From Psychroserpens jangbogonensis (GTDB lineage Bacteria; Bacteroidota; Bacteroidia; Flavobacteriales; Flavobacteriaceae), in contig NZ_JSWG01000007.1 of the NCBI RefSeq assembly GCF_000797465.1, positions 35,852 to 99,851 on the forward strand: a DNA stretch of 64,000 nucleotides, in the 5' to 3' direction. The notes beneath the pieces were generated by a model, which was not told the DNA's origin, made no database searches, and worked only from the letters and a program-made list of their open reading frames with translations. Below are positions 1-64,000 of this stretch, piece after piece (position 1 is the stretch's first letter; each line of letters starts with the position of its first letter). The position numbers were made by a program, and so were the translations under genes.

Positions 1-117
1 TGCTCCGATTTCAGCAAATGTTCCGTAGATGTTCTCGTTTAGATTAATTCGTAAACATTTGGTCTGTAACGAAGGAATCTGATCAAACTCTCTATCTCCT
101 TTTAAGGTTATCTCCAT
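1..117 (-). CDS. N-terminal 39 codons of a conserved flavobacterial protein (partial)
   Basis: The minus strand is open from an ATG at 117 to the window edge. It reads MEITLKGDREFDQIPSLQ, continuing through TKCLRINLNENIYGTFAEIG. This resembles the start of a highly conserved Bacteroidota protein of unknown function that databases often label 'TonB-dependent receptor' or nicotinate-nucleotide adenylyltransferase. I rely on memory of that family and the label is unreliable. It is divergent from the hydrolase gene at 212, and the ~95 bp between them must carry both promoters. Confidence 0.6.
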   Translation of the reverse strand, partial: MEITLKGDREFDQIPSLQTKCLRINLNENIYGTFAEIGA

Positions 118-186
118 GTTTTAGTCTGGGTTTTGTCAACTTCACAAAGGTATTAAAATAGGAGGTATAACTAAAAAAATTAGTTT

Positions 187-194
187 TATTTTTG
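187..194 (+). promoter_or_regulatory. Possible -7 box TATTTTTG
   Basis: The sequence matches the Bacteroidota -7 consensus TAnnTTTG. It would place transcription start near 200, about 12 nt before the TTG start codon at 212. No clear -33 TTTG is present at the expected distance, so this is a weak call. Confidence 0.3.
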
Positions 195-211
195 CTTTAA
201 ATTAACTCACA

Positions 212-973
212 TTGAAAATTACGTTTTTAGGCACAGGTACTTCACAAGGAATTCCAGTTATTGGAAGTGATCATCCTGTGTGTTTAAGTATTAATCCTAA
301 AGACAAAAGACTGAGAGTGTCAATCTTAGTCGAATGGAATGATTTTACTTATGTTGTAGATTGCGGACCAGATTTTAGACAGCAAATGCTTAAAGCTAAT
401 TGTAACAAAATTGATGGCATTGTTTTTACACATGAGCATGCTGATCATACTGCTGGATTAGATGATATACGGCCTTTTTACTTTAGACAAGGTGATATTC
501 CGTTCTATGCACATAAACGTGTCTTAGAGCAATTGGAGAAGCGTTTTGAATACATCTTTACTACTAAAGATAAATATCCAGGTGTTCCTAGTGTCATTCA
601 GAACGAAATTAAAAATGAGCCTTTCAAACTTGGTGATTTAGAAGTGATCCCAATTAATGGCTACCATCATAAATTGCAAGTCTTCGGATTTCGTTTTGAG
701 GATTTTGCATATTTAACAGATATGAAAACTGTTGCAGATGAAGAAATTGAAAAATTGAAAGGAGTAAAAGTATTAGTGGTAAACGCACTAAGGGAAAAAG
801 AACATTTATCACATTTTAATATTGCTGAAGCATTGGCATTCATTGAAAAAGTACAACCTGAAAAGGCTTATTTAACACATATTAGTCATTACTTAGGTTT
901 TCATGACGAGACACAACAAAAACTGCCTAAAAACGTTTTTTTGGCATACGATAACTTACAATTAGAACTTTAA
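212..973 (+). CDS. MBL-fold metallo-hydrolase (PhnP/RNase Z-like)
   Basis: This is a 253-aa metallo-beta-lactamase-fold protein. The signature HEHADH (residues 74-79) is the HxHxDH metal-binding motif, and a later THISHYLGFHDE stretch supplies further histidines. The start MKITFLGTGTSQG, with no signal peptide, is characteristic of the small cytoplasmic PhnP-like phosphodiesterases. The initiator is TTG at 212, chosen because the conserved beta strand begins there. The substrate cannot be deduced. The family cleaves phosphodiesters, but there is no phosphonate cluster nearby. It is first of three co-directional genes with only 9 bp to the next. Confidence 0.85.
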   Translation: MKITFLGTGTSQGIPVIGSDHPVCLSINPKDKRLRVSILVEWNDFTYVVDCGPDFRQQMLKANCNKIDGIVFTHEHADHTAGLDDIRPFYFRQGDIPFYAHKRVLEQLEKRFEYIFTTKDKYPGVPSVIQNEIKNEPFKLGDLEVIPINGYHHKLQVFGFRFEDFAYLTDMKTVADEEIEKLKGVKVLVVNALREKEHLSHFNIAEALAFIEKVQPEKAYLTHISHYLGFHDETQQKLPKNVFLAYDNLQLEL

Positions 974-982
974 ACACTGACT

Positions 983-1498
983 ATGAAACAAAGATTTTTC
1001 ATGTACCTATTCATTTTCACTTTATTATTAGTGATTTTTCAATTTGTAAACTCTAAAAATATTATTGAAGGCTATGATCAAAAGCTTACCAATTATGTAG
1101 AGGCAAATACAAAACTAAAAGATTCAATTAGAATCATGCAAGATGATATGGTTTCTGATTTGTATGTGTTCAAGTTTGATACCAATGAAGACGCTATGGT
1201 GTATTGGGAGGAGCAAGGCTATAGAATTTCGGAGTTTGTACCTTTCATAGAAGATGAGTTAATGAATCTCAATATTTATGATACCGAAGATCATCCTCTG
1301 GTGCCTTATGCTTCAATGTCAGGTCAAAAAATGTTAATTGATCAAATACGAATGCTAAATCATAAATGGATTATTGCCAGTTTTACAGATGGTAAATATT
1401 GGGGAGAAATGCTTTTGTCTTATGAGATAGAAACTATTGAAGGTCAAAAAGAACTTAAGTTTAAAATTATAGAATCGTCTTTATATAGACCTAGATAA
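983..1498 (+). CDS. Conserved hypothetical membrane-anchored protein
   Basis: This is a 171-aa protein. Residues 4-22 form one hydrophobic segment that could be an uncleaved anchor, followed by a short coiled-coil-like stretch (residues ~34-50) and a mixed alpha/beta domain. No lipobox or catalytic motif is visible. The gene sits 9 bp after the MBL hydrolase gene and 17 bp before the HAD gene, so it probably shares their transcript. I recognise it only as the kind of small hypothetical protein conserved beside such genes in Flavobacteriaceae and assign no function. Confidence 0.75.
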   Translation: MKQRFFMYLFIFTLLLVIFQFVNSKNIIEGYDQKLTNYVEANTKLKDSIRIMQDDMVSDLYVFKFDTNEDAMVYWEEQGYRISEFVPFIEDELMNLNIYDTEDHPLVPYASMSGQKMLIDQIRMLNHKWIIASFTDGKYWGEMLLSYEIETIEGQKELKFKIIESSLYRPR

Positions 1499-1515
1499 TC
1501 TTAATATAATAACTA

Positions 1516-2187
1516 ATGAATCTAATCGTATTTGACATTGATGATACACTAACTAAAAGTGAATACCAACATCAATTTGCTTATGTAAATACGATGAAAG
1601 AATTCGGAATCTCAGCGATAAATCAAAATTGGAAGGACTATCTGCATCATACTGATAGCTATATTCTAAAAGAAAATTATGAAAATAATTTAGAAGACAA
1701 TTTTGAGTTTTCATTTATCGATGATTTTGAAACACGAATGACTGAGTTAATTTTAGAATTAGATGCTGTTTCTGAAGTTCATGGAGCTCAAAATATAATA
1801 AATGATCTTAATAAAAATCCTAATTACGCATTGACATTCGCAACAGGATCATTGCTTAAGCCTGCTTTCGTAAAGCTAGATCAAGCAGGTATTAATTACA
1901 ATAAAAGCCTTGTAATAGGTTCAAATAAAATCTTCGAGAGAGAAGGTATAGTTGCCGAAGCCATTCAAAAGGCTAAGGCTTTTTATAAAGTCGACACGTT
2001 TGATAATATTATTTCTGTTGGCGATGGTCTTTGGGATTTAATAACGGCTAGGAATCTTGATGTTCACTTTATTGGAATTGGAATGAAAAACTATCAAGAT
2101 TTTAAGAAAGAACATATTAAACTCCACATTAAAGACTGGAATAATTTCAATTTAAAGGATGCTGAAGATGTGTTTTTTAGAAATTAA
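1516..2187 (+). CDS. HAD-superfamily hydrolase (phosphatase)
   Basis: This 223-aa protein has the HAD motifs in order. Motif I is FDIDDTLT at residues 6-13, with nucleophile Asp7 and acid/base Asp9. Motif II is FATGS near residue 113. A Lys lies between motifs II and III, and motif IV is VGDGLWD near residue 173. Enough residues separate motif I from motif II for a helical C1 cap, as in phosphoglycolate phosphatase-like enzymes. It is cytoplasmic and its substrate is unknown. It closes a three-gene plus-strand run and converges with the esterase gene only 6 bp away. No hairpin terminator is visible between them. Confidence 0.85.
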   Translation: MNLIVFDIDDTLTKSEYQHQFAYVNTMKEFGISAINQNWKDYLHHTDSYILKENYENNLEDNFEFSFIDDFETRMTELILELDAVSEVHGAQNIINDLNKNPNYALTFATGSLLKPAFVKLDQAGINYNKSLVIGSNKIFEREGIVAEAIQKAKAFYKVDTFDNIISVGDGLWDLITARNLDVHFIGIGMKNYQDFKKEHIKLHIKDWNNFNLKDAEDVFFRN

Positions 2188-2193
2188 AAAAAT

Positions 2194-2841
2194 CTAAATT
2201 CTCTTTTCTAACCAACTTCGAAGTTCATAAAAATTTTGAGGTGCAACACCATGGCCAACTGGAAATTCCGAATAGGTATTCTTGATATTTAGAGTATTCA
2301 AAAATTCAGGAGTTTTTCTGGCCCAATCTACAGGAATGACTTGGTCTACACTTCCGTGTGAACAATAAAAATCTAAATGAGGATAGTCTTTAGATACTAA
2401 ATCATCATTTAGCATATCTTCACTTACATAGCCACTTAAAGCAATAATGTTTTTTACTTTTTCAGGATAGGTTAGTGCTACGGCATAACTCAAAATTGTA
2501 CCTTGACTAAAGCCTAAAAGCGTAACATTATTTGCGTTAACGGGATATTTAGCACAAGCTTCATCAATAAAGTTTGAAATCTTATCACGAGAATCAATGG
2601 CTTGTTCTACATCGTTCCATTTGTTCTGATTGGCATCAAAATTAATAGCATACCAAGCGTTTCCATAAGGCTGCATAGGATAAGGAGCTCTGACAGAAAT
2701 AATAAATAGCTCTTCAGGTAATTCTTGAGCAAATGAAAATAAATCATTTTCATCACTTCCATAACCATGAAACATAATAAGTAATGGCGCATTTTCTTTT
2801 AAAGAAGACGGTCTAGTAATGTGGTGTAAAGATAAACTCAT
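2194..2841 (-). CDS. Alpha/beta hydrolase, phospholipase/carboxylesterase family
   Basis: This is a 215-aa esterase of the acyl-protein thioesterase/carboxylesterase type. The oxyanion region FHGYGSDEND is at residues 24-33, the nucleophile elbow GFSQG at 110-114 (Ser112), the acid Asp in SVDQVIPV near 165, and the His in GHGV near 197. There is no signal peptide, so it is cytoplasmic. It is last of four minus-strand genes (BatA-like, dihydroorotase-like, DUF4870, esterase) separated by at most 10 bp. The physiological substrate is unknown. Confidence 0.88.
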   Translation of the reverse strand: MSLSLHHITRPSSLKENAPLLIMFHGYGSDENDLFSFAQELPEELFIISVRAPYPMQPYGNAWYAINFDANQNKWNDVEQAIDSRDKISNFIDEACAKYPVNANNVTLLGFSQGTILSYAVALTYPEKVKNIIALSGYVSEDMLNDDLVSKDYPHLDFYCSHGSVDQVIPVDWARKTPEFLNTLNIKNTYSEFPVGHGVAPQNFYELRSWLEKRI

Positions 2842-2844
2842 GAT

Positions 2845-3177
2845 TTATTGTCCGATTGAAGCAAATAATTTCTGAAAGAAAGGACCTAAAAGTGGGACTT
2901 CATTCATTTTTTTACCTATTGCACCAAAAATGCCATAAATAAATAAAACAATAAAGAAAATCCAAAAGGATGTAGAAATCATCCAGCTATCAAAAGCGCC
3001 AATGAAGTAACCTAAAACCATTTGAAGTAACCATAATCCTAATGCTTGTCTGATGTGAAATGATACTAGTGGGTTTCTTTTTTCACGATTCATAAAGAAC
3101 GCAATTAATGTTCCTATGAGAGTTATGTAGGCTACAATAGCCAAATTATCATTATTGCTGTTTGATGTGTTTTCCAT
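2845..3177 (-). CDS. DUF4870-type small membrane protein
   Basis: This 110-aa protein has about three membrane segments (residues ~13-28, 45-65 and 72-92). A conserved charged stretch (NREKRNPLVSFHIRQALGLW) lies between the first two, typical of DUF4870/TIM44-like 'import component' proteins of bacteria. It lies 3 bp upstream of the esterase gene and 9 bp downstream of the dihydroorotase-like gene, so it is almost certainly in one operon. Function is unknown. Confidence 0.8.
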   Translation of the reverse strand: MENTSNSNNDNLAIVAYITLIGTLIAFFMNREKRNPLVSFHIRQALGLWLLQMVLGYFIGAFDSWMISTSFWIFFIVLFIYGIFGAIGKKMNEVPLLGPFFQKLFASIGQ

Positions 3178-3186
3178 GGTTTGTTG

Positions 3187-4443
3187 TTATTTTGATATTA
3201 TCTTTTTATTGTTAGCGATAATACCATAAACTATTCCTTGTAGTTCTTTGTTCTCGAACATTGAATTTTTTGATCGTGAAATCATTTGTTCTCTAGAAAA
3301 GATAGAATTCTCATTTGGATTAAATAATGACAAGTCCGCTTTATTACCAATAGTAATAGGAGAGGATTCGATTCCAAAACGTTGTTTGCCTTTGGTTAGT
3401 AATTCGATAGTCTTTTTAATTGTAAACACTGAATTCAAGGCTCCAAAAGCACTTTCTAATCCGATAGTTCCATATTTGGCAAAATCAAATTCAATCTTTT
3501 TGTCTTCAATATCTATAGGGTTGTGGTCACTAGTAACCATATCTATAGTTCCATCTTTTAAGCCTTCAATTAATGCGTCAACATCTTTTTGCGTTCTTAA
3601 TGGAGGTAATACCTTAAAATTGGTATCAAAAGTGACAAGCTCTTTATCAGTAAAGATTAAATTGTGAATCGCTACACTGCACGTCACGTTTAGTTTGTTT
3701 TGTTTTGCAGCTCTAATCAATTCTACTGCCTTTGCAGTAGATATTGTTGGTATATGAAGTTTGCCTTCTGTGTATTCTAAAATGAATAAATCCCTTGCTA
3801 TTTGCAATTCTTCTGCTAGTGAAGGATTTCCTTTTAATCCGAGAGAAGTACTTGTTACATTTTCGTTCATCACACCTAATCCGCTAATTTCAGATTCTTG
3901 TGGAAATGAGCAAACCAATCCTTCAAAATTACTAGCATATTGCAACGCTAGTTTCATCAAGTTAGGATTGTCAATTGGATGTTGATAGTCATAAAAAGCA
4001 ACTGCTCCAGCATTTTTCATATCGAACAACTCAGCAAGATCTTTTCCTTCACTATTGCGAGTTAAGGCTCCAATTGGATAAAGATTAGTTGCATGTTTTC
4101 CTGCTTTTAATTTTAGAAAAGAGATATTTGCATTTGAATCAATTACTGGATATGTATTTGCATTTACTGCAACAGAGGTGAATCCAGAATGCGCTGCGGT
4201 TTTGAGTCCGTTTTCAATCGTCTCACGCTCTTCGTAACCTGGTTCTCCAAAACTCACGCTACTATCAAACCAACCTTGTGATACATGAAGGTTATCAAGT
4301 TTAATTTCTTTGTAGTTTTTAGGATTTGAAATGCGTTTTGAAATATTGGTAATGACACCTTTTTCGATTAAGATATCAACCGTTTCATTGTGAAAATCGC
4401 TTTTAGGGTCAACTATAGTGGCAGATTTTACAAGTGCGTTCAT
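3187..4443 (-). CDS. Dihydroorotase-like amidohydrolase lacking metal ligands
   Basis: This 418-aa protein aligns by eye along its full length with class I dihydroorotase (pyrimidine synthesis). GFTSVAV, IEGLKDGTIDM, SDHNP and the C-terminal composite domain are present. The metal site is gone. The HxH of HVHLREPG is S-V-S (residues 62-64, SVSFGEPG), the His of the AHCE motif is replaced (CSFPQ), and the His of HVST reads T-IST. Only the Asp of TSDHNP remains. Known families contain inactive 'pseudo-DHOases' that serve as structural partners of aspartate transcarbamoylase. I infer a similar or regulatory role. It overlaps the preceding gene by 4 bp. Confidence 0.85.
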   Translation of the reverse strand: MNALVKSATIVDPKSDFHNETVDILIEKGVITNISKRISNPKNYKEIKLDNLHVSQGWFDSSVSFGEPGYEERETIENGLKTAAHSGFTSVAVNANTYPVIDSNANISFLKLKAGKHATNLYPIGALTRNSEGKDLAELFDMKNAGAVAFYDYQHPIDNPNLMKLALQYASNFEGLVCSFPQESEISGLGVMNENVTSTSLGLKGNPSLAEELQIARDLFILEYTEGKLHIPTISTAKAVELIRAAKQNKLNVTCSVAIHNLIFTDKELVTFDTNFKVLPPLRTQKDVDALIEGLKDGTIDMVTSDHNPIDIEDKKIEFDFAKYGTIGLESAFGALNSVFTIKKTIELLTKGKQRFGIESSPITIGNKADLSLFNPNENSIFSREQMISRSKNSMFENKELQGIVYGIIANNKKIISK

Positions 4444-6365
4444 TTCAGGAATTTTAAGATGAGCATTTCAATAATTATAAAAGCTAGTGCAAAAATAACA
4501 AACCATTTCCATAGCTCGTTAACATTAGTTGCACTTTTTATATCATTTATTGTAGTTGTAATCGATTCGCTTACGGTTGCATTTTCTATGTTAGTCAAAT
4601 CGAAGTAAGCAAGATTGCTTTCTTTGCGACTAAAATTAAAGCTCAAGTTTTTTAAGAAAGTCTCTTTATTTTGAACAGCAATAATTCCAGATGAATTTGG
4701 ATAATCACTAGTTTTTAAAGCTACTTTATTGGTGTAAGTCTGTTGCAGTGGAATAACCGAGTTTTCGCCATTCACTAAAGTTAAAATATCATCTTGTTGC
4801 AGTTCGGTTGCTATATCAATACTATTTTCCTCTCCTAAATTATAATAAAGTTTAGGCACTTTTAAGCTTTGTTTTCCTATGTTGTATAGAACAGGAACTA
4901 TTAGTGGTGAATTTTTAAAATTGGAATTCTCTGTATTTAGTGCTGCAGAAAAATGATAGACGTTTTCTGATTGAGATAGGAACGAAGAGCCATCTTCAAA
5001 ACTCAAAATTGAAGTCCCAGAATTAGAAGCATAATTGTAATATGAATTTACTTTTGGATACTGGAAATTTCGAATTTGTTTATCAAAAACATTGGTTAAT
5101 AACGGGTGAGAAAAATTTATGGTTGTCACTCTTTTTTCTTGCGGATTAATAGAATCAAATCTTGATAAATTATAATTAGTAAATAATTGATTATAAGTAT
5201 TCAATCGTATATCATTTGAAGGGATTATTAATACATATCCACCATTGTCTGTAAATGCTTTTAAAGCTGTTGTTAATGATAATGGAATCTCTTTTAATTC
5301 ATTTAAAACAATTAAGTTCTGATCATCAAGACGGTTGTAGTTTAGCGCATTAAATGGAGTTGAACTATAGTCGAATTCATCACTTGTATAAATCTTTTTT
5401 AAGAACGTATCGTCTGCTTCATTAATAGATAAAACTTTAATAGATTCACGCTGATCAATATTAAAGTATAGTTCATTATCATATTGAAGATTGGCATCTT
5501 CAATGGTGATTTTTCCATTAAATACCGTATTTGAAGGGATTGTAAAAATAGTACTGGACTCACCTTCAATATCAACGGCACTTTTTGCTATTAGCTTATC
5601 ATCATTAAATAAGGATACTGGCAAAGTTTCAATAGGTTCGCCTTGGTTTCTAAGTTTAACCGTTAGTTCTAAGTTCTCTACAGTAGATTTTGAAATGTAA
5701 AGACTATCTATTGTAATATTAGATGCACTACTTGGTTTTAACTGAACTAACGTTATATTGGTTGTGCTGTCTTTGGCAATTGAAAGGATGTTATCTTTTT
5801 GTTGAAAATCTGAAATTAACACCAAGTTTTTAATAGAGCCTTCATCTTTAGAAAATACATTTTTGCCCTTCAAAAGAACGGCGTCATAACCTAACTGACT
5901 AGGAGAATGCTTTAATTGTATCAAATCATTCTTAATGGCTTTAATACTTGTATTGTAATAGTTAGCATCATTAGTGAATAAAGAAATACTTTCGTTTTCA
6001 TCTATATTTTCAATGATGTCTTGAATAGATCTATTGAGTAACGTGCCGTTAAGACCTTGCGCTTGCATGCTAAATGAGTTATCTAGGTAAATAACTGTTT
6101 CGCTTTTAGTATTGAAGCTGTCTGAGTTTGAAATATAAGGTTGTGCAAAAGCAATGATAACACAAGCGAGTAGCAGCATACGTGTCAAAAGCGTTAACCA
6201 TTTTTTTAGTTGTGAGCTTTTACGAGTTTGAATTGTAAGTTCTTTTAAAAACTGAACGTTGGTAAAAGGGACCTTTTGAAACTTTCGAAGTTGAAATAGG
6301 TGAATAATTATAGGAATGATGAGCAGTAGTAAAGCGTAGAGAATTTCTGGATGTTTAAACTGCAT
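4440..6365 (-). CDS. BatA-like protein with N-terminal double-transmembrane domain and vWA-like domain
   Basis: This is a 641-aa protein. The N-terminus (LQFKHPEILYALLLLI-like, residues 1-25, then a second helix at ~60-78) is the BatA/TIGR02226 double-membrane-span domain. A vWA-like fold follows, with the MIDAS-type DNSFS motif near residue 97, then a long extracytoplasmic region and a final membrane helix at ~620-638. In Bacteroidota such proteins occur in aerotolerance (Bat) or periplasmic quality-control loci. Here it leads a four-gene operon and its stop overlaps the next start (ATGA). Most of the protein faces the periplasm by topology. Confidence 0.85.
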   Translation of the reverse strand: MQFKHPEILYALLLLIIPIIIHLFQLRKFQKVPFTNVQFLKELTIQTRKSSQLKKWLTLLTRMLLLACVIIAFAQPYISNSDSFNTKSETVIYLDNSFSMQAQGLNGTLLNRSIQDIIENIDENESISLFTNDANYYNTSIKAIKNDLIQLKHSPSQLGYDAVLLKGKNVFSKDEGSIKNLVLISDFQQKDNILSIAKDSTTNITLVQLKPSSASNITIDSLYISKSTVENLELTVKLRNQGEPIETLPVSLFNDDKLIAKSAVDIEGESSTIFTIPSNTVFNGKITIEDANLQYDNELYFNIDQRESIKVLSINEADDTFLKKIYTSDEFDYSSTPFNALNYNRLDDQNLIVLNELKEIPLSLTTALKAFTDNGGYVLIIPSNDIRLNTYNQLFTNYNLSRFDSINPQEKRVTTINFSHPLLTNVFDKQIRNFQYPKVNSYYNYASNSGTSILSFEDGSSFLSQSENVYHFSAALNTENSNFKNSPLIVPVLYNIGKQSLKVPKLYYNLGEENSIDIATELQQDDILTLVNGENSVIPLQQTYTNKVALKTSDYPNSSGIIAVQNKETFLKNLSFNFSRKESNLAYFDLTNIENATVSESITTTINDIKSATNVNELWKWFVIFALAFIIIEMLILKFLK

Positions 6366-6450
6366 TCCTAGGTTGTAATTTTTTTAAAATTGTTTTAATG
6401 CTCAAATATAGAAAATGATAAGGGATTTGTGGCTTTAGCTTTTGAGAAAA

Positions 6451-8781
6451 TTAACGTTTTAACGTGAAATGACCAGTAAAGGTTCTTCCATTAATAAGAG
6501 TTGCTATAAACCAATAGTCAGAAGTAGGTAATGGTTGACCATTAAGTGTTCCGTCCCAACCTGGACTTAAATGGTTGAGTTGGGTAATTAATTTTCCGTA
6601 GCGATTAAATATTTTGACATCTATACCTTGGTTAAAATCAGCATTTACACCGTAAACATGCCATCTTTCATGAACAGTATCTCCATTGGGCGTAAAGAAT
6701 TTTGGAAAACCTATGACAGAAATTGTTTGTTCAATAATTCCACAGCCATTTAAATCTCTAACAAAAACAGTATGAAATCCAGGAGGAACATTGGTAAATA
6801 TATTACTCTCTTGGAAAATCGTTCCAAATTCTTCTAAAGCGAACTCATATACACCTTCACCAGAAACGACAACAGTTATTGTATTATTACTTGTGCCTTC
6901 CTGAATGATTATATCTTCAATTGTTGCAATATTTGAAGGGTTAACAGTTATAGTTCTACTAGAAGAACAACCGTTTGGATCAGTGACTATAACCGTATAA
7001 ACTCCAGGTTCATTAATATCATTAAACGACGTGTTTACTGGAGTTGTAACACCATTTAGTTGCCATTCGTAATAATAGTTACTAGGTGAATCATTGAGAA
7101 CTCCACCAAATAATGTGATGGTTTCTGGAATTGAGTTTAAACAGTATATAAGTTGTTCGTCATCTGTGAGCACTGGAGTATACAATACTTCAAGTTGAGC
7201 AGTTGAAATAGAAAAACATTGATTGTTATTTTCAACTTTCACATAAATGAATTGGCTATCCGGAATTATATTTTGATAAATGACACTTAAAGCATTACTT
7301 TCTTGAAAGGCATCACTTTCAGTTTCATAGAATGTGACATTCGATCCAACAGGAATTTGAGTTTGAATGGCATCTATAATTTGATTTAAATCAAAATTAG
7401 CAAAACCATCAGTAACTTCACCATCACAGGATTCAAGGGCTGGAATGTTTAAAATGTTATTTGATATTTGTAGTTCTATTTCAGCAACAACAAAGCAATT
7501 TGCTTGGTTTTCAACTCGTGCATAAATGGTTTGAAACGGAGTAGTGTTTTCAAAATTATTTGGATTAGCAATAGCATTTATGTTTTGAAGCGCATCATTT
7601 TCAGTTAAGAAAAAGTCTTCAATAAAAATAGAATTGTCATTATTAGTGACACTACTTTCAATATCATAAAGGTTGTATAACGTTAATCCATCTTGATTCT
7701 CATCACATTCCACTAAAACCGAATCAAAAGCAATAGGCTTGTCTGCATATTCGATAACAACTTCACCATATGAAATACAGTTGTTGACTAACATGACTTC
7801 AATATTATAGGTTCCTGAGTCAGTAACTGTGTACGTTGCGTTGGTTTCAGAAATTAATTCTACATCATCTTTAAACCATTTAAAGCTATTACTGTTAGCC
7901 TGAGAAGCATCTAGGACTAAAGTTTCGTCTTCACACAATCCATTTTGGGTTGCTAATAAACGATTTGGACCTAAATTTGTTGAAAGTTGGAAACTTCCAG
8001 CTTCTAAAAAAACAGCAGAATCATATCTATAATTTTGCTCATCAGCAATTACTAGCTTAACACGATAGGTTTGATTTGGAATTACGTCAGCGGTTGCGGT
8101 GAGAACCTTTGTTTGTCCGTTAAAATTTATAGGAGCATTACTGCTATTCCAGCTTTCAAAGTAAAACTCATTTTCAGCATCACAGCCATTAGGGATTTGA
8201 GGATGTACTGTCGTTACCTTAACTGGTGTTTGCGTATTTGGAACTAATGCGATATTAGTGAATTGTTGTTCTCCGATTGGTCTAATTAAAAATCCGAATA
8301 AATCTGAATACTGACAAGTACTTGAACTGCCTTCTTGGTATTCTTCGGAAGCAAATAAATATCTAAAACTCACTTGTGAAGCTATAGATGTAAAATCGAA
8401 CTCAAGTATAGTCGCATTGATTGTATTTGATTCGTTAAGAGCAAATTCTAAATCTGAATCACCACTCCATCCTGGAGCATCATCATCACTTATAGATGTG
8501 TTTGGTCCAGGTACATTAGATAAACGGCCAGTACTTAAAACAATTCCACTTTGAAAAGGGAAAGTCGATCCTGCAGCATCAAAATACCCAAAACTTTGAT
8601 CAGTATTATTAAAATCACCTCCAACAACATTGGTAACAACTACGTTTTCAATACAGTCACTATCAATAAGTATGTCTTCAATTAGTTGTTGCGCAGTGTA
8701 GGTCTGACTGTCTACTTGAATGTTTTGTCCAAGCGAAGTCAAACTTACAAGAAAACAAGTAAGTAATAATATACGATACAT
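6451..8781 (-). CDS. Choice-of-anchor L protein with T9SS type-B sorting domain
   Basis: The protein is 776 aa from the ATG at 8781 (MYRILLLTCFLVSL). An upstream in-frame ATG at 8817 would only add a non-hydrophobic prefix. Domains in order are signal peptide (1-19), choice-of-anchor L domain (~20-260, with YLFASEEY), an Ig-like segment, two CD-x-DG-FDL repeat units, a second Ig-like segment and the CHU_C/type-B sorting domain (last ~85 aa, FFTPNGD...FNRYGKL...GHFTLKR). It is exported by Sec then T9SS and probably displayed at the cell surface. It belongs to a five-gene minus-strand family of such proteins. Confidence 0.87.
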   Translation of the reverse strand: MYRILLLTCFLVSLTSLGQNIQVDSQTYTAQQLIEDILIDSDCIENVVVTNVVGGDFNNTDQSFGYFDAAGSTFPFQSGIVLSTGRLSNVPGPNTSISDDDAPGWSGDSDLEFALNESNTINATILEFDFTSIASQVSFRYLFASEEYQEGSSSTCQYSDLFGFLIRPIGEQQFTNIALVPNTQTPVKVTTVHPQIPNGCDAENEFYFESWNSSNAPINFNGQTKVLTATADVIPNQTYRVKLVIADEQNYRYDSAVFLEAGSFQLSTNLGPNRLLATQNGLCEDETLVLDASQANSNSFKWFKDDVELISETNATYTVTDSGTYNIEVMLVNNCISYGEVVIEYADKPIAFDSVLVECDENQDGLTLYNLYDIESSVTNNDNSIFIEDFFLTENDALQNINAIANPNNFENTTPFQTIYARVENQANCFVVAEIELQISNNILNIPALESCDGEVTDGFANFDLNQIIDAIQTQIPVGSNVTFYETESDAFQESNALSVIYQNIIPDSQFIYVKVENNNQCFSISTAQLEVLYTPVLTDDEQLIYCLNSIPETITLFGGVLNDSPSNYYYEWQLNGVTTPVNTSFNDINEPGVYTVIVTDPNGCSSSRTITVNPSNIATIEDIIIQEGTSNNTITVVVSGEGVYEFALEEFGTIFQESNIFTNVPPGFHTVFVRDLNGCGIIEQTISVIGFPKFFTPNGDTVHERWHVYGVNADFNQGIDVKIFNRYGKLITQLNHLSPGWDGTLNGQPLPTSDYWFIATLINGRTFTGHFTLKR

Positions 8782-8861
8782 TAGCAATTTTTCCGATAGC
8801 AAAGATAAGCATAGCACAAATTTAAATCACTAAAAATTTGTTAATATGAGTCCATTAATTT

Positions 8862-11800
8862 TTATAGTCGTAATGAAAAATGGCCTTTAACCTCAAAAAT
8901 ATTATTGCCATCTCTTACTTGTGCTAAGAACCAATAATCAGAATTGGGCATTACATTGCCATTATAAGTACCATTCCATCCTGGAGAATTAGAAGTAAGT
9001 GTTTTAAGGAGTTTTCCGTAGCGATCAAAAATATAGATGATTGTTCCTGGTAATGTTTCTACACCAGTAATATGCCACGTATCAAAATGGCCATCATCAT
9101 TTGGTGTCATGAATTTAGGAGCATCAATGATTACAATTTCTTTCGTTACTGAAGCACAACCATTTAAATCAATAATGGTAAGGATATGATAGCCTATACT
9201 AACGTTTTCAAATACATTAGATAATTGAGGTTCATCATCGTCTAACTGGTATAAATAATTACCAATGCCGTTAATAGTGACTACAATATTATTGGGATCA
9301 GAGAAATCAATACTTTCAGTAATAATGATACTTGCTGCCTCAGATTCTGTAACGGTAAAATACTCAGTTATTTCACAACCATAAGGAGAGGTGACGGTTA
9401 CTGAATATGTACCAATGTCTGTGATTTCAATTTCGGGAGTTGTTTGATTTGTACTCCAAAGATAAGTGTCACCAACTTGGTTAGTGTTAGCACTAACAAA
9501 TAAAGGTAAATCATCTAAACAAATCAATTGGCTACCAATATCGAGAACCGGTTTAGGATGAATAATAATATCAAATGAAGTAATGTCATAACAGCCTGTA
9601 ATGTTGTTTTCTAGGCGAACATATATGGTTTCGTTGCTATTGGCTTCGTAAATATTTTCTAATGCATTAGTGCTATCTTCAGCAGATAATAAATCGTTAT
9701 AATACGAAACGGTAAATTCATTAGGATTTTGTCCGTTTAGCACCATAGTATTCTGCGATGATAAATCAAAGGTGTAGAATCCATCATAGTCATCGTCACA
9801 TTCAACTATGTCATCTGGTGCATATGCAATTGGATTCGGATTAACAATTAAATCAAACTCATGAACGTGATAACAATGCGTTGTTGAAAATTCAACACGA
9901 GCAAAAATAGTATCACTTGTAGTTTGATATTCATAGTCATTATCTAACGGGTTGCTTTGGTTAAGAGCATCAAGTTCTGTAGGATAATAAACAACAATAA
10001 CATTTGCTGTTTGTAATAAAAAATGTGAATTGATATCAGTAAGCGTAGCAGTTTCATTTGCACAAACTTCAAATGATTCTAAAGGATTTATAGCAGGAGG
10101 TAAGTCAACATTCAATTCTAAAGGAACAAATGTAAAACAGTTAGCAACTGTATTAAAGACTTTAATATATATTGTTTGAGGACTAAAAAGATTGTTATAG
10201 TCTGCAGGATTAGGAATTACGTTCATATTGTTTTGAAGATCTTCAATAGATTCAAAATAAGAGATGACATTATCAGGATTAACAGTATCGAAGAGTTCTG
10301 ATTCGGTTTGTGTTAAATCGAAAGACGTAATACTATCATAATCAGTATCACAATTGGTAATTGAAGATGGCACATTTGGATGGTTATTTACAACTAAATC
10401 AAATTGTGTTAAACTAAAGCATCCAGTGATATTGTTTTCTATACGAACATGAATAGTTTCTCCATCTTGTCCAATATAATTATAAGTTAATGGACTGGTT
10501 CCTAAATCGGCTTCTGCTCCAGAATTGAAATAGGTTATAGTAAACTCATTAGCAACTTGAGCACCAAGAACAGCATTGTTTACAGAGAATAGGTTAAAGT
10601 CTCTAATACCATCGTTAGAATCATCATCACAGGCTTGTAAGGCTGGTGGTTGATTGGCAATAGGCAATGGGTGAACAATAAGTTGAAATGGATAGATGTA
10701 GAAACAGCCAGTTGTACTAAATTCAACACGAACAAAAATAGTATCGCTAGTTGAAGTGTAGGTGTAGTTCGTGTCTAGAGAGTTAGAGCTGCTTTGAGCA
10801 TCAGCTAAAGACTCGAAATAACTAAAAAGAACATCAGTATCATCATCTACAATCACGTCATTGATTACATTTAAATCAAAACTACTGGTTGGATTAATAC
10901 AAATACCATAAGTTTCAAACTCATTAATTAAAGGAGGTAAGTTGACATATAAATTTATAGGCAATACACTATAACAGTTAGAAATAGTACTGTTAACTTT
11001 TATGTATACTATTTGAGGATTAGAAATATTGGTGTAATTCCCAGGATTAGAAATAACATCTGTGTTAGTTTCAGTTCCTAAAAGTGATTCGTGGTATGAA
11101 ACTACTAGGTCATCTTGTCGAATATCAAGAACTTCTATCTCCACATCTGTTAAATTAAAACTCGTAAAACCATCATAATCATCATCGCAATTAGTCAAAT
11201 CTGGTGCTAAATTAACTTCAGGAACTTGAATGACTCCAAGGCTAAAGTCAGTAATAGAATAGCAAAAGGAACCATTTTCAATTCTTACGAATAGTAGTTG
11301 TGGATTAGAAATATTAATGTAATTGAGTGGTAATTCATTTAGGTTTAAATCAGCATCATCATAACTTAAATGAAAAGAGATGTCTAAATTTTCTGGGATA
11401 CCACTACTGATTTCAGTTACCTTAAAATTTAAATCAAAAATATCTATTCCATCGTTAGAAATGTCATCGCAAACTTCAAAATCTGTTGGTACATTATATA
11501 AAGGAAAAGGAGTGACATTTATAGCTAATGAAGACGTGCCAAAGCAATCTTGATCTGTAAGATTTTCAACGCGGACATGAATTGTTTGTGGATTTGATAA
11601 GTTTTGATATGCATTGTTTTTATCAATAATATTGGTTCGATCAATGGCATCCTGCGCATTTTCAAAATATAGCGTTTGTTTGCCGAGTTGACCATTTAGA
11701 ATTTCGTCATCTTTTAAATTGAAAAAGAAATCATTTATTTCATCTCCATCACTTTCACAAGTTATAAAATTAGATATGGGAATAAAGACAGGTAAGGTAT

Positions 11801-14522
11801 TTACATATATATCGAAACCTACAATGGTATAACACGTTGTAATTATATTTAATACTTTAGCATAAATATAGGCGGTTCCTGTACTATAACTTTCTGGAGT
11901 TAAAATTGGATTGATACCATCTATTGCGTCATCTATATTGGTGTAAAATGTAATATCAAGATCGATGGTATTTGCGACAATTTCAGGGATCTTACTATCT
12001 AAATCTATAATAGAGATTCCATCTTGATCATCATCGCAAATAATAATATCAGTTGGCAGCATTACTATAGGAGGATCGATAACTAGAACCTCCAGAGGTG
12101 AAATATCATAACAAGTCGTTTGAGTATTTGTAACTCTTGTATAAATCGTTATGGGATTAACAGTATTAGTATAGGTTTGCGGTAAAACATTTTCATCATC
12201 AATAGCATCTTGTTCTGTTAAATAGTATCTAACACTTGGAGAGTCAATTCCTGCGCTAACATAATCGTCAAAGCTTGATAGAATAATAGAGGTAAATCCA
12301 TCAAAATCATTATCACAATATTCTACAATAGTAAGGTCTTGAATTTTTATTGCTGGATAAATAACAAGGTCAATAAAATTAAATTGAACACAAGAATCTA
12401 TTGTAGCCGTAATATAAATTGTTGTAGTAATGGAAGTTGCTGTATATAAAACGGTTTTATCGATCTCATTAGTATTGTTTAGTTGGTCCTCTTCAGTTTC
12501 AAAAAAAGAAATCTCAAAGCCTTGATAATTATTTAGTACAGCTATTTCTACATCGTTTAAATCAAAATCAGCTATTTCATCGTTTGAAGCATCATCACAA
12601 ATGCCATAATTACTGGTGTTAAAACCAGATTGAACTATATTAGTATGGAGCTCAATAGGCATAATTGAATAGCAACCAGTACTATCATTTGTAACTCTTA
12701 TATAAACTATTTGAAGGTTAGATGTGGTATTCTGAAAAGCTGTTGGATCTGGAATTGGATTAATTGCTTCTTCAGCATCAATTTCTAATTCATGAAAACT
12801 TAAAGAAACTCCAGTAAGTCCTTGAATGATGTCATCTACAACCGAAGTTATATCAAAAATTTCAAACCCATCATCGTCAGTTTCACAAGCTGAAATCCAT
12901 TGGATTCCTTGATTTATTATTGGGTTTTCAAGTACAGAAATATTAATTGAAGTTGTATCAAAACATCCTGTAACATTATTTTGTACTCTAATATATAAAA
13001 CTTCAGATGTATTGGTGTTAACATATGGTATTCCAACAGGATTCAGGCCTGTTTCAGCGCCATTTTGTGACGTGAAAAAAGAAACGACAAGATCTGGATT
13101 TATTGCTAATATTTCAGCAGCTGTGTCTACAAGATCAATTAGTGTAATACCATTCGCAACATTATCATCGCAAACACTTATGTCTGAAGGCTGATTAAAA
13201 ATAGGAGAGTTGTTAACCACCAAGTTAAAGGTTGTAAACCCTAAACAGCCTGTATTTGTTTCTTCAACCCTTGCGTATATGGTTTGTGGATTAGTAGTGT
13301 TTTGCCAAGGCACAGTAATAGTTGCAGTTTCGTTTATTGCGCCTACATTGGTTAAGTGATAACTTATATCATAATTTCCGGTTGGTACATTGACTAAAAC
13401 CTGACTGTCTTTTGTTGTTAAATCAAAAATTGTTTGACCATCATTTATGGCATCGTCACAAAGAATAAAATCAGGAAGTTCTACGATATCTTGTTCTGAA
13501 CCTAAATTTACAATGACTTCATCTTCAATAATACATGAACTATTACTAATTTGAAGATTCACTGCAACACTATAATTTCCAGAATCTGATACTAGATATG
13601 TAGAGTTTGTAGCACCAGGAATGACAAGTCCATCTTTAGACCATTCATATGTGGCAATATTATTTTGTACATCTCCATTTAGAATTAAAGATTGTGAACA
13701 GGTATTTATATCTGGTCCTAAATCTACAGAAGAAAGCGTAGTTGCACTCTGAATAAAAACTGCTGAGTCATAATTTTGGTCACTTTGATCAGCAATTATA
13801 AGTTTTATTCGATGTAGAACATTTGGTTGAATATTTGCTGTAGCGGACATAACTTTAGTTCTTCCGTTATAATTTGTGTCTCCAATATTATAACCATCAA
13901 AATAATTTTCATTTTCAGCTGGACAAAACCCAACAATTTCATCATGAATAGTATTTGTATTTACTGGGATTGAAGTTCCAGGAATTAAGGCAATATTTAC
14001 AAAAGGTTCTGAAGTACCTGCTCGTTTAATAAGAATCGCAAAACCATCAGAATATTGACATGGAAAGTTTGTATTATATTCTTCTGAAGCCAAAATATAA
14101 TTGAACGATATTTGATTGGTAGCAGAAAGAAAATCAAATTCAATAGAAGTGGCATTTAAAGTACCTGAAATACCTAAAACACTTTCTAAATCAGGATCTG
14201 TTGGCCAGTTAGCCGTGCCTTCATTCAATGTATTCGTATTAGTGCCATTTCCAGCAGAGTTGATATTTCCTGTAGATAATACAATTCCGTTTTCAAAAGG
14301 GAAGTTTGAATCTGCTTTATCGAAATCACCATAGCTGTTAAAACCACTAAACTGTCCGTTTACAGAAGATGAAATATTAGATATGTCGACGCAACCTTGC
14401 CCTAAGTTTGCTTGTATTAAAGCTTCAAGGGAAGATGTGTTTTCAGTCGAAATTTGTTGCGCTGATGACGTGTAAATGGAACACAAAATTAGTCCCAAAC
14501 ACAAGCGCTTAAATAGCTTCAT
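8862..14522 (-). CDS. Giant repeat surface protein, choice-of-anchor L + 14 repeats + T9SS type-B domain
   Basis: This is an 1,886-aa protein. A signal peptide (1-21, ending SSAQ) is followed by the choice-of-anchor L domain (~22-265) and an Ig-like segment. Fourteen ~90-100 aa units then follow, each opening with a CDDxxDG..FDL motif and ending near a VRVEN-TGCY strand pair. An Ig-like segment (~1650-1720) and the type-B sorting domain (KFMTPNDDG..IFDRYGKL..GHFSLRL) close it. Units 9-11 resemble units 12-14 as a block, which suggests internal tandem duplication. The domain plan is the same as its 1,625-residue neighbour. The probable role is adhesion or cell-surface structure, but no ligand domain is recognised. 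Confidence 0.88.
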   Translation of the reverse strand: MKLFKRLCLGLILCSIYTSSAQQISTENTSSLEALIQANLGQGCVDISNISSSVNGQFSGFNSYGDFDKADSNFPFENGIVLSTGNINSAGNGTNTNTLNEGTANWPTDPDLESVLGISGTLNATSIEFDFLSATNQISFNYILASEEYNTNFPCQYSDGFAILIKRAGTSEPFVNIALIPGTSIPVNTNTIHDEIVGFCPAENENYFDGYNIGDTNYNGRTKVMSATANIQPNVLHRIKLIIADQSDQNYDSAVFIQSATTLSSVDLGPDINTCSQSLILNGDVQNNIATYEWSKDGLVIPGATNSTYLVSDSGNYSVAVNLQISNSSCIIEDEVIVNLGSEQDIVELPDFILCDDAINDGQTIFDLTTKDSQVLVNVPTGNYDISYHLTNVGAINETATITVPWQNTTNPQTIYARVEETNTGCLGFTTFNLVVNNSPIFNQPSDISVCDDNVANGITLIDLVDTAAEILAINPDLVVSFFTSQNGAETGLNPVGIPYVNTNTSEVLYIRVQNNVTGCFDTTSINISVLENPIINQGIQWISACETDDDGFEIFDITSVVDDIIQGLTGVSLSFHELEIDAEEAINPIPDPTAFQNTTSNLQIVYIRVTNDSTGCYSIMPIELHTNIVQSGFNTSNYGICDDASNDEIADFDLNDVEIAVLNNYQGFEISFFETEEDQLNNTNEIDKTVLYTATSITTTIYITATIDSCVQFNFIDLVIYPAIKIQDLTIVEYCDNDFDGFTSIILSSFDDYVSAGIDSPSVRYYLTEQDAIDDENVLPQTYTNTVNPITIYTRVTNTQTTCYDISPLEVLVIDPPIVMLPTDIIICDDDQDGISIIDLDSKIPEIVANTIDLDITFYTNIDDAIDGINPILTPESYSTGTAYIYAKVLNIITTCYTIVGFDIYVNTLPVFIPISNFITCESDGDEINDFFFNLKDDEILNGQLGKQTLYFENAQDAIDRTNIIDKNNAYQNLSNPQTIHVRVENLTDQDCFGTSSLAINVTPFPLYNVPTDFEVCDDISNDGIDIFDLNFKVTEISSGIPENLDISFHLSYDDADLNLNELPLNYINISNPQLLFVRIENGSFCYSITDFSLGVIQVPEVNLAPDLTNCDDDYDGFTSFNLTDVEIEVLDIRQDDLVVSYHESLLGTETNTDVISNPGNYTNISNPQIVYIKVNSTISNCYSVLPINLYVNLPPLINEFETYGICINPTSSFDLNVINDVIVDDDTDVLFSYFESLADAQSSSNSLDTNYTYTSTSDTIFVRVEFSTTGCFYIYPFQLIVHPLPIANQPPALQACDDDSNDGIRDFNLFSVNNAVLGAQVANEFTITYFNSGAEADLGTSPLTYNYIGQDGETIHVRIENNITGCFSLTQFDLVVNNHPNVPSSITNCDTDYDSITSFDLTQTESELFDTVNPDNVISYFESIEDLQNNMNVIPNPADYNNLFSPQTIYIKVFNTVANCFTFVPLELNVDLPPAINPLESFEVCANETATLTDINSHFLLQTANVIVVYYPTELDALNQSNPLDNDYEYQTTSDTIFARVEFSTTHCYHVHEFDLIVNPNPIAYAPDDIVECDDDYDGFYTFDLSSQNTMVLNGQNPNEFTVSYYNDLLSAEDSTNALENIYEANSNETIYVRLENNITGCYDITSFDIIIHPKPVLDIGSQLICLDDLPLFVSANTNQVGDTYLWSTNQTTPEIEITDIGTYSVTVTSPYGCEITEYFTVTESEAASIIITESIDFSDPNNIVVTINGIGNYLYQLDDDEPQLSNVFENVSIGYHILTIIDLNGCASVTKEIVIIDAPKFMTPNDDGHFDTWHITGVETLPGTIIYIFDRYGKLLKTLTSNSPGWNGTYNGNVMPNSDYWFLAQVRDGNNIFEVKGHFSLRL

Positions 14523-14686
14523 ATATAACGGTTAGTTATAACAAATAGATAAAGCAAAGCTGTAGATTTTACAACGATGTCTAATCTGGAACTTGTGAAT
14601 GTAAAAAAAATATGTGTTTATTGAAACTTTATGATGTATACGGTAGTTTTTATCAGTTTAAGTGCAACATAGTTGACTGTCATTTT

Positions 14687-17600
14687 TTAATATCTCAAAG
14701 CAAAATGTCCTTTAACGTCAAAAGCAATATTACCTTTCCTAACTTTTGCTAGAAACCAGTAGTCACTGGCAGGCATTAAATTCCCGTTATATCTACCATT
14801 CCAACCAACTGATGATGAGGTTAGTTGCGTTAAAAGTTTACCGTATCGATCATAAATATAAATGATAGTTCCTGGTAAGGTTTCAACACCTATAATATGC
14901 CAAGTATCAAAATAACCATCGCTATTAGGTGTCATAAATTTTGGTGCGTCAATAACTACAATCTCTTTTGTTACTTCAGCACAACCATTTAAGTCAATTA
15001 TTGTAACAGTATGATAACCTATACTTACATTTTGAAATACGTTTGAAATTTGAGGTTCATCATCATCCAATTGGTATAAATAGTTACCAATACCACTGAT
15101 GGTTACTGTTATATTATTCGGGTCTGAAAAATCAACAGTTTCAGTCAATTCAATTGATGCTGTTTCAGATTCTGAAACCGTAAACACTCTTGTTGTTTCA
15201 CAGCCTAAAGAAGTAGTTACTGTTACAAAGTAAGTTCCAACTTCAGTAATTTCAATTTCTGGAGTTGTGTCATCTGTAGACCAAAGATATAGATCTCCAA
15301 CTTGATTTGTATTTGCACTTACAAGTAATGGCAAGTTATCTAAACATATTACCTGATCTTCAATATCAACAACAGGTTTTGGATTAACAGTTGTAATAAA
15401 CTGAGTTATTGTATAACAACCAGATATATTATTCTCAACTCGAGCATAAATAGTTTGTCCATCAAATGCATCATATAAAATTGTTAAAGCATCTTCTCCT
15501 TCTTCAGCTAGTAAATCGTCATCATAGTAGGTTACAGTAAAGTTCGATGGATTTTGTCCACCTAAAATCACCACATTTTGTTGACCTAGATTAAATTCAA
15601 AAAAGCCATCATAATCATCATCACAAGTAATCAAATCGTTTGGTTGAATTGCAATAGGTGCAGGGTTTACAATAAGGCTAAATTGATGTATATAAAAACA
15701 ATGCGTTGTTGAAAATTCTACACGTGCAAAAATAATATCATTATTAGTTTGGTAATTGTAGTCTGAATCTAAGGCATTAGTTTGGTTTTCAGCATCTAGA
15801 AATGTTGGGTAATAATCTAATAATACGTTAGCAGATTGTTCAAGAAGTATTGAATTAATTTCTGTTAAATCTGTAATGTCTTCATCATTATCGCAAACCT
15901 CATGACTCGAAATTGCGTTAATAGCAGGAGGTAGGTTTACAATAAGTTCTAAAGGAACTGATACAAAACAGTCTGAAATAGTATTAGTTACACGAACATA
16001 AACTGTTTGTGGGTCTGTAAGGTTTGTATAATTCCCAGGATCTGTAATAGTATTAGTTTGTAAAAAAGAATCTTCAAAAGTAACATGATATGTAATTTCA
16101 ATGTTGTCTTGTCTTACATCTAAAATATCAAACTCAGAGAGTGTTAAATCGAAAACAACAATTCCATCGTAATCTTCATCACATTGAATTAATGGTTGTG
16201 GCTCATTTACATCAGGAGCTGCAATAACATTAAGAACAAAAGAAGTATAAGATTCACAAATTGTTCCGTTATTAATTCTTACATAAATCTGTTGTGGATT
16301 TACACTATTGCTAAAATTTAAGGGTAGTGGGTTTATATTATTTTCTGCATTATTTTGCGATGTGTGAAATGTAACTTCTTCAATGTCTGTAGTGCCTTGA
16401 GTGATTTCTGTAAGTTGTACATTGAAATCAAATTCAACACTACCATCGTTGGTAATATCATCACAGATGAAAATATCTGTTGGGACATTAAACAATGGAT
16501 TAGTACCAACTTCTATAGGAAAAGATGATGTAGCATAACAATTTGGATCTGTAAAGTTTTCTACCCTAATAAAAATGGTTTGTGGGTTTGATATGTTTAC
16601 ATAAATATTATCCTTGTCAATTGGGTTTACATTATTTTCAGCATCTAATGCTGTTATATAATAAAGTACTTCTTTTCCAGTTTGACCATTTAAAATATCG
16701 GCATCTTGAGTTGAAAATATAAACTCTCCTAAGCCATCATCGCCAATTTCACAAAATTTATATAGACTAATTGGGTTAATGACTGGCAGTGTATTAACAA
16801 TAACTTCAAAGTTTTCTATCGAATAACAACCAGTAGTAGAGTTTTCAATTCTAACAAAAATAGCTTCTGTAACCGCTAAATAATTTGAAGTAACTAGAAT
16901 ATTGTTTATATCATCTTCTGCATCAGTTTGACTATTGTGGAATGTAATATTTCTATTGGTTGTATTTGAAACTATTTCTGAGATCTTAGAATTTAAATTA
17001 ATAATTGAAACTCCATCTTGATCTGAGTCACATATAATGATATCAGTAGGTTCGTTACTCATAGGAGCAGGAAGAACTTCAATCTCAAAACTATTAACAT
17101 CTGCACAACCTGTAAGTGAAAATGCTATTCTTGCAAATATTGTTTGTGGGTTAGTAGTGTTAGTGAAAAGTGTAGGTAAGCCATTACTATTTGTATTGGC
17201 ATCATCTTCAGTCTCAAAATAAGTTACTGAATAATCAATTTGGTTATTGGTTATTTGAGCATCAAATTGGCTTAAATCTATTGCAGTAAAACCGTCTTGA
17301 TCTAAATCACATACACTTACTGATCCTATTGAATCAAATTCTGTTATTGAGTTAATGATAAGTTCAATTTCTGCATTTTCTTGACACGTAGGACTTGTGA
17401 TTGTGATATACAGAGTTTGTGGAACTGTCGTTGGTTCGAAAGGAACTGATGTATCAATTGGGTTTATTTGATTATCTCTATCGTTTTCAGTTAAATAAAA
17501 ATCGATAAGAATTGTTACACCTAATATATCATCTAAGTTGCCTATTATTGCTTCTGAAACACCAATAAGGTCAAATGTTTCTAAGCCATCATTACCAGCA

Positions 17601-19531
17601 TCACAGATACTAAAATTAACTAAATTTGTTCCGGTTATTAATAAATTGGTATGAATCTCAATAGGAGTAATACTTGCACATCCTGTAAGTTGGTCTTCAA
17701 CTCTAATGTATACAATCTGTTCGAAAAGTATTACGTTTTGATAATTAGTTTCATTTGCAATGGCATTGATACCTAAATCAGCATCTCCTTGAGTTAGGTG
17801 AAACGTTACGTTTACACCAGTGATTCCTTGAAGAACATCATTAACAACTGATGTTAAATCAAAATTCGCAAATCCATCATGATCACTATCACATGCATCA
17901 ATATATTGTGGTTCAGTATTGATTGAAGGATTAGCTAAAACTTCTATATCTAGTGTAGTTGTACTTGAACATCCTGTGTTGGCATCAGTAACATTTACAA
18001 AAAGAGTTTCAGTAGTATTAATATTAACATAAGGCAAAGGAACAGCGTTAATTCCGTTGTCAGCTTCACTTTGAGTCAAGTGGTAAGTTACTAGTAAATC
18101 TATATTTCCATTAGTAATTTCATCATCTCTTTGAGATAAATCAATAGCTGTTACACCATCTGAGTTTGAATCATCACATACGATTAACGCAGAAGGTGGA
18201 GTAATTGTAGGTTTTGGGTTTACAATTAAATCAAATTCTTGGTAAGCCAAACATCCATTTACTGTGTCTTCAATTTTTACAAATATAGTCTGTGGATTAG
18301 ACGTATTTTGAATTGGAGCAGTAATAGGGTTTGTTCCATTAAGAGCATCATTTGCTGTGTAATGGTAACTTACAGTATAACTTGATGAAGGTACAGAGGC
18401 CAAAGCTTCTGAATCTTTAGTTGATAGGTCAAAGGTTTCTATTCCATTGCCACTAAGATCATCACAAAGTTGGTAATCTGAAATTGCATCAGCAGATTGA
18501 GTTGAGCTTAACACAACATTTACGGTGTCTTCTATAACACAAGTTGAGTTTGTTAATGGGATTTCTATTGAAACCGTGTAATCTCCCGTTTGTGTAACGT
18601 TTAAAGTAGATTGGTTTTCACCAGGAATTAAAACATTATTAAAAAGCCAAGAATAGGTTGCAAGTGGATTGTCAATATTACCATCTAAAGTAACATTACT
18701 AGCACAAGTTTGAATATCATTTCCAAGATCTACATTGGCATTAAAACTATTACCTTCAATAAATACAGCTGAATCATAGTTTTTATCCGTTTGATCGGCA
18801 ATAACAATTTTGATATGGTATTGTACATTTGGTGTAATACCTGCAGTTGCAGTCATTACGGTTGTACGACCATTATAGTTTGTGTCTCCTAAATTAAAGC
18901 CTTCAAAAAATTGCTCATTTGAAGGTGCACAGAATCCAACTATTTCGTCATGTATTGTATTTGTATTTACAGGTGTTGTAGTTCCTGGTATAATCGCAAT
19001 ATTTGTATAAGGGTTACTCGTTCCAGCTTCTCTAATAAGAAATGCAAATCCATCAGAGTACTCACAAGGAAAGTTTCCGAAGTATTCTTCAGAAGCTAAG
19101 ATGTAGTTAAATTGAATCTGATTAGAAACTGATATAAAATCAAATTCTATTGATGTAGCGTTTAATGTTCCAGAAATTCCTAAAGCAGATTCTAAGTCTG
19201 AATCTGTAGTCCAATTTGTCTCTCCTTCGTTTAATATATCATTATTTTGAGTGTTACCACCAGAAATAGGATTTCCAGTAGAAAGCATGATACCATTTTG
19301 AAAAGGGAAATTAGATCCAGCTTTCTCAAAGTACGCAAAACTATTGAATCCATTAATGGATCCGTTTACCTGCGAGCTAATGTTAGAGGTTTCTACACAA
19401 CCTTGAACTAGGTTATTTTCAATTAGTTGTTGTTCAGTATATGAATTATCTATACTAATTTGTTGACCATAACTTGTAAGGCCAAAAAACAGGCAGAATA
19501 ATACTGCGAGGGATTGTTTTAAAATATTCAT
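14687..19531 (-). CDS. Giant repeat surface protein, choice-of-anchor L + 11 repeats + T9SS type-B domain
   Basis: The protein is 1,614 aa from the ATG at 19531 (MNILKQSLAVLFCLFF, a good signal peptide). An alternative ATG at 19564 adds 11 polar residues and is less likely. Architecture is choice-of-anchor L (~24-275), Ig-like, eleven CD-x-DG-FDL units, Ig-like, and type-B sorting domain (KFMTPNSDG..IYDRYGKL..GHFALRY). It is paralogous to the 1,886-aa protein just downstream, and several units match position by position (for example unit 6, IIICDSDQDG), so the pair arose by gene duplication. A promoter with TTTG-N20-TATATTTC lies 75-106 bp upstream. Confidence 0.88.
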   Translation of the reverse strand: MNILKQSLAVLFCLFFGLTSYGQQISIDNSYTEQQLIENNLVQGCVETSNISSQVNGSINGFNSFAYFEKAGSNFPFQNGIMLSTGNPISGGNTQNNDILNEGETNWTTDSDLESALGISGTLNATSIEFDFISVSNQIQFNYILASEEYFGNFPCEYSDGFAFLIREAGTSNPYTNIAIIPGTTTPVNTNTIHDEIVGFCAPSNEQFFEGFNLGDTNYNGRTTVMTATAGITPNVQYHIKIVIADQTDKNYDSAVFIEGNSFNANVDLGNDIQTCASNVTLDGNIDNPLATYSWLFNNVLIPGENQSTLNVTQTGDYTVSIEIPLTNSTCVIEDTVNVVLSSTQSADAISDYQLCDDLSGNGIETFDLSTKDSEALASVPSSSYTVSYHYTANDALNGTNPITAPIQNTSNPQTIFVKIEDTVNGCLAYQEFDLIVNPKPTITPPSALIVCDDSNSDGVTAIDLSQRDDEITNGNIDLLVTYHLTQSEADNGINAVPLPYVNINTTETLFVNVTDANTGCSSTTTLDIEVLANPSINTEPQYIDACDSDHDGFANFDLTSVVNDVLQGITGVNVTFHLTQGDADLGINAIANETNYQNVILFEQIVYIRVEDQLTGCASITPIEIHTNLLITGTNLVNFSICDAGNDGLETFDLIGVSEAIIGNLDDILGVTILIDFYLTENDRDNQINPIDTSVPFEPTTVPQTLYITITSPTCQENAEIELIINSITEFDSIGSVSVCDLDQDGFTAIDLSQFDAQITNNQIDYSVTYFETEDDANTNSNGLPTLFTNTTNPQTIFARIAFSLTGCADVNSFEIEVLPAPMSNEPTDIIICDSDQDGVSIINLNSKISEIVSNTTNRNITFHNSQTDAEDDINNILVTSNYLAVTEAIFVRIENSTTGCYSIENFEVIVNTLPVINPISLYKFCEIGDDGLGEFIFSTQDADILNGQTGKEVLYYITALDAENNVNPIDKDNIYVNISNPQTIFIRVENFTDPNCYATSSFPIEVGTNPLFNVPTDIFICDDITNDGSVEFDFNVQLTEITQGTTDIEEVTFHTSQNNAENNINPLPLNFSNSVNPQQIYVRINNGTICESYTSFVLNVIAAPDVNEPQPLIQCDEDYDGIVVFDLTLSEFDILDVRQDNIEITYHVTFEDSFLQTNTITDPGNYTNLTDPQTVYVRVTNTISDCFVSVPLELIVNLPPAINAISSHEVCDNDEDITDLTEINSILLEQSANVLLDYYPTFLDAENQTNALDSDYNYQTNNDIIFARVEFSTTHCFYIHQFSLIVNPAPIAIQPNDLITCDDDYDGFFEFNLGQQNVVILGGQNPSNFTVTYYDDDLLAEEGEDALTILYDAFDGQTIYARVENNISGCYTITQFITTVNPKPVVDIEDQVICLDNLPLLVSANTNQVGDLYLWSTDDTTPEIEITEVGTYFVTVTTSLGCETTRVFTVSESETASIELTETVDFSDPNNITVTISGIGNYLYQLDDDEPQISNVFQNVSIGYHTVTIIDLNGCAEVTKEIVVIDAPKFMTPNSDGYFDTWHIIGVETLPGTIIYIYDRYGKLLTQLTSSSVGWNGRYNGNLMPASDYWFLAKVRKGNIAFDVKGHFALRY

Positions 19532-19564
19532 TATTAAGCGGTTAAGTTCATGGTGGTTAACCAC

Positions 19565-20046
19565 GAGGTTTGGGACTATGGGCTAAATTGATAATTTTAA
19601 TTGTCGAAATATAGAACTGTATTAGATGAAATGCAAATTTTTACGACGAAATGCATAAAACATTAACATTTGATTTTTTTGCCAGAAACAAATTCTGAGG
19701 CTCTTTTGATAAGTATTTTACGTTCTTTAGGTTTGAAAATGTACAAGTAAATCATTACGTATATCATAAGGTAGGATTTTAAATATTGGGATATTGTCTG
19801 AAGTTGGAGCAGAATGAACTGCACAGTCACTCATATATAATACTTACAAGTTTGTAAAGCACGATGGCACTAAAACTATAATTGAATGGTGTGAAATATC
19901 TTTTCATACTAAGTAGGTTAGTAGTCTCTCGTTATTAATACAATAGTGAGGGAAAAGATTGTTAAGCGATTAATTTGAAATTGAAAATAGAGGATAAGAT
20001 GTTAATAGACAAATAAATACGACGAACAACGTCAAATTTTAACAGT
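19565..20046. other. Intergenic region without a recognised gene
   Basis: About 480 bp separate two T9SS protein genes. Apart from the putative minus-strand promoter at 19606-19637, I see no open frame of convincing length, no tRNA-like fold, and no copy of the palindromic repeat found further right. Confidence 0.6.
19606..19637 (-). promoter_or_regulatory. Putative Bacteroidota promoter of the 1,614-aa surface protein gene
   Basis: On the minus strand TTTG (19637-19634), 20 bp, then TATATTTC (19613-19606). This matches TTTG-N19-21-TAnnTTTG with one mismatch in the last base. The predicted start is near 19603, giving a ~70-nt leader. Confidence 0.45.
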
Positions 20047-21831
20047 TTAGTAATTCACATAAACCCATCCAACCATTGGTCGATAGTTAGAATCATTAAA
20101 ATTGATTACATAGAAATAGGTACCCACAGGAACTCGTTTACCATGGTTGTTAAGACCTCTATTAATTAAACCAAACCATCGTTTATCATTATGGCCTTCA
20201 AAAATTAGAGTGCCATACCTATTGAATATTTTTAATTCGTGATTTTCAAATACATCATAGAGCCCTTGAATATTAAACCAATCATTTGAGTTATCATTAT
20301 TAGGTGAAAAGCCTTGAGGAATAAATGGAGGACAGTTTTCAACTAAAACATCAAAAGCGTAAACATCATAGCAAGGAGGATTGTCAATTTTTGCATAAAT
20401 GGTCTGAGGGTTACTTGTATTGTTATAGTTTTCCGGAATAAGAATTTCATTGGTATCCAATTCTAAATCGAATAGACTTGTGTAAAAACTTATAGTGTTA
20501 GTTTGGTTGATGCCATTTGTCTCTATAACTTCAAATAGGTCGAAAACTGCTGAACTAAACCCTTCATTACAAGAGAGCATACTTGGTAATATTACTAAAG
20601 GAGGAACAATTAATAAATCTAGAACAGTTTCAAAGCTATTATTTGTTTCATTAATTTCAGTAACTGATCCATTACTCATACCATCATCATCTACAACAAG
20701 AGATAAGGTAAATGAATCACCTACGGTATCTGGTATTAATAGTGAAATAGTTCCAATTTCAAAGTCATTTATTTGAATTTCATTTTGTGTAATCGCTTGA
20801 CCAATTAATAAACTATTTGCATAAAATGCTATATCTGTATTGACTGGTAGAGGGTCTGTGCTATTCGTATTAAAAACAGTGTACTCAATATCTATGGTTC
20901 TGTCGCCACAGTTAATACTGTAATCATTAAGCATAATTGTAGCATCTGGTAGCTGACTGTTAAGAACTGTAATAATATTATTAATCATTACAAAATCTTG
21001 ACCAGAGGTAAGTTCTATAGTGGCTGCAGTATCACCTATTGTAATATTATTTTGAATATCGTAGACATCAATATCCATATTAAATAAATTGGAAGCTCCA
21101 GTAAAACTATTTGTTCCGTTAAAGGCATTATTGTTAGGATTTAATGGCGGATTTCCGATTAAATTCCCATTAATAGTTAATTGTTCATTTACTGCTAATC
21201 CTGCATCTCCTTCCCAAGCAACAAAACCAATTTTAGCGCCTTGATTGTCTAAAACATTTAAATTATCTAAAGTAACAGTTAAATTTGTTGGGACGCTTTG
21301 TAAACCATCGTAAACATTTAATTGATTTAAAGGAAGGCTGAGATCTTCATAAATGATTGTAATTGCCCAACCACCAAAATTTGTTCCAGTAGGACAGTAT
21401 GGACCAATAACTCCAGTAAGATCAAATTCAGAAATTGTGTACGCAGTACTACCTTGATCTTGAACGATGGTTGTAATATCTGCAAATGCAGCAAAGAAAA
21501 CTCTTATATCATCTAATGCATTACTAAAAGTTCTATCAGCCGAAACCTGAATTCCATTGACTTCAATATCAAAATCTCCAGTTCCCGATCCAGCCCAATA
21601 TAAATAGGCCGCTATAATGTTTTGATTGGTATTTAAAGAAAGATTAGCTGAAGATGAGGTGAGTATACTACAAGGCCCTAAAGTACCATTCTCAGCAGTA
21701 TTTAAGGTGTTTCCAATTGCAGTGTAGTCGAACCGACCATTATATTGCTGGAACAATTCAATATCTTGACCAAATAAAGCAAGTGGAGAAGCGTAAAGGA
21801 AAATGAAAATTACAAATTTGCCAAGCCTCAT
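20047..21831 (-). CDS. Gliding-motility-associated C-terminal domain protein (T9SS type B)
   Basis: This is a 594-aa protein with signal peptide 1-21 (ending ALFGQ). A ~250-aa beta-rich N-terminal domain with YLYWAGSGTG follows, then a CARDB-like domain (~295-405), a single CN-x-FDL repeat unit (~415-500) and the C-terminal CHU_C domain (PQGFSPNNDNSNDWF...IFNRYGTLIFEG). It is exported and surface-attached by T9SS. It differs from its neighbours in lacking the anchor-L domain and has the more usual 'FSPNNDN' version of the sorting domain. Upstream, the 1,134-aa gene ends 41 bp away, so co-transcription is possible. Confidence 0.85.
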   Translation of the reverse strand: MRLGKFVIFIFLYASPLALFGQDIELFQQYNGRFDYTAIGNTLNTAENGTLGPCSILTSSSANLSLNTNQNIIAAYLYWAGSGTGDFDIEVNGIQVSADRTFSNALDDIRVFFAAFADITTIVQDQGSTAYTISEFDLTGVIGPYCPTGTNFGGWAITIIYEDLSLPLNQLNVYDGLQSVPTNLTVTLDNLNVLDNQGAKIGFVAWEGDAGLAVNEQLTINGNLIGNPPLNPNNNAFNGTNSFTGASNLFNMDIDVYDIQNNITIGDTAATIELTSGQDFVMINNIITVLNSQLPDATIMLNDYSINCGDRTIDIEYTVFNTNSTDPLPVNTDIAFYANSLLIGQAITQNEIQINDFEIGTISLLIPDTVGDSFTLSLVVDDDGMSNGSVTEINETNNSFETVLDLLIVPPLVILPSMLSCNEGFSSAVFDLFEVIETNGINQTNTISFYTSLFDLELDTNEILIPENYNNTSNPQTIYAKIDNPPCYDVYAFDVLVENCPPFIPQGFSPNNDNSNDWFNIQGLYDVFENHELKIFNRYGTLIFEGHNDKRWFGLINRGLNNHGKRVPVGTYFYVINFNDSNYRPMVGWVYVNY

Positions 21832-21871
21832 TGCGAGTTGTTTTGTTAGGTGAATTTACACAATTTATTTT

Positions 21872-24800
21872 TTAGCGCTTTAAAGCAAAGTGACTTTTAA
21901 AAACTCGACCATCTTGAAGGGTTACAAAAAACCAATAATCACTAGAAGGCATATCATTACCATTATAAGTGCCATCCCAGCCAGCTCCTAGTGGATCAAT
22001 TTCCGCAAGAAGTTTTCCAAAACGATCAAAAATTAGGATTTGTGTATTGGGTTGAAATTGTTCTGAAAGACCTTTTACTTGCCAAAATGGATTGTACATA
22101 TCACCATCTGGTGTGAAAAATTTCGGAAATCCAATAACTGAAACTAATTCCTCAGAAATACCACAATCATTTTCTATATCACGAACATAAACGGTATGAA
22201 ATCCAAAGTCCACGTTGCTAAACACATTGCTTTCTTGATAAGGTCCGATAATGTTATCTAACGCATATTCATAAACACCTTCACCAGAAACAAACACAGA
22301 TATGGTATTGTTAGTTGAAGCATCAGTAATTTGAATATCAGTAATAACTGCAATATCTGAAGGTAAAACATTAATAGTTCTGTCTTTAAAACAACCATCA
22401 GTATTGGTAACGCGAACTGTGTAGGTTCCTGGTTCATTGACTTCAATTTCAAACATATCTTCACCAGTTGACCATTCGTAATAATAGTTATTAGGTATGT
22501 CATCAATTAGTCCACTTGTTAACGTTATGGTCTCAGGAAAATCATTTAAGCAATACAACAATTCTTCTTGGATCACAATATTTGGCAATTCAAAGACGGC
22601 TAATTCTATAGCACTAATGCCATAACAGGCATTCGCATTTTCAACACGAGCGTAAATGGTTTGGAAATACGGAATAGTATTAGTAAAGTTGGTACCTAAA
22701 GGATTATCTTCAATAAGTGCATCTTCGTAAGTTTCATAATACGTAAGATCTAGACCAGCTGGCAACCCATTTAAAATGAAATTTTCAGCATCAGAAAGAT
22801 TAAAGTTTACAAATCCATCTTCTGTACCATCGTCGTCACAGGATTCTAAAAAGGTATCGCTAGATGCAGTTGAACTTGCTTGAAGTGTGATTTCGGCAAT
22901 ATTGGTACAGCCAGTAACAGTATCTGTTACAAGTGCATAAATGATATGTGGATTGAAATAATTATCAAAGGAATCCGGATTAAGTTCATCTTCATCATTG
23001 TTTAAATCAACTAGAGATACATAAAAATTAATGGTTCTATTAGGAGCACTATTGGTAATGTCATTGAAAGCTTGATTAAGATCAAAGGTTGTAAACCCTT
23101 CAGGAATACCGTCTTCATCACATTGTAAAATGGTTGTATCAATAGCTTCTGGAGAATCGTTGATAGTAAAAATGAAAGAATCTGTTGAATAGCAATCTGT
23201 ATTTGCATTATTTTCAATACGAACAAATATCTCTTCAGTATATGCTATAGTATTAGTATAAAAATTTACTAGTTGACCTGTATTATCATCTGCATCTTGC
23301 TGTGTTGGGTGATATGTAATCGTATAAAGAGTTTCATCCTGTGCGCCTAAAATATTAGAACTAAAATCTGAAAATATTAAAGTTGTAAAACCATCCATAC
23401 TATTACCAGTGAAATCTGTATCACAAACAGTGAGATCATCTAATTGAGTAATTACAGGTGTAATAAATACACTTAGAGTAAATTCTGTAGTTTCATAACA
23501 GTTTGTGTTATTATTGTTATCTACTCTTGCATAAATAATTTGAGTAACATCAGTATTATTAAAGTCTCCTATAATTTCATTCTCATTTGCATCTGCATCT
23601 ATTTGAGTTGTAAAATAATGAACAGTAAAGTCATCAGGATTTTGTGTGTCTAATATTTGGGCATCTTGCATGGTAAAATCAAAAGTAGAAGTTTCAGTTT
23701 CATCACAAACTACGATATTGCTAGGTTGAGTCGCTGTTGGTATATCAAAAATGCCAACAACAGCTTCTCCTTCAATTGGACATTCACCATTGTTTTGTTC
23801 TATAAATACTTCATAAAAACCTGGAATATCAACAAATAATTCAAAGGTAGAACCTGGCAAAGGCAGTCCATCTCTAGTCCAAGCATAATCAGCTCCAGGA
23901 ATATCTTCTGCAAATAGCGTATAACTATCACCTGTACAGAGTTTTAATTCTGTTGTGCTAATGCCATTCTGAATGATATCAATTTGCGAATTGAATAAGG
24001 ATTGAATAAAAGGAGGTAGCCCAATCCGACTTCTGTTTTGGAAATTACCATTAACATCTAATAATACTCCTGTCTCATCGTAATCTGCAGCAGCTCCATC
24101 GGCTTCTGGGTTTTGAATAACTCCTATATAGCGTCCAGAATTTCCAGAATTTGAAAAATCAAATTGTGCTCTATAAATTCGTCTATCGATACCTAATTGT
24201 AGGGCAGCACCATTAATTGAATTAGATGAATGCACTGTCTGCTGTGAAGCAGGAATATCTATTGATTCTAAATCCCATTGCAAAATTCTACTTGAACCAT
24301 TTCCAGAGGCACCATCATTAACAGAGGCATAAACTTTTCTGTTTTCAGCTGAAAATTCAATTCCATAAGGGCTGTCATTATTTTGAGGTCCATATAATTC
24401 TAACGAATTTGAAACTATACCTGTATCATTATCAAAATCAAACAAATAAACACCTCCTGGTGCATCTGTACCTGGTGTTGTTCCAAAACCAAAGTGAGCT
24501 ACAGCTAATTTAGATCCATCTGGTGAAGCTTTTAAATAGCCCAATGAATTTCTACGATAGCCAGATATTTCTACAGAAGGTCCAACCGTTGATATAACCG
24601 GGTTTGTGTCTACACCAATTTCAGTTACTTTAAAGGCGTAAAATTTATCTATAAAATGACTAATTACCCAAAAAGATGAGCAATCGTCAGCTTTTACAGC
24701 TGTTATTTTTTCAGAACATTTATATTCTACTTGTAGTGGGTCAGTAATATCATACGTAATAAGTGGTATGTTTTTTTCTACTGGGTCAACATCACCTAAG

Positions 24801-25276
24801 CCACCATTTAAAGTAATATCCACTAGAGAATACGCAAGTCCGTCATTTACTCCATCATTTACAAAGTTTCCTGGAAAAGCAGATGTATTATCATGATGAG
24901 GTTCATCTACAGTAAAAATATAATACAAATTAGGATCTTGGGGTTTTGGTACGATTAATCCAGAAGACGTACTTGAGTCATCTCCCTTGAGTCCAGTTCC
25001 CAAAGCTACATTACCATTAGCCATAGGCAAATGATTAGAATTCCATACAGTTATACCATCAGAGTAAAATAATAAATCACCATTTGTATCAGAAATAGAA
25101 GTACAGCCTTCAAGTGTATTAATTTGACCATCAGTTACGGCAGTAACCGTTCCTGTTACAGCATCAAATCTTAAACCAGCATTTTGACCAAAGTACCAAT
25201 AGGACGCTTCTCGTTGTGCATAGGTAAATAAACTGCATAGCAGTATCAATAAAAATAGATAGGGTTTCTTTTTCAT
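21872..25276 (-). CDS. Beta-propeller-like surface protein with T9SS type-B sorting domain
   Basis: This is a 1,134-aa protein with signal peptide 1-20 (ending TYAQ). Residues ~22-440 form a WD40/YVTN-like propeller region (YWYFGQNAGLRFD, repeated blade-like strands and SPDGSKLAV). An Ig-like segment, four ~95-aa CD-x-DG-F-L units, another Ig-like segment and a type-B sorting domain (FFTPDGDMYNP...IFDRFGKL...SHFALKR) follow. The N-terminal propeller is a common head on flavobacterial CHU_C proteins whose ligands are unknown. It is probably first of the two-gene unit with the 594-aa protein. Confidence 0.87.
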   Translation of the reverse strand: MKKKPYLFLLILLCSLFTYAQREASYWYFGQNAGLRFDAVTGTVTAVTDGQINTLEGCTSISDTNGDLLFYSDGITVWNSNHLPMANGNVALGTGLKGDDSSTSSGLIVPKPQDPNLYYIFTVDEPHHDNTSAFPGNFVNDGVNDGLAYSLVDITLNGGLGDVDPVEKNIPLITYDITDPLQVEYKCSEKITAVKADDCSSFWVISHFIDKFYAFKVTEIGVDTNPVISTVGPSVEISGYRRNSLGYLKASPDGSKLAVAHFGFGTTPGTDAPGGVYLFDFDNDTGIVSNSLELYGPQNNDSPYGIEFSAENRKVYASVNDGASGNGSSRILQWDLESIDIPASQQTVHSSNSINGAALQLGIDRRIYRAQFDFSNSGNSGRYIGVIQNPEADGAAADYDETGVLLDVNGNFQNRSRIGLPPFIQSLFNSQIDIIQNGISTTELKLCTGDSYTLFAEDIPGADYAWTRDGLPLPGSTFELFVDIPGFYEVFIEQNNGECPIEGEAVVGIFDIPTATQPSNIVVCDETETSTFDFTMQDAQILDTQNPDDFTVHYFTTQIDADANENEIIGDFNNTDVTQIIYARVDNNNNTNCYETTEFTLSVFITPVITQLDDLTVCDTDFTGNSMDGFTTLIFSDFSSNILGAQDETLYTITYHPTQQDADDNTGQLVNFYTNTIAYTEEIFVRIENNANTDCYSTDSFIFTINDSPEAIDTTILQCDEDGIPEGFTTFDLNQAFNDITNSAPNRTINFYVSLVDLNNDEDELNPDSFDNYFNPHIIYALVTDTVTGCTNIAEITLQASSTASSDTFLESCDDDGTEDGFVNFNLSDAENFILNGLPAGLDLTYYETYEDALIEDNPLGTNFTNTIPYFQTIYARVENANACYGISAIELAVFELPNIVIQEELLYCLNDFPETITLTSGLIDDIPNNYYYEWSTGEDMFEIEVNEPGTYTVRVTNTDGCFKDRTINVLPSDIAVITDIQITDASTNNTISVFVSGEGVYEYALDNIIGPYQESNVFSNVDFGFHTVYVRDIENDCGISEELVSVIGFPKFFTPDGDMYNPFWQVKGLSEQFQPNTQILIFDRFGKLLAEIDPLGAGWDGTYNGNDMPSSDYWFFVTLQDGRVFKSHFALKR

Positions 25277-25412
25277 TTTAGTAATAGCAATTTACTTAAT
25301 CAACTAACAATAATATAACAGCTTTTAGGCTAAAATTACTACCTAAAATTAGATTAAAGGCAGAACTTTAACATAAATCTATATTAAGGGAATAGCTGAA
25401 TGTATAAAGATA

Positions 25413-26237
25413 TTACAAATCTCTCTTTTTTAATAACCTGTACGATAAAAAGATAAAAAGCGCAGTCCAACCCATAACAATTACAATTTCGTACCAATGA
25501 ACTGCGAAGTCATAAAGAAATTCTTGTCCGTTAGGAGCTTTTGAAATTGCGATTCTTTGAAATGGTTGATCAATAAGCTTGTACATAGATTTCAAAGGGA
25601 AGAAATTCTGAATTTTTTCAGCAATATCAGCATTTGCCTGCCAAGTTATCAAACCAAAAATAATCCACTCTAATATATATAGCACGAATAAAAATGCTAA
25701 AGCGAAAGCAGAACGCTTTACTAACATTCCTAAAAACAGACATAAACTAAAGAAGCCTACGAGTTTCAAGAAGTAAGCAAATAAAAATTCTGTTTCTCTA
25801 AAAATTAAACTGACTTCATTAATACTTGAATAATATAAACCAATACATAAACAAATAATGAAGATTAAAAATGTAGCGATTGCCGAAAAGAAAACAATTG
25901 TATAAAATTTAGACAATATGAATTCTTTCTTACTAAGACCATCAATAAGGTTCTGTTTTATTGTTTTATTGCTGTATTCGTTACCAATCATACTCACCAC
26001 AACAATAGCGAAAAAGAACTTAAACTGTGATGCAAAAAATGTAGTAATATGCCATACAATTGGGAAATTGAAAAGCCCGTAATGTCCTAATTCTAAGGTG
26101 AAAAAGCCAAAAAAGTCAATACGTAATGATGATAATATAATGACAAAAAATGGAAGTACGAATGAAATAAATATCAAAACTTTACTCGCTCTATTGAGTA
26201 ATAATTTTTGCAATTCTAGTTGTAAAAGTCTTAACAT
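25413..26237 (-). CDS. ABC transporter permease (ABC-2 type)
   Basis: This is a 274-aa protein with six predicted membrane segments (roughly residues 17-38, 60-82, 105-127, 150-180, 182-200, 245-265). The central IGNEYSNKTIKQNLIDGL motif is typical of ABC-2 permeases of the gliding/GldF-like or multidrug type. It follows the ATPase gene by 48 bp and is presumably its membrane partner in the inner membrane. The substrate is unknown, and no accessory third gene is visible. Confidence 0.87.
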   Translation of the reverse strand: MLRLLQLELQKLLLNRASKVLIFISFVLPFFVIILSSLRIDFFGFFTLELGHYGLFNFPIVWHITTFFASQFKFFFAIVVVSMIGNEYSNKTIKQNLIDGLSKKEFILSKFYTIVFFSAIATFLIFIICLCIGLYYSSINEVSLIFRETEFLFAYFLKLVGFFSLCLFLGMLVKRSAFALAFLFVLYILEWIIFGLITWQANADIAEKIQNFFPLKSMYKLIDQPFQRIAISKAPNGQEFLYDFAVHWYEIVIVMGWTALFIFLSYRLLKKRDL

Positions 26238-26285
26238 GATGGGTTGGTTTTATTCTGAATGAATTCAGTTACGATTGATTGATGA

Positions 26286-27179
26286 TTAGTTGTCAGTAAG
26301 TTGTAAAAATTGTTCTTCTAAACTTTCTTTACGTTTTACGAGGTGTGATAACACGATCCCTTTTTCAAACATGAGTGTGTTAAAAGCAGGAGCATCCATA
26401 GATTCATTTAAAAACGCAGTAATAAGTTGGTCTTCAATTTTTATAGTACCGAATGATGCATCGTTCTCAAGAACTTTAATTAATTCGTCATGTTTTTGAG
26501 CCTTTAATTCAAAAAAGCCATGACTAGAAATCATTTCATCTACGCGACCTGAATAGAGTTTCTCTCCTTTACGCAATACCACAACATGTGAACATACTTT
26601 TTCAACTTCATCTAATAGGTGAGAGGCAAGAAGTATCGTTGTGCCTTTACTAGCAATTTGTTTTATAATCGCTCTAATTTGATGAATTCCTTGAGGATCA
26701 AGTCCGTTTGTAGGTTCATCAAGAATTAATATTTCCGGTTCATTAAGCAGTGCTGAGGCAATGGCTAAACGTTGTTTCATACCTAAAGAATAGGTTCTGA
26801 ATTTGTGATCTTTTCTATCTAATAAACCAACGACTTCTAACTTTTCAGTTATTTTACTTTTATCAACACCTTTAATTTTACAGACGAGTTTTAAATTTTG
26901 CTCGGCAGTCATATATGGATAAAAGTTTGGACGCTCAATAATAGCTCCAACTTTCTTTAAAGCGTCATGAGTAGATGTATTACCATCAAACCAATGAAAG
27001 CCTCCTTGAGTTGCGTTTACAACATTTAAAACAATGCCTAAAGTTGTTGATTTACCACTTCCATTAGGACCTAAAATACCGTAAACATTTCCTTTGTTTA
27101 TAGTGAATGATAAGTCTTTTACAGCAGTGAGGTACCCAAATTTTTTGGTAAGATTGTTAATGGTTAGTATAGATTCCAA
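26286..27179 (-). CDS. ABC transporter ATP-binding protein
   Basis: This is a 297-aa ATPase. Walker A is GPNGSGKST (~38-46), the signature is YSLGMKQRL (~134-142), Walker B is ILILDEPTNGLD (~154-165) and the H-loop is LLASHLLDEVE. A ~90-aa C-terminal extension of the kind seen in bacitracin/antibiotic-export (BcrA-like) ATPases ends the protein. The start is TTG at 27179, placed directly before the first conserved strand. It pairs with the downstream permease to make an exporter of unknown substrate. Confidence 0.88.
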   Translation of the reverse strand: MESILTINNLTKKFGYLTAVKDLSFTINKGNVYGILGPNGSGKSTTLGIVLNVVNATQGGFHWFDGNTSTHDALKKVGAIIERPNFYPYMTAEQNLKLVCKIKGVDKSKITEKLEVVGLLDRKDHKFRTYSLGMKQRLAIASALLNEPEILILDEPTNGLDPQGIHQIRAIIKQIASKGTTILLASHLLDEVEKVCSHVVVLRKGEKLYSGRVDEMISSHGFFELKAQKHDELIKVLENDASFGTIKIEDQLITAFLNESMDAPAFNTLMFEKGIVLSHLVKRKESLEEQFLQLTDN

Positions 27180-27298
27180 AGTTGATTGATTTTTTTACTA
27201 AAAAAGATTCAGTAATGGTTGATTATAAAAGTAAGACGACATTGACTTTGTTTTGTTACAATGTCGACTTAATTATTAAATTCAATAACCGAAATTTT

Positions 27299-27829
27299 TT
27301 AATTCCAGTTTTCGTCAAAATCTAAATCATTGTATTCCTCAGAATCCAATTCATCATCCAATTCATCATCAAATTCATCTTTATAGTCATCAAGTTTTTC
27401 TGCTACAAAAGTTTTTTCAGGAGCAGAGTCAGGAATTTGTCCGAAAACAAACATTAGGTTTGGGTAATCAGTACCTTCAGCTTCTTCAGCAATTTCAGCA
27501 AGTTCTACTAAAAAGGTCCACATATTCATGAAATCGTAAACATAAATCAATTTTGTTTGCGATTGACTTACTACCTTGTTTAAAGCAGTTTCACTCATTA
27601 ATCTTACAGATGAATTACCTTCACTTACATCAAACATAGAAATTTCTTCACCTTGATCCCATTCTTCATTACTAAGATAAAAAGACGCCATTTCTAAGCC
27701 ACCAAATCCAAACGATTGGGTAATGGCATTATGCAAGTCTTCAAGCGAATCTGTTTCACGAATTTCTATATCGCGAAAAACATCTTCTTTAGTATCGTTA
27801 TCAAGTATAACTCTAAATCTGTATATCAT
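27299..27829 (-). CDS. Plasmid pRiA4b ORF-3-like protein
   Basis: This is a 176-aa protein. Residues ~1-140 match the pRiA4b ORF-3 domain (PF07929) by the pattern YRFRVIL...TDSLEDLHNAITQSFGF and DMWTF-like strands. The last ~35 residues are almost entirely acidic (runs of D and E). The family is common but functionally unassigned. The start codon lies only 4 bp beyond a near-perfect promoter, so translation may be leaderless. It is downstream of and co-directional with the ctaA-like gene, whose stop is 15 bp away, but has its own promoter inside that gene's end. Confidence 0.83.
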   Translation of the reverse strand: MIYRFRVILDNDTKEDVFRDIEIRETDSLEDLHNAITQSFGFGGLEMASFYLSNEEWDQGEEISMFDVSEGNSSVRLMSETALNKVVSQSQTKLIYVYDFMNMWTFLVELAEIAEEAEGTDYPNLMFVFGQIPDSAPEKTFVAEKLDDYKDEFDDELDDELDSEEYNDLDFDENWN

Positions 27830-27833
27830 GTTG

Positions 27834-27865
27834 CAAAAGTAAATTATTTACAGAAACGATGCAAA
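27834..27865 (-). promoter_or_regulatory. Near-consensus promoter TTTG-N20-TACTTTTG
   Basis: On the minus strand TTTG (27865-27862), exactly 20 bp, then TACTTTTG (27841-27834), a full match to the Bacteroidota -33/-7 pattern. The start codon of the pRiA4b-like gene begins at 27829, within a few bases of the predicted transcription start. The promoter overlaps the last codons of the upstream ctaA-like gene. Confidence 0.65.
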
Positions 27866-28860
27866 GTAAATGTCATTGCTGTTAGCAATAAAAAAGCACC
27901 AACCTGATGAGCTACTCCTAGCCAAACTGGAACGGCATAGATAATTGTCAAAACACCCAATAAAAACTGAATGCCAACCATAATTAATAAGGCATTAATA
28001 CCATACAATTGGTTATTAGTAAGAATTAATCGTTTTGCTCGATACCAAATGAATAGTATAATTGCAACTACCAAATATGCTAAGGTTCTGTGTACAAATT
28101 GAACGCCACTTTTTCCTTCAATAAAATTTTTATATAACGGACTTTGTTCAATGTATACGGTTTCGTGCATAAATTTGCCGTCACTCATCAGTGGCCAATG
28201 ATTATGCATTATTCCTGCATCTAAGCCAGCTACAAAAGCACCATACACAATTTGGAGGATTAGTATCCCTAAACCAAATCTTATGATGTTTCTCACTCCT
28301 TTATCAATGTCTTTTTTGATTGGGAATATCAAATCTAAAGCGACCCAAAACGTATATGCAACGGTTATAAAGGCAGTTGTTAAATGCATTGCCAATCGAT
28401 AATGACTTACATCTGGATTGTCAACTAATCCACTTTTAACCATATACCAACCTAAGAAGCCCTGGAAGCCACCTAAACAAAGCAAAACAATCGCTTTTTT
28501 AATTGTTGGTTTTGATATTTGCTTGGTTATTAAAAAGAATATAAAAGGAAGTAAGAATACCAAACCTATAAACCTACCAATAACACGATGAATCCATTCC
28601 CAGAAGTAAATGTCTTTAAAGTCCTGAAGGTCGAAATGCGTATTTAGTTTTTGATATTCTGGATATTGTTTATACAATTCGAAAGCATCATTCCATTCAA
28701 CCTCATTCATAGGAGGAATGGTTCCAGAAATTAATTTGTAGTTAGAAATTGATAATCCAGAATGAGTTAGCCTTGTAATACCACCTACAATGACCATTAT
28801 AAAAATCAATACACAACCTGTGAATAACCAATAGATAACTCTTTTGTTGTCCTTTTTCAT
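27844..28860 (-). CDS. ctaA: Heme A synthase, COX15/CtaA family
   Basis: This is a 338-aa integral membrane protein with about eight helices. It opens with a conserved GGITRLTHSGLSI loop (residues ~26-38), a signature of COX15/CtaA, which oxidises the C8 methyl of heme O to give heme A for cytochrome oxidase. Paired-histidine motifs are visible in both halves: WIHRVIGRFIG near 88-98, HLTTAF, QFVHRTLAYL near 255 and AHQVGAFLL near 318. Length is normal for type-2 (COX15-like) enzymes. No cytochrome oxidase genes are nearby. Confidence 0.9.
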   Translation of the reverse strand: MKKDNKRVIYWLFTGCVLIFIMVIVGGITRLTHSGLSISNYKLISGTIPPMNEVEWNDAFELYKQYPEYQKLNTHFDLQDFKDIYFWEWIHRVIGRFIGLVFLLPFIFFLITKQISKPTIKKAIVLLCLGGFQGFLGWYMVKSGLVDNPDVSHYRLAMHLTTAFITVAYTFWVALDLIFPIKKDIDKGVRNIIRFGLGILILQIVYGAFVAGLDAGIMHNHWPLMSDGKFMHETVYIEQSPLYKNFIEGKSGVQFVHRTLAYLVVAIILFIWYRAKRLILTNNQLYGINALLIMVGIQFLLGVLTIIYAVPVWLGVAHQVGAFLLLTAMTFTLHRFCK

Positions 28861-28898
28861 TTTCTATTTTTATCTAGCATCCATCTAAATTATCAGAC

Positions 28899-29462
28899 TT
28901 ATGCTTTTATTTTTTTTAATATTTGTCTCGCTCTAGCTTTATAACCTGCACTCTGCGTTTGATAATCTCTCTCTAATATCAATACTAATTCAGGATGAAT
29001 CCAATCAATGTTATTTCCTAACAAAAACAACGTATTCATTGCATAAGCTTTAGGAGCAATTTTCTCATCATTAATCATCCAATCAAAACAAGATTCAACA
29101 ATTTTTTCTTTATGTTTTGAATTTAAGGACATTTGAATACTATTAATTGATTTGGAGTAATAGGCTTTGACTAGATATTCACAAACTTTAGCCACTGGTC
29201 TTACAGCAGAATCTAAATGAACCTTATGAATGCTTTCAGTAAATCTATCCAAATATGGAATAATAGCTTCTAACTTTTCACCACACATAAACTCAAAAAC
29301 CCAAGCAGCACGACAAGATACCTTATCGTCAACACTAAATAATATATCCATTAATTCTGGAATAAGTTTAGGTTGCGAGATTACTAAATTGGCATAGTAG
29401 AGGCGCTTCTCTCGCGAATGGTTGACGTAATTTAATTCGTTGTAAAGTTGTGCAGTTGTCAA
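28899..29462 (-). CDS. Small HEAT-repeat-like hypothetical protein
   Basis: This is a 187-aa, all-helical protein with a repeating pattern of ~35-aa amphipathic helix pairs (LIPELMDILFSVDDKVSCRA, FDWMINDEKIAPKAYAMNTL), like HEAT/armadillo repeats. There is no signal peptide. Database entries for similar flavobacterial proteins are often mislabelled adenylosuccinate lyase because they neighbour purB, and nothing here supports that enzyme. The start is TTG at 29462, divergent from the haem-binding protein gene 39 bp away. Confidence 0.75.
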   Translation of the reverse strand: MTTAQLYNELNYVNHSREKRLYYANLVISQPKLIPELMDILFSVDDKVSCRAAWVFEFMCGEKLEAIIPYLDRFTESIHKVHLDSAVRPVAKVCEYLVKAYYSKSINSIQMSLNSKHKEKIVESCFDWMINDEKIAPKAYAMNTLFLLGNNIDWIHPELVLILERDYQTQSAGYKARARQILKKIKA

Positions 29463-29501
29463 TCCTTTTTTTTAATTTTAAGCATTACAAAAATAATCAA
29501 A

Positions 29502-29975
29502 ATGAAACTCATAAAAAAGATACTCCTAGCTTTACTTATTGTATTTATTGTAGCACAATTCTTCGGACCAGATAAGAATGAAGGTGATTATGCTTCAATT
29601 GAATCTTTTATTGCAGAAACAAAACCTTCGCCAGAAGTCAAAAGCATATTGAAAGAATCGTGTTTTGATTGCCATAGTAGTGTCACACGTTATCCTTGGT
29701 ACAATAATATTACTCCTGTCAATTATTGGCTTGAAGATCATATTAAGCACGGAAAAGGACACTTTAATGTTTCTAAGTGGGATAAGTACAAAACTAAAAA
29801 GAAAGACCACAAACTCGACGAGTTAATTGAAATGGTTGAAGAAAAAGAAATGCCATTAAACTCTTATACATGGACACATTCTGAAGCTAAATTGACAGAT
29901 GCTCAAATTAAGGCTGTTATCGATTGGGCAAAAGGAGTGAGAGCTACTTATGCTGCTGAACTTTCTAAAGATTAG
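29502..29975 (+). CDS. Haem-binding domain protein (CxxCH)
   Basis: The protein is 157 aa from ATG 29502 (MKLIKKILLALLIVFIV). The longer frame from 29448 prefixes a run without a better signal. An N-terminal hydrophobic segment is followed by a periplasmic domain with CFDCHSS near residue 55, a c-type haem attachment motif, then the conserved YPWYNNITPVNYWLEDHI stretch of the bacterial Haem_bd domain. It is probably a periplasmic, membrane-tethered mono-haem protein. The electron partner is unknown. The glycosyltransferase gene starts 12 bp after the stop. Confidence 0.85.
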   Translation: MKLIKKILLALLIVFIVAQFFGPDKNEGDYASIESFIAETKPSPEVKSILKESCFDCHSSVTRYPWYNNITPVNYWLEDHIKHGKGHFNVSKWDKYKTKKKDHKLDELIEMVEEKEMPLNSYTWTHSEAKLTDAQIKAVIDWAKGVRATYAAELSKD

Positions 29976-29987
29976 CGAATTTAAGCT

Positions 29988-31226
29988 ATGCAAAAAAAAC
30001 TCCTTATCATTGGTTTTGTTTGGCCAGAGCCTAATAGTTCTGCAGCGGGAAGCAGAATGATGCAATTAATTTCCTGTTTTAAATCTGAAGGTTATGCTAT
30101 TACCTTTGCAAGTGCTTGCGCAAAAACTGACAATGCTTTTGATTTAATACCCTTAGGAATTGATCAAGTAACAATAGAGTTGAATCATTCTAGTTTTGAT
30201 GAATTTATAATTCAACTTCAACCTGACCTTGTTTTGTTTGATCGCTTTATGAGTGAAGAACAATATGGTTGGAGAGTAGCTGAACAGTGTCCGAATGCTT
30301 TGCGATTACTCGATACCGAAGATTTACATTGCTTACGGAAAGGAAGGCAACAAGCCTTCAAAGATCAGCAAACCTTTGATACGACTTATCTTTTTAATGA
30401 GACAGCAAAACGCGAAATAGCTAGTATTTACAGGTGCGATTTATGTTTGATTATTTCTGAAGCTGAAATAGATATTTTGACTCAGGTTTTTAAGGTTGAT
30501 CATTCGCTTTTATATTATTTACCTTTTCTGTTAGAACCTATTTCAGACAAAGCAATTAGTGATTTCCCAAAATTTAAGGAACGAGAACATTTTGTAACTA
30601 TTGGAAATTTTTTACATCCACCAAATTATCAATCAGTTTTATATTTAAAAGAACATATTTGGCCTTTAATAAGACAACAATTACCAACAGCTCAATTACA
30701 TAATTATGGCGCTTACGCTTCACAAAAAATCACTCAATTACATAATGAAAAAGACGGCTTTTTAATTAAAGGTTATGCTGAAGATGTTCCATTAACATTA
30801 CAAAATGCAAAAGTATGTTTAGCACCTTTACAATTTGGAGCTGGTTTGAAAGGAAAGTTGATTGATGCAATGCAAAACGGAACACCTTGTGTAATGAGTT
30901 CTATTGCTGCCGAAGGGATGTTTGGAAGTTTAGATGCCAATGGATTCATTTCTGATGAAGTAGGTGATTTTGTCAATTCAGCCGTTGCATTATATACTAA
31001 TAAACCTATTTGGAAAGACACTCAGGCTAAGGGATATAAAGTGATTAATTCACGTTTTCAGCTTTCAAATTTCGAAACGGATTTCATTCAACTTCTCCAC
31101 GATGTAATGTCAATTTTAAAAACACATCGTCATGAAAATTTTATTGGTCAAATGCTTCAACATCATACTGCGCAAAGCACGAAGTATTTGAGTAAATGGA
31201 TAGAGGAGAAGCATAAAGACAATTAG
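29988..31226 (+). CDS. Glycosyltransferase, GT4-like
   Basis: This is a 412-aa cytoplasmic protein with two Rossmann-like halves. The N-terminal half has the unusual opening IGFVWPEPNSSAAGSRM, a G-S-A-A-G loop. The C-terminal half has ITIGNFLHPPN-like strand, HNYGAY, and LQFGAGLKGKLIDAMQNGTP followed by SSIAAEGM, the nucleotide-sugar binding region of GT-B enzymes. The usual E-x7-E is present only as an AEGM end. It may be co-transcribed with the haem-binding gene. Donor and acceptor are unknown. Confidence 0.82.
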   Translation: MQKKLLIIGFVWPEPNSSAAGSRMMQLISCFKSEGYAITFASACAKTDNAFDLIPLGIDQVTIELNHSSFDEFIIQLQPDLVLFDRFMSEEQYGWRVAEQCPNALRLLDTEDLHCLRKGRQQAFKDQQTFDTTYLFNETAKREIASIYRCDLCLIISEAEIDILTQVFKVDHSLLYYLPFLLEPISDKAISDFPKFKEREHFVTIGNFLHPPNYQSVLYLKEHIWPLIRQQLPTAQLHNYGAYASQKITQLHNEKDGFLIKGYAEDVPLTLQNAKVCLAPLQFGAGLKGKLIDAMQNGTPCVMSSIAAEGMFGSLDANGFISDEVGDFVNSAVALYTNKPIWKDTQAKGYKVINSRFQLSNFETDFIQLLHDVMSILKTHRHENFIGQMLQHHTAQSTKYLSKWIEEKHKDN

Positions 31227-31293
31227 CAAAATATATTGATGACATTTTAATAAACTTTCGATGGTTTGATATAATCTTAAAATCATTACCACC

Positions 31294-31816
31294 ATGAAAG
31301 TTATTTTTAAATTAGTCTTAGTTCTTTTAGTTTTTAGTTTCTGCTCTTGTTTCTTCTGATGACGACAGCAACAATAATGATAACGATTTTACCTTTGAAG
31401 GTGTCTGGAGACTATCTGCCATAAGTGTTGAAAGTTCATTTGATTTCAATAACGATGGGATTTCAAGCCGAAATCTTTTTGAAGAAACACCTTGCTATGA
31501 TGGTGATTTTATAAATTTTAGAGCTGATGGCTCTGTAAATATTGTATCTGCCTTAACCTTTATTTCAATTGAAATTACAAGTCCTACTGAGTTTGGACAT
31601 GTCTATGAATGTTTAGATGGCTTAGATAGAGAATCGTCTTGGATTAAAGAAGGTAACATTGTAACTGTTGAAAATGGAAGTACAGATTTAGTAGGAATAA
31701 TTATAGAAAACACATTGACAGTAGTGTTAGCAGAGACCTTTGAAATTGAAATGTATGATGGCATGAATTACTCTTATCCAGAAGAAGATGTCGTTCTAGA
31801 ATATACCAAAGAATAA
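31294..31816 (+). pseudogene. Frameshifted lipoprotein gene (lipocalin-like)
   Basis: An ATG at 31294 opens a signal peptide (MKVIFKLVLVLLVFSFCSC) that stops at TGA 31357. In the +1 frame, from 31352 to TAA 31816, a further 154 codons are open and begin S-S-D-D-D-S-N-N-N-D. Removing one T from the TGTTTCTTCT stretch (~31349-31356) restores a perfect Bacteroidota lipoprotein with the acidic export signal, followed by a domain opening EGVWRLSAISVES like lipocalin-type DUF5004 proteins. It is either a recent inactivating insertion or a base-calling error. The downstream frame shows no further damage. Confidence 0.8.
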
Positions 31817-31827
31817 CATTACTAGTA

Positions 31828-32493
31828 CTATTTTAAAACCTGTTGTATCTGAAGTAAAGCCATATCAATAACTTTTGGATGATCAAGCTGATTGTGACAT
31901 AAGGATAATTCTGTACAAGCGGTTACCACAAGATAATCCTTGGAGTATAACTGAATAAGGTTTTGATAGTTTCTGAAATCTGAGTCTAAATCACTATTGT
32001 TGTATACTTTTTTTCTGAAGTTATCTATGTCGATCTGTTCTTCTGCTGTAGGTCTTTTTGTATTAATTCCTTCAGCTTTTAAGGCATCAGAAATATAATT
32101 GGATGTCATTGTATATTGAGACCCAAAAAGAACTATAGTATTGATGTCATTCGCTTTACAATAGGCAATCGTAAGTTGAATGGGATGAACAATATTCAAA
32201 TTGTGAGCAATTTTATCTAAAGTTTCGTGTAAAGTGATGTTCGGAATAAGATATTGTTCAACTTCAAATTTTGAGATTTCATTTAAAGTATTAGTTAATT
32301 CAGGAATAAGTTTATCAAACTGATTTGGTAAAAACGGATTGATAAGATTAAAATCTATCTGGTACATCAAAAAAGGGAACGTGTGGAAATCACCTAATTT
32401 TTCATGAAACTTATTATGCAAGGTATTTACATAATACTGAGTGCTTCTCTCACCAAGACCAAGAATACAAGTCTGTTTTGATTGCTTTGCCAT
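31828..32493 (-). CDS. Aspartate/glutamate racemase family protein
   Basis: This is a 221-aa protein of the Asp/Glu/hydantoin racemase superfamily: ILGLGERSTQYY at the N-terminus, a first-half motif LIPNITLHE (~75-83) and a second-half TACTELSL (~192-199). The C-terminal catalytic Cys is present. The position normally occupied by the first Cys (PCNTxH) is Asn/Ile here, reminiscent of E. coli YgeA, which has Thr there. It follows the EgtD gene by 1 bp, so it is in the EgtB-EgtD operon. Its role in that context is unknown. Confidence 0.8.
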   Translation of the reverse strand: MAKQSKQTCILGLGERSTQYYVNTLHNKFHEKLGDFHTFPFLMYQIDFNLINPFLPNQFDKLIPELTNTLNEISKFEVEQYLIPNITLHETLDKIAHNLNIVHPIQLTIAYCKANDINTIVLFGSQYTMTSNYISDALKAEGINTKRPTAEEQIDIDNFRKKVYNNSDLDSDFRNYQNLIQLYSKDYLVVTACTELSLCHNQLDHPKVIDMALLQIQQVLK

Positions 32494-32494
32494 G

Positions 32495-33442
32495 TTATAC
32501 TTTTTCTAAAATATAATCTGCAAAGTAGTGCTTACAATCTGTAAGCCTTGTAATCAACTTCAGTTGGCTGTCTTTTAAAATATTATTGATAATGTCATCA
32601 TTATATTTTCTGGAGATTTCGGTATGTATTTTTTCTCCTTTTTTAAACACAAAGGATTTATTTAATGAATCTATAGTAACGATTTGATCAATTTTACTAA
32701 CCAAATAACTCTTGGCAATGCCTTCGACTACGGTGTATTCAGGAAGGTGATCAAATTCATCAAGATTAAAATCCCCTTCAAGTTCTCTATTAATACGTTC
32801 TAAAACATTTAGATTAAAACGCTTGGTGATGCCTTGTTTATCGTTATAAGCTGGCAGCACAATATCAACAGATTTAATCAAATCTACACCTAGTAAAATT
32901 TTATCATTTGTATTAAGTGATTCACTTAAAGATGCTACAAAACGTTTCGCGTTATCATCTAGCAAATTTCCAATATTAGAGCCTAAAAACAAAACTACCT
33001 TAGGAGCTTTTGTGTCCTTAAACGAAGACAATATTTTGAAATATTCACCTTGCCTTTTTGAAACATTTACATTTGGAAATTCTTTATGTAAAGTAGTTTC
33101 TAATTGATTTAATGCATTCTGAGATATGTCGATAGGGACATATTCAAAATCATAACCATCATCATCCAGTTTTTGTAGTAGTTGTTTGGTTTTAGTACCA
33201 TCTCCTGCACCAAGTTCAACCAGTTCAAAAAACGTATCTTTTTGTAGTTTTAAACTATCAATAATATTCTGAGTTTGATTCTTGAAAATATCCATCTCTG
33301 CATTGGTGAGATAGTATTCTGGCATATTCATGATTTCAACAAAAATGGCATCTCCTTTTTTATCGTAAAAGTATTTTGAAGACAAGGTTTTATTGACCTT
33401 ACTCAAACCTTCGTTAACATCATTTTTGAAATTATTAATCAT
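32495..33442 (-). CDS. egtD: L-histidine N-alpha-methyltransferase (EgtD-like)
   Basis: This is a 315-aa SAM-dependent methyltransferase of the EgtD family (PF10017). The family signatures are YDKKGDAIFVEIMNMPEYYL (residues 25-44), the SAM loop ELGAGDGTKT, PIDISQNAL, and LFLGSNIGN near 152-160. EgtD trimethylates histidine to hercynine, the substrate of EgtB. The gene is 42 bp downstream of the egtB-like gene and runs directly into the racemase gene. There are no egtC or egtE genes adjacent, so the last steps of ergothioneine formation would use enzymes encoded elsewhere or an EgtB that couples directly to cysteine. Confidence 0.88.
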   Translation of the reverse strand: MINNFKNDVNEGLSKVNKTLSSKYFYDKKGDAIFVEIMNMPEYYLTNAEMDIFKNQTQNIIDSLKLQKDTFFELVELGAGDGTKTKQLLQKLDDDGYDFEYVPIDISQNALNQLETTLHKEFPNVNVSKRQGEYFKILSSFKDTKAPKVVLFLGSNIGNLLDDNAKRFVASLSESLNTNDKILLGVDLIKSVDIVLPAYNDKQGITKRFNLNVLERINRELEGDFNLDEFDHLPEYTVVEGIAKSYLVSKIDQIVTIDSLNKSFVFKKGEKIHTEISRKYNDDIINNILKDSQLKLITRLTDCKHYFADYILEKV

Positions 33443-33484
33443 TTAACTTTTCAATTATTTAATTACTAGGAAGCAAAACATACA

Positions 33485-34633
33485 TTATTTAGCGAGTCTG
33501 ATTCCTGAAAATTGCCATTGTGTATTTGGTGAGAAAAAATTGCGGTATGTTGGTCTACTATGATTTTCTGTTGTAGCAGCCGAAGCGCCACGAAGTACCA
33601 TTAAATTAATCATAAACTTTCCGTTGTATTCTCCAACAGCACCTTTTGCCGTTTTAAAATGAGGATATGGTAAATAAGCCGAATTTGTCCATTCCCAACG
33701 ATTTCCCCAATCTAATTGTTTTGAAGCCACTTCCCATTCAAATTCTGTTGGTAATCGCATACCTTTCCAGAAGGCAAAGGCTGAAGCTTCATAAAATGAG
33801 ATATGACTCAATATGTCATCTGGATTGATTTCCTCCAATCCTGAAAGCGTATAGTGATACCATGTATTATCTTTTTTAATCCAATAAAGTGGATGCTCAA
33901 TGTGATATTCATTTATCCAAGACCACGCATCATCTAACCAATATTTTGAACTTGTATATCCTCCAGTTTCTATAAAATCTAGATATTCTCCATTGCTAAC
34001 TAACGATTTCGAAATTTCGAAAGGCTCTAGAAACACACGATGTTGACCTAATTCGTTATCAAAACTAAATCCGTTACCATCGTGGCCAATGTGATAAATC
34101 CCTTCATCTACTGCAATCCAACCTGCTTCAGAATTTTTCTGATTGATGAAGTTTCTGTCTGAATATTTTGGATATAACGGATTACATGAAAATGTATATT
34201 TTAAATCGGTAAGCAATAATTCTTGATGTTGTTGCTCATGATTAATTCCTAAAACAGTTAATTCTGTAATCTCATTTGATGTTGAGCTTTCTAGAAGTTG
34301 AACCATGGCTTTATTCACATGTGCTCTATATTGATAAATAGTTTCAATATTGGGACGTGTAATCAAACCTCTATTTTGACGCTCAATGCGTTGTCCTAAA
34401 CTGTTATAGTAGCTATTGAATAAATATCCGAAAGAGGAATCAAACTCCTGATAGTATTTTGCGAAGGGTTTTAGGAGCATTTCTTCAAAAAACCATGATG
34501 TATGTGCTAAATGCCATTTAGGCGGACTAGCAAACTCTGCAGATTGTGGCATGTAATCTTCAACTTGAAGCGGCTTACACAAACGTTCTGTGACCGATCT
34601 TGTTTTAGTAAAAAGAGTTAAAGTGTTGTTCAT
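33485..34633 (-). CDS. egtB: Ergothioneine-type sulfoxide synthase (EgtB-like)
   Basis: This is a 382-aa protein with an N-terminal DinB-like domain. It carries the iron-binding H-x3-H-x-E motif HEQQHQE (His132, His136, Glu138), preceded by WHLAHTSWFFEE near 40-51, which supplies another His. A C-terminal FGE-sulfatase domain ends VLRGASAAT...RPTYRNFF..QWQFSGIRLAK. EgtB catalyses oxygen-dependent C-S bond formation on hercynine. It is first in the operon egtB-egtD-racemase, behind a TATCTTTG promoter. The length is slightly shorter than mycobacterial EgtB (~430 aa), mainly in the linker. Confidence 0.88.
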   Translation of the reverse strand: MNNTLTLFTKTRSVTERLCKPLQVEDYMPQSAEFASPPKWHLAHTSWFFEEMLLKPFAKYYQEFDSSFGYLFNSYYNSLGQRIERQNRGLITRPNIETIYQYRAHVNKAMVQLLESSTSNEITELTVLGINHEQQHQELLLTDLKYTFSCNPLYPKYSDRNFINQKNSEAGWIAVDEGIYHIGHDGNGFSFDNELGQHRVFLEPFEISKSLVSNGEYLDFIETGGYTSSKYWLDDAWSWINEYHIEHPLYWIKKDNTWYHYTLSGLEEINPDDILSHISFYEASAFAFWKGMRLPTEFEWEVASKQLDWGNRWEWTNSAYLPYPHFKTAKGAVGEYNGKFMINLMVLRGASAATTENHSRPTYRNFFSPNTQWQFSGIRLAK

Positions 34634-34685
34634 GTAACTACTGCCGAAACCTAAGAATAATATCTTAATGATATAGACTTGTAGT

Positions 34686-34693
34686 CAAAGATA
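34686..34693 (-). promoter_or_regulatory. -7 box TATCTTTG upstream of egtB
   Basis: A perfect TAnnTTTG on the minus strand, 53-60 bp upstream of the egtB start. No TTTG lies at the -33 position. A short palindrome there (GTAAG-TTTT-CTTAC, ~34694-34708) could be an operator and might explain the missing -33 box, with an activator substituting for it. Confidence 0.45.
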
Positions 34694-34736
34694 AGTAAGA
34701 AAACTTACATGTGTTGAAGAATAAATGTTAGGATTA

Positions 34737-35468
34737 TTATAAATTTTCAGTCTTAATATCTTCAATCTCTAAACCTATAAATAAGAGTTTATGAAACGTT
34801 GGTAATTGTGCTTCAGTTGAAGTAGTAGTCCAATCTGACCAAGAAGCTTCCAATCCATCAATTGGTAAAATATCAACCCACATTTGATAACTTTTTGGTT
34901 TTCCGCTGTTATCAAAATGCCATAAATACGAATCACCAGGTGTTGATCCTCCAGAGGAATAGGTCACTAAAAGTGCCTCATTATCGTTTTCTGTTTTTAC
35001 GAGTCTTCGTTCCACGCCATCATCAAAGACTTTGTAAGGCGCAACTAACCAAAAGGTATCATTATTGAAATAGCTTTTAGCCTTATTAATGTAGTCGTTA
35101 ACATCAGCTTGGTTGTATCTTATTTCATTGATAAACACTTTACTCTTTTTATGATCGATTAAATTTAGATCTACTTTTATGTTTTTCCAATAAACTTCAC
35201 AAGTGTTTTTAGATTTATTCCATTTGAAATGGTGACGTTTTTTAAAGGTGAATTCAATATAGTCTGTGGCTTTATAAGCGTCATAATTCAAAGCATTGAG
35301 CATTCTTATAGCCAAAGCATCTGCAGCTTTTCCTTGAGTTCCTGTTGGTAAATCTTCATTGTATTTGAAATACATAAATCCGAATAATAGGAGCGTAGGT
35401 AAGGTGATGAAAATGATGACACCAACAATGATTTTAAATATTTTTTTTACTCTAGATGTCTTAGCCAT
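34737..35468 (-). CDS. Conserved hypothetical membrane-anchored protein
   Basis: This is a 243-aa protein with one N-terminal membrane helix (residues ~11-31) followed by a soluble, probably periplasmic domain. That domain has strands YIEFTFKKRHHFKWN, WKNIKVDLNLI and SYLWHFDNSGKPKSYQMWVD. There are no Cys residues of a lipobox type and no recognised catalytic motif. The family is familiar as an uncharacterised flavobacterial protein. It lies 15 bp downstream of the ATP-grasp gene stop, so the two probably share a transcript. Confidence 0.72.
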   Translation of the reverse strand: MAKTSRVKKIFKIIVGVIIFITLPTLLLFGFMYFKYNEDLPTGTQGKAADALAIRMLNALNYDAYKATDYIEFTFKKRHHFKWNKSKNTCEVYWKNIKVDLNLIDHKKSKVFINEIRYNQADVNDYINKAKSYFNNDTFWLVAPYKVFDDGVERRLVKTENDNEALLVTYSSGGSTPGDSYLWHFDNSGKPKSYQMWVDILPIDGLEASWSDWTTTSTEAQLPTFHKLLFIGLEIEDIKTENL

Positions 35469-35483
35469 GGTAACTGATTAGTC

Positions 35484-36383
35484 TTAATTCAATTTTTGTT
35501 TAATAGCTTGAGCTAGAAGCTTAGCAGCATCAGGATTAGTTCTAAACCATAATTCGGGTTCTATGAGTTCTAATTCTGAAAGTGCAAGGTTACCATTATT
35601 ATCTTCAAAAATGTCGACTCTAGCATAAATTGGTAGTTCATTACACGCTTTAACGCAAGTTTCAGCAAACTCTATTTCAGAAGCAGTAGGAGAATATTCG
35701 TGAACGCTTCCTCCAAAATCATCTTGAACTCTAAATTCACCCGCTTTTGCTTTTTTAAGCATAGCATGTGTAAATTCTCCATTGAAAACCATCATTGATA
35801 TTTCACCTTTGCTTACAATGTTGTATTGAAAAGGCTGCAACATCATGGCTTCATTGGCAATCAATTCTTGAAAAATGGATTCATGAACTTCTAAGTTTTC
35901 TGGATTTAGTTTGTACGTATGTCTTGCAGCACCAGAAATACATGGCTTTAAAACTGTGTCTTTCCAATTTAAAATGTGATGGAGTTGTGTTAAAGAAACT
36001 TTGACACCTTGTTCTATAAAATGACTTTCGGTAATTTGCACTCCATTTTTCTCCAAATCTAAAAGGTAATGCTTGTCTAAATTCCAACGAATAAGAGCTT
36101 CAGAGTTTAATAAAGTTGTTTGTTTTGAAATAATTTCTAACCATTCTGAAAACTCATCATAGCGATCAAAATAATCCCAAGTCGTTCTGAATAACACCGA
36201 TTTTGTAGTTGACCAATCAAAAAACATATCGTCCCAAGCGAGTCTTAAAGTTTTGAGTCCGAGTTCTTCTAATGCATAATAAACTAATCGATCTTCAAAA
36301 TAAACATTATGCTTATAGGCATCAGTTTTTGAATCGTTTAGATAGCGTTGTTCAGTAAGAATTACACAATCGTATGTAATCAT
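35484..36383 (-). CDS. ATP-grasp (RimK-like) protein
   Basis: The protein is 299 aa from ATG 36383 (MITYDCVILTEQRY). A TTG at 36401 would add six residues and falls in degenerate repeat DNA. It shows the ATP-grasp pattern: RWNLDKHYLLDLEKNGV, DTVLKPCISGAARHT (the glycine-rich phosphate loop), LQPFQYNIVSKGEISMMVF, and RVDIFEDNNGNLALSELELIEP. These are the two Mg-binding acidic strands of carboxylate-amine ligases. The product is unknown. It may join an amino acid to a small molecule. It lies upstream of the egt operon on the same strand. Confidence 0.83.
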   Translation of the reverse strand: MITYDCVILTEQRYLNDSKTDAYKHNVYFEDRLVYYALEELGLKTLRLAWDDMFFDWSTTKSVLFRTTWDYFDRYDEFSEWLEIISKQTTLLNSEALIRWNLDKHYLLDLEKNGVQITESHFIEQGVKVSLTQLHHILNWKDTVLKPCISGAARHTYKLNPENLEVHESIFQELIANEAMMLQPFQYNIVSKGEISMMVFNGEFTHAMLKKAKAGEFRVQDDFGGSVHEYSPTASEIEFAETCVKACNELPIYARVDIFEDNNGNLALSELELIEPELWFRTNPDAAKLLAQAIKQKLN

Positions 36384-36390
36384 TTCGTTT

Positions 36391-36462
36391 AGGTTAAGCA
36401 ACTAAATTAGTAAAAGTAAACGAGAAGGTTAGAACTAAATTGTTAATTATATGAGTTGTCTA
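36391..36462 (-). repeat. Degenerate copy of the palindromic cassette repeat
   Basis: The stretch AGCAACTAAATTAGTAAAAG followed by ATTATATGAGTTGTC mirrors the middle and right arm of the intact copies (for example the one at 54396-54530), but both arms are eroded. Confidence 0.45.
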
Positions 36463-36490
36463 AATAGTTTTTAAAAGAGGAACAGTTATG

Positions 36491-37018
36491 CTATGAATTT
36501 ACATATTGATTCTTGAATATTATCATCATTTTATGATCATAATATTCGTTGTCAATTTTCAGAAAGTTCTTTTGGATACCATATTGTTCAAAGCCTATTT
36601 TTTCATAGATTTTCTCAGCATTTTTATTGATTGTTATCACATCAATTTCTATTTGCTCAATTCCATTTATTTTGAAAGCCTCATTTAAGGTCGATTTTAT
36701 AATATTCAAACCAATATGTTTTCCTTGATATTCAGGTGCTACAAAGACTTGAATAATAATTCCTCTATGATTTGTTTTTTTTCTGTCATGCCTATTGAAA
36801 CCTGAAATACCAATTAATTTATCCTTATGAAATGCGCCTATTACAAAATTACTTGCATTGGAACTTTCTATACATGATTGAAAGAATAATTTATCTTTTG
36901 CCTTTTCATCTTGGTAATTTGAAGTGAAATTTTTTGGATAATCCTTTAAACATTGTAATCTTATTTCTCTGTAAGAATTTGATTCGTTAGGATGTAGTTT
37001 TCGAAAGTTAATTTCCAT
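36491..37018 (-). CDS. GNAT-family N-acetyltransferase
   Basis: This is a 175-aa acetyltransferase of the GNAT fold: RKLHPNESNSYREIRLQCL at the start, IGISGFNRH, motif A VFVAPEYQGKHIGLNII (acetyl-CoA pyrophosphate loop Q-G-K-x-I-G, residues ~92-108), and IDVITINKNAEKIYEKIGFE in motif B. It is cytoplasmic and its substrate is unknown. It sits between two degenerate repeat copies, consistent with an old cassette. The start lies ~10 bp from the next repeat remnant. Confidence 0.85.
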   Translation of the reverse strand: MEINFRKLHPNESNSYREIRLQCLKDYPKNFTSNYQDEKAKDKLFFQSCIESSNASNFVIGAFHKDKLIGISGFNRHDRKKTNHRGIIIQVFVAPEYQGKHIGLNIIKSTLNEAFKINGIEQIEIDVITINKNAEKIYEKIGFEQYGIQKNFLKIDNEYYDHKMMIIFKNQYVNS

Positions 37019-37028
37019 TCTAAGAATT

Positions 37029-37085
37029 GGTTATAAATGATTTGTTTAGTACTAAATTAACAAAAGAAACCGAATCAAAGTAAAT
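37029..37085 (-). repeat. Degenerate copy of the palindromic cassette repeat
   Basis: TGATTTGTTTAGTACTAAAT followed by TAACAAAAGAAACC matches the internal portion of the intact copy at 58889-59026. The right arm is not recognisable. Confidence 0.4.
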
Positions 37086-37121
37086 TCAATTGTACTTTCA
37101 ATTCATAGTAAGAAGTTTAAG

Positions 37122-37679
37122 CTAGGCGATTTGTTGCCAAGTTGTTTTATGTATTTCGTAACAAATACAATTTTCAAACTCAGGATAATCTTTCATTTTA
37201 GGATGGATAAACTCGCCGATTTTTTTCATCCCAATTTTTTTCATTATGCTTTCAGATTTGGTATTTTTCTCAGTAAACACTGAGATTATTTTTTCTAAAC
37301 CCAATTCTTTAAACGCATATTCTAGGCATTTTTTAGCGCCTTCGGTTGCATATCCATTTCCCCAAGAACTTTGTTTTAATCGCCAACCAATATCTGTTGC
37401 AGGCGTAAATTCTGTTTCATATTCTTGAAATGCTAATCCAATAAATCCAATTAATTCTCCAGTTTCTAAAACTTCGGTGGCGAAGTAGTTGTATCCATTT
37501 TTATCATAATGTTTTTTCAATCGGTCAATAAAATCAGATGTTTCACTTTTAGATAATGGTTTCGGGAAGTATTCCATGACATCTGAGTCGGCATTTATTT
37601 TCGCGAATTCTTCTAAGTCGTTGTTATTCCAATTACGAAAACCAAGTCTTTCAGATTTAAAAATATAATCTTTTTTCAA
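37122..37679 (-). CDS. GNAT-family N-acetyltransferase (RimJ/RimL-like)
   Basis: This is a 185-aa protein of the RimJ/RimL subgroup: SERLGFRNWNNNDLEEFAKI, DVMEYFPKPLS, DIGWRLKQSSWGNGYATEGA (acetyl-CoA loop), GLEKIISVFTEKNTKSESIM and MKKIGMKKIGEF. The start is TTG at 37679, supported by the position of the first conserved strand. The target could be a ribosomal protein alanine or a small molecule and cannot be decided. Together with 36491 and 48259 it is one of three GNATs in the accessory part of the window. Confidence 0.87.
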   Translation of the reverse strand: MKKDYIFKSERLGFRNWNNNDLEEFAKINADSDVMEYFPKPLSKSETSDFIDRLKKHYDKNGYNYFATEVLETGELIGFIGLAFQEYETEFTPATDIGWRLKQSSWGNGYATEGAKKCLEYAFKELGLEKIISVFTEKNTKSESIMKKIGMKKIGEFIHPKMKDYPEFENCICYEIHKTTWQQIA

Positions 37680-37709
37680 TTTAATAGTGTTTGTTTAGCA
37701 AGTCAATAA

Positions 37710-38249
37710 TTATACTCGTTTGTTAGGCAACGCTTTTATTAATACCGCTTTTTTGCTTTTTTCAGCGTGAGTCATTGCAATTATAAATTCAGTTAGTTCA
37801 AAAGTGTCCATTTCCAATTGTCCGAGTTGTATATTCAATTCTTGAGCTCCATTCTCCTCATTCAATTTGGCAACACTTTTATAAAACTTGCTTTTCCTTT
37901 TAGAAGGTCTAAAGTTTTCAGGAACTAAAAGACAAATAAAATGTTGACCATAAATGTTTATTGGATAAGCATCTTTTATTATTTCCCAATTTATAAATTC
38001 ATTGTGAGTTGTTCTATCGTAAATTCCAATTTCGTTTATGATTACCTGTGGTCTTTTGTCAAACAAATGAAAAAGACCAACTGGAATTACTAAACCAAAA
38101 AAGCAAGTTCCTATCCAGCCCATTATTCTATTACTTTCACTCGCATCTTTTCTAACAATCATCCATATTCCAACTGCAATTAAAGGTGCAGCCAGTAAAA
38201 ATAATTTCAGCACCTTTTTTTTTGATTTATATAGTTTGATTTCGGTCAT
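37710..38249 (-). CDS. STM3941-family protein
   Basis: This is a 179-aa protein with two N-terminal membrane helices (residues ~13-31 and 42-61). A cytoplasmic PH-like domain follows, with NEIGIYDRTTHNEFINWEII, the pattern of the STM3941 family of unknown function. It lies 30 bp upstream of the GNAT gene on the same strand. Upstream (38250-38346) is about 100 bp in which only a very eroded repeat-like motif (ACGTTGGCAAGGTCTAA) is visible. Confidence 0.78.
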   Translation of the reverse strand: MTEIKLYKSKKKVLKLFLLAAPLIAVGIWMIVRKDASESNRIMGWIGTCFFGLVIPVGLFHLFDKRPQVIINEIGIYDRTTHNEFINWEIIKDAYPINIYGQHFICLLVPENFRPSKRKSKFYKSVAKLNEENGAQELNIQLGQLEMDTFELTEFIIAMTHAEKSKKAVLIKALPNKRV

Positions 38250-38346
38250 TCTTTAAGTGCACGTTAAAGTTACGTTGGCAAGGTCTAAATTAATATAACA
38301 ATAATGATGCACAGTGATGAGAATAATTTTTTTATTTAAACATTTA

Positions 38347-39753
38347 CTAATTTGCTTGGATTACCTCTATAATCCAATTAGAAATTTCTTTCAATGCAAT
38401 TGGAGATATTGTTTGTTCTATCTCTTTATATTCATTCATTTTACCCGTTGTACATTCTTGAAATAAATGGTTTAAATTTTCTAACTCAACAATCTTATAG
38501 TTCTTATTATTCCCCTTAATTAAAGCATTTCGTATCGCATTTTGATTTACGGTTGCATTAACTTGAACATCCTTACTTCCGTTTAAGGACAACACTGGAA
38601 TAGTTAGTTTTTCATATTCATCAGCAGGATTATAGTTAAAGAAATAAGTGTTCCAAGGTTTTAAAACACCATCGGTTTCTTTTGTGATAAATGCTGAGAT
38701 ATTTTCTTCTGTGGCACCTAACGACTTTAAAATGGGAGTTAAATAAGTATTATTATGCGCCAATAATTCTTTCCTTTTTTGTAAAATTTCTTTGTTAGAA
38801 GCTGCAATTTCAATTGCTTCTCTTACATTTTTTTCAAAAGCTAGTTCATCTGGAACAGGAAAAGGCCTCAATGATTTAGATTGCATAACTGATATTTCAC
38901 TTCCTGAAATACCTGTTCCGGCCATAGACACCATAAATGAGATGTCTGAAGTTTGATTGGCAGCCAAAGGCGCTATTATGCCACCTTCACTATGTCCAAC
39001 TAATCCAATCTGATTCGTGTTGATATCGTTTCTTGATTTTAAATATTGAACAGCACTTAATACATCTTGTGCAAAATCTGCTGTTGTGGCCTTACTAAAA
39101 TTACCTGTAGATTCTCCAAAGCCTCTATCATCATAACGTAATACAGCTATGTTGTTTCGCGTAAGGTAATCCGAAAGTACTAAAAACGGTCTGTGTGTTG
39201 CTGAGCTTCCATTTCTGTCAGTTCTCCCACTACCGCTTATTAAAACAACTACTGGGTATTTACCTTTTTTTGACGGTCGTGTAAACGTTCCAGAAAGCGA
39301 AATACCAGCTTTAATATTGTCAAATTTTACATTTTCTTCATGGTAAGGGTAAGGTTTTGTTGGCTCTTGTGGCCTATTAATTTTAGGCATTTCAGGGTTC
39401 CCTTTTTTTAAATTTAAAACGAGTTTAACGTTACCTTCATTATAATTACCTTCAAATTGATGTGTGGTTTCATTCCAGATACCTTCATATTTCATACCTA
39501 AGTCGGGTGCATCTATTAATAACGTCCCTTCTTCAAAAGACGTTGACTTAGGTTTAATACCATCAACATTAAAGGTTGGGATAGCCATTGTTGACGTGTA
39601 AAATTCTCCATTTTTTTCTAAGAGAAAGACAAAGAGAATTTCTTTATTATCAGGTGTTTTAGCATTCCCATGCCATACACCTGGTAGTTCTTGGGAAAAT
39701 ATATTCAATATGGAGAATATTAATAGAATTGTAGTTGTTATTACTGTTTTCAT
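38347..39753 (-). CDS. Secreted alpha/beta hydrolase
   Basis: The protein is 468 aa from ATG 39753 (MKTVITTTILLIFSILNIFS, a signal peptide). The alternative ATG at 39786 would precede the signal. A ~115-aa N-terminal beta domain (GVWHGNAKTPDNKEILFVF) is followed by an alpha/beta hydrolase with LISGSGRTDRNG (oxyanion), the GHSEGG nucleophile elbow (~250-255), the acid near LNGSKDVQVN and the His near LNHLFQ. The architecture matches periplasmic dienelactone-hydrolase/YqiA-like esterases of Bacteroidota. The substrate is unknown. Confidence 0.86.
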   Translation of the reverse strand: MKTVITTTILLIFSILNIFSQELPGVWHGNAKTPDNKEILFVFLLEKNGEFYTSTMAIPTFNVDGIKPKSTSFEEGTLLIDAPDLGMKYEGIWNETTHQFEGNYNEGNVKLVLNLKKGNPEMPKINRPQEPTKPYPYHEENVKFDNIKAGISLSGTFTRPSKKGKYPVVVLISGSGRTDRNGSSATHRPFLVLSDYLTRNNIAVLRYDDRGFGESTGNFSKATTADFAQDVLSAVQYLKSRNDINTNQIGLVGHSEGGIIAPLAANQTSDISFMVSMAGTGISGSEISVMQSKSLRPFPVPDELAFEKNVREAIEIAASNKEILQKRKELLAHNNTYLTPILKSLGATEENISAFITKETDGVLKPWNTYFFNYNPADEYEKLTIPVLSLNGSKDVQVNATVNQNAIRNALIKGNNKNYKIVELENLNHLFQECTTGKMNEYKEIEQTISPIALKEISNWIIEVIQAN

Positions 39754-39863
39754 TGTTTTGAATTTTAATTGTAAATGCCTCAGCAAATTATTTTTTGCTG
39801 TAGTGCTTAAAAAAAATAGTATTAATAATTGTTGTGATTGAAGAGTTTTATTGCGGAATGGAG

Positions 39864-40316
39864 CTAAAGTATATTACCTGTAGCCTTCGCCTTAGAATCC
39901 ATGTTACGACCTATAAATAATCCAATTAGCATACCAATGCTAATTCCTACTGAGAGTCCTAAAGATTTTTCAAAACGCATACCCAAAACAACGCCAAGTA
40001 CAGTTCCGAAGGCAGCTCCAGTTGATATTCCAATATTTGTATAGTATCCAATTGAAATTAAAGAATGCTTTTCTCTTAAATAGTCTTCGAACTCTTTTAA
40101 CCCTTTACTGTAATGTTTTTTTCTGTTCTCAGGATTTGATTTTAAATTTAAGTTATCAAGTTTTGCTTCAATAGATTGAATTTTGTCTACTGTAAACTCT
40201 CGAATTTTTAATTCGGAAAGTATATAAAGAAATTTCTCATAAATCTTAATTTCAGATTTTTTATGTGTTTCGTTCTTTAATTTTTCAAAAAAAGTATAAG
40301 TGTTAACTATTGTCAT
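39864..40316 (-). CDS. Small glycine-zipper membrane protein
   Basis: This is a 150-aa protein. Residues 1-90 are helical and charged. Residues ~95-140 are a glycine-rich hydrophobic pair of segments (GISTGAAFGTVLGVVLGMRF, then LGLSVGISIGMLIGLFIG) with GxxxG-like spacing. It is not a known family to me. Its upstream region has the same two-box element as the ECF sigma operon next to it, so it is a likely target of that sigma factor. Confidence 0.7.
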   Translation of the reverse strand: MTIVNTYTFFEKLKNETHKKSEIKIYEKFLYILSELKIREFTVDKIQSIEAKLDNLNLKSNPENRKKHYSKGLKEFEDYLREKHSLISIGYYTNIGISTGAAFGTVLGVVLGMRFEKSLGLSVGISIGMLIGLFIGRNMDSKAKATGNIL

Positions 40317-40335
40317 AATATTTAGTGTTTTCTTG

Positions 40336-40366
40336 GTTAGTGGCTGAAAACAAAAAATATTACATG
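40336..40366 (-). promoter_or_regulatory. Putative ECF-sigma promoter (copy 2)
   Basis: On the minus strand CATGTAAT (40366-40359), a 15-bp spacer, then CCACTAAC (40343-40336). Both octamers and the spacing are identical to those upstream of the sigma gene at 41562. It stands 20-50 bp ahead of the glycine-zipper gene. Confidence 0.6.
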
Positions 40367-40430
40367 TAAAACATTTTTTTTAAAAGAATAAACTAAAAAC
40401 CTAAGTAAGAAAAGGCTTAATAAGGGCTGT

Positions 40431-41087
40431 TTAAGTTCTTAAACTTTCTAAATCTGCTAATATTTCATTTAGTTTTTTGAAGACTCTTCCATAAACAAGA
40501 TTCAAATCCCATTTGTATATTCTACCACCAAAATAGGCTAACAAACTTAAAATTAGAACAACAATGACGATTCCTATAAGTGGAATTCCAAAAATTAAAT
40601 ACAAATCAGGAAAATTTAATACTATATGGTCTACAAGCCTTTTTCCCAATAGAGATCCCTCAGAATCTTTAAACCAAAACCCTAAAATAAAGGACATAAA
40701 CATAATTGGGTACAAAAATGTTGACATTCTCTTATTTATAGCGACTTGCATTTTGATCCAATTGTTGAATTCTTTTAGATATTGATAACTATTGCTTCCT
40801 TTATCTATTTCCTCTAAGCCATTCAATAATTTTTTATTAATGATCACGAGTGCCATTAGAGTTACGAAAAACATAATACCCATTATAGGTATTCCAATAA
40901 AAAATGTTACAATTAAAAAGACAAATGCAAATGCAACAATAGCAATTAAATTTATACGAAACATCCTTTTAAATTTATCAATAATATGTATTGATTTTTG
41001 ATTGTAGAGGTCGTTTATTTTAGGAGCAACTAAGGCATCATTTTTAAGAAAACCTTCTTTCCAGATATTTTCAATTGATTTTTCCAT
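40431..41087 (-). CDS. Membrane protein co-encoded with ECF sigma factor (putative anti-sigma or partner)
   Basis: This is a 218-aa protein. A cytoplasmic N-terminus (~1-40, MEKSIENIWKEGFLKNDALV) is followed by four membrane helices (about 46-64, 68-86, 120-138, 168-190). Its start overlaps the sigma gene's end by 17 bp, a translational-coupling arrangement. Genes in this position often encode anti-sigma factors. No zinc-binding HxxxCxxC motif is present, so the assignment rests on context alone. Confidence 0.78.
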   Translation of the reverse strand: MEKSIENIWKEGFLKNDALVAPKINDLYNQKSIHIIDKFKRMFRINLIAIVAFAFVFLIVTFFIGIPIMGIMFFVTLMALVIINKKLLNGLEEIDKGSNSYQYLKEFNNWIKMQVAINKRMSTFLYPIMFMSFILGFWFKDSEGSLLGKRLVDHIVLNFPDLYLIFGIPLIGIVIVVLILSLLAYFGGRIYKWDLNLVYGRVFKKLNEILADLESLRT

Positions 41088-41562
41088 CTAGTATATTTTT
41101 TAATCTAATTTTTATTCTTTTTACACGTACACCAATATTGTTTGGATTGGTTCCAATTATTTCAGCGATTTCCTTGTATGGTTTTTCTTCTAAATAAAGC
41201 ATAATAATAGCTCTATCAATTTCTGATAGTTTTCTAATAGCATCATATAAAAGATTTAAAGATTCGTCTGAAAACGCATAATTATCTTCAGTTTCTTCAG
41301 CAGGTAAGGAGTCAGAGACAAAATGTTGACCTTTCTTTTTCTTTTTCTTAAGTAGGGTCAAACAAACGTTTAATGAAATCCTATAAATCCAAGTGCTCCA
41401 TTGCGATTCCTCACGGAAATTATCTTTACTCCTCCAAATTTGCAAACACACTTCTTGATAATAATCTTCAAAATCTTCCTGCGAGTTGGTATAACCTCGA
41501 CAAAGTTTTATAATTATTCCAGAAAACGGTAGAATAGATGTTTTATAAAAATCGTTACTCAA
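41071..41562 (-). CDS. ECF-type RNA polymerase sigma factor
   Basis: This is a 163-aa sigma-70 family protein. Region 2 is at residues ~20-70 (EDFEDYYQEVCLQIWRS, then WSTWIYRISLNVCL) and region 4 at ~110-158 (YLEEKPYKEIAEIIGTNPNN, IGVRVKRIKIRLKNIL). A basic linker KKKKKKG lies between them. The initiator is TTG at 41562. A two-box element upstream at 41577-41607 recurs before a neighbouring gene, which suggests positive autoregulation. It is followed by an overlapping membrane-protein gene. Confidence 0.88.
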   Translation of the reverse strand: MSNDFYKTSILPFSGIIIKLCRGYTNSQEDFEDYYQEVCLQIWRSKDNFREESQWSTWIYRISLNVCLTLLKKKKKKGQHFVSDSLPAEETEDNYAFSDESLNLLYDAIRKLSEIDRAIIMLYLEEKPYKEIAEIIGTNPNNIGVRVKRIKIRLKNILDGKIN

Positions 41563-41576
41563 TTTGTTTTTTTTTA

Positions 41577-41607
41577 GTTAGTGGTGTAAATCAATAATTA
41601 TTACATG
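41577..41607 (-). promoter_or_regulatory. Putative autoregulated ECF-sigma promoter (copy 1)
   Basis: On the minus strand CATGTAAT (41607-41600), a 15-bp spacer, then CCACTAAC (41584-41577), 15-45 bp upstream of the sigma start codon. The same boxes and spacing occur at 40336-40366. Confidence 0.6.
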
Positions 41608-41641
41608 CAATTGAGATTATTTTTAAAAAAGTATAATGTTG

Positions 41642-42082
41642 TTATTTTTCACCAATGTCTTCATTCCAAAGTTCAGGCTTAGCTTCAATAAAATTTTTCA
41701 TGAGCCTTTTACATTCCTCATTGTCTAAAACAATAACTTCAACGCCTCTTTCTTTCAGTAGTTCTTCTTCACCTAAAAAAGTGTGATTTTCTCCAATAAC
41801 TACTTTAGGGATTTTATAAAGTAAAATGGTTCCAGAACACATTGAACAAGGAGATAAAGTCGTGTACAAAGTACATTCAGAATAGACAGAAGCAGGTTGT
41901 CGACCAGCATTTTCTAAAGCATCCATTTCACCATGTAAAATGGCACTTCCTTTTTGAACACGATGATTGTGACCTCTGCCAATAATTTTGTTCTGATGCA
42001 CCAGTACAGACCCAATTGGAATGCCGCCTTCTTTTAATCCAATTTGAGCTTCATTAATTGCTGCTTGTATGAATTTTTCCAT
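41642..42082 (-). CDS. Nucleoside/cytidine deaminase family protein
   Basis: This is a 146-aa zinc-dependent deaminase. HGEMDAL (residues ~50-56) gives the HxE, and PCSMCSG (~77-83) gives the PCxxC zinc ligands of the CDA/tRNA-adenosine deaminase-like fold. The C-terminal VIVLDNEECKRLMKNFIEAK resembles yeast-type cytosine deaminase and guanine-deaminase-like proteins. The substrate could be cytosine, guanine or a related base. It lies 11 bp downstream of the OsmC gene and is probably co-transcribed. Confidence 0.86.
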   Translation of the reverse strand: MEKFIQAAINEAQIGLKEGGIPIGSVLVHQNKIIGRGHNHRVQKGSAILHGEMDALENAGRQPASVYSECTLYTTLSPCSMCSGTILLYKIPKVVIGENHTFLGEEELLKERGVEVIVLDNEECKRLMKNFIEAKPELWNEDIGEK

Positions 42083-42093
42083 GATAATGATAG

Positions 42094-42549
42094 TTACTTT
42101 TTACTCCAACGACTTTGAATGTTACAACCACTTGAGCGCAGTAATGCTAGAATTGGACAACGAGCATCGACTTTTTGTCCTAAGCTTGTGATTTGTTCAT
42201 TAGTTGCCTCTCCATGTACGATTGTATCAAGTCTTACATTCTTATAGCTTCCATTTGAATTATCTGACGTTCCCATAAAACCAGAAAGATCAAGGTCAAT
42301 TTCAATCTTTATATTGATTTGCTCAATATTTATAGAGAGTTCATCAGCAACAACTTGAGCTTGTTCATTTTGGCATCCTGCTAATGAAGCTGTAAAATAT
42401 TGCATGGGATTTGGTCCTGAATTTGTTCCGCCATCTTCTATAGGCTCATCCAATTTAAGTTTCCATTCTGTATTCGTGATTTCTACTTTAGTTGGCCAAC
42501 CATTTCCTTGAGCTTCAGCTTTGAAAGTTTCCAAATGTAAATTCTCCAT
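42094..42549 (-). CDS. OsmC-family protein
   Basis: This is a 151-aa protein with the OsmC/Ohr fold. The two redox cysteines appear in ASLAGCQNEQAQVVADEL (residue ~56) and RSSGCNIQSRW (~144). The early region GNGWPTKVEITNTEWKLKLD and the central helix are as in the 'OsmC-like, DUF1398-free' group. The family reduces organic hydroperoxides or acts in stress protection. This subgroup (EWKLKLDEPIEDGG) is not assigned. It precedes the deaminase gene. Confidence 0.86.
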   Translation of the reverse strand: MENLHLETFKAEAQGNGWPTKVEITNTEWKLKLDEPIEDGGTNSGPNPMQYFTASLAGCQNEQAQVVADELSINIEQINIKIEIDLDLSGFMGTSDNSNGSYKNVRLDTIVHGEATNEQITSLGQKVDARCPILALLRSSGCNIQSRWSKK

Positions 42550-42590
42550 ATTTAAAATTATTTATCTAGTTTAATTTAATCAGTTTTAAT

Positions 42591-43514
42591 CTAATTGTTT
42601 TGAATTATAAAACATGCAACTTTACTTTCAGGTTCGAAAAATATATATAAGTCTCCATCTCCCCAGAAATTTAAATGTTCAAAATATTGTTTATACCAGT
42701 CTTCTTTAGGTTTTACATTTGTACGTTTAGTTTCAACTCCAATATCACTTCTTAGTTCGCAAAGGAACTTCATTGTCTTATTATTTTTTGGAGAGGATGG
42801 AATATCTGGATATTGAATCCAACTAGGAACTCCAGTATGACCCATTCCATAACCAAAATCATTAGCTTTTTTTCCTTTAAAGTGTACTTTTTTGAATACA
42901 ATTTCAGAATCGGGTTTCAAGTCATCATATGAATTATCTGTTTCTTTTAATTCTTCCAAGTTAATGACTTTCGGATTCATTGGGTCAGAGTAATCAACAT
43001 ATAGTTTGTCAAAATTTAAATATATAGGAGCAACCAGATGTAAGTCAAATGGAAGCCAAGAAAAGAAATCATCTGACTTGGAAAATTTTCCTAAATATTG
43101 AAATGGAGCATTAAATTCGAATTTTGGAATCGTAAATTCAGCTGGTGGTTCTCCTCCTAAATAACTTTTCGATGTCGAACTTGCATGTAATTGATATAAT
43201 TGATTTGGTTTGAGATCAACAAAATTAAAATTCAATTCCCTTTCATTCAATTCTCGTTTAGTTTTATTGCCTTCATCAAAATCGAAAGCTCTTATAAGTT
43301 TATCATCCTTAAAGACAAGTTCTATTGATGACCAAATTATGTTTGCTGTTTTTTTATCAATTACTTGAGTTTTTAGAAATTTATGGCACTGTTCATCTCC
43401 ATTAAGTTCAGCTTCCCATCCAGCTAAATAGATGGTCTTTTCATTATTTTGACCAAAACAAGAAGTTAAAAATCCCAATGCTACTATTAATCTAATTTTA
43501 GCTATAAGTTTCAT
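42591..43514 (-). CDS. Hypothetical secreted protein
   Basis: This is a 307-aa protein with a signal peptide or lipoprotein-like start (MKLIAKIRLIVALGFLTSCF, Cys at 19). No recognised domain follows. It is rich in aromatic and charged residues, with a long unstructured middle (residues ~190-240). The start codon is 17 nt from the cassette-type repeat at 43531, the spacing seen for cassette genes further right. Not recognised. Confidence 0.68.
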   Translation of the reverse strand: MKLIAKIRLIVALGFLTSCFGQNNEKTIYLAGWEAELNGDEQCHKFLKTQVIDKKTANIIWSSIELVFKDDKLIRAFDFDEGNKTKRELNERELNFNFVDLKPNQLYQLHASSTSKSYLGGEPPAEFTIPKFEFNAPFQYLGKFSKSDDFFSWLPFDLHLVAPIYLNFDKLYVDYSDPMNPKVINLEELKETDNSYDDLKPDSEIVFKKVHFKGKKANDFGYGMGHTGVPSWIQYPDIPSSPKNNKTMKFLCELRSDIGVETKRTNVKPKEDWYKQYFEHLNFWGDGDLYIFFEPESKVACFIIQNN

Positions 43515-43530
43515 AGGTTTTCAATTTGGC

Positions 43531-43660
43531 TATAGTGTGTTCATGAATGGCTCGATGCAGTGCGCACTAAGATAGCAAAAAGAAACAGCGTAAAGGACAT
43601 TCTGTCAAATTAAGGAGAAGGCTCAGAACCAACTGCATTTCGCTGGCAATAGTTGTTATC
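43531..43660 (-). repeat. Cassette repeat (attC-like), copy D
   Basis: The left arm is diverged (TAGTGTGTTCATGAATGG). The middle has CTAAGATAGCAAAAAGAAAC and the right end GGCAATAGTTGTTATCC. It separates the 42591 gene from the serine hydrolase whose stop codon abuts it. Confidence 0.6.
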
Positions 43661-45124
43661 CTAGTTCTTAATTAATTCTGTTAGCTTTTCCTGTGAATCT
43701 TTATAACCTAACTCTATTGCTTTTTTGTAGCTTTTTATAGCATCGTCTTTTAAGTTATTTGCCTTGTATCCATCACCTAAAGAGTCGAAAAGATTGCCAT
43801 CGTCTGGATAGCGTTGAACATTTATTTTAAATAGTTCTAATGCCCAATCTAAATTTTCATTAGACCTTAATTGTAGATTTCCAATTGTATTTAAAAGACT
43901 TGCATTTGTAAAGTTATCAGCGTAATTCTCTTGAAGTAGAGTAATTAACTCATTCGATTTATCTGTTGAATGATGCTTTATATAATTCATTGTAAATGAG
44001 TAAACATTATCGGTTATTGGTTTTGGGGAATAGTTTTCCTCCAAAATTATTTTTGCAACAACATAAGCAATGCTTTCTACTTTTTCACTATTTGCATTTG
44101 TTGAGTAAACGATAAATAAATCCTTTTCAGGATACCAAATTAGAGAATGTGAAAATGTTCCATTAGAGCCGTTATGAGATATTCTTAAAGCATTGGATAT
44201 TGAATGATTAACGACCCAGCCATAAGCATAACTATGAGTCTTTTTAGAATTCATTGGAATATAAGGCGTTGTTAAGTTTTTAAATGATTCGGCTGTCAAT
44301 ATTAAATTCGTTTTTAAAGCTTTGTGCCAAAGTAGCATATCATTCTGTGTAGAGTTAATTCCGCCATTCCCTTTTAGATGCCAATTGATATCTCCAGTTT
44401 CTTGATAACGTTTAATTGTAGACTCCGTTTCTATTATGTTCCTGTTGTATCCATGTGACATCTGTTGTGTATCCCATTTAGGCAAAAGATATCCTGTTTG
44501 TAGCATTCCTGCTGGTGTAAAAAGATACTCGTTTAAGAAGGCTTCATAAGGCTGACCAGAAGCTAATTCTATAATTCTTGCTAAAATGCTATATCCAGTA
44601 TTAGAATAGGAATATTCTTCTCCAGGCACAGATAATAATTTACTTGCGAAAAGTTTCTCAAAAAAATCTTTTTGTGTAATTTCTGTAAAGTCACGTCCTA
44701 TAGATTCTGAAAAACCAGCAGAATGTGTTAATAATTGATGTATTGTAATGCCTTGTTTATCAATTGGCACATTTATGAAAAACTTGCTTAACGAATCAGT
44801 TAATTTTAGTTGTCCTAATTCGGCTAGTTTTATAATGGCTGTACTTGTGAATTGTTTGGTGTTAGAACCAATGTCAAAAATTGTGTTTGGGTTATTAAGA
44901 GTTTTATTGTCCTTGTTAGCTAAGCCATATCCTTTGTTTATAATTAGCTCACCTTCTTTAATAGCTAGAATTGCACCCGAAAAACCATTAGAGGTTCCAT
45001 GACTTAAATAATTGTCAATTTTTGTAAAAGTTTCTTTTGAGCTTATTTTTTTTTGAGCATTTGAAGTTACTATTCCCAATAGTACGAATGCAATTGTCGA
45101 AACGACAAAACGTGTTTTTTTCAT
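43661..45124 (-). CDS. Secreted serine hydrolase (beta-lactamase/PBP4-like) with C-terminal TPR
   Basis: This is a 487-aa protein with signal peptide 1-23 (ending SNAQ). The beta-lactamase/class C fold has SxxK as SNTK near residue 87 and YxN as YSNTGY near 173. A later HNGSNGTF supplies the third motif (H-x-G in place of KTG). The last ~110 residues form TPR-like helices (GDGYKANNLKDDAIKSYKKA). The substrate may be a D-amino acid peptide or ester. The stop codon directly touches the preceding repeat. It is one of three such hydrolases in the array. Confidence 0.85.
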   Translation of the reverse strand: MKKTRFVVSTIAFVLLGIVTSNAQKKISSKETFTKIDNYLSHGTSNGFSGAILAIKEGELIINKGYGLANKDNKTLNNPNTIFDIGSNTKQFTSTAIIKLAELGQLKLTDSLSKFFINVPIDKQGITIHQLLTHSAGFSESIGRDFTEITQKDFFEKLFASKLLSVPGEEYSYSNTGYSILARIIELASGQPYEAFLNEYLFTPAGMLQTGYLLPKWDTQQMSHGYNRNIIETESTIKRYQETGDINWHLKGNGGINSTQNDMLLWHKALKTNLILTAESFKNLTTPYIPMNSKKTHSYAYGWVVNHSISNALRISHNGSNGTFSHSLIWYPEKDLFIVYSTNANSEKVESIAYVVAKIILEENYSPKPITDNVYSFTMNYIKHHSTDKSNELITLLQENYADNFTNASLLNTIGNLQLRSNENLDWALELFKINVQRYPDDGNLFDSLGDGYKANNLKDDAIKSYKKAIELGYKDSQEKLTELIKN

Positions 45125-45224
45125 TATGATTTATGATTTTTGAATAAGACGAATAGAAATCTAGATAGGTTACACTGTTTCCTAATTTATTGTGAACATT
45201 TCTTATTACAAGCGGTAAGAGAAA

Positions 45225-45250
45225 CTGACTATGCACGTTGATAGTGTAGT
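45225..45250 (-). repeat. Half-site of the cassette repeat, copy E
   Basis: Only a right arm (CTATGCACGTTGATAGTGTAG) is recognisable. A left arm around 45165-45185 is too diverged to be sure. Confidence 0.35.
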
Positions 45251-45263
45251 TTTTAATTCTATT

Positions 45264-45344
45264 TTAATGTTTGAGCCGGATTTGTTTTAAAGATATAAGC
45301 AATAAAGCACCTAATAGCGTCAGTAGTAATTTGTTCATTTTCAT
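45264..45344 (-). other. Short ORF or signal-peptide remnant (26 aa)
   Basis: MKMNKLLLTLLGALLLISLK followed by six residues and a TAA. It looks like the N-terminus of an exported protein whose body has been lost, or a small membrane peptide. It lies between half-site E and the SGNH-like lipoprotein gene. Weak support. Confidence 0.25.
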
Positions 45345-45357
45345 GATATATTTTTGC

Positions 45358-46902
45358 TTAGTTACAATCTGGAACAATACCTTTAAGATACATTAAATTA
45401 TATGCAGTTTCATATCCGATTTTATGTGCAGTCCACGTATTCCATTCATCAGAACTTTGATCTAGTGGTTCGTCACCTAAAACACATTCACCTGTTAATA
45501 ATGTGTACATATAAGCTGCAGAAGCTTTGTCTAAATTTCCATGCATGTGCCAGTTGTCGCTATAGGCAGATTGTGAAGGAATAGCTTCTTTAAGTTGGAC
45601 ATACAAAGTTCGAATAGGTATTGCACGTGCATTTGGTAATTCTGCATTTCTAACCATATACAAAGCGGTCCCTAAGTCTGTACCATTATTGGTTTCGCTA
45701 ATACGTTTGTCTAATCCGTATAACATTGAAGTGTTGCCATGGTTACCGTTATCTTGCATTGGAAACCCTAATGAAAAATCAAACTGAGCAGGATCGATAT
45801 TATAGCGTTTATTTGGTTCAAAATTTGTATTTGCTCTTCCATAATTAAAATTAATAGGAGGTGTTCCATTACTTACAAGCGTTCGGTTTGATTGTCCTAC
45901 TATCCATTGTAAACCATTTAAAATACCGTTTTCAGAACTTGTTCCAGTATGGTTGTAATTCAGAACATCATCATCAATATCACAGCTTTTAAATGGAGAA
46001 ATAAAAGAACGTTCTCCAGTATATTGAACATTATCTGTTTCACTAGTTTTAGTTGCTAATGCTATTTCAGCAATTTCATCATCATATTGATAGTCAGACT
46101 TCTTTGCGCTTTTATTGAGTATTTGAGAATAAATTGATGCTGCTGCTAAATATGCACCGTTTGGTGTTGGATGTTCAATGTCTTCATCTTTTTTAGTAGA
46201 TGGTAATGCCTCCCAAGCTCGACCAGCAGGAATAGTTTCAACAGTTACTTTTGCTCCATCTGCTGTGCGATGCGAGTATTCGGAAAAATGACCAATGGAT
46301 GCTGTAGTGGCTACATCTTTTGGCCACAACATTAAAAGCAAAGGTTGAGCGTCACCTTCTGCAATTTTTGCAACAATTTTATTTACTCCTAAAGCATAAT
46401 ATCCTGGTAATTTTGCTATAATATATGGATCAGCACCTATTACAACATAATCCCATTTATGGGCACCTTCGCCTGCTAAATTTGCTAGTCTTTCTGATTG
46501 ATTGTCTGGCCAATAATAATATTGCATTAATGAATGGCAATAATAATCGGCATCGAATACATTGCCAGCTTGTCCTAAACCATAAGTAACCACTTTTTCT
46601 TTATAAATATCTTCAAAATCAATATTCAATTCTAAATTAATAGAAGCGTCTTGTAATAAGATGTTTTCTAATTCTGTAGCTATTTTATTTGATGCAAATG
46701 CACCAGAACTTTCATTGATTGATTTACTTGTTCCTAATACTAAAATATTAAGTTCACCATCATCGTTAAGATCTGGTGAAACTTGAATTATTGAATTTTT
46801 AGATGAATCATCTGAAGAACAGCTGATTGTAAAGGTTAATGAAGTGAAGAGTATAATACTCAACAAATTAGAACATAATAAATTTCTTATAGCTGCTTTC
46901 AT
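45358..46902 (-). CDS. Lipoprotein with SGNH-hydrolase-like features
   Basis: This is a 514-aa protein. The lipoprotein signal ends TFTISCSSDDSS (Cys ~28 with acidic +2 residues, the Bacteroidota surface-export signal). ILVLGTSKSINESSGAFASN (~55-75) resembles the block-I GxS of SGNH hydrolases, and EHPTPNGAYLAAASIYSQIL (~230) resembles the DxxH block where an acidic residue and His are expected. No clear blocks II/III. I therefore infer an esterase-like fold with low certainty. It has ~13 bp of spacing to the 45344 remnant. Confidence 0.72.
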   Translation of the reverse strand: MKAAIRNLLCSNLLSIILFTSLTFTISCSSDDSSKNSIIQVSPDLNDDGELNILVLGTSKSINESSGAFASNKIATELENILLQDASINLELNIDFEDIYKEKVVTYGLGQAGNVFDADYYCHSLMQYYYWPDNQSERLANLAGEGAHKWDYVVIGADPYIIAKLPGYYALGVNKIVAKIAEGDAQPLLLMLWPKDVATTASIGHFSEYSHRTADGAKVTVETIPAGRAWEALPSTKKDEDIEHPTPNGAYLAAASIYSQILNKSAKKSDYQYDDEIAEIALATKTSETDNVQYTGERSFISPFKSCDIDDDVLNYNHTGTSSENGILNGLQWIVGQSNRTLVSNGTPPINFNYGRANTNFEPNKRYNIDPAQFDFSLGFPMQDNGNHGNTSMLYGLDKRISETNNGTDLGTALYMVRNAELPNARAIPIRTLYVQLKEAIPSQSAYSDNWHMHGNLDKASAAYMYTLLTGECVLGDEPLDQSSDEWNTWTAHKIGYETAYNLMYLKGIVPDCN

Positions 46903-46919
46903 ATTTTATTTAAAAAATT

Positions 46920-47025
46920 AACTGTTAAATTACTAAAAGAAAACGAACCAAAGGAAATACCATAGGATTTTTCGAGTAGGAGTACAAACGAAACCAGCAA
47001 TGGACTATACACGTTGTTATGTTTA
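46920..47025 (-). repeat. Cassette repeat (attC-like), copy F, internally deleted left arm
   Basis: AAC-TGTT is joined directly to AAATTACTAAAAGAAAACG, so the left arm has lost ~25 bp. The right arm CTATACACGTTGTTATGTTTA is intact. The right end pairs with the left end of copy G across the MscS gene. Confidence 0.65.
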
Positions 47026-47168
47026 GTTGACTAAGGTGCTTTTCTTTAATTTATAATTTGATATCATCTAAAACTTCCCATTTTATATTCTACTATGGGT
47101 TTATTATTTGCTGATTATCACTCGAAACTCGATAATAATTAAATCGGTTATTATGATTTGTTTAATTT

Positions 47169-47200
47169 TTTGGAAATTCTAATATTAATGCGCAATTTTG
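47169..47200 (+). promoter_or_regulatory. Promoter TTTG-N20-CAATTTTG of the MscS gene
   Basis: TTTG 47169-47172, 20 bp, CAATTTTG 47193-47200. This matches TAnnTTTG except for C in place of T. It predicts a transcript starting near 47207, 15 nt before the ATG. An own promoter is expected for the one long gene that faces against its array neighbours. Confidence 0.45.
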
Positions 47201-47221
47201 ACTCTTATCTTATAGCAAATT

Positions 47222-48079
47222 ATGGAAAAAAAGAGTCTTGAAGTAGCCTTCGATAAATTATATGATAAATTGGAAGGATGGTTGAACACATTGATAGAGA
47301 TGATTCCAAATGTCATTATTGCATTGGTTGTTTTTATTATTTTCTATATACTGAGTAGATGGATTGGTCATGTAATTACTAAAATGCTTGGGAAATTATC
47401 TAAAAACAATCTAATTAATAGATTGATTGCTAGAGCTTTATCCGTGTCAATCATTATGGCAGGTGTCTTTTTTGCTCTTGGGCTTATGCATCTTGATAAA
47501 ACGGTAACCTCTCTTCTAGCTGGTATTGGGATTTTTGGATTGGCACTTTCTTTTGCTTTTCAGCATACCGCTACAAATATTTTATCGGGAATGATTATAT
47601 CCTTGAGGAGTAAAATTCAATTGGGTGATCTTATTGATTCGAACGATACTTTTGGTAATGTATTGAGAGTAGGTTTGCGTTCAACGAAAGTTTTAAATGT
47701 AAAAGGTCAACATGTGGATATTCCAAATAGACTTCTTTTAGATAATACTTACAAAGAGTTTTCAAAAACAGGATTTAGAAGGATTGATGTAATTGGTAAA
47801 ATAAATTTTAGAGAGAACCTAGATGAGATTAGACAAAAAGCTGAAGAGAGAATGATGAACTTTGATTTTCTCTATAAAGAGAAAACACCGAACTTTGTAT
47901 ACAACGAAATTCACAAGGAAAAGGTTGATTTTACTTTAAGGGTTTGGATGAAGTTCACTAATGTTGATGGTGATTATTTGAATGCCAGAAGTCAGTGTTT
48001 GATTGAACTTAGTAAATTATTCAATGAGCTTGAGGTAGAAATCGCTAGAGATGAAATTCTTTACCTAGACAGAATATAA
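47222..48079 (+). CDS. Mechanosensitive ion channel family protein (MscS-like)
   Basis: This is a 285-aa MscS-type channel with three membrane helices at ~20-45, 70-92 and 95-120. The pore helix TM3 has the LAGIGIFGLALSFAFQHTAT pattern. It is followed by the beta domain (LGDLIDSNDTFGNVLRVGLR) and the C-terminal alpha/beta domain. The length is that of minimal MscS (286 aa in E. coli). It opens under membrane tension to protect against osmotic downshock. It is the only long plus-strand gene in the array, with a ~200 bp leader region and 37 bp from its stop to copy G. Confidence 0.88.
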   Translation: MEKKSLEVAFDKLYDKLEGWLNTLIEMIPNVIIALVVFIIFYILSRWIGHVITKMLGKLSKNNLINRLIARALSVSIIMAGVFFALGLMHLDKTVTSLLAGIGIFGLALSFAFQHTATNILSGMIISLRSKIQLGDLIDSNDTFGNVLRVGLRSTKVLNVKGQHVDIPNRLLLDNTYKEFSKTGFRRIDVIGKINFRENLDEIRQKAEERMMNFDFLYKEKTPNFVYNEIHKEKVDFTLRVWMKFTNVDGDYLNARSQCLIELSKLFNELEVEIARDEILYLDRI

Positions 48080-48116
48080 GGCACAAAAACTCTTAAAGAA
48101 TTACTTAGTTTAATTA

Positions 48117-48252
48117 AACCTAACGTGTTCGTGATGGTTTACTTCTCAGTTCGCTTCGCTCGTGTGTGTTGCTGTGAGAACTAAAAGAGCAAAAAAAAAC
48201 AGCGTAGTAATAATTAAACATCATAGCAATTTATTATACACGTTGTTGGCTA
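48117..48252 (-). repeat. Cassette repeat (attC-like), copy G
   Basis: Left end AAACCTAACGTGTTCGTGATGG, right end TATACACGTTGTTGGCTAAC. An insertion rich in TCG/CTT (48147-48170) enlarges the left half. CTAAAAGAGCAAAAA replaces the usual CTAAGATAGCAAA. Confidence 0.75.
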
Positions 48253-48258
48253 ACGTTT

Positions 48259-48762
48259 TTATTCGAGTATTAATATTTTTTCCATTTTATAATCCTCTTC
48301 AGAATGTCCATTTGGGAAAGAGTTTACAATCGATTCCATTATTCTAAACCCATTTTTTTGATAAATATCAATTGTATTTTGATTTTTTCGGTTTACAATT
48401 AATTCGATTTTTTTAATTCTGTTTTCCGTTGCAAATCGATAAACAAATTCCAATGCAGTTTTTCCAATTTTCCTTCCTCGAAATGATTCCAAAATATATA
48501 GTTTACTTAGACTAAGTATTTCGTCCAATTTTTGAATTCCTAAATACCCAACATTTTTTTCGTTAAAGTTTAGTAGATAATAGTTGAAATTCTCATTTTT
48601 AATTTGGCTTCCAATTGCTTTTTCCGATTGAAATTCTGTTAAAAAATAATCCGTATGTTCAGATGGAATAAATGGATCATAAACTTGGTGCATAATTTCA
48701 TTCGCCAAATTTTCTATGATTTTAAATTCAGTCGAATTATCAGCTTGTTTAATCTCAATCAT
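48259..48762 (-). CDS. GNAT-family N-acetyltransferase
   Basis: This is a 167-aa acetyltransferase: YPSEHTDYF-like loop (FIPSEHTDYFLTEFQ), VGYLGIQKLDEILSLSKLYI, acetyl-CoA loop ESFRGRKIGKTALEFV (residues ~93-108), and ELIVNRKNQNTIDIYQKNGF. The substrate is not deducible. Compact cassette placement: stop 7 bp after copy G, start 17 nt before copy H. Confidence 0.86.
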   Translation of the reverse strand: MIEIKQADNSTEFKIIENLANEIMHQVYDPFIPSEHTDYFLTEFQSEKAIGSQIKNENFNYYLLNFNEKNVGYLGIQKLDEILSLSKLYILESFRGRKIGKTALEFVYRFATENRIKKIELIVNRKNQNTIDIYQKNGFRIMESIVNSFPNGHSEEDYKMEKILILE

Positions 48763-48778
48763 CGTTTTTCTTAAATGT

Positions 48779-48911
48779 TTACCAAAGTGTTTATGTGTGA
48801 TTTCGGTTTGCTGAGTCTAAGATAGCAAATTAACAGATACCTATTGTTCTATAGAAAGGTTTTTCCGAAATGAAAATTAGACACAAAAATCTATGCACAT
48901 TGTTTAGCAAT
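48779..48911 (-). repeat. Cassette repeat (attC-like), copy H
   Basis: The left arm ACCAAAGTGTTTATGTGTG and right arm CTATGCACATTGTTTAGCAA have both drifted. The middle CTAAGATAGCAAATTAACAG is conserved. Confidence 0.65.
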
Positions 48912-48922
48912 GTGTTTTAGAT

Positions 48923-49777
48923 TTATAAATTTTCCTTTTCAGCTTTTTTCCAAAAATAAACAGCAAAAATGGTTGTTATAATCGGAATCATAAATCCGTA
49001 TTCATCAATCCAAAATTCAGTACTACCATTTGAAATGGTCAAAGGAGTACATATTTTTTGAATATAAATGTTATGAACAGAGTGATACATAGCAGCTGGC
49101 CATAAACTTTTGGACTTAAAAGTGTAATAAGCCAAAATCACAGAAATTCCAATTATCATAATAGTAAAAGCAGTCAGATGTAATAAAAGGTTTTCACCTC
49201 GACCGTACATTAAATTTATTATAGGGAAATGATAGACAGCCCAAATTAATCCGCTTACAATTGCGACCGATTTAAATGACATCACTTTTCTCAACTCAAA
49301 AATTAAAAATCCACGCCATCCAATTTCTTCACCCAAGGTAGAACCTAAATTTTTGACGACACCAACAGTTAATAATAGAAATATCATAACTATCATAACA
49401 ATTGTTTGATTAGAATTATCTATCCCTAATTCATTACTCCATTGCAAGATTCTTTCAGAATTTATTAAATCTCCAAATCCAAATAACCAAATAAAAGCAT
49501 AAGCAATCGAAACATAAAGTATGGGAGTAATGTAAGAGAGTTTTAAGTATCTCAGTTCTTTTAGGTTCCAGGGTAAACTTGAAATAGGTCTCTTCCTAAT
49601 TTTTAGCGTAATGAATGATGCCAAAGCTGGTGATAACATCAATGCACCAACATAAATACTAGTTGGATTTAATTTTAATATTGCATAGTATGCTATTGAA
49701 CTTAGAACTGTAAGAAGTATTAAAAATAGAATGATAGTTTTCCACACTTCTCTATTTTCTGATAAAGTTTTTGACAT
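48923..49777 (-). CDS. CPBP-family intramembrane glutamic endopeptidase
   Basis: This is a 284-aa protein with about eight membrane helices. The CPBP/Abi motifs are EEIGWRGFL (residues ~151-159, the EExxxR catalytic motif), IWAVYHFPI (~177) and AAMYHSVHN (~232). The family includes CAAX-type prenyl proteases and bacteriocin self-immunity proteins, and the target here is unknown. Stop 12 bp from copy H, start 61 nt from copy I. Confidence 0.87.
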   Translation of the reverse strand: MSKTLSENREVWKTIILFLILLTVLSSIAYYAILKLNPTSIYVGALMLSPALASFITLKIRKRPISSLPWNLKELRYLKLSYITPILYVSIAYAFIWLFGFGDLINSERILQWSNELGIDNSNQTIVMIVMIFLLLTVGVVKNLGSTLGEEIGWRGFLIFELRKVMSFKSVAIVSGLIWAVYHFPIINLMYGRGENLLLHLTAFTIMIIGISVILAYYTFKSKSLWPAAMYHSVHNIYIQKICTPLTISNGSTEFWIDEYGFMIPIITTIFAVYFWKKAEKENL

Positions 49778-49837
49778 TTATTTATTATAGTTAGTTTTAA
49801 TGAAGACGGAAGACAGAAAGTTTTGTTACATTATTCC

Positions 49838-49968
49838 TACATTTTCACGTATGATTTGTGCGACCTTGAATTCTCAGGATTTTTGGTTGTAGTACATCAG
49901 ATGATTAAATATATAAATATAAATTGAAGTAGGAGTTTAGCATTACTAATACACGTTGTTGTACACTG
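49838..49968 (-). repeat. Cassette repeat (attC-like), copy I (second sequence type)
   Basis: It belongs to the subtype with GATTTGTGCGACCTTGAATT, GGATTTTTGGTTGT and ATTGAAGTAGGAG, shared with copies N and O. Right arm AATACACGTTGTTGTACACT. The left arm is diverged (CCTACATTTTCACGTATG). Confidence 0.7.
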
Positions 49969-51312
49969 TTATTCTTTTATGTAATTCCAAATTTCACCAC
50001 CTTGCTCAAAAACCATTTGTTTTTCATCATCAGAGAAAGTAAATGATATTGACTCGGCATACATTTGCTCCAAAACAAACCTGTTGTTTCCTTTGTATAC
50101 TAATGGTTCTTTAAATTCACTTTTTATAAAATTAACTAAAACATTCTTATCTTGAATAAAAACAGATTTGTCATTAGGGTCTTTTTGAGAAATATAAACT
50201 CCTACAAATTTTTCAACTTCAATTTCTGATATTTCTACAGGAGCATCATTTAAATATAACTTGAGAATCTCTGTGTAAATCTCATTAATATCGATTTTAG
50301 AACCGTTTGAGAGTAATGTAAAAGATAATTTCTCTTTAGAAAAATAAATTGAAGTCGCTCTAAATTCATCAATACGCCCACGATGCCCAAATCCCTGTCT
50401 GTCATTTGTTGTATACCGAAAAAGTCCCATTCCATATCTGTCTTTTATGGTTTTCATTAATGTAAGGCTTTCTGTTGAGAGCACTTTACCAGTAAGCAAG
50501 CCTTCAAAAAAACTATTTAAATTTTTTGAAGTTGAAACAATTGAGCCAGTTCCTTTTGCGGTAGTCAAATCTGTTTCAGGAAATTCAATCCATTTTTCCT
50601 CATAGTTGTATGAGTATGATTCATTATCATTTGTATTTATTTCCTTTCCTGAGTATGTGTTGTTTAATTTAAGTGGCTTACAAATTTTCTCTTGTAGAAG
50701 CGTTTTATAAGAAGTGTTATAGGCTTTCTCAAGTATTAGTGCTAATAAAAAATAATTGGAATTACTATATTCTCCTTTACTATTTGGTTCAAAGTCGCTT
50801 TCATATTTTGATATTTTAGATAGCATTTCTGTAGATGATATTTTTTTGGTACGATTGTTAAAGAACCATTTATCTTTTGTAAAACTGTGAATACCACTTC
50901 TGTGTTGTAATAACTGAGCAATAGTAATTTTGTTCGCGTTTTTAACGTTCGGGAAATAGTGCTCTATAGTTTTATTTATGTCTAGTCTGTTTTCTTCAAT
51001 AGCTTTAAAGACAAGCGCAGCTGTAAATGATTTAGTAACAGAACCTATGCGGTATTTGGTATCTGTTCTAGCTTGCTTTTTTGATTTAAGGTCACTAAAT
51101 CCAACAGTGTTTTCATACATTGTTTTTCCGTTTTGAGATAGTATAATACTTCCCATAAATTCATCATTTTTATTGTATGTTTCTAATAGGTTGTTAATTT
51201 TAACTTGATAGTTATTAGGGATTTGTTTTGCTGTTCGTGTAGGTTTTTTGTTTTCTGTACAAGAAAATAGCAACGTGATGAATGCTACTAATAGTAAGGA
51301 TTGTTTTTTCAT
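49969..51312 (-). CDS. Serine hydrolase lipoprotein (beta-lactamase family)
   Basis: The protein is 447 aa from ATG 51312 (MKKQSLLLVAFITLLFSC, lipobox Cys18). The upstream ATG at 51363 adds a non-signal prefix. It has the class C beta-lactamase-like fold with SVTK near residue 92, YSNSNY near 182 and a GHRG motif near 307 in the KTG position. A ~100-aa C-terminal beta domain (the DUF3471-like region) ends it. Periplasmic or outer-membrane lipoprotein. Stop codon 0-1 bp from copy I. About 200 bp separate its start from copy J, longer than other cassettes. Confidence 0.86.
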   Translation of the reverse strand: MKKQSLLLVAFITLLFSCTENKKPTRTAKQIPNNYQVKINNLLETYNKNDEFMGSIILSQNGKTMYENTVGFSDLKSKKQARTDTKYRIGSVTKSFTAALVFKAIEENRLDINKTIEHYFPNVKNANKITIAQLLQHRSGIHSFTKDKWFFNNRTKKISSTEMLSKISKYESDFEPNSKGEYSNSNYFLLALILEKAYNTSYKTLLQEKICKPLKLNNTYSGKEINTNDNESYSYNYEEKWIEFPETDLTTAKGTGSIVSTSKNLNSFFEGLLTGKVLSTESLTLMKTIKDRYGMGLFRYTTNDRQGFGHRGRIDEFRATSIYFSKEKLSFTLLSNGSKIDINEIYTEILKLYLNDAPVEISEIEVEKFVGVYISQKDPNDKSVFIQDKNVLVNFIKSEFKEPLVYKGNNRFVLEQMYAESISFTFSDDEKQMVFEQGGEIWNYIKE

Positions 51313-51507
51313 TTTTTGATTGTATAATAATTTAAAGAAAGAATTTCTGTCACAAAATTGCATACAAACCCTAAAATAAACTTGTTCGAAAAGGATAATT
51401 ATTTGTTCTAAACGTAATTAGTAAGTATTATGCATTAATTCTAATATTAACTTTACTTGAATTATTGTCCTGATTTGTAATCTATAAGAAAATTAGAAGC
51501 ATAATTG

Positions 51508-51584
51508 TGTGCAACAAGTTCATGTATAGTTACTTGCTGTGAGGAGTACGATAGCAATGAGCTATGCACAATGTTAGGCACTGA
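51508..51584 (-). repeat. Cassette repeat (attC-like), copy J, shortened
   Basis: Left end TGTGTGCAACAAGTTCATGTA, right end CTATGCACAATGTTAGGCAC. Only ~77 bp, with most of the middle missing. Its left end pairs with copy I's right end and its right end with copy K's left end. Confidence 0.65.
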
Positions 51585-51590
51585 ATTTTA

Positions 51591-51878
51591 TTAATTTCTC
51601 AGTTGAAAAATGATATCCATAGTTTCAATATTTGGAGCTTCAACAATTTCATAGGCTTCAGGAATGCTTTTTGCTAAATCAGATTCTCTATAGGCATTTA
51701 GTGATTCCTGTGATTCCCAAATGTAGATTCCACCATATTGACCAGACCGATCAGTTTTTACATAGTATTTTTGCAAAAGCCCTGGAATATCTATAAATTG
51801 AAGTTCTCGATCCTTTGCCTTGATTAATAGTTCTTCTTCTGGAAGGTTAGATTTCAGTTTGATAATCTGTAATATCAT
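51591..51878 (-). CDS. YdhR-like monooxygenase-fold protein
   Basis: This is a 95-aa ferredoxin-like dimeric alpha/beta barrel protein resembling YdhR/ABM domains: LKSNLPEEELLIKAKDRELQ, IPGLLQKYYVKT, QYGGIYIWESQESLNAY. The family is often labelled monooxygenase, but a substrate is rarely known. Last of three genes in the J-K interval, 117 bp after the alpha/beta hydrolase gene. Stop 6 bp from copy J. Confidence 0.8.
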   Translation of the reverse strand: MILQIIKLKSNLPEEELLIKAKDRELQFIDIPGLLQKYYVKTDRSGQYGGIYIWESQESLNAYRESDLAKSIPEAYEIVEAPNIETMDIIFQLRN

Positions 51879-51995
51879 AAGGTTTGGTTTTTAATATTTA
51901 GAATTATTAAATTATTGAATGGGATTTTTTATAAATCATGTTATTAATACATGTAAACTATTGATTTTAAAACAGTTCATAGTAAGCTACTAGTT

Positions 51996-52859
51996 TTATT
52001 TCGCTGGCAAATGTTTTTCTAAAAAATCATATACCAAATCAAAATGTTTCAATGGTTCTATATGTCCACCGTTCAATATTATATGTTCGTTAAAATGTTT
52101 AAACTTTTTATTTTTTAACCTTTCGATTATTTGGTTTGACATAGATGTTGAAGGCCATTGGTCATCTTCCTTACCTGAAAGTATCAAAATAGGACCATTT
52201 ATGTTTTCTACATGAATTTCTGCGTTTTTAACTGCTTCTTCATCTTCAAGCATCATACTAAAAGCAGTAAATAAATCTCCTTTTAATGCTGGTGATATGG
52301 TTTTTAATGGTGCAGGTACATAAGCTACTTCATTGCCCTTGTAAGTCCAAGAAGAAGTATTTGCAGACCAAGTAATTGCAGGGAAAGTCACATTTGATGT
52401 AGATAAGGCAATGACTGCTTTGTATTGATTAAATCTGCTTGCTAAATTTAGAATTAATTCGCCTCCTTTAGAACCTCCAATCAGGGCTATTTTTGATTCA
52501 TCAATTTTATTTTTTTTAGCGATATTCATTATAGTATCAGAAATTGCGTCTAATGAAATTCTGTCGAGATTTCTCGGTGTTCCGTCCGCATTGAAGTATC
52601 CGATTGCTAAAATTGCATAGCCTTTTTGAATAAGACTGTCTCTTTTACCTTTCATATGATTTCTGTGCCAATCAATTCCACCTTCTGCACCTCCAAAAGC
52701 TACAATCAAAGGTTGATTGTCAGAATCACCTAAATATAATAAGGTTTCAACAACTCCGTTTTCTTTTGGAAGTGATGGCACATAAGTAAAAATGTAGATA
52801 ATTCCTGCTATAAAAATCATGGGAATTATTAGTAAAATTCTTTTTGTTCTTTTTTTCAT
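51996..52859 (-). CDS. Alpha/beta hydrolase (BAAT/acyl-CoA thioesterase-like C-terminal domain)
   Basis: The protein is 287 aa from ATG 52859 (MKKRTKRILLIIPMIFIAGI). An upstream ATG at 52880 lies within the promoter. An N-terminal membrane anchor is followed by a hydrolase domain with FGGAEGG (~53), the GGSKGG nucleophile elbow (~127, Ser), the acid in SGKEDDQW (~228) and His in LNGGHIEPL (~262). It resembles the BAAT C-terminal family. It has its own promoter with a Crp/Fnr-type palindrome near -41 and follows the Crp/Fnr gene. Confidence 0.84.
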   Translation of the reverse strand: MKKRTKRILLIIPMIFIAGIIYIFTYVPSLPKENGVVETLLYLGDSDNQPLIVAFGGAEGGIDWHRNHMKGKRDSLIQKGYAILAIGYFNADGTPRNLDRISLDAISDTIMNIAKKNKIDESKIALIGGSKGGELILNLASRFNQYKAVIALSTSNVTFPAITWSANTSSWTYKGNEVAYVPAPLKTISPALKGDLFTAFSMMLEDEEAVKNAEIHVENINGPILILSGKEDDQWPSTSMSNQIIERLKNKKFKHFNEHIILNGGHIEPLKHFDLVYDFLEKHLPAK

Positions 52860-52877
52860 AATAGATTTTGTGTGGTA

Positions 52878-52885
52878 CAAAAGTA
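52878..52885 (-). promoter_or_regulatory. -7 box TACTTTTG of the alpha/beta hydrolase gene
   Basis: A perfect TAnnTTTG on the minus strand. Predicted start near 52874, 15 nt before the ATG. There is no good -33 TTTG, as expected if an activator bound at 52906-52923 replaces it. Confidence 0.5.
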
Positions 52886-52905
52886 ATAAGCTCGATTATG
52901 AAAAA

Positions 52906-52923
52906 ATTTGACATATATCAAAT
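52906..52923 (-). promoter_or_regulatory. Crp/Fnr-type operator ATTTGA-N6-TCAAAT
   Basis: A perfect 6-bp inverted repeat with a 6-bp centre, centred ~40 bp upstream of the predicted start, the class II activator position. It sits directly between the Crp/Fnr gene (stop at 52926) and the hydrolase it would control. Confidence 0.55.
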
Positions 52924-52925
52924 AA

Positions 52926-53507
52926 TTATTTTTCCGCCCGTATTCGACTCAAAGTTTCTTGAGTTATTCCTAAATAAGAAGCAACCATACCCAAAGGAAT
53001 ACGATGATATATATTAGAATAAGTTTTTTGAAAATGAATATATCTTTCTTTGGCAGATGTAAATCTTATAGAAGTTATACGTTCCATAAAATGACCAAAA
53101 ACAGTACCCATTGATAAACGAGCGTAACGTTCCATTTCTGGAAAATTGTCAAAAAGATATACCAGATCGTTTACGTTTATAAAATATGCTTCGGTAGTTT
53201 CAATTGCGTCAATGTAGTAAATATCTTTTTCTCTTTGCATAAAGCTTTTGGGTGAGTTGACCCATTCATCTGTTCCTGAAAAATATTCACTTATTTCTTT
53301 TCCATTTTTAATGAAATAGGTTCGTAGGATACCTTTATTGATGAAATAACTTTTTGTGCATATATGCTTTGCATCTAATACAAGTTCTCCTTTTTTGAAT
53401 TGTATCGGTTTAATTCGTTGTGAGAGTTCAGATTTTAGTTTTTCCGAGAGTTCAATGAATTTTTCAAAATGTGCAAGAATATTTTCGGTTGTATTGATGA
53501 TGTTCAA
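52926..53507 (-). CDS. Crp/Fnr-family transcriptional regulator
   Basis: This is a 193-aa protein. A cyclic-nucleotide-binding beta roll spans ~15-120 (FKKGELVLDAKHICTKSYFI, GKEISEYFSGTDEWVNSP). A C-terminal winged HTH with IPLGMVASYLGITQETLSRI (~168-187) matches the Crp/Fnr pattern. The effector is unknown, and no cysteine cluster of Fnr is present. TTG start at 53507, 27 nt from copy K. It is the first gene of a three-gene interval. A matching palindrome lies upstream of its neighbour. Confidence 0.86.
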   Translation of the reverse strand: MNIINTTENILAHFEKFIELSEKLKSELSQRIKPIQFKKGELVLDAKHICTKSYFINKGILRTYFIKNGKEISEYFSGTDEWVNSPKSFMQREKDIYYIDAIETTEAYFINVNDLVYLFDNFPEMERYARLSMGTVFGHFMERITSIRFTSAKERYIHFQKTYSNIYHRIPLGMVASYLGITQETLSRIRAEK

Positions 53508-53532
53508 ATTTTGTATAATAATTTTATTATTG

Positions 53533-53670
53533 TTCCTAACGTGTTCGTGTATGACTTCGTTGTGTGAGGACTAAGTTAGCAAAAAGAAACAGCGTAGTGG
53601 GTATTCGGAAGAATTTCCATGGTAATCATTAAACATCACTAAGCAATTGAATATACATGTTGTTGTGTGT
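53533..53670 (-). repeat. Cassette repeat (attC-like), copy K
   Basis: Left end GTTCCTAACGTGTTCGTGTA, right end ATATACATGTTGTTGTGTGT. The middle has CTAAGTTAGCAAAAAGAAAC. It is one of the cleanest left arms. Confidence 0.8.
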
Positions 53671-53685
53671 ACGCACTTTTAAACG

Positions 53686-54375
53686 CTAATATTTTATTTT
53701 AATTACTTCTCCTTGTTCAGTGAGAGGATGAATGTCTTCAATATCATCCCAATTTTTTTTCGCACTTGGGATTTGAACACTTGCCAAATGATAAATACCA
53801 TACATTTTAGAATCTATCTTAATTTTGTTTTCTTTCGCATCTAGTAAAATCCAGTAAGGAATGAAAGCCCAATCAATATTTTCAATTGTCCCAATGGTTT
53901 CAGCACTTTCTGTATCGCCTGAAATAAAAATGTTTTTATTATGCCATGTTATTAAATATGAAAAATGGTTTAAAGAAAATTTATGTTTTGTTTTAAATGC
54001 TTTAATACTGAAATCAGGAATTAAATTTTCGAGATTTTCCAATTCCGTTATATTCCAAGATCCATATTCAGTTCCTTTCTTTTCTTTTATGACTTTCTTA
54101 ATATTCTTCTTTGAGTAATGGTCAGAGTGTTTGTGGGTAAAAATGAAGAATGAATCATTTTTTATACTATCTAATTCACTTTTTTTAAATTCCATATAAT
54201 TATGAGCTCCAGATTTATAAGGAAAGTCAGCATATATATTGGTAGTTCCATCTGTCAAATACAAACCACAGTTACCAATAAATTTAATTTTGATCTCTTT
54301 GGATTGTGAAAAACCAAAACTTGTAATAAAAAGTAAAATTATTATAGGTAAACTTCTTCTATATCTTATATTCAT
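53686..54375 (-). CDS. Secreted MBL-fold metallo-hydrolase
   Basis: The protein is 229 aa from ATG 54375 (MNIRYRRSLPIIILLFITSF). An earlier ATG at 54402 sits in repeat DNA. Signal peptide, then a metallo-beta-lactamase fold of the YtmA/UlaG-like type: FIFTHKHSDHYS (HxHxDH, ~70-80), FISGDTES and FIPYWILLD. Probably periplasmic. Its substrate is unknown. Start 22 nt from copy L. Confidence 0.83.
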   Translation of the reverse strand: MNIRYRRSLPIIILLFITSFGFSQSKEIKIKFIGNCGLYLTDGTTNIYADFPYKSGAHNYMEFKKSELDSIKNDSFFIFTHKHSDHYSKKNIKKVIKEKKGTEYGSWNITELENLENLIPDFSIKAFKTKHKFSLNHFSYLITWHNKNIFISGDTESAETIGTIENIDWAFIPYWILLDAKENKIKIDSKMYGIYHLASVQIPSAKKNWDDIEDIHPLTEQGEVIKIKY

Positions 54376-54395
54376 TTGAATGAGTTTTCTTATTG

Positions 54396-54530
54396 TGGGC
54401 AACGTGTTCGTGTATGAGTTGTGCGTTGGCTAGCAACTAAATTAGTAAAAGAAAACAAACCAGTGGAAAATCCGTAGGATTTTACAAGTACATACAGAAC
54501 CGGCAATTAATTATACACGTTGTTAGCACC
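54396..54530 (-). repeat. Cassette repeat (attC-like), copy L
   Basis: Left end TGTGGGCAACGTGTTCGTGTA, right end TATACACGTTGTTAGCACC. The internal hairpin AAAATCC-GTA-GGATTTT is perfect. Confidence 0.82.
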
Positions 54531-54535
54531 AGTTT

Positions 54536-54913
54536 CTACTTTTTTTCTTCACGCAAAATTTTCTCCATTTTACGACCTCTTGCCAATTCATCAATCAGCT
54601 TTTCCATACGTCTACATTGTTTATACAATTCAAATTCATCCTCTATTTCTTCAATTCGATAACCACAAACGACTCCTTTAATCAAGTGTGCGTTAGGATG
54701 TATTTTAGCTTTTTGAAAAAATGTTCTAAAGGTTGTTTTTTCATCAATAAGTGCTTGTAAAGCATCTTGATCAAAACCAGTGAACCATTTAATTACTTGG
54801 TTAAGTTCTTCTTTTGTTCTTCCATTCTTCTCCAACCTATTCAAGTAAAGTGGATAAATGGATGCAAATATCATATTAGCGACTTTTTCATTTTTTCCGG
54901 CTGTAACTTTCAT
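54536..54913 (-). CDS. DUF2200-family protein
   Basis: This is a 125-aa helical, charged protein with the DUF2200 pattern: FASIYPLYLNRLEKNGRTKE, LNQVIKWFTGFDQDAL, THFRTFFQKAKIHPNA-like loop, and GVVCGYRIEEIEDE. Function unknown. The family appears widely in small accessory regions. Stop 6 bp from copy L and start 24 nt from copy M, with no room for a promoter, so this is a model cassette gene. Confidence 0.85.
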   Translation of the reverse strand: MKVTAGKNEKVANMIFASIYPLYLNRLEKNGRTKEELNQVIKWFTGFDQDALQALIDEKTTFRTFFQKAKIHPNAHLIKGVVCGYRIEEIEDEFELYKQCRRMEKLIDELARGRKMEKILREEKK

Positions 54914-54935
54914 TTTTATATGATTTTGAATTGAT

Positions 54936-55083
54936 TGGTGCCAACATGTTCGTGTATGGTTTCGTTGCGTGAGAACTAAGATAGCAAATAAACAGAAACC
55001 TATTGTTCAGAAGCGATAGAAATTCCGATAGGAATTTCCGAGTACACACAAACCAAGAAATTTATTATACACGTTGTTATGAA
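54936..55083 (-). repeat. Cassette repeat (attC-like), copy M
   Basis: Left end TTGGTGCCAACATGTTCGTG, right end TATACACGTTGTTATGAAC. Perfect internal hairpin GAAATTCC-GATA-GGAATTTC. CTAAGATAGCAAATAAACAG in the middle. Confidence 0.82.
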
Positions 55084-56108
55084 CTTTTTTTACTTCTCAG
55101 TATTCTTGTAATACGGTTAATAACGATTTCTGATAAATTCCAATTGTATCCATCAAAATTAGTTGTATTCATAAATTGAATAACAACGGTATCAATGTCT
55201 TTGTGGTATTCAGCAAGACTCTGATAGCCAAGAACTAGACCTCCATGTTCATATTCATAAATGGAAGAATAGATTTCCTGTTCACCTTCATTAAAAACGG
55301 AACCATCGTTTAATGCCCTCAAGAATATACCCACATCCTGTGCAGTAGCAATCATTAAACCTGAATTCTCTGTCTTCATATCGGCCTCAATTCCAACGTA
55401 ATATCCGCTCATTACATCATCTAGATCCACTTCAACAATCGAACCGAATGTATTGTTGAGTTCGAGTGGTATCAAGATTTCTTCTTTAATATATTGTTGA
55501 TGACTATAACCCACAACCTTATCAATGAGGTCAGAAATCAACATATAATTAGTATTTGAATAGCCATAATCTTGACCTGGCTCAAAGTTCGCAGGTAAAT
55601 CCAGTGCGTATTCAAGTGTTTCTCGTTTGTTTTCTGGTGGTTTTTCCCAATAATCAGGATGGTCTACAAAATTAGGAATGCCACTGCGATGTTGAACCAT
55701 CATTCGCAAGGTGATTTTATCAGCGTTTTCAATTCTTCCTACAAGTTCTGGAAAGTAATCAGCGAGCGTTTTATCTAGCGACAAACGACTATCTTTAACT
55801 AATTTGGTTGTAGCAACAGCAACATATAACTTGGTTATACTGGCAATCTTGAATAAGGCGTGTGGGTTGGCGGGTATTTTATTTTTTCTGTCATGCCAGC
55901 CAGCCGTATAAAATGCTGGCAGTTTGCCTTCTTCGTCCACGTAAACAATCATTCCATCAAATCCATGACCAATAGCTTCATTTACTTGTTCTTGAACTGT
56001 ATCAGGGAGTGGTAAAATCCATGCCTTTACCAAAATCCATGGTACAAAGAACAAAGAGGTCATGCTTGCTGTAATAAATGCTATTCTGAGTATTCGTTTT
56101 GTTGTCAT
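55077..56108 (-). CDS. Serine hydrolase (class C beta-lactamase-like)
   Basis: This is a 343-aa protein with an N-terminal signal anchor (residues ~8-27). The family motifs are SITK near 93, YSNTNY near 198, and a compressed C-terminal part in which no clear HxG/KTG is seen. The end near IYEYEHGGLVLGYQSLA provides H-G-G. It probably acts in the periplasm on a peptide or ester. Its stop codon TAA lies inside the core sequence of copy M (GTTA at 55076-55079). Start 32 nt from copy N. Confidence 0.84.
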   Translation of the reverse strand: MTTKRILRIAFITASMTSLFFVPWILVKAWILPLPDTVQEQVNEAIGHGFDGMIVYVDEEGKLPAFYTAGWHDRKNKIPANPHALFKIASITKLYVAVATTKLVKDSRLSLDKTLADYFPELVGRIENADKITLRMMVQHRSGIPNFVDHPDYWEKPPENKRETLEYALDLPANFEPGQDYGYSNTNYMLISDLIDKVVGYSHQQYIKEEILIPLELNNTFGSIVEVDLDDVMSGYYVGIEADMKTENSGLMIATAQDVGIFLRALNDGSVFNEGEQEIYSSIYEYEHGGLVLGYQSLAEYHKDIDTVVIQFMNTTNFDGYNWNLSEIVINRITRILRSKKSS

Positions 56109-56138
56109 ATTATTTCAGGGCGATACGTTTTTTAAATT

Positions 56139-56273
56139 GCTCATAACGTATTCGTGTATGATTTGTGCGACCTAGAATTCGAAGGGTTTTTTGGTTGTTG
56201 CAAATCAGATGATTAAAGATATAAATTTAAATTGAAGTAGGAGGTTAGCATTGATTATACACGCTGTTAGCTA
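56139..56273 (-). repeat. Cassette repeat (attC-like), copy N
   Basis: Left end CTCATAACGTATTCGTGTA, right end TATACACGCTGTTAGCTAC. Nearly identical to copy O over ~130 bp, and of the same subtype as copy I. Confidence 0.82.
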
Positions 56274-56929
56274 CAGTTTTGTATGTTCTTTTTTACAGAA
56301 TCATAATTATTTTGTAGTTCACCACCTAGTTGGTTCATAAAGCTAAGAATACTCATTATTTCTTCTAATTCTCCTTTTTGTAAAGCATCTGCAGACTTGT
56401 TTATTTCAAGTTGAACCCTTCTTTGCAAATTATACATACTTTCAAGTTCGTAGAGACATTCATAATTGAATTCGTTTGTAACATTTAGCGTAGTCGTTGT
56501 TTTCCAGGCTATTTCTGTTAATGTTCGGATTTCTAGTTTTATCTGTGTTTTTCCTCTATAGCGATATAATCCATTAGCAAGAGTTACCGAATCTTTTGTT
56601 TTAAAAAAACCAGGATGTCTCTTTCTTTGTAATTGTAATTGCCTTGGGCTTGCAATAATTATAGAAGTTTTGCCATCATATAAATTCTTGAAATCTTTAT
56701 ATGCATTTAAAACTTGATGATTATTTTTTAATATAATGTCAATTTCTAATTTATTGTTTTCAACTTCTTCAGTGATTTTGCTTATTGCAATCGCCTTACT
56801 TTCATTTGTTTTTTTTGAAGAATTCCAGTTATTAAACCAAATGGCAAGATTTATACCTACAAAAAGTAATAGAAGTTCGCCAAAAATATATTTCAAATTT
56901 ATTTTCCCATTTAGTTTAAAAAATCTCAT
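56267..56929 (-). CDS. DUF6090-family membrane protein
   Basis: This is a 220-aa protein: INLKYIFGELLLLFVGINLA (membrane helix, ~9-30), IWFNNWNSSKKTNESKA, then a long periplasmic coiled-coil-rich region. This is the N-terminal pattern of DUF6090. A second intact copy (61633) and a decayed one (60870) occur nearby. Function unknown. The stop codon lies in the core sequence of copy N. Confidence 0.85.
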   Translation of the reverse strand: MRFFKLNGKINLKYIFGELLLLFVGINLAIWFNNWNSSKKTNESKAIAISKITEEVENNKLEIDIILKNNHQVLNAYKDFKNLYDGKTSIIIASPRQLQLQRKRHPGFFKTKDSVTLANGLYRYRGKTQIKLEIRTLTEIAWKTTTTLNVTNEFNYECLYELESMYNLQRRVQLEINKSADALQKGELEEIMSILSFMNQLGGELQNNYDSVKKNIQNCS

Positions 56930-56950
56930 ATAGTATTTTTTGATAAATTG

Positions 56951-57083
56951 CAGCTAACGTGTTCGTGTATGATTTGTGCGACCTAGAATCCGCAGGATTT
57001 TTGGTTGTTGCTTATCAGATGATTAAAGATATAAATTTAAATTGAAGTAGGAGGTGAGCCATGATTATACACGTTGTTAGCAA
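56951..57083 (-). repeat. Cassette repeat (attC-like), copy O
   Basis: Left end TTGCAGCTAACGTGTTCGTG, right end TATACACGTTGTTAGCAAA. Contains AATCC-GCA-GGATT. Confidence 0.82.
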
Positions 57084-57109
57084 ATGTTGTTTTAATTCAG
57101 TAATGCGTT

Positions 57110-57532
57110 TCATTCTATGTTATATCCGACCACTTTTATTTCTTCGTTTTCATTTTTGACCAGTGTGATTTTTTGTTTTGCTTTGCCTTTTTCAAATTCA
57201 CTATTATAGTTCATATTGTAAAATCCTTGTTCAATTGCATCTTCTGAAACCATAGTATTCCAATCGGATAATTCCGTGCTTTTTAGTTCTCCAAGTTTGT
57301 TTTCAGTTGATTCAAATATTTTTACCAAATCTTCTTTGGAATAGACTTTATAGAATTCCTCTCCAAAAAGTGTAGTTGCTTTTTCAAAGTCAGATTGCTT
57401 TATAAATCCAAAAAGTTCAGCTGTTACTTTTTCTGCATCTTGTCGATCAGATTCTCGATTTTTATATTCGTTACTAAAGTTACAACTTGCAGCAAAAATT
57501 GGAATCATTAAAATTAGTAAAAATCTTTTCAT
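57110..57532 (-). CDS. Lipoprotein, DUF4019/DUF3887-like
   Basis: The protein is 140 aa from ATG 57532 (MKRFLLILMIPIFAASC, lipobox Cys17). The apparent frame extending to 57643 runs through copy P and is not coding. A small NTF2-like fold follows (TAELFGFIKQSDFEKATTLF, YSKEDLVKIFESTENKLG), like DUF4019/DUF3887 proteins. Periplasmic lipoprotein of unknown role. Start 19 nt from copy P. Confidence 0.78.
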   Translation of the reverse strand: MKRFLLILMIPIFAASCNFSNEYKNRESDRQDAEKVTAELFGFIKQSDFEKATTLFGEEFYKVYSKEDLVKIFESTENKLGELKSTELSDWNTMVSEDAIEQGFYNMNYNSEFEKGKAKQKITLVKNENEEIKVVGYNIE

Positions 57533-57550
57533 TATTTGGTTTTTAATATT

Positions 57551-57687
57551 TACTAACGTGTTAGTGTATGGTTTCGTAGTGTTTGGTACTAAGATAGCAA
57601 AATGGGAAGAACGTGCGGTAAATCCGCTAGGATTTCTTGACAAACCCCTAACTGACTTAACTATGAATTATACACGTTTTTACCAAC
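57551..57687 (-). repeat. Cassette repeat (attC-like), copy P
   Basis: Left end ATTTACTAACGTGTTAGTGTA. The right end TTATACACGTTTTTACCAAC has GTTTTT in place of GTTGTT. Hairpin AAATCC-GCTA-GGATTT. Confidence 0.78.
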
Positions 57688-58385
57688 TGTTTTTTTTCTA
57701 AAGTTCAGTTTATTCGTTCCCATTATTAAAAGCCATAAACAAATTCCGAATTCTCCAAGAGTTGCAGGATATGCTACAATTTGGGAAATAATCGTTTTAT
57801 TAAAATCTGAGTATAGGAAACCTCCAAAAAATATTATCAAATAACCAAAGCAGCCAGCCATTAAAAGTATTCCTAGAAGTTTTGGTAGAAAGCCTGATTT
57901 ATAAACTAAATATCCAAACGGAAATAACCAAAGACCCCAGAAAATTTGTGAGATTTGAATTCCGTTGTTATAACTATCAATATAAAACATTACTTGGGTT
58001 TGAAGTTCGGTTTCACCTAGTTTTTCTAAATACTCAGTCTTATAAATAGTGTTAGAACTGAAAACTTATTCAAGATAATTACGAAATAAATTGTCACACT
58101 TATCAATGAAAATATTACCATAAGATTAGCGTGGAATTTGTTTACTCTGTGTAAAAGTTTGTATAAAACTAATGGCAGAAAAATGTGAATTAGAAAAGTT
58201 ATTATGCCACTAACTATTCCTAATCGAAACAAGAATTCAGAATTTGTTATGTTTTCAAATGTTTTTGATGGGCTTTCCCTAACAATTAACTGGGAAGGAA
58301 TATATGCAAGGCTAATTATTCCAGCTATTATTAGTATTAAATATAGTATTCCGGCTACTCTAGCAGTCTTATTTCTTGATGTCAT
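57661..58385 (-). pseudogene. Frameshifted DUF4386-family membrane protein
   Basis: Two frames together make one DUF4386 protein. ATG 58385 (MTSRNKTARVAGILYLILII) runs to TAG near 58026. A second frame from ~58045 to 57661 continues with KTEYLEKLGETELQTQVMFY and FPFGYLVYKSGFLPKLLGIL, the expected next residues. A single missing base in TTTATAAGACT (~58046) separates them. The reading frame of either half has no other damage, so the break is recent or a sequencing error. Directly downstream of the DUF6326-like gene. Confidence 0.82.
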
Positions 58386-58404
58386 AGTTATCTGTTTGAA
58401 TTTG

Positions 58405-58806
58405 TTATCCCTTTGGCCATTTCCAAGCATACCATACAATTAAAGCAGTAATAATACTTTCTAAAAATGCTAAAAACACATAAAATAAGTACCATTCGTT
58501 AGTTGAATAAACACCTATAATAATCATCATTAGTGTAAATAAAGTTCCAAATATGATATTGAGAATTCGGTTTAATTTTGGTTTAAGGATAATTGATGCT
58601 GCAACCATCACTGAAGAAATTGCCAAAATCATTGATGCTATTAGTAATTTGGTTGGACTGTCCAAATTATTTTCGCCTGTAATTAAACTGTTTACTTTAT
58701 CTGGTGTATACAGCTCAAAGTAGTCTCCATATAAATAACATAAGGTTACAGAAGTCCACAATGCGGCAAGTTTGATTTTGATGTTTACTTTTGAATTTTC
58801 TAACAT
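58405..58806 (-). CDS. DUF6326-like membrane protein
   Basis: This is a 133-aa protein with four membrane helices (~13-27, 50-70, 78-96, 104-127). LAALWTSVTLCYLYGDYFEL at the start fits DUF6326. It shares an interval with the DUF4386 gene, and the two overlap only in shared spacing (20 bp to the most likely DUF4386 start). Function unknown. Start 83 nt from copy Q, longer than usual for this array. Confidence 0.78.
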   Translation of the reverse strand: MLENSKVNIKIKLAALWTSVTLCYLYGDYFELYTPDKVNSLITGENNLDSPTKLLIASMILAISSVMVAASIILKPKLNRILNIIFGTLFTLMMIIIGVYSTNEWYLFYVFLAFLESIITALIVWYAWKWPKG

Positions 58807-58888
58807 TTGAGTTTGATTATAATTAGTTCAGCATTAAGACCATTTAATTAAGGTTTGGTTTAATCGAATTATATTTATTTTCTAATAG

Positions 58889-59026
58889 TTGCTAACGTGT
58901 TCGTGTATGGTTTGTTACATTGGCAAGAACTAAGTTAATAAAAGAAACCTAGCCTATAGAAAATTCAACAGGAATTTTCCGAGTATGCAACGACCATAGC
59001 AATTAATCATACACGTTGTTAGGCAC
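58889..59026 (-). repeat. Cassette repeat (attC-like), copy Q
   Basis: Left end AGTTGCTAACGTGTTCGTGTA, right end ATACACGTTGTTAGGCAC. GTTAGGC fits the classical integron core GTTRRRY. Hairpin GAAAATTC-AACAG-GAATTTTC. Confidence 0.82.
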
Positions 59027-59028
59027 TG

Positions 59029-59703
59029 CTATTTTATCAATTCCATTACTTTATTGGTAATCCTGTCACATCGGCTCGAGCCAAATTCAAAAATATTTTT
59101 ATCATTCGCTACTTCATAGAGTTTTTCTTTTAGCATTTCTTTCGACCTGTGAACACGCACTTTTACATTCGCAATAGTTAAATCTAAAGCAATAGAAATT
59201 TCTTTTAGACTCATTTCTTCTACTTCTTTCATAATATAAACAGTTTTATATTTGATGTCTAAACTGTCAATAGCATTTTCCAAAACTTGTTTTGCTTCAT
59301 TCCGTATCATCTTGTCCTGTGGATTTAATTGTTTGCTATCAGGAATTTCTAAAATTGTGTTACTCTTTAAATTATTATATTGTTCATTTAAGTGATATAA
59401 CTTTCCTTTTTCTTTTAAACTTGCCAGAGATTCGTTTATTCCAATGCGAATAAGCCAAGTAGAAAAAGTAGATTCTAATTTAAACTGATATAGTTTAGTA
59501 AAGGCTTTAATATAACTGTCTTGCATTATATCTTCAATTTCGGCATAATCTTTTATATAACTTCTAACAACTCTATATAGTTTTTGATTATTCCTTTTTA
59601 CCAAAATTTCATAAAGTTCTTTTTCGCCTCTTAAAATGCGCTTTATGACTTCACTCTCTTTAATTTTATGATTATTCAAATCATTGATATTTATTGCTTC
59701 CAT
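59029..59703 (-). CDS. Sigma-70-family RNA polymerase sigma factor
   Basis: This is a 224-aa sigma factor. Region 2 has YIKDYAEIEDIMQDSYIKAF (~47-67) and ESTFSTWLIRIGINESLASL. Region 4 is at ~150-195 (EVEEMSLKEISIALDLTIAN, VKVRVHRSKEMLKEKL). A short C-terminal tail FEFGSSRCDRITNKVMEL contains a Cys. Divergent from the DoxX-like gene 112 bp away, which is a plausible target. Stop 3 bp from copy Q. Confidence 0.87.
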   Translation of the reverse strand: MEAININDLNNHKIKESEVIKRILRGEKELYEILVKRNNQKLYRVVRSYIKDYAEIEDIMQDSYIKAFTKLYQFKLESTFSTWLIRIGINESLASLKEKGKLYHLNEQYNNLKSNTILEIPDSKQLNPQDKMIRNEAKQVLENAIDSLDIKYKTVYIMKEVEEMSLKEISIALDLTIANVKVRVHRSKEMLKEKLYEVANDKNIFEFGSSRCDRITNKVMELIK

Positions 59704-59815
59704 TTTATCGTGTCTTTTACTTTGGATAAGGAATTCAAAAAAAAGTTACAAATTTTTGTATCCTTTTTTAAAATCTGTAATCAAAAGACTTTAACAAATT
59801 TAAAATAATAAGATT

Positions 59816-60199
59816 ATGGATTCAAATGTACAATTAGTAAAAAACATTTTAAAGTACACTTTTGGTTTAGTGCCAATAGTTGCAGGAATAGACAAGTTTA
59901 CCATTATTCTAACCAATTGGAGTCAGTACATTTCAGAAGGCTTTGCAGGAATGCTTCCTTTTGAATCTACTACATTTATGATGATAGTAGGTGTTATCGA
60001 AATTGTAGTTGGTGTTCTTGTTTTAACTAAAACAAAACTTGGAGCTTATGTGGTTTCTGCATGGTTAGTGACAATATCATTGACTTTGATTTTTAGTTGG
60101 AGTTATGTAGATGTTGCTGTAAGAGATTTAGTGATGGCTATTGCTGCCTTTTGTTTAGCAAAATTGTATGAAAACAAACAAAGTAAAGCCAAAAACTAA
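59816..60199 (+). CDS. DoxX-like membrane protein
   Basis: This is a 127-aa protein with four membrane helices (~8-27, 48-68, 75-95, 100-118): LVPIVAGIDKFTIILTNWSQ, MIVGVIEIVVGVLVLTK, YVVSAWLVTISLTLIFS. This is the DoxX-like pattern. It is divergently transcribed from the sigma factor gene and is one of only two plus-strand genes in the array. It ends in a hairpin terminator. Its function is unclear, and DoxX proteins have been linked to redox and stress systems. Confidence 0.83.
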   Translation: MDSNVQLVKNILKYTFGLVPIVAGIDKFTIILTNWSQYISEGFAGMLPFESTTFMMIVGVIEIVVGVLVLTKTKLGAYVVSAWLVTISLTLIFSWSYVDVAVRDLVMAIAAFCLAKLYENKQSKAKN

Positions 60200-60231
60200 A
60201 AGTTAATTTGTAAGTTATATTTTAAAATGAT

Positions 60232-60262
60232 CACGTAATGTTGAACCGTTACGTGTTTTTTT
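60232..60262 (+). terminator. Rho-independent terminator of the DoxX-like gene
   Basis: Inverted repeat CACGTAA (60232-60238) / TTACGTG (60249-60255) with a 10-nt loop, followed by a run of seven T. Confidence 0.7.
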
Positions 60263-60284
60263 AATTATACACGTTGTTGTGCAC
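60262..60284 (-). repeat. Half-site of the cassette repeat, copy R
   Basis: Only the right arm AATTATACACGTTGTTGTGCAC is present. The left arm and middle are replaced by the terminator region of the DoxX-like gene. Its end matches the left end of copy S at 9 of 9 bases. Confidence 0.7.
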
Positions 60285-60311
60285 TCTATTTTATTTAGTT
60301 TTCAAATCCGT

Positions 60312-60710
60312 TTACTGCAAATAAACTTCCAGTGGAATTCCGTTTGGATCACGAAAGTAGAATGCATAATAAGATTCTGAATATTCAGGATATTTTTTAG
60401 GTTCACGAGTGATTTTTACATTCAGTTTATTAATCAGTTCATAAATTTTATCAACTTCCGTTTCGCTATTCAATTCAAATGCCAAATGATCTAATCCGAC
60501 ATTACGGACAAATTTTTCACTTTTTTCAGTTCGATCAAATCGTATATAAAGATTATGTTCGCCCTGTTTATAAGATTTCATTATTCCAAAATCTCCTTCG
60601 CTAACGTGGTCAATTTCAAATCCCATTTCGGTCAGTATTTTGTCATAAAATAATTCGGAATCATTGAACTCTTTTACGTTAAGAATTATATGTCCAATTA
60701 TCGCTTTCAT
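60312..60710 (-). CDS. VOC-family protein (glyoxalase/bleomycin-resistance-like)
   Basis: This is a 132-aa protein with two beta-alpha-beta-beta-beta halves: IGHIILNVKEFNDSELFYDK (metal His at residue 5), LDHLAFELNSETEVDKIYEL (His), RDPNGIPLEVYL (Glu near 129). The His/Glu pattern supports a divalent metal site. Substrates in this family range from methylglyoxal adducts to fosfomycin or aromatic diols, and none can be chosen here. Start 24 nt from copy S. Confidence 0.87.
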   Translation of the reverse strand: MKAIIGHIILNVKEFNDSELFYDKILTEMGFEIDHVSEGDFGIMKSYKQGEHNLYIRFDRTEKSEKFVRNVGLDHLAFELNSETEVDKIYELINKLNVKITREPKKYPEYSESYYAFYFRDPNGIPLEVYLQ

Positions 60711-60733
60711 AGATTTTTATTGATTTGGTACAT

Positions 60734-60867
60734 TGTGCACAACGTGTTCGTGTATGGCTTGATGCGTTGGCTGTAAGATAGCAAATAAAAACAAGCGCAT
60801 TATTCAGCAGCAAGAATTTTCCATTTAGAAAATCAGAAGCAATGAATTATACAAGTTGTTGTGCTTT
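60734..60867 (-). repeat. Cassette repeat (attC-like), copy S
   Basis: Left end TTGTGCACAACGTGTTCGTG, right end ATTATACAAGTTGTTGTGCTT. GTAAGATAGCAAATAAAAAC in the middle. Hairpin ATTTTC-CATTTA-GAAAAT. Confidence 0.8.
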
Positions 60868-60869
60868 CG

Positions 60870-61613
60870 TTATTTTTTTAATTCCTTATTGATTAGTCCA
60901 ACAATTATATCTATTTCCTTTAGCATATGTTCTAATCTACCTTTGGGTTCTTGTTCAGATATACTTTTCCAACGATGCACTCCCTCGTAAACCAAAATCA
61001 GTTCTTTTAAATTTTTATCAATATTAAAAAACCCTCTTAATTTAGGTTGCTTTATTAGCCTTTTGGGTAGTGTTGTTGATCCTAATTATGGATTTAAATT
61101 TTGAATTACTCCATTTTTACCATCGTCAGTGTATTCAGCACGCCTTGTAGTTAGGTTTTGTTGACGTTTTAAGTCGATTAATTTGTTTCTTATTTCTGAA
61201 GGAATTAATCCAACATCACCATTGTTCTGAAGAGATTCTATTGTGCTAGAATTGAATGTTAAAGGTGTAGAAATTACAGGAAGTTTAGAAATCTGCTCAT
61301 ATACTTGATTTGGTGGTAGAACATCATTATTATAAGTATTAGTATATACCTGATATTCTTTAAGGTAATTATTGAATTTTTCAATGGTTTTTTGAGCAAC
61401 CATTATATCACTATTCAAATCGCCTAATAACTGCAGATAATAATCTTGTGTCTTCGCATCTAATTTTTGATTTTCGTATCAGTTATTAATTTGTAATGCA
61501 ATCAAAATTCCAATAACGACAAGAAAAATTTCTCCAATGGCATATTTCAGATACTTTCCTGTTTTATTTTTACCCATAAGATCGTAACGTTTTTTTTTAT
61601 AATTTTTTATCAT
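60870..61613 (-). pseudogene. DUF6090 gene with two in-frame nonsense codons
   Basis: From ATG 61613 to TAA 60870 a single frame of 248 codons encodes a full-length DUF6090 protein (YLKYAIGEIFLVVIGILIAL; C-terminus LILVYEGVHRWKSISEQEP). It is interrupted by TGA at codon 45 (61479-61481, where the family has Trp after INN) and TAA at codon 176 (61086-61088). The frame never shifts. The apparent 110-aa gene at 61086-61418 is only the middle of this. It lies 20 bp after an intact DUF6090 paralogue in the same cassette interval. Confidence 0.85.
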
Positions 61614-61632
61614 TGTCGATATACCGTATTTT

Positions 61633-62361
61633 TCAATTAATTGTCTTTATTAATACATTTATATCACTTTTTGTTTGAATTAGCAATTGATTTTGCCCTT
61701 CAATTGATTTAAGTGTTGTGAATAAATCTCCAAATACAATGGAATTAGATTGAAAATTAACACTTTCTATTGTTGGTAATTGAGAATCCATATTAAGCAA
61801 TGGATCTACAACTTGTTTAACAAAAATAAAAGGCATGATATCGTTTCCAAACTTTCTTGTCAAGATTTTAACCTGTTCTTGTGTTCCTCCATAAAAATCA
61901 AAACTATAATATTCAGATAATAATTTTTTTAATTTATTATTTGTAATTAAATCAATACTTTGAGAGGAAATCATATTATCAAATGAAATTTTTATAGGAA
62001 TAAAAGATTCGTATGAAGATAATATTGGCATATATTCCACAAAATTATTTATTCGAACTTTCTCGTCCATAGGATTTCCCAATAAGACTAGAGCTTCATT
62101 AATAACTCGCGATTTTTCAACATTGAATTCTAAGACTTCTTCTATTTTCTTAAGGTCTTCATTTAGGTTTTTGCTGATTTCTACTAAATAATTAAGTTCT
62201 TTTTTGTGAAGTAAATTTTGATTATTCCAATTGTTAATCTGTAAAGCTATCAAAATTCCAATAACTACAAGTACAATTTCACCTATTGCATATTTCAAAT
62301 ACTTTCCAGTTTTATTTTTCTTCATAAGGTCGTATCGTATTTTTCTAAAGAATTTTATCAT
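61633..62361 (-). CDS. DUF6090-family membrane protein
   Basis: This is a 242-aa protein: MIKFFRKIRYDLMKKNKTGK, membrane helix with YAIGEIVLVVIGILIAL (~26-43), QINNWNNQN, then a long helical periplasmic region. The N-terminal pattern defines DUF6090, a family with no known function that is common and often multi-copy in Flavobacteriaceae. It is followed by a decayed paralogue. Start 23 nt from copy T. Confidence 0.87.
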   Translation of the reverse strand: MIKFFRKIRYDLMKKNKTGKYLKYAIGEIVLVVIGILIALQINNWNNQNLLHKKELNYLVEISKNLNEDLKKIEEVLEFNVEKSRVINEALVLLGNPMDEKVRINNFVEYMPILSSYESFIPIKISFDNMISSQSIDLITNNKLKKLLSEYYSFDFYGGTQEQVKILTRKFGNDIMPFIFVKQVVDPLLNMDSQLPTIESVNFQSNSIVFGDLFTTLKSIEGQNQLLIQTKSDINVLIKTIN

Positions 62362-62384
62362 TAGTTATTGGTTGGTCATAATGA

Positions 62385-62517
62385 AGCACAACGGGTTTAT
62401 ATTTGAGTAGTAGCGAATTTATGATACTACTTTTTAGAAAGTAATTTACAAAATAAAAAGTAATAGCGACTGAATTTATAATTCAATCGCTATTACTTAT
62501 ACACGTTGTTGTGAGTA
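62385..62517 (-). repeat. Cassette repeat (attC-like), copy T, with a long central hairpin
   Basis: Left end GAAGCACAACGGGTTTATAT, right end TTATACACGTTGTTGTGAGT. The centre is replaced by an almost perfect hairpin, AGTAATAGCGA / TCGCTATTACT (62459-62497). Confidence 0.78.
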
Positions 62518-62521
62518 GTTT

Positions 62522-63322
62522 TTACTTCAATTTTTCTAATAAAAGTTCAGCAACTAATTCGGAAGATGCAGGATTTTGACCAGTTATTAATAAACCGTCT
62601 TCAACCGCATAAGGATTCCAATCTGCTTTTTTAGAGTAAACTCCACCATTACTTTTTAGCATATCTTCTACCAAAAATGGAACAACTGAAGTTAGTTGAA
62701 CAGCTTCTTCTTCTCCGTTTGTAAATCCAGTCACTTTTTTTCCATGAACTAAAGATGTCCCATCTGCATTTTTTGTGTGTTTAAAAATAGCAGGAGCGTG
62801 ACAAACAGCAGCAACAGGTTTATTGTTTTGATAAAAATCTTCTATTAAGGCAATTGAATTTTTATCTTCTGCTAAATCCCATAATGGTCCATGTCCTCCA
62901 GGATAAAATATAGCATCATAATCTACTTGATTTACAGTTTCTAACTTTACTGTTTTTGACAATATTTCTTGGGTTTCTTTATCTTTATTAAACCTAACTG
63001 TTGCGGGAGTTTGGAAATCTGGTTCATTACTTTTTGGGTCAATTGGAGGTTGTCCTCCTTTTGGAGATGTTAAAGTAATTTCAATCCCTTTATCTTTTAA
63101 TAAATAATAAGGTGCTGCAAACTCTTCTATCCAAAAACCAGTTTTGAGCCCAGTACTCCCTAAATCTTCGTGACTTGTTAATACAAATAATACTTTTTTC
63201 ATTGTTGTAATTTTTTCTGAGTTAGTACTTAATTTTTGTTCAATAGAATTACTTTCTTTTGTGTTCTTACCACATGAAGAAAACAAAGCTACAGCGATTA
63301 CCATTATTGTTACTCTTTTCAT
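62522..63322 (-). CDS. DJ-1/PfpI-family protein (lipoprotein-like start)
   Basis: This is a 266-aa protein. The start MKRVTIMVIAVALFSSCGKN is a lipoprotein signal (Cys17), followed by a ~20-aa linker and the DJ-1/PfpI domain: VLFVLTSHEDLGSTG, YPGGHGPLWDLA, VAAVCHAPAIF (nucleophile Cys near 174), GKKVTGFTNGEEEAV. This is the Hsp31/YhbO-like 'type 1 glutamine amidotransferase' group, linked to glyoxalase or deglycase activity. A second start at M41 (MKKVLFVLTS) would give a cytoplasmic protein. I keep the longer form because of its good lipobox. Confidence 0.84.
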   Translation of the reverse strand: MKRVTIMVIAVALFSSCGKNTKESNSIEQKLSTNSEKITTMKKVLFVLTSHEDLGSTGLKTGFWIEEFAAPYYLLKDKGIEITLTSPKGGQPPIDPKSNEPDFQTPATVRFNKDKETQEILSKTVKLETVNQVDYDAIFYPGGHGPLWDLAEDKNSIALIEDFYQNNKPVAAVCHAPAIFKHTKNADGTSLVHGKKVTGFTNGEEEAVQLTSVVPFLVEDMLKSNGGVYSKKADWNPYAVEDGLLITGQNPASSELVAELLLEKLK

Positions 63323-63347
63323 TTGAAAATGATTTGTTTTGTAGATA

Positions 63348-63355
63348 CAAATCTA
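63348..63355 (-). promoter_or_regulatory. -7 box TAGATTTG of the DJ-1-like gene
   Basis: Perfect TAnnTTTG on the minus strand, 26-33 bp upstream of the ATG. No convincing -33 box or palindrome was found around it. Confidence 0.4.
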
Positions 63356-63395
63356 TAATGAAAAGAAGTCTTAAAAATTGATGTATCGTAAGAAA

Positions 63396-63980
63396 TTATT
63401 TTTGAACTAACTTTTTTCTAACCCTACTTAAGGTTTCTGTCGTAACACCCAAATAAGAAGCTATATGGTAATTCTTTACACTCTGCTCAATGTTGGGATA
63501 AGTACTTATAAATGAACTATATTTTTCCTTTGTTGATTGAGACAAGTTTCCGATTATTCTTTTTTGAAACCCAGCGAAAGCTCCTTCCATTTTTTTTCTA
63601 AAGAAAGTTTCTAATCGAGGAATTTCGATATACAAGCTTTCCATATCTACTTTGGATATTCGACATACAGATGCGTCTTGAATGCAGTCAATAGTCATTA
63701 TCGCTTTGGAACTTGTAAAAAAAGCCGTGTAGTCGCTTATCCACCAATCTTTAATAGCAAACTGTATAATGTGATCTTTTGCAGAGTTGTCAACAAAATA
63801 GGTCCTTAAACAACCGCTATTAATAAAGTATTGATGATTCACGGTCTTGCCTGCATTTAAGAGTGTATCCCCTTTTTTTAAAGTGAGTTTTTCAAATTTA
63901 CTTTCAATCTGAGTAATTTCTTTTTGTGAAAAAGAAATGTCTTTAAAAATACCTGATATCATTGATTTCTGGATGTTCAT
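63396..63980 (-). CDS. Crp/Fnr-family transcriptional regulator
   Basis: This is a 194-aa protein: KFEKLTLKKGDTLLNAGKTV (beta roll), YFVDNSAKDHIIQFAIKDWW, SYLGVTTETLSRVRKKL (winged HTH, ~171-187). It is closely similar in plan to the regulator at 52926, including the T-E-T-L-S-R recognition helix. No Fnr-type cysteine cluster. It is located 73 bp upstream of the DJ-1-like gene on the same strand and may control it. Confidence 0.87.
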   Translation of the reverse strand: MNIQKSMISGIFKDISFSQKEITQIESKFEKLTLKKGDTLLNAGKTVNHQYFINSGCLRTYFVDNSAKDHIIQFAIKDWWISDYTAFFTSSKAIMTIDCIQDASVCRISKVDMESLYIEIPRLETFFRKKMEGAFAGFQKRIIGNLSQSTKEKYSSFISTYPNIEQSVKNYHIASYLGVTTETLSRVRKKLVQK

Positions 63981-64000
63981 TTAAATGTCTTGTCCTGAAA

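Follow-up and report, generated by a model that had tools for sequence, protein, structure and literature searches.

The window, as the whole 64,000 nt stretch analyzed here is termed, derives from Psychroserpens jangbogonensis (NZ_JSWG01000007.1; C60 in our contig numbering), and positions 43,525 to 62,517 harbor a series of attC-like sites interspersed with genes (Table 1). A covariance model, R1, recovers 16 of these sites, every one of them on the minus strand, with E-values from 2.8e-30 to 0.018; seven match by construction because R1 was built from them. One additional remnant was located by a pattern scan, and the count of about 17 copies given in a preliminary description of this DNA therefore stands. 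Further R1 matches are partial (at 37,039) or at chance level (at 57,759). As that description also noted, nearly all genes share one direction: 20 of the 22 main ORFs (a count omitting five overlapping ORFs of 72–85 aa) read leftward, and two read rightward (47,222–48,079 and 59,816–60,199).

Table 1. Attc-like sites, gene cassettes, and cargo genes in the window; cassette boundaries marked G/TT were placed between the G and TT of the site junction.
Feature	Position	Strand	Basis
attC-like site, degenerate	43525..43676	-	R1 22.1 bits, E 0.009
attC-like remnant	45109..45242	-	pattern scan only, 5 mismatches
attC-like site	46884..47025	-	R1 43.8 bits
attC-like site	48115..48254	-	R1 47.7 bits
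cargo gene, GNAT acetyltransferase	48262..48762	-	Pfam PF00583
attC-like site	48778..48911	-	R1 43.7 bits
attC-like site	49831..49967	-	R1 46 bits
attC-like site, short	51506..51582	-	R1 27.1 bits
attC-like site	53531..53671	-	R1 105.2 bits; in R1 build set
gene cassette, no Pfam family	53540..54402	-	ORF, no Pfam match; G/TT
attC-like site	54394..54531	-	R1 123.4 bits; in R1 build set
gene cassette, DUF2200	54403..54944	-	Pfam PF09966
attC-like site	54936..55085	-	R1 114.2 bits; in R1 build set
gene cassette, serine hydrolase (Beta-lactamase Pfam family)	54945..56146	-	Pfam PF00144; G/TT
attC-like site	56138..56275	-	R1 70.1 bits
gene cassette, no Pfam family	56147..56957	-	ORF, no Pfam family; G/TT
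attC-like site	56949..57085	-	R1 85.4 bits; in R1 build set
gene cassette, DUF4019-like	56958..57556	-	PF13211, ORF scanned from earlier TTG start; G/TT
attC-like site	57548..57688	-	R1 106.9 bits; in R1 build set
cassette, three small ORFs, one DUF6326	57557..58895	-	ORFs and Pfam; G/TT
attC-like site	58887..59027	-	R1 130.6 bits, E 2.8e-30; in R1 build set
attC-like remnant	60237..60285	-	R1 20.9 bits, E 0.018
cargo gene, glyoxalase/VOC family	60315..60710	-	Pfam PF00903
attC-like site	60734..60867	-	R1 108.7 bits; in R1 build set
attC-like site, degenerate	62383..62517	-	R1 29.1 bits

Across the genome the sites are grouped: 69 of the 76 matches (E ≤ 0.01) fall within 11 one-strand blocks, contrary to a scatter of single repeats. 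Unit content is also far from constant between the window genome and the relative G002, probably Psychroserpens ponticola. The two have few units in common (counting matches ≥350 bp and ≥72%), namely own-genome stretches of 568 bp at 81.5% and 657 bp at 75.8%, and one shorter stretch on contig C62 with seven partial matches. The DUF2200 gene shares 89% DNA identity with a gene in L096 across 399 bases; no site is detectable behind that relative, which makes it weak evidence of transfer. The G002 array comprises 284 sites, all on the same strand, over 267 kb behind a single tyrosine recombinase, with median gaps of 30 nt from start to site and 12 nt from stop to site; the longest ORF of its units (n = 248) is forward in 181 and reverse in 7, and 60 have none. 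One unit occurs 26 times in G002. A decay of sites with distance from the recombinase found no support, either in the window (rho 0.30, p 0.25) or in G002 (rho 0.01, p 0.84).

In alignments, the sites are organized like attC sites: the outer (GTT/AAC) and inner boxes are both paired, and the spacer is left unpaired. Across nine copies, 95.2% of inner-box cells are paired, and positions 1–11 of this box pair in register in 2,759 of 2,849 cells, as Watson-Crick or top-strand A-C pairs; the extrahelical base of the L box, which sets strand choice in integrons according to PMC2727003, is thus absent. For the outer box, pairing appears once the unit is taken as a circle; its top strand carries 309 A-C mismatches vs. 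32 G-T (90 vs. 32 with one invariant position removed). This bias would let the bottom strand pair through G-T wobbles, and predicted stability is greater for the bottom than for the top strand in 234 of 248 G002 units. The mismatch bias and the predicted stability are indirect indications that the bottom strand may be the one used. Folded in the array form, five whole sites gave z-scores of 0.18 to −2.35, not clearly better than shuffles.

The ends of each unit also match one another. Across 248 G002 units, the unit start agrees with the inverted complement of the outer arm of its own repeat at 5.92 of 7 positions, compared with 2.68 of 7 for the outer arm of the in-array neighbor; at least six matches occur with the own end in 174 units and with the neighbor in four. 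For nine units of the window the corresponding values are 5.11 and 3.11. Because the outer arm matches the start of its own unit, pair counts within the array show no excess over shuffles. Copies of repeated units at differing places break within CGTT, and the breaks of 20 repeated-unit families lie from −3 to +2 around GTT; these breakpoints are consistent with exchange of whole cassettes between G and TT, as in integrons. A staggered exchange involving bases −4 and −3 was dropped, because over the 20 families these bases track the unit on the left, with values of 0.85 and 0.83, but not the one on the right, with 0.42 and 0.44 against a background of 0.47 and 0.48.

No integrase had been seen in the window, and a search of the genome with the IntI model likewise gave no match on its contig. 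The recombinase had been expected to the right, upstream of the leftward genes: an ortholog was indeed found, with an attI-like junction, one site, and one cassette, at the start of contig C55, while the right end of the window is the end of C60 and the join between these separate contigs is not assembled. The C55 protein (312 aa) may be inactive, since it is missing the N-terminal domain of its relatives. In 80 recombinase-centered loci, every one of the 91 distinct site matches is located downstream and on the recombinase strand, as are 51 of 58 sites in 20 further loci; this linkage extends over many genera. No site match follows the recombinase gene in 13 of the 39 loci where 1.5 kb or more of sequence lies past it; G015, a member of the genus, has seven sites upstream of a distant recombinase (33% identity) and on the other strand. 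Within the window genome, the blocks on C7 and C44 lack a recombinase match close to their upstream end, and the block on C3 has only a distant one of 406 aa. As in integrons, an attI-like sequence accompanies the recombinase gene: ATATAAC-N-N-GTT occurs 21–30 nt past the recombinase stop in all 15 family-1 genus loci. Beside it lies TATATTTG (exact in 8 of the 15, near variants in the remainder), a putative Bacteroidota −7 box. A motif at broken contig ends was observed four times, each time at a contig end.

The linked recombinase belongs to Pfam PF00589 and conserves, in common with IntI1, the R, K, H-x-x-R, H, and Y columns, presumably the catalytic residues of tyrosine recombinases. It escapes the standard integron-integrase model by scoring below the cut-off (195–205 bits for four proteins vs. 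265; 507.5 for the control, IntI1 of R388). An IntI-specific patch had been anticipated; instead, the insertion near patch III is absent in the alignment to IntI1, and residues 181–223 of IntI4 are unmatched. The XerC and XerD models are not passed either (171–198 bits vs. 329.6 and 335.15), and the genome carries separate XerC-like and XerD-like genes. The closest solved relatives are XerA proteins, and a protein of the C62 type passes NF040815 (241.7 bits vs. 220), a XerA-type model described as 'site-specific tyrosine recombinase/integron integrase'. Most linked recombinases have an extra N-terminal domain. A HARP-like assignment of this domain is weak: six of 25 pieces match at E ≤ 0.1 (best 3.1e-4, with a score below the gathering threshold in the one displayed), as do two of 51 complete proteins at E ≤ 0.05, and PDB 4o66 gives E 0.27. 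We do not claim a sister relation between IntI and the linked recombinase, because outgroups are few and several branches of the tree are long.

Site structure, unit ends, and recombinase linkage together support the integron-like reading first proposed for this locus: the region is very probably a cassette array of an integron-like system with a Xer-type recombinase, recombination being deduced from sequence. It belongs to a family-wide system that likely acquires and rearranges genes in the manner of integrons. Each unit would consist of one or a few genes and a terminal attC-like hairpin site, and the Xer-type tyrosine recombinase at the array head likely inserts, excises, and shuffles these units. 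The enzyme may act on the folded bottom strand and join a circular cassette to attI at GTT. The units would be expressed from a promoter next to attI, for which the TATATTTG-like box is the candidate.

The repeats do lie directly past stop codons and are hairpin-capable, as would be expected of RNA structures or intergenic repeats (terminators, REP-like) that do not recombine and separate ordinary genes. The sense transcript, however, is the top strand, where G-U pairs would be tolerated, yet it is A-C that is in excess; the ends of a unit match each other rather than the neighbor, the repeats are linked to one recombinase, and no Rfam family reaches threshold in the window, which leaves this explanation with negligible probability. 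It is just as hard to credit that the units are transposable elements or MITEs in their own right, each ending in the repeat. Repeated units occur, including the one with 26 copies, but a transposon family has common ends, whereas here the inverted end pair is unique to each unit, and the units follow one another head to tail, all on one strand, behind a recombinase.

An ordinary integron with its IntI in an unassembled part, and an incidental linked recombinase, is very improbable. The genome is in 62 contigs, and one attC predicted in a Polaribacter phage cluster, which R2 matches, is reported to be a substrate of IntI1 (PMC9892861); against this, the linked recombinase sits at the array head with a conserved junction, and no protein exceeded the IntI cut-off in 199 family genomes (the pipeline gave no positive-control match; the model control passed). 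Double-strand exchange, as by Xer at dif with the hairpin unused, would accord with the kinship to XerA and is unlikely rather than far-fetched: strand-biased mismatches and barcodes that pair only within units point to a folded single strand, and the exchange maps to a single short stretch, giving no hint of a separate overlap.

The integron-like array resembles sedentary chromosomal integrons such as the Vibrio cholerae superintegron in its one-way order, small cassettes, head recombinase, outer and inner boxes, unpaired spacer, and GTT junction, and in size, the 284 sites of G002 comparing with 179 cassettes reported in V. cholerae and up to 301 in V. vulnificus (PMC11023631). It differs in that the recombinase lacks the IntI insertion and mostly has the extra N-terminal domain, the inner box pairs without an extrahelical base, the outer box carries a long unit-specific barcode, the recombinase reads in the cassette direction, and attI is another. 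In Treponema, intI is also described as transcribed toward attI, in the cassette direction (PMC3607928), but those are intI genes, whereas the recombinase described here falls short of the IntI cut-off. From XerA, XerC, and XerD it differs in its linkage to cassette arrays and its extra N-terminal domain, and it scores below the XerC and XerD cut-offs. The attC cluster of Polaribacter phage P12002L has four R2 matches (30.0–32.9 kb, E 9.9e-7 to 4e-4), a likeness at the level of the cluster and not of site coordinates; IntI1 reportedly recombined one of two attC tested, from the bottom strand and none from the top (PMC9892861), and the account of that cluster mentions no recombinase.

The system thus appears integron-like, yet lacks two features that define IntI/attC, the IntI insertion and the extrahelical base. 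There is perhaps an even chance that it represents a second, phylum-wide Bacteroidota integron class that diverged beside the IntI lineage. Such a class would combine a Xer-like integrase without the insertion with hairpin sites in which G-T wobbles and no extrahelical bases mark the recombining strand. Its end barcode, particular to each unit, would pair in full only after excision as a circle, and the additional N-terminal domain may serve to anneal single-stranded DNA. If active, it would constitute a large, overlooked gene-exchange system, and it poses the testable question of whether the IntI insertion and extrahelical bases are required for single-strand cassette recombination or whether a second solution exists. 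Reviews count Bacteroidota among the phyla with integrons (PMC9668308, PMC8618304), the IntegronFinder 2.0 report gives Salinibacter ruber M1 as the sole complete integron of the Bacteroidetes (PMC9024848), and none of the 11 taxon attC models of PMC8352920 is for Bacteroidota. A description of this system was not found in open-licence PMC literature, a set with no preprints and few subscription papers. R2 sites are present in 173 of 199 sampled Flavobacteriaceae genomes, and attC-like sites in 52 of 296 genomes across the phylum Bacteroidota.

We searched for attC-like sites with the covariance model R1, which was built from nine copies, seven of them from the window (64 kb at the right end of contig C60, itself 99,851 bases long, in a genome of 3.63 Mb and 62 contigs). 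Besides the sites listed in the table, a pattern scan added one further remnant site to the window. Read in gene direction, a typical site has the form N6-AAC-AA-CGTGTAT ... ATACACG-AACAC-GTT-N6, in which a 2/5-nt spacer separates the outer box from the conserved inner box and the middle is variable. The genome as a whole contains 85 R1 matches at E ≤ 1 and 76 at E ≤ 0.01, and 69 of these 76 fall in 11 blocks, each with sites on a single strand. All 22 genomes of the genus (this one counted) have R1 matches, although two have only one or two. A partial match to the left of the array is perhaps an older, decayed array tail.

Coordinates of sites, genes, and loci, each numbered within its own sequence
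Sequence	Coordinates	Strand	Feature
Window	37039-37124		Partial R1 match, 29.2 bits, model positions 26-115
Window	43.5-62.5 kb	minus (16/16)	16 attC-like sites (R1)
G002 (relative, probably Psychroserpens ponticola)	1,838,272-2,104,950	plus (284/284)	284 attC-like sites (R1, E ≤ 0.01)
C55 (contig of the same genome as the window)	166-564		Single gene after the opening site
C55	604-1542		Recombinase ortholog
L056	10321-10590		Extra N-terminal 90 aa of recombinase
L173	2967-4988		221-aa recombinase relative directly before tet(X3), same strand
L174	6028-8049		As for L173
L175	6028-8049		As for L173
L176 (Chryseobacterium plasmid)	7974-11226		Recombinase relative, then two weak R2 matches (E 5e-4, 0.012)

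In integrons, the bases following G|TT are part of the next cassette, and the start of a cassette should therefore fit its own site and not the sites of its neighbors. This was examined in 248 units of G002, a single contig of 4,029,301 bases, where the seven variable bases that open a unit agree with the inverted complement of the outer arm of that unit's own site at 5.92 of seven positions, compared with 2.68 for the in-array neighbor and 2.50–2.76 for five other offsets. At least six positions match the own site in 174 of the 248 units, versus four with the neighbor. The own-end match also exceeds the control in the window (5.11 vs. 3.11, nine units), in the other arrays of its genome (4.22 vs. 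2.56, 36 units), and in other species (4.28 vs. 2.40, 53 units); it extends to position 11, interrupted at position 8 by a mismatch that is nearly invariant. Pattern scanning of G002 paired 259 sites, none of them on the minus strand, yielding 258 units, and 75 of 256 units belong to 20 families of near-identical copies (the largest with 26). Where copies from these families occupy different neighborhoods, identity stops on the own-site side, and starts on the unit-start side, between -3 and +2 of GTT, which places the exchange within CGTT, as in integrons (G|TT). The unit present 26 times (c8, c11, c21, and others) is ∼595 bp long and apparently gene-less.

The mismatches within these pairings differ between strands. 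In the unit-circle form, in which a unit start is paired with the arm of its own site, non-Watson-Crick pairs at outer box positions 1–11 are A-C on the top strand in 309 cases vs. G-T in 32, although 219 of the 309 occur at one position (90 to 32 without it) and position 3 has the opposite bias (8 to 17). When positions 1–7 are paired as in the array, the two kinds occur almost equally often (228 to 180). The inner box sums to 1,015 A-C and 21 G-T (positions 1–16). Because A-C on the top strand corresponds to G-T on the bottom strand, pairing is possible on the bottom strand at positions where it fails on the top, and predicted DNA folding makes the bottom the more stable strand in 234 of 248 G002 units. 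The same bias occurs in 27 units of the window's genome (31 to 7) and 28 units of other species (28 to 2), all chosen for matching ends. For five sites in array form, ordinary folding gave no clear advantage over shuffled sequences. For IntI attC sites, strand choice is described as set mainly by an extrahelical base (PMC2727003); in the present sites, no such base interrupts the in-register pairing of the inner box.

The G002 array stands behind a 391-aa Xer-type tyrosine recombinase on the strand of the sites. In the window's genome, contig C55 opens with one site and one gene, followed by an ortholog that shares 79% identity with residues 76–391 of the G002 protein; it adjoins a chromosomal gene run shared with G002, which has one extra gene there, and the C62 array is headed by a second recombinase type (375 aa). 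Among 80 recombinase-centered loci from named genomes, R1 (run on all) gave 63 matches at E ≤ 0.01 and the second model, R2 (run on 64), gave 34 at E ≤ 0.1, six repeating R1 places; all 91 distinct places lie downstream and on the recombinase strand, although the sequence covered was greater upstream (694 kb) than downstream (292 kb). At least one match occurs in 34 of the 80 loci; where the sequence continues for 1.5 kb or more past the gene (39 loci), 26 have one. A further 20 loci, taken from relatives, contain 58 R1 matches, of which 51 are located downstream and share the strand of the recombinase; the seven exceptions, all from the genus member G015, are on the opposite strand, upstream of a recombinase with only 33% identity. 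The extra N-terminal region of these recombinases (L056 and relatives) is weakly similar to the HARP domain of annealing helicases, and, if real, would suit an enzyme handling single-stranded hairpins.

A candidate attI junction, ATATAAC-N-N-GTT, lies 21–30 nt behind the recombinase stop codon in all 15 family-1 loci of the genus, followed in each by a unit start of the form N6-N-A and immediately preceded by TATATTTG (exact in eight of the 15, varied in the rest). With up to two mismatches, the motif occurs in 41 of 59 loci scanned; some of these occurrences are distant from the stop and may be due to chance. The family-2 junction differs. The first unit start is different in most of these genomes and similar in G001 and G005, whose opening letters also resemble the 26-copy G002 unit.

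Among ORFs of 50 aa or more, the longest in each of the 248 G002 units (those of ≤2.5 kb) is forward in 181 and backward in seven, and 60 units have none; the start codon lies a median of 30 nt from the boundary and the stop a median of 12 nt before the site. The 20 window proteins scanned include three Beta-lactamase-family hydrolases, an alpha/beta-type hydrolase, GNAT, Rce1-like and ydhR-like proteins, two cNMP-binding proteins (one slightly below cut-off), a sigma-70-type factor, glyoxalase, DJ-1/PfpI, a mechanosensitive channel, and DUFs; no family was found for three.

These comparisons of sequence strongly support a system that would work like an integron, and we infer its recombination activity. 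Two defining features of the IntI/attC family were looked for and not found, and the system is thus filed as a variant. A search of R388 with R2 gave no match at E ≤ 5, and R2 is therefore not a general attC model. In a survey of the bacterial family (E ≤ 1e-4, with scoring of up to 16 candidates in each genome), R2 sites occur in 173 of 199 genomes (172 of 198 genera) and recombinase relatives in 125 (E ≤ 1e-42); no protein exceeded the IntI cut-off in these 199 genomes, using a pipeline without a positive control that scored. At the level of the phylum, R2 matches at E ≤ 1e-5 are present in 52 of 296 genomes (39 of 140 genera), many of which have just one. No description of the system was found in open-licence papers; the nearest described is a Polaribacter phage cluster.

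The plasmid-borne locus in L176 may represent a mobile version of the system. The tet(X3) loci are from plasmid records of two Acinetobacter and one uncultured bacterium; their 221-aa protein is 45% identical to the recombinase over the matched part, and the gap before tet(X3) resembles the family-2 attI junction. Since no attC-like site was found at these three loci, their link to the cassette system is only a lead. Within the window's genome, TTTTGACCCGTCCTGAA-like or GTCTTGTCCTGAA-like sequence occurs at the starts of contigs C3, C6, C7, C11, C55, C5, and C23 and the ends of C44 and C60, and six of these contig ends directly adjoin an attC-like site, which suggests that a multi-copy insertion element targets the sites and broke the assembly.
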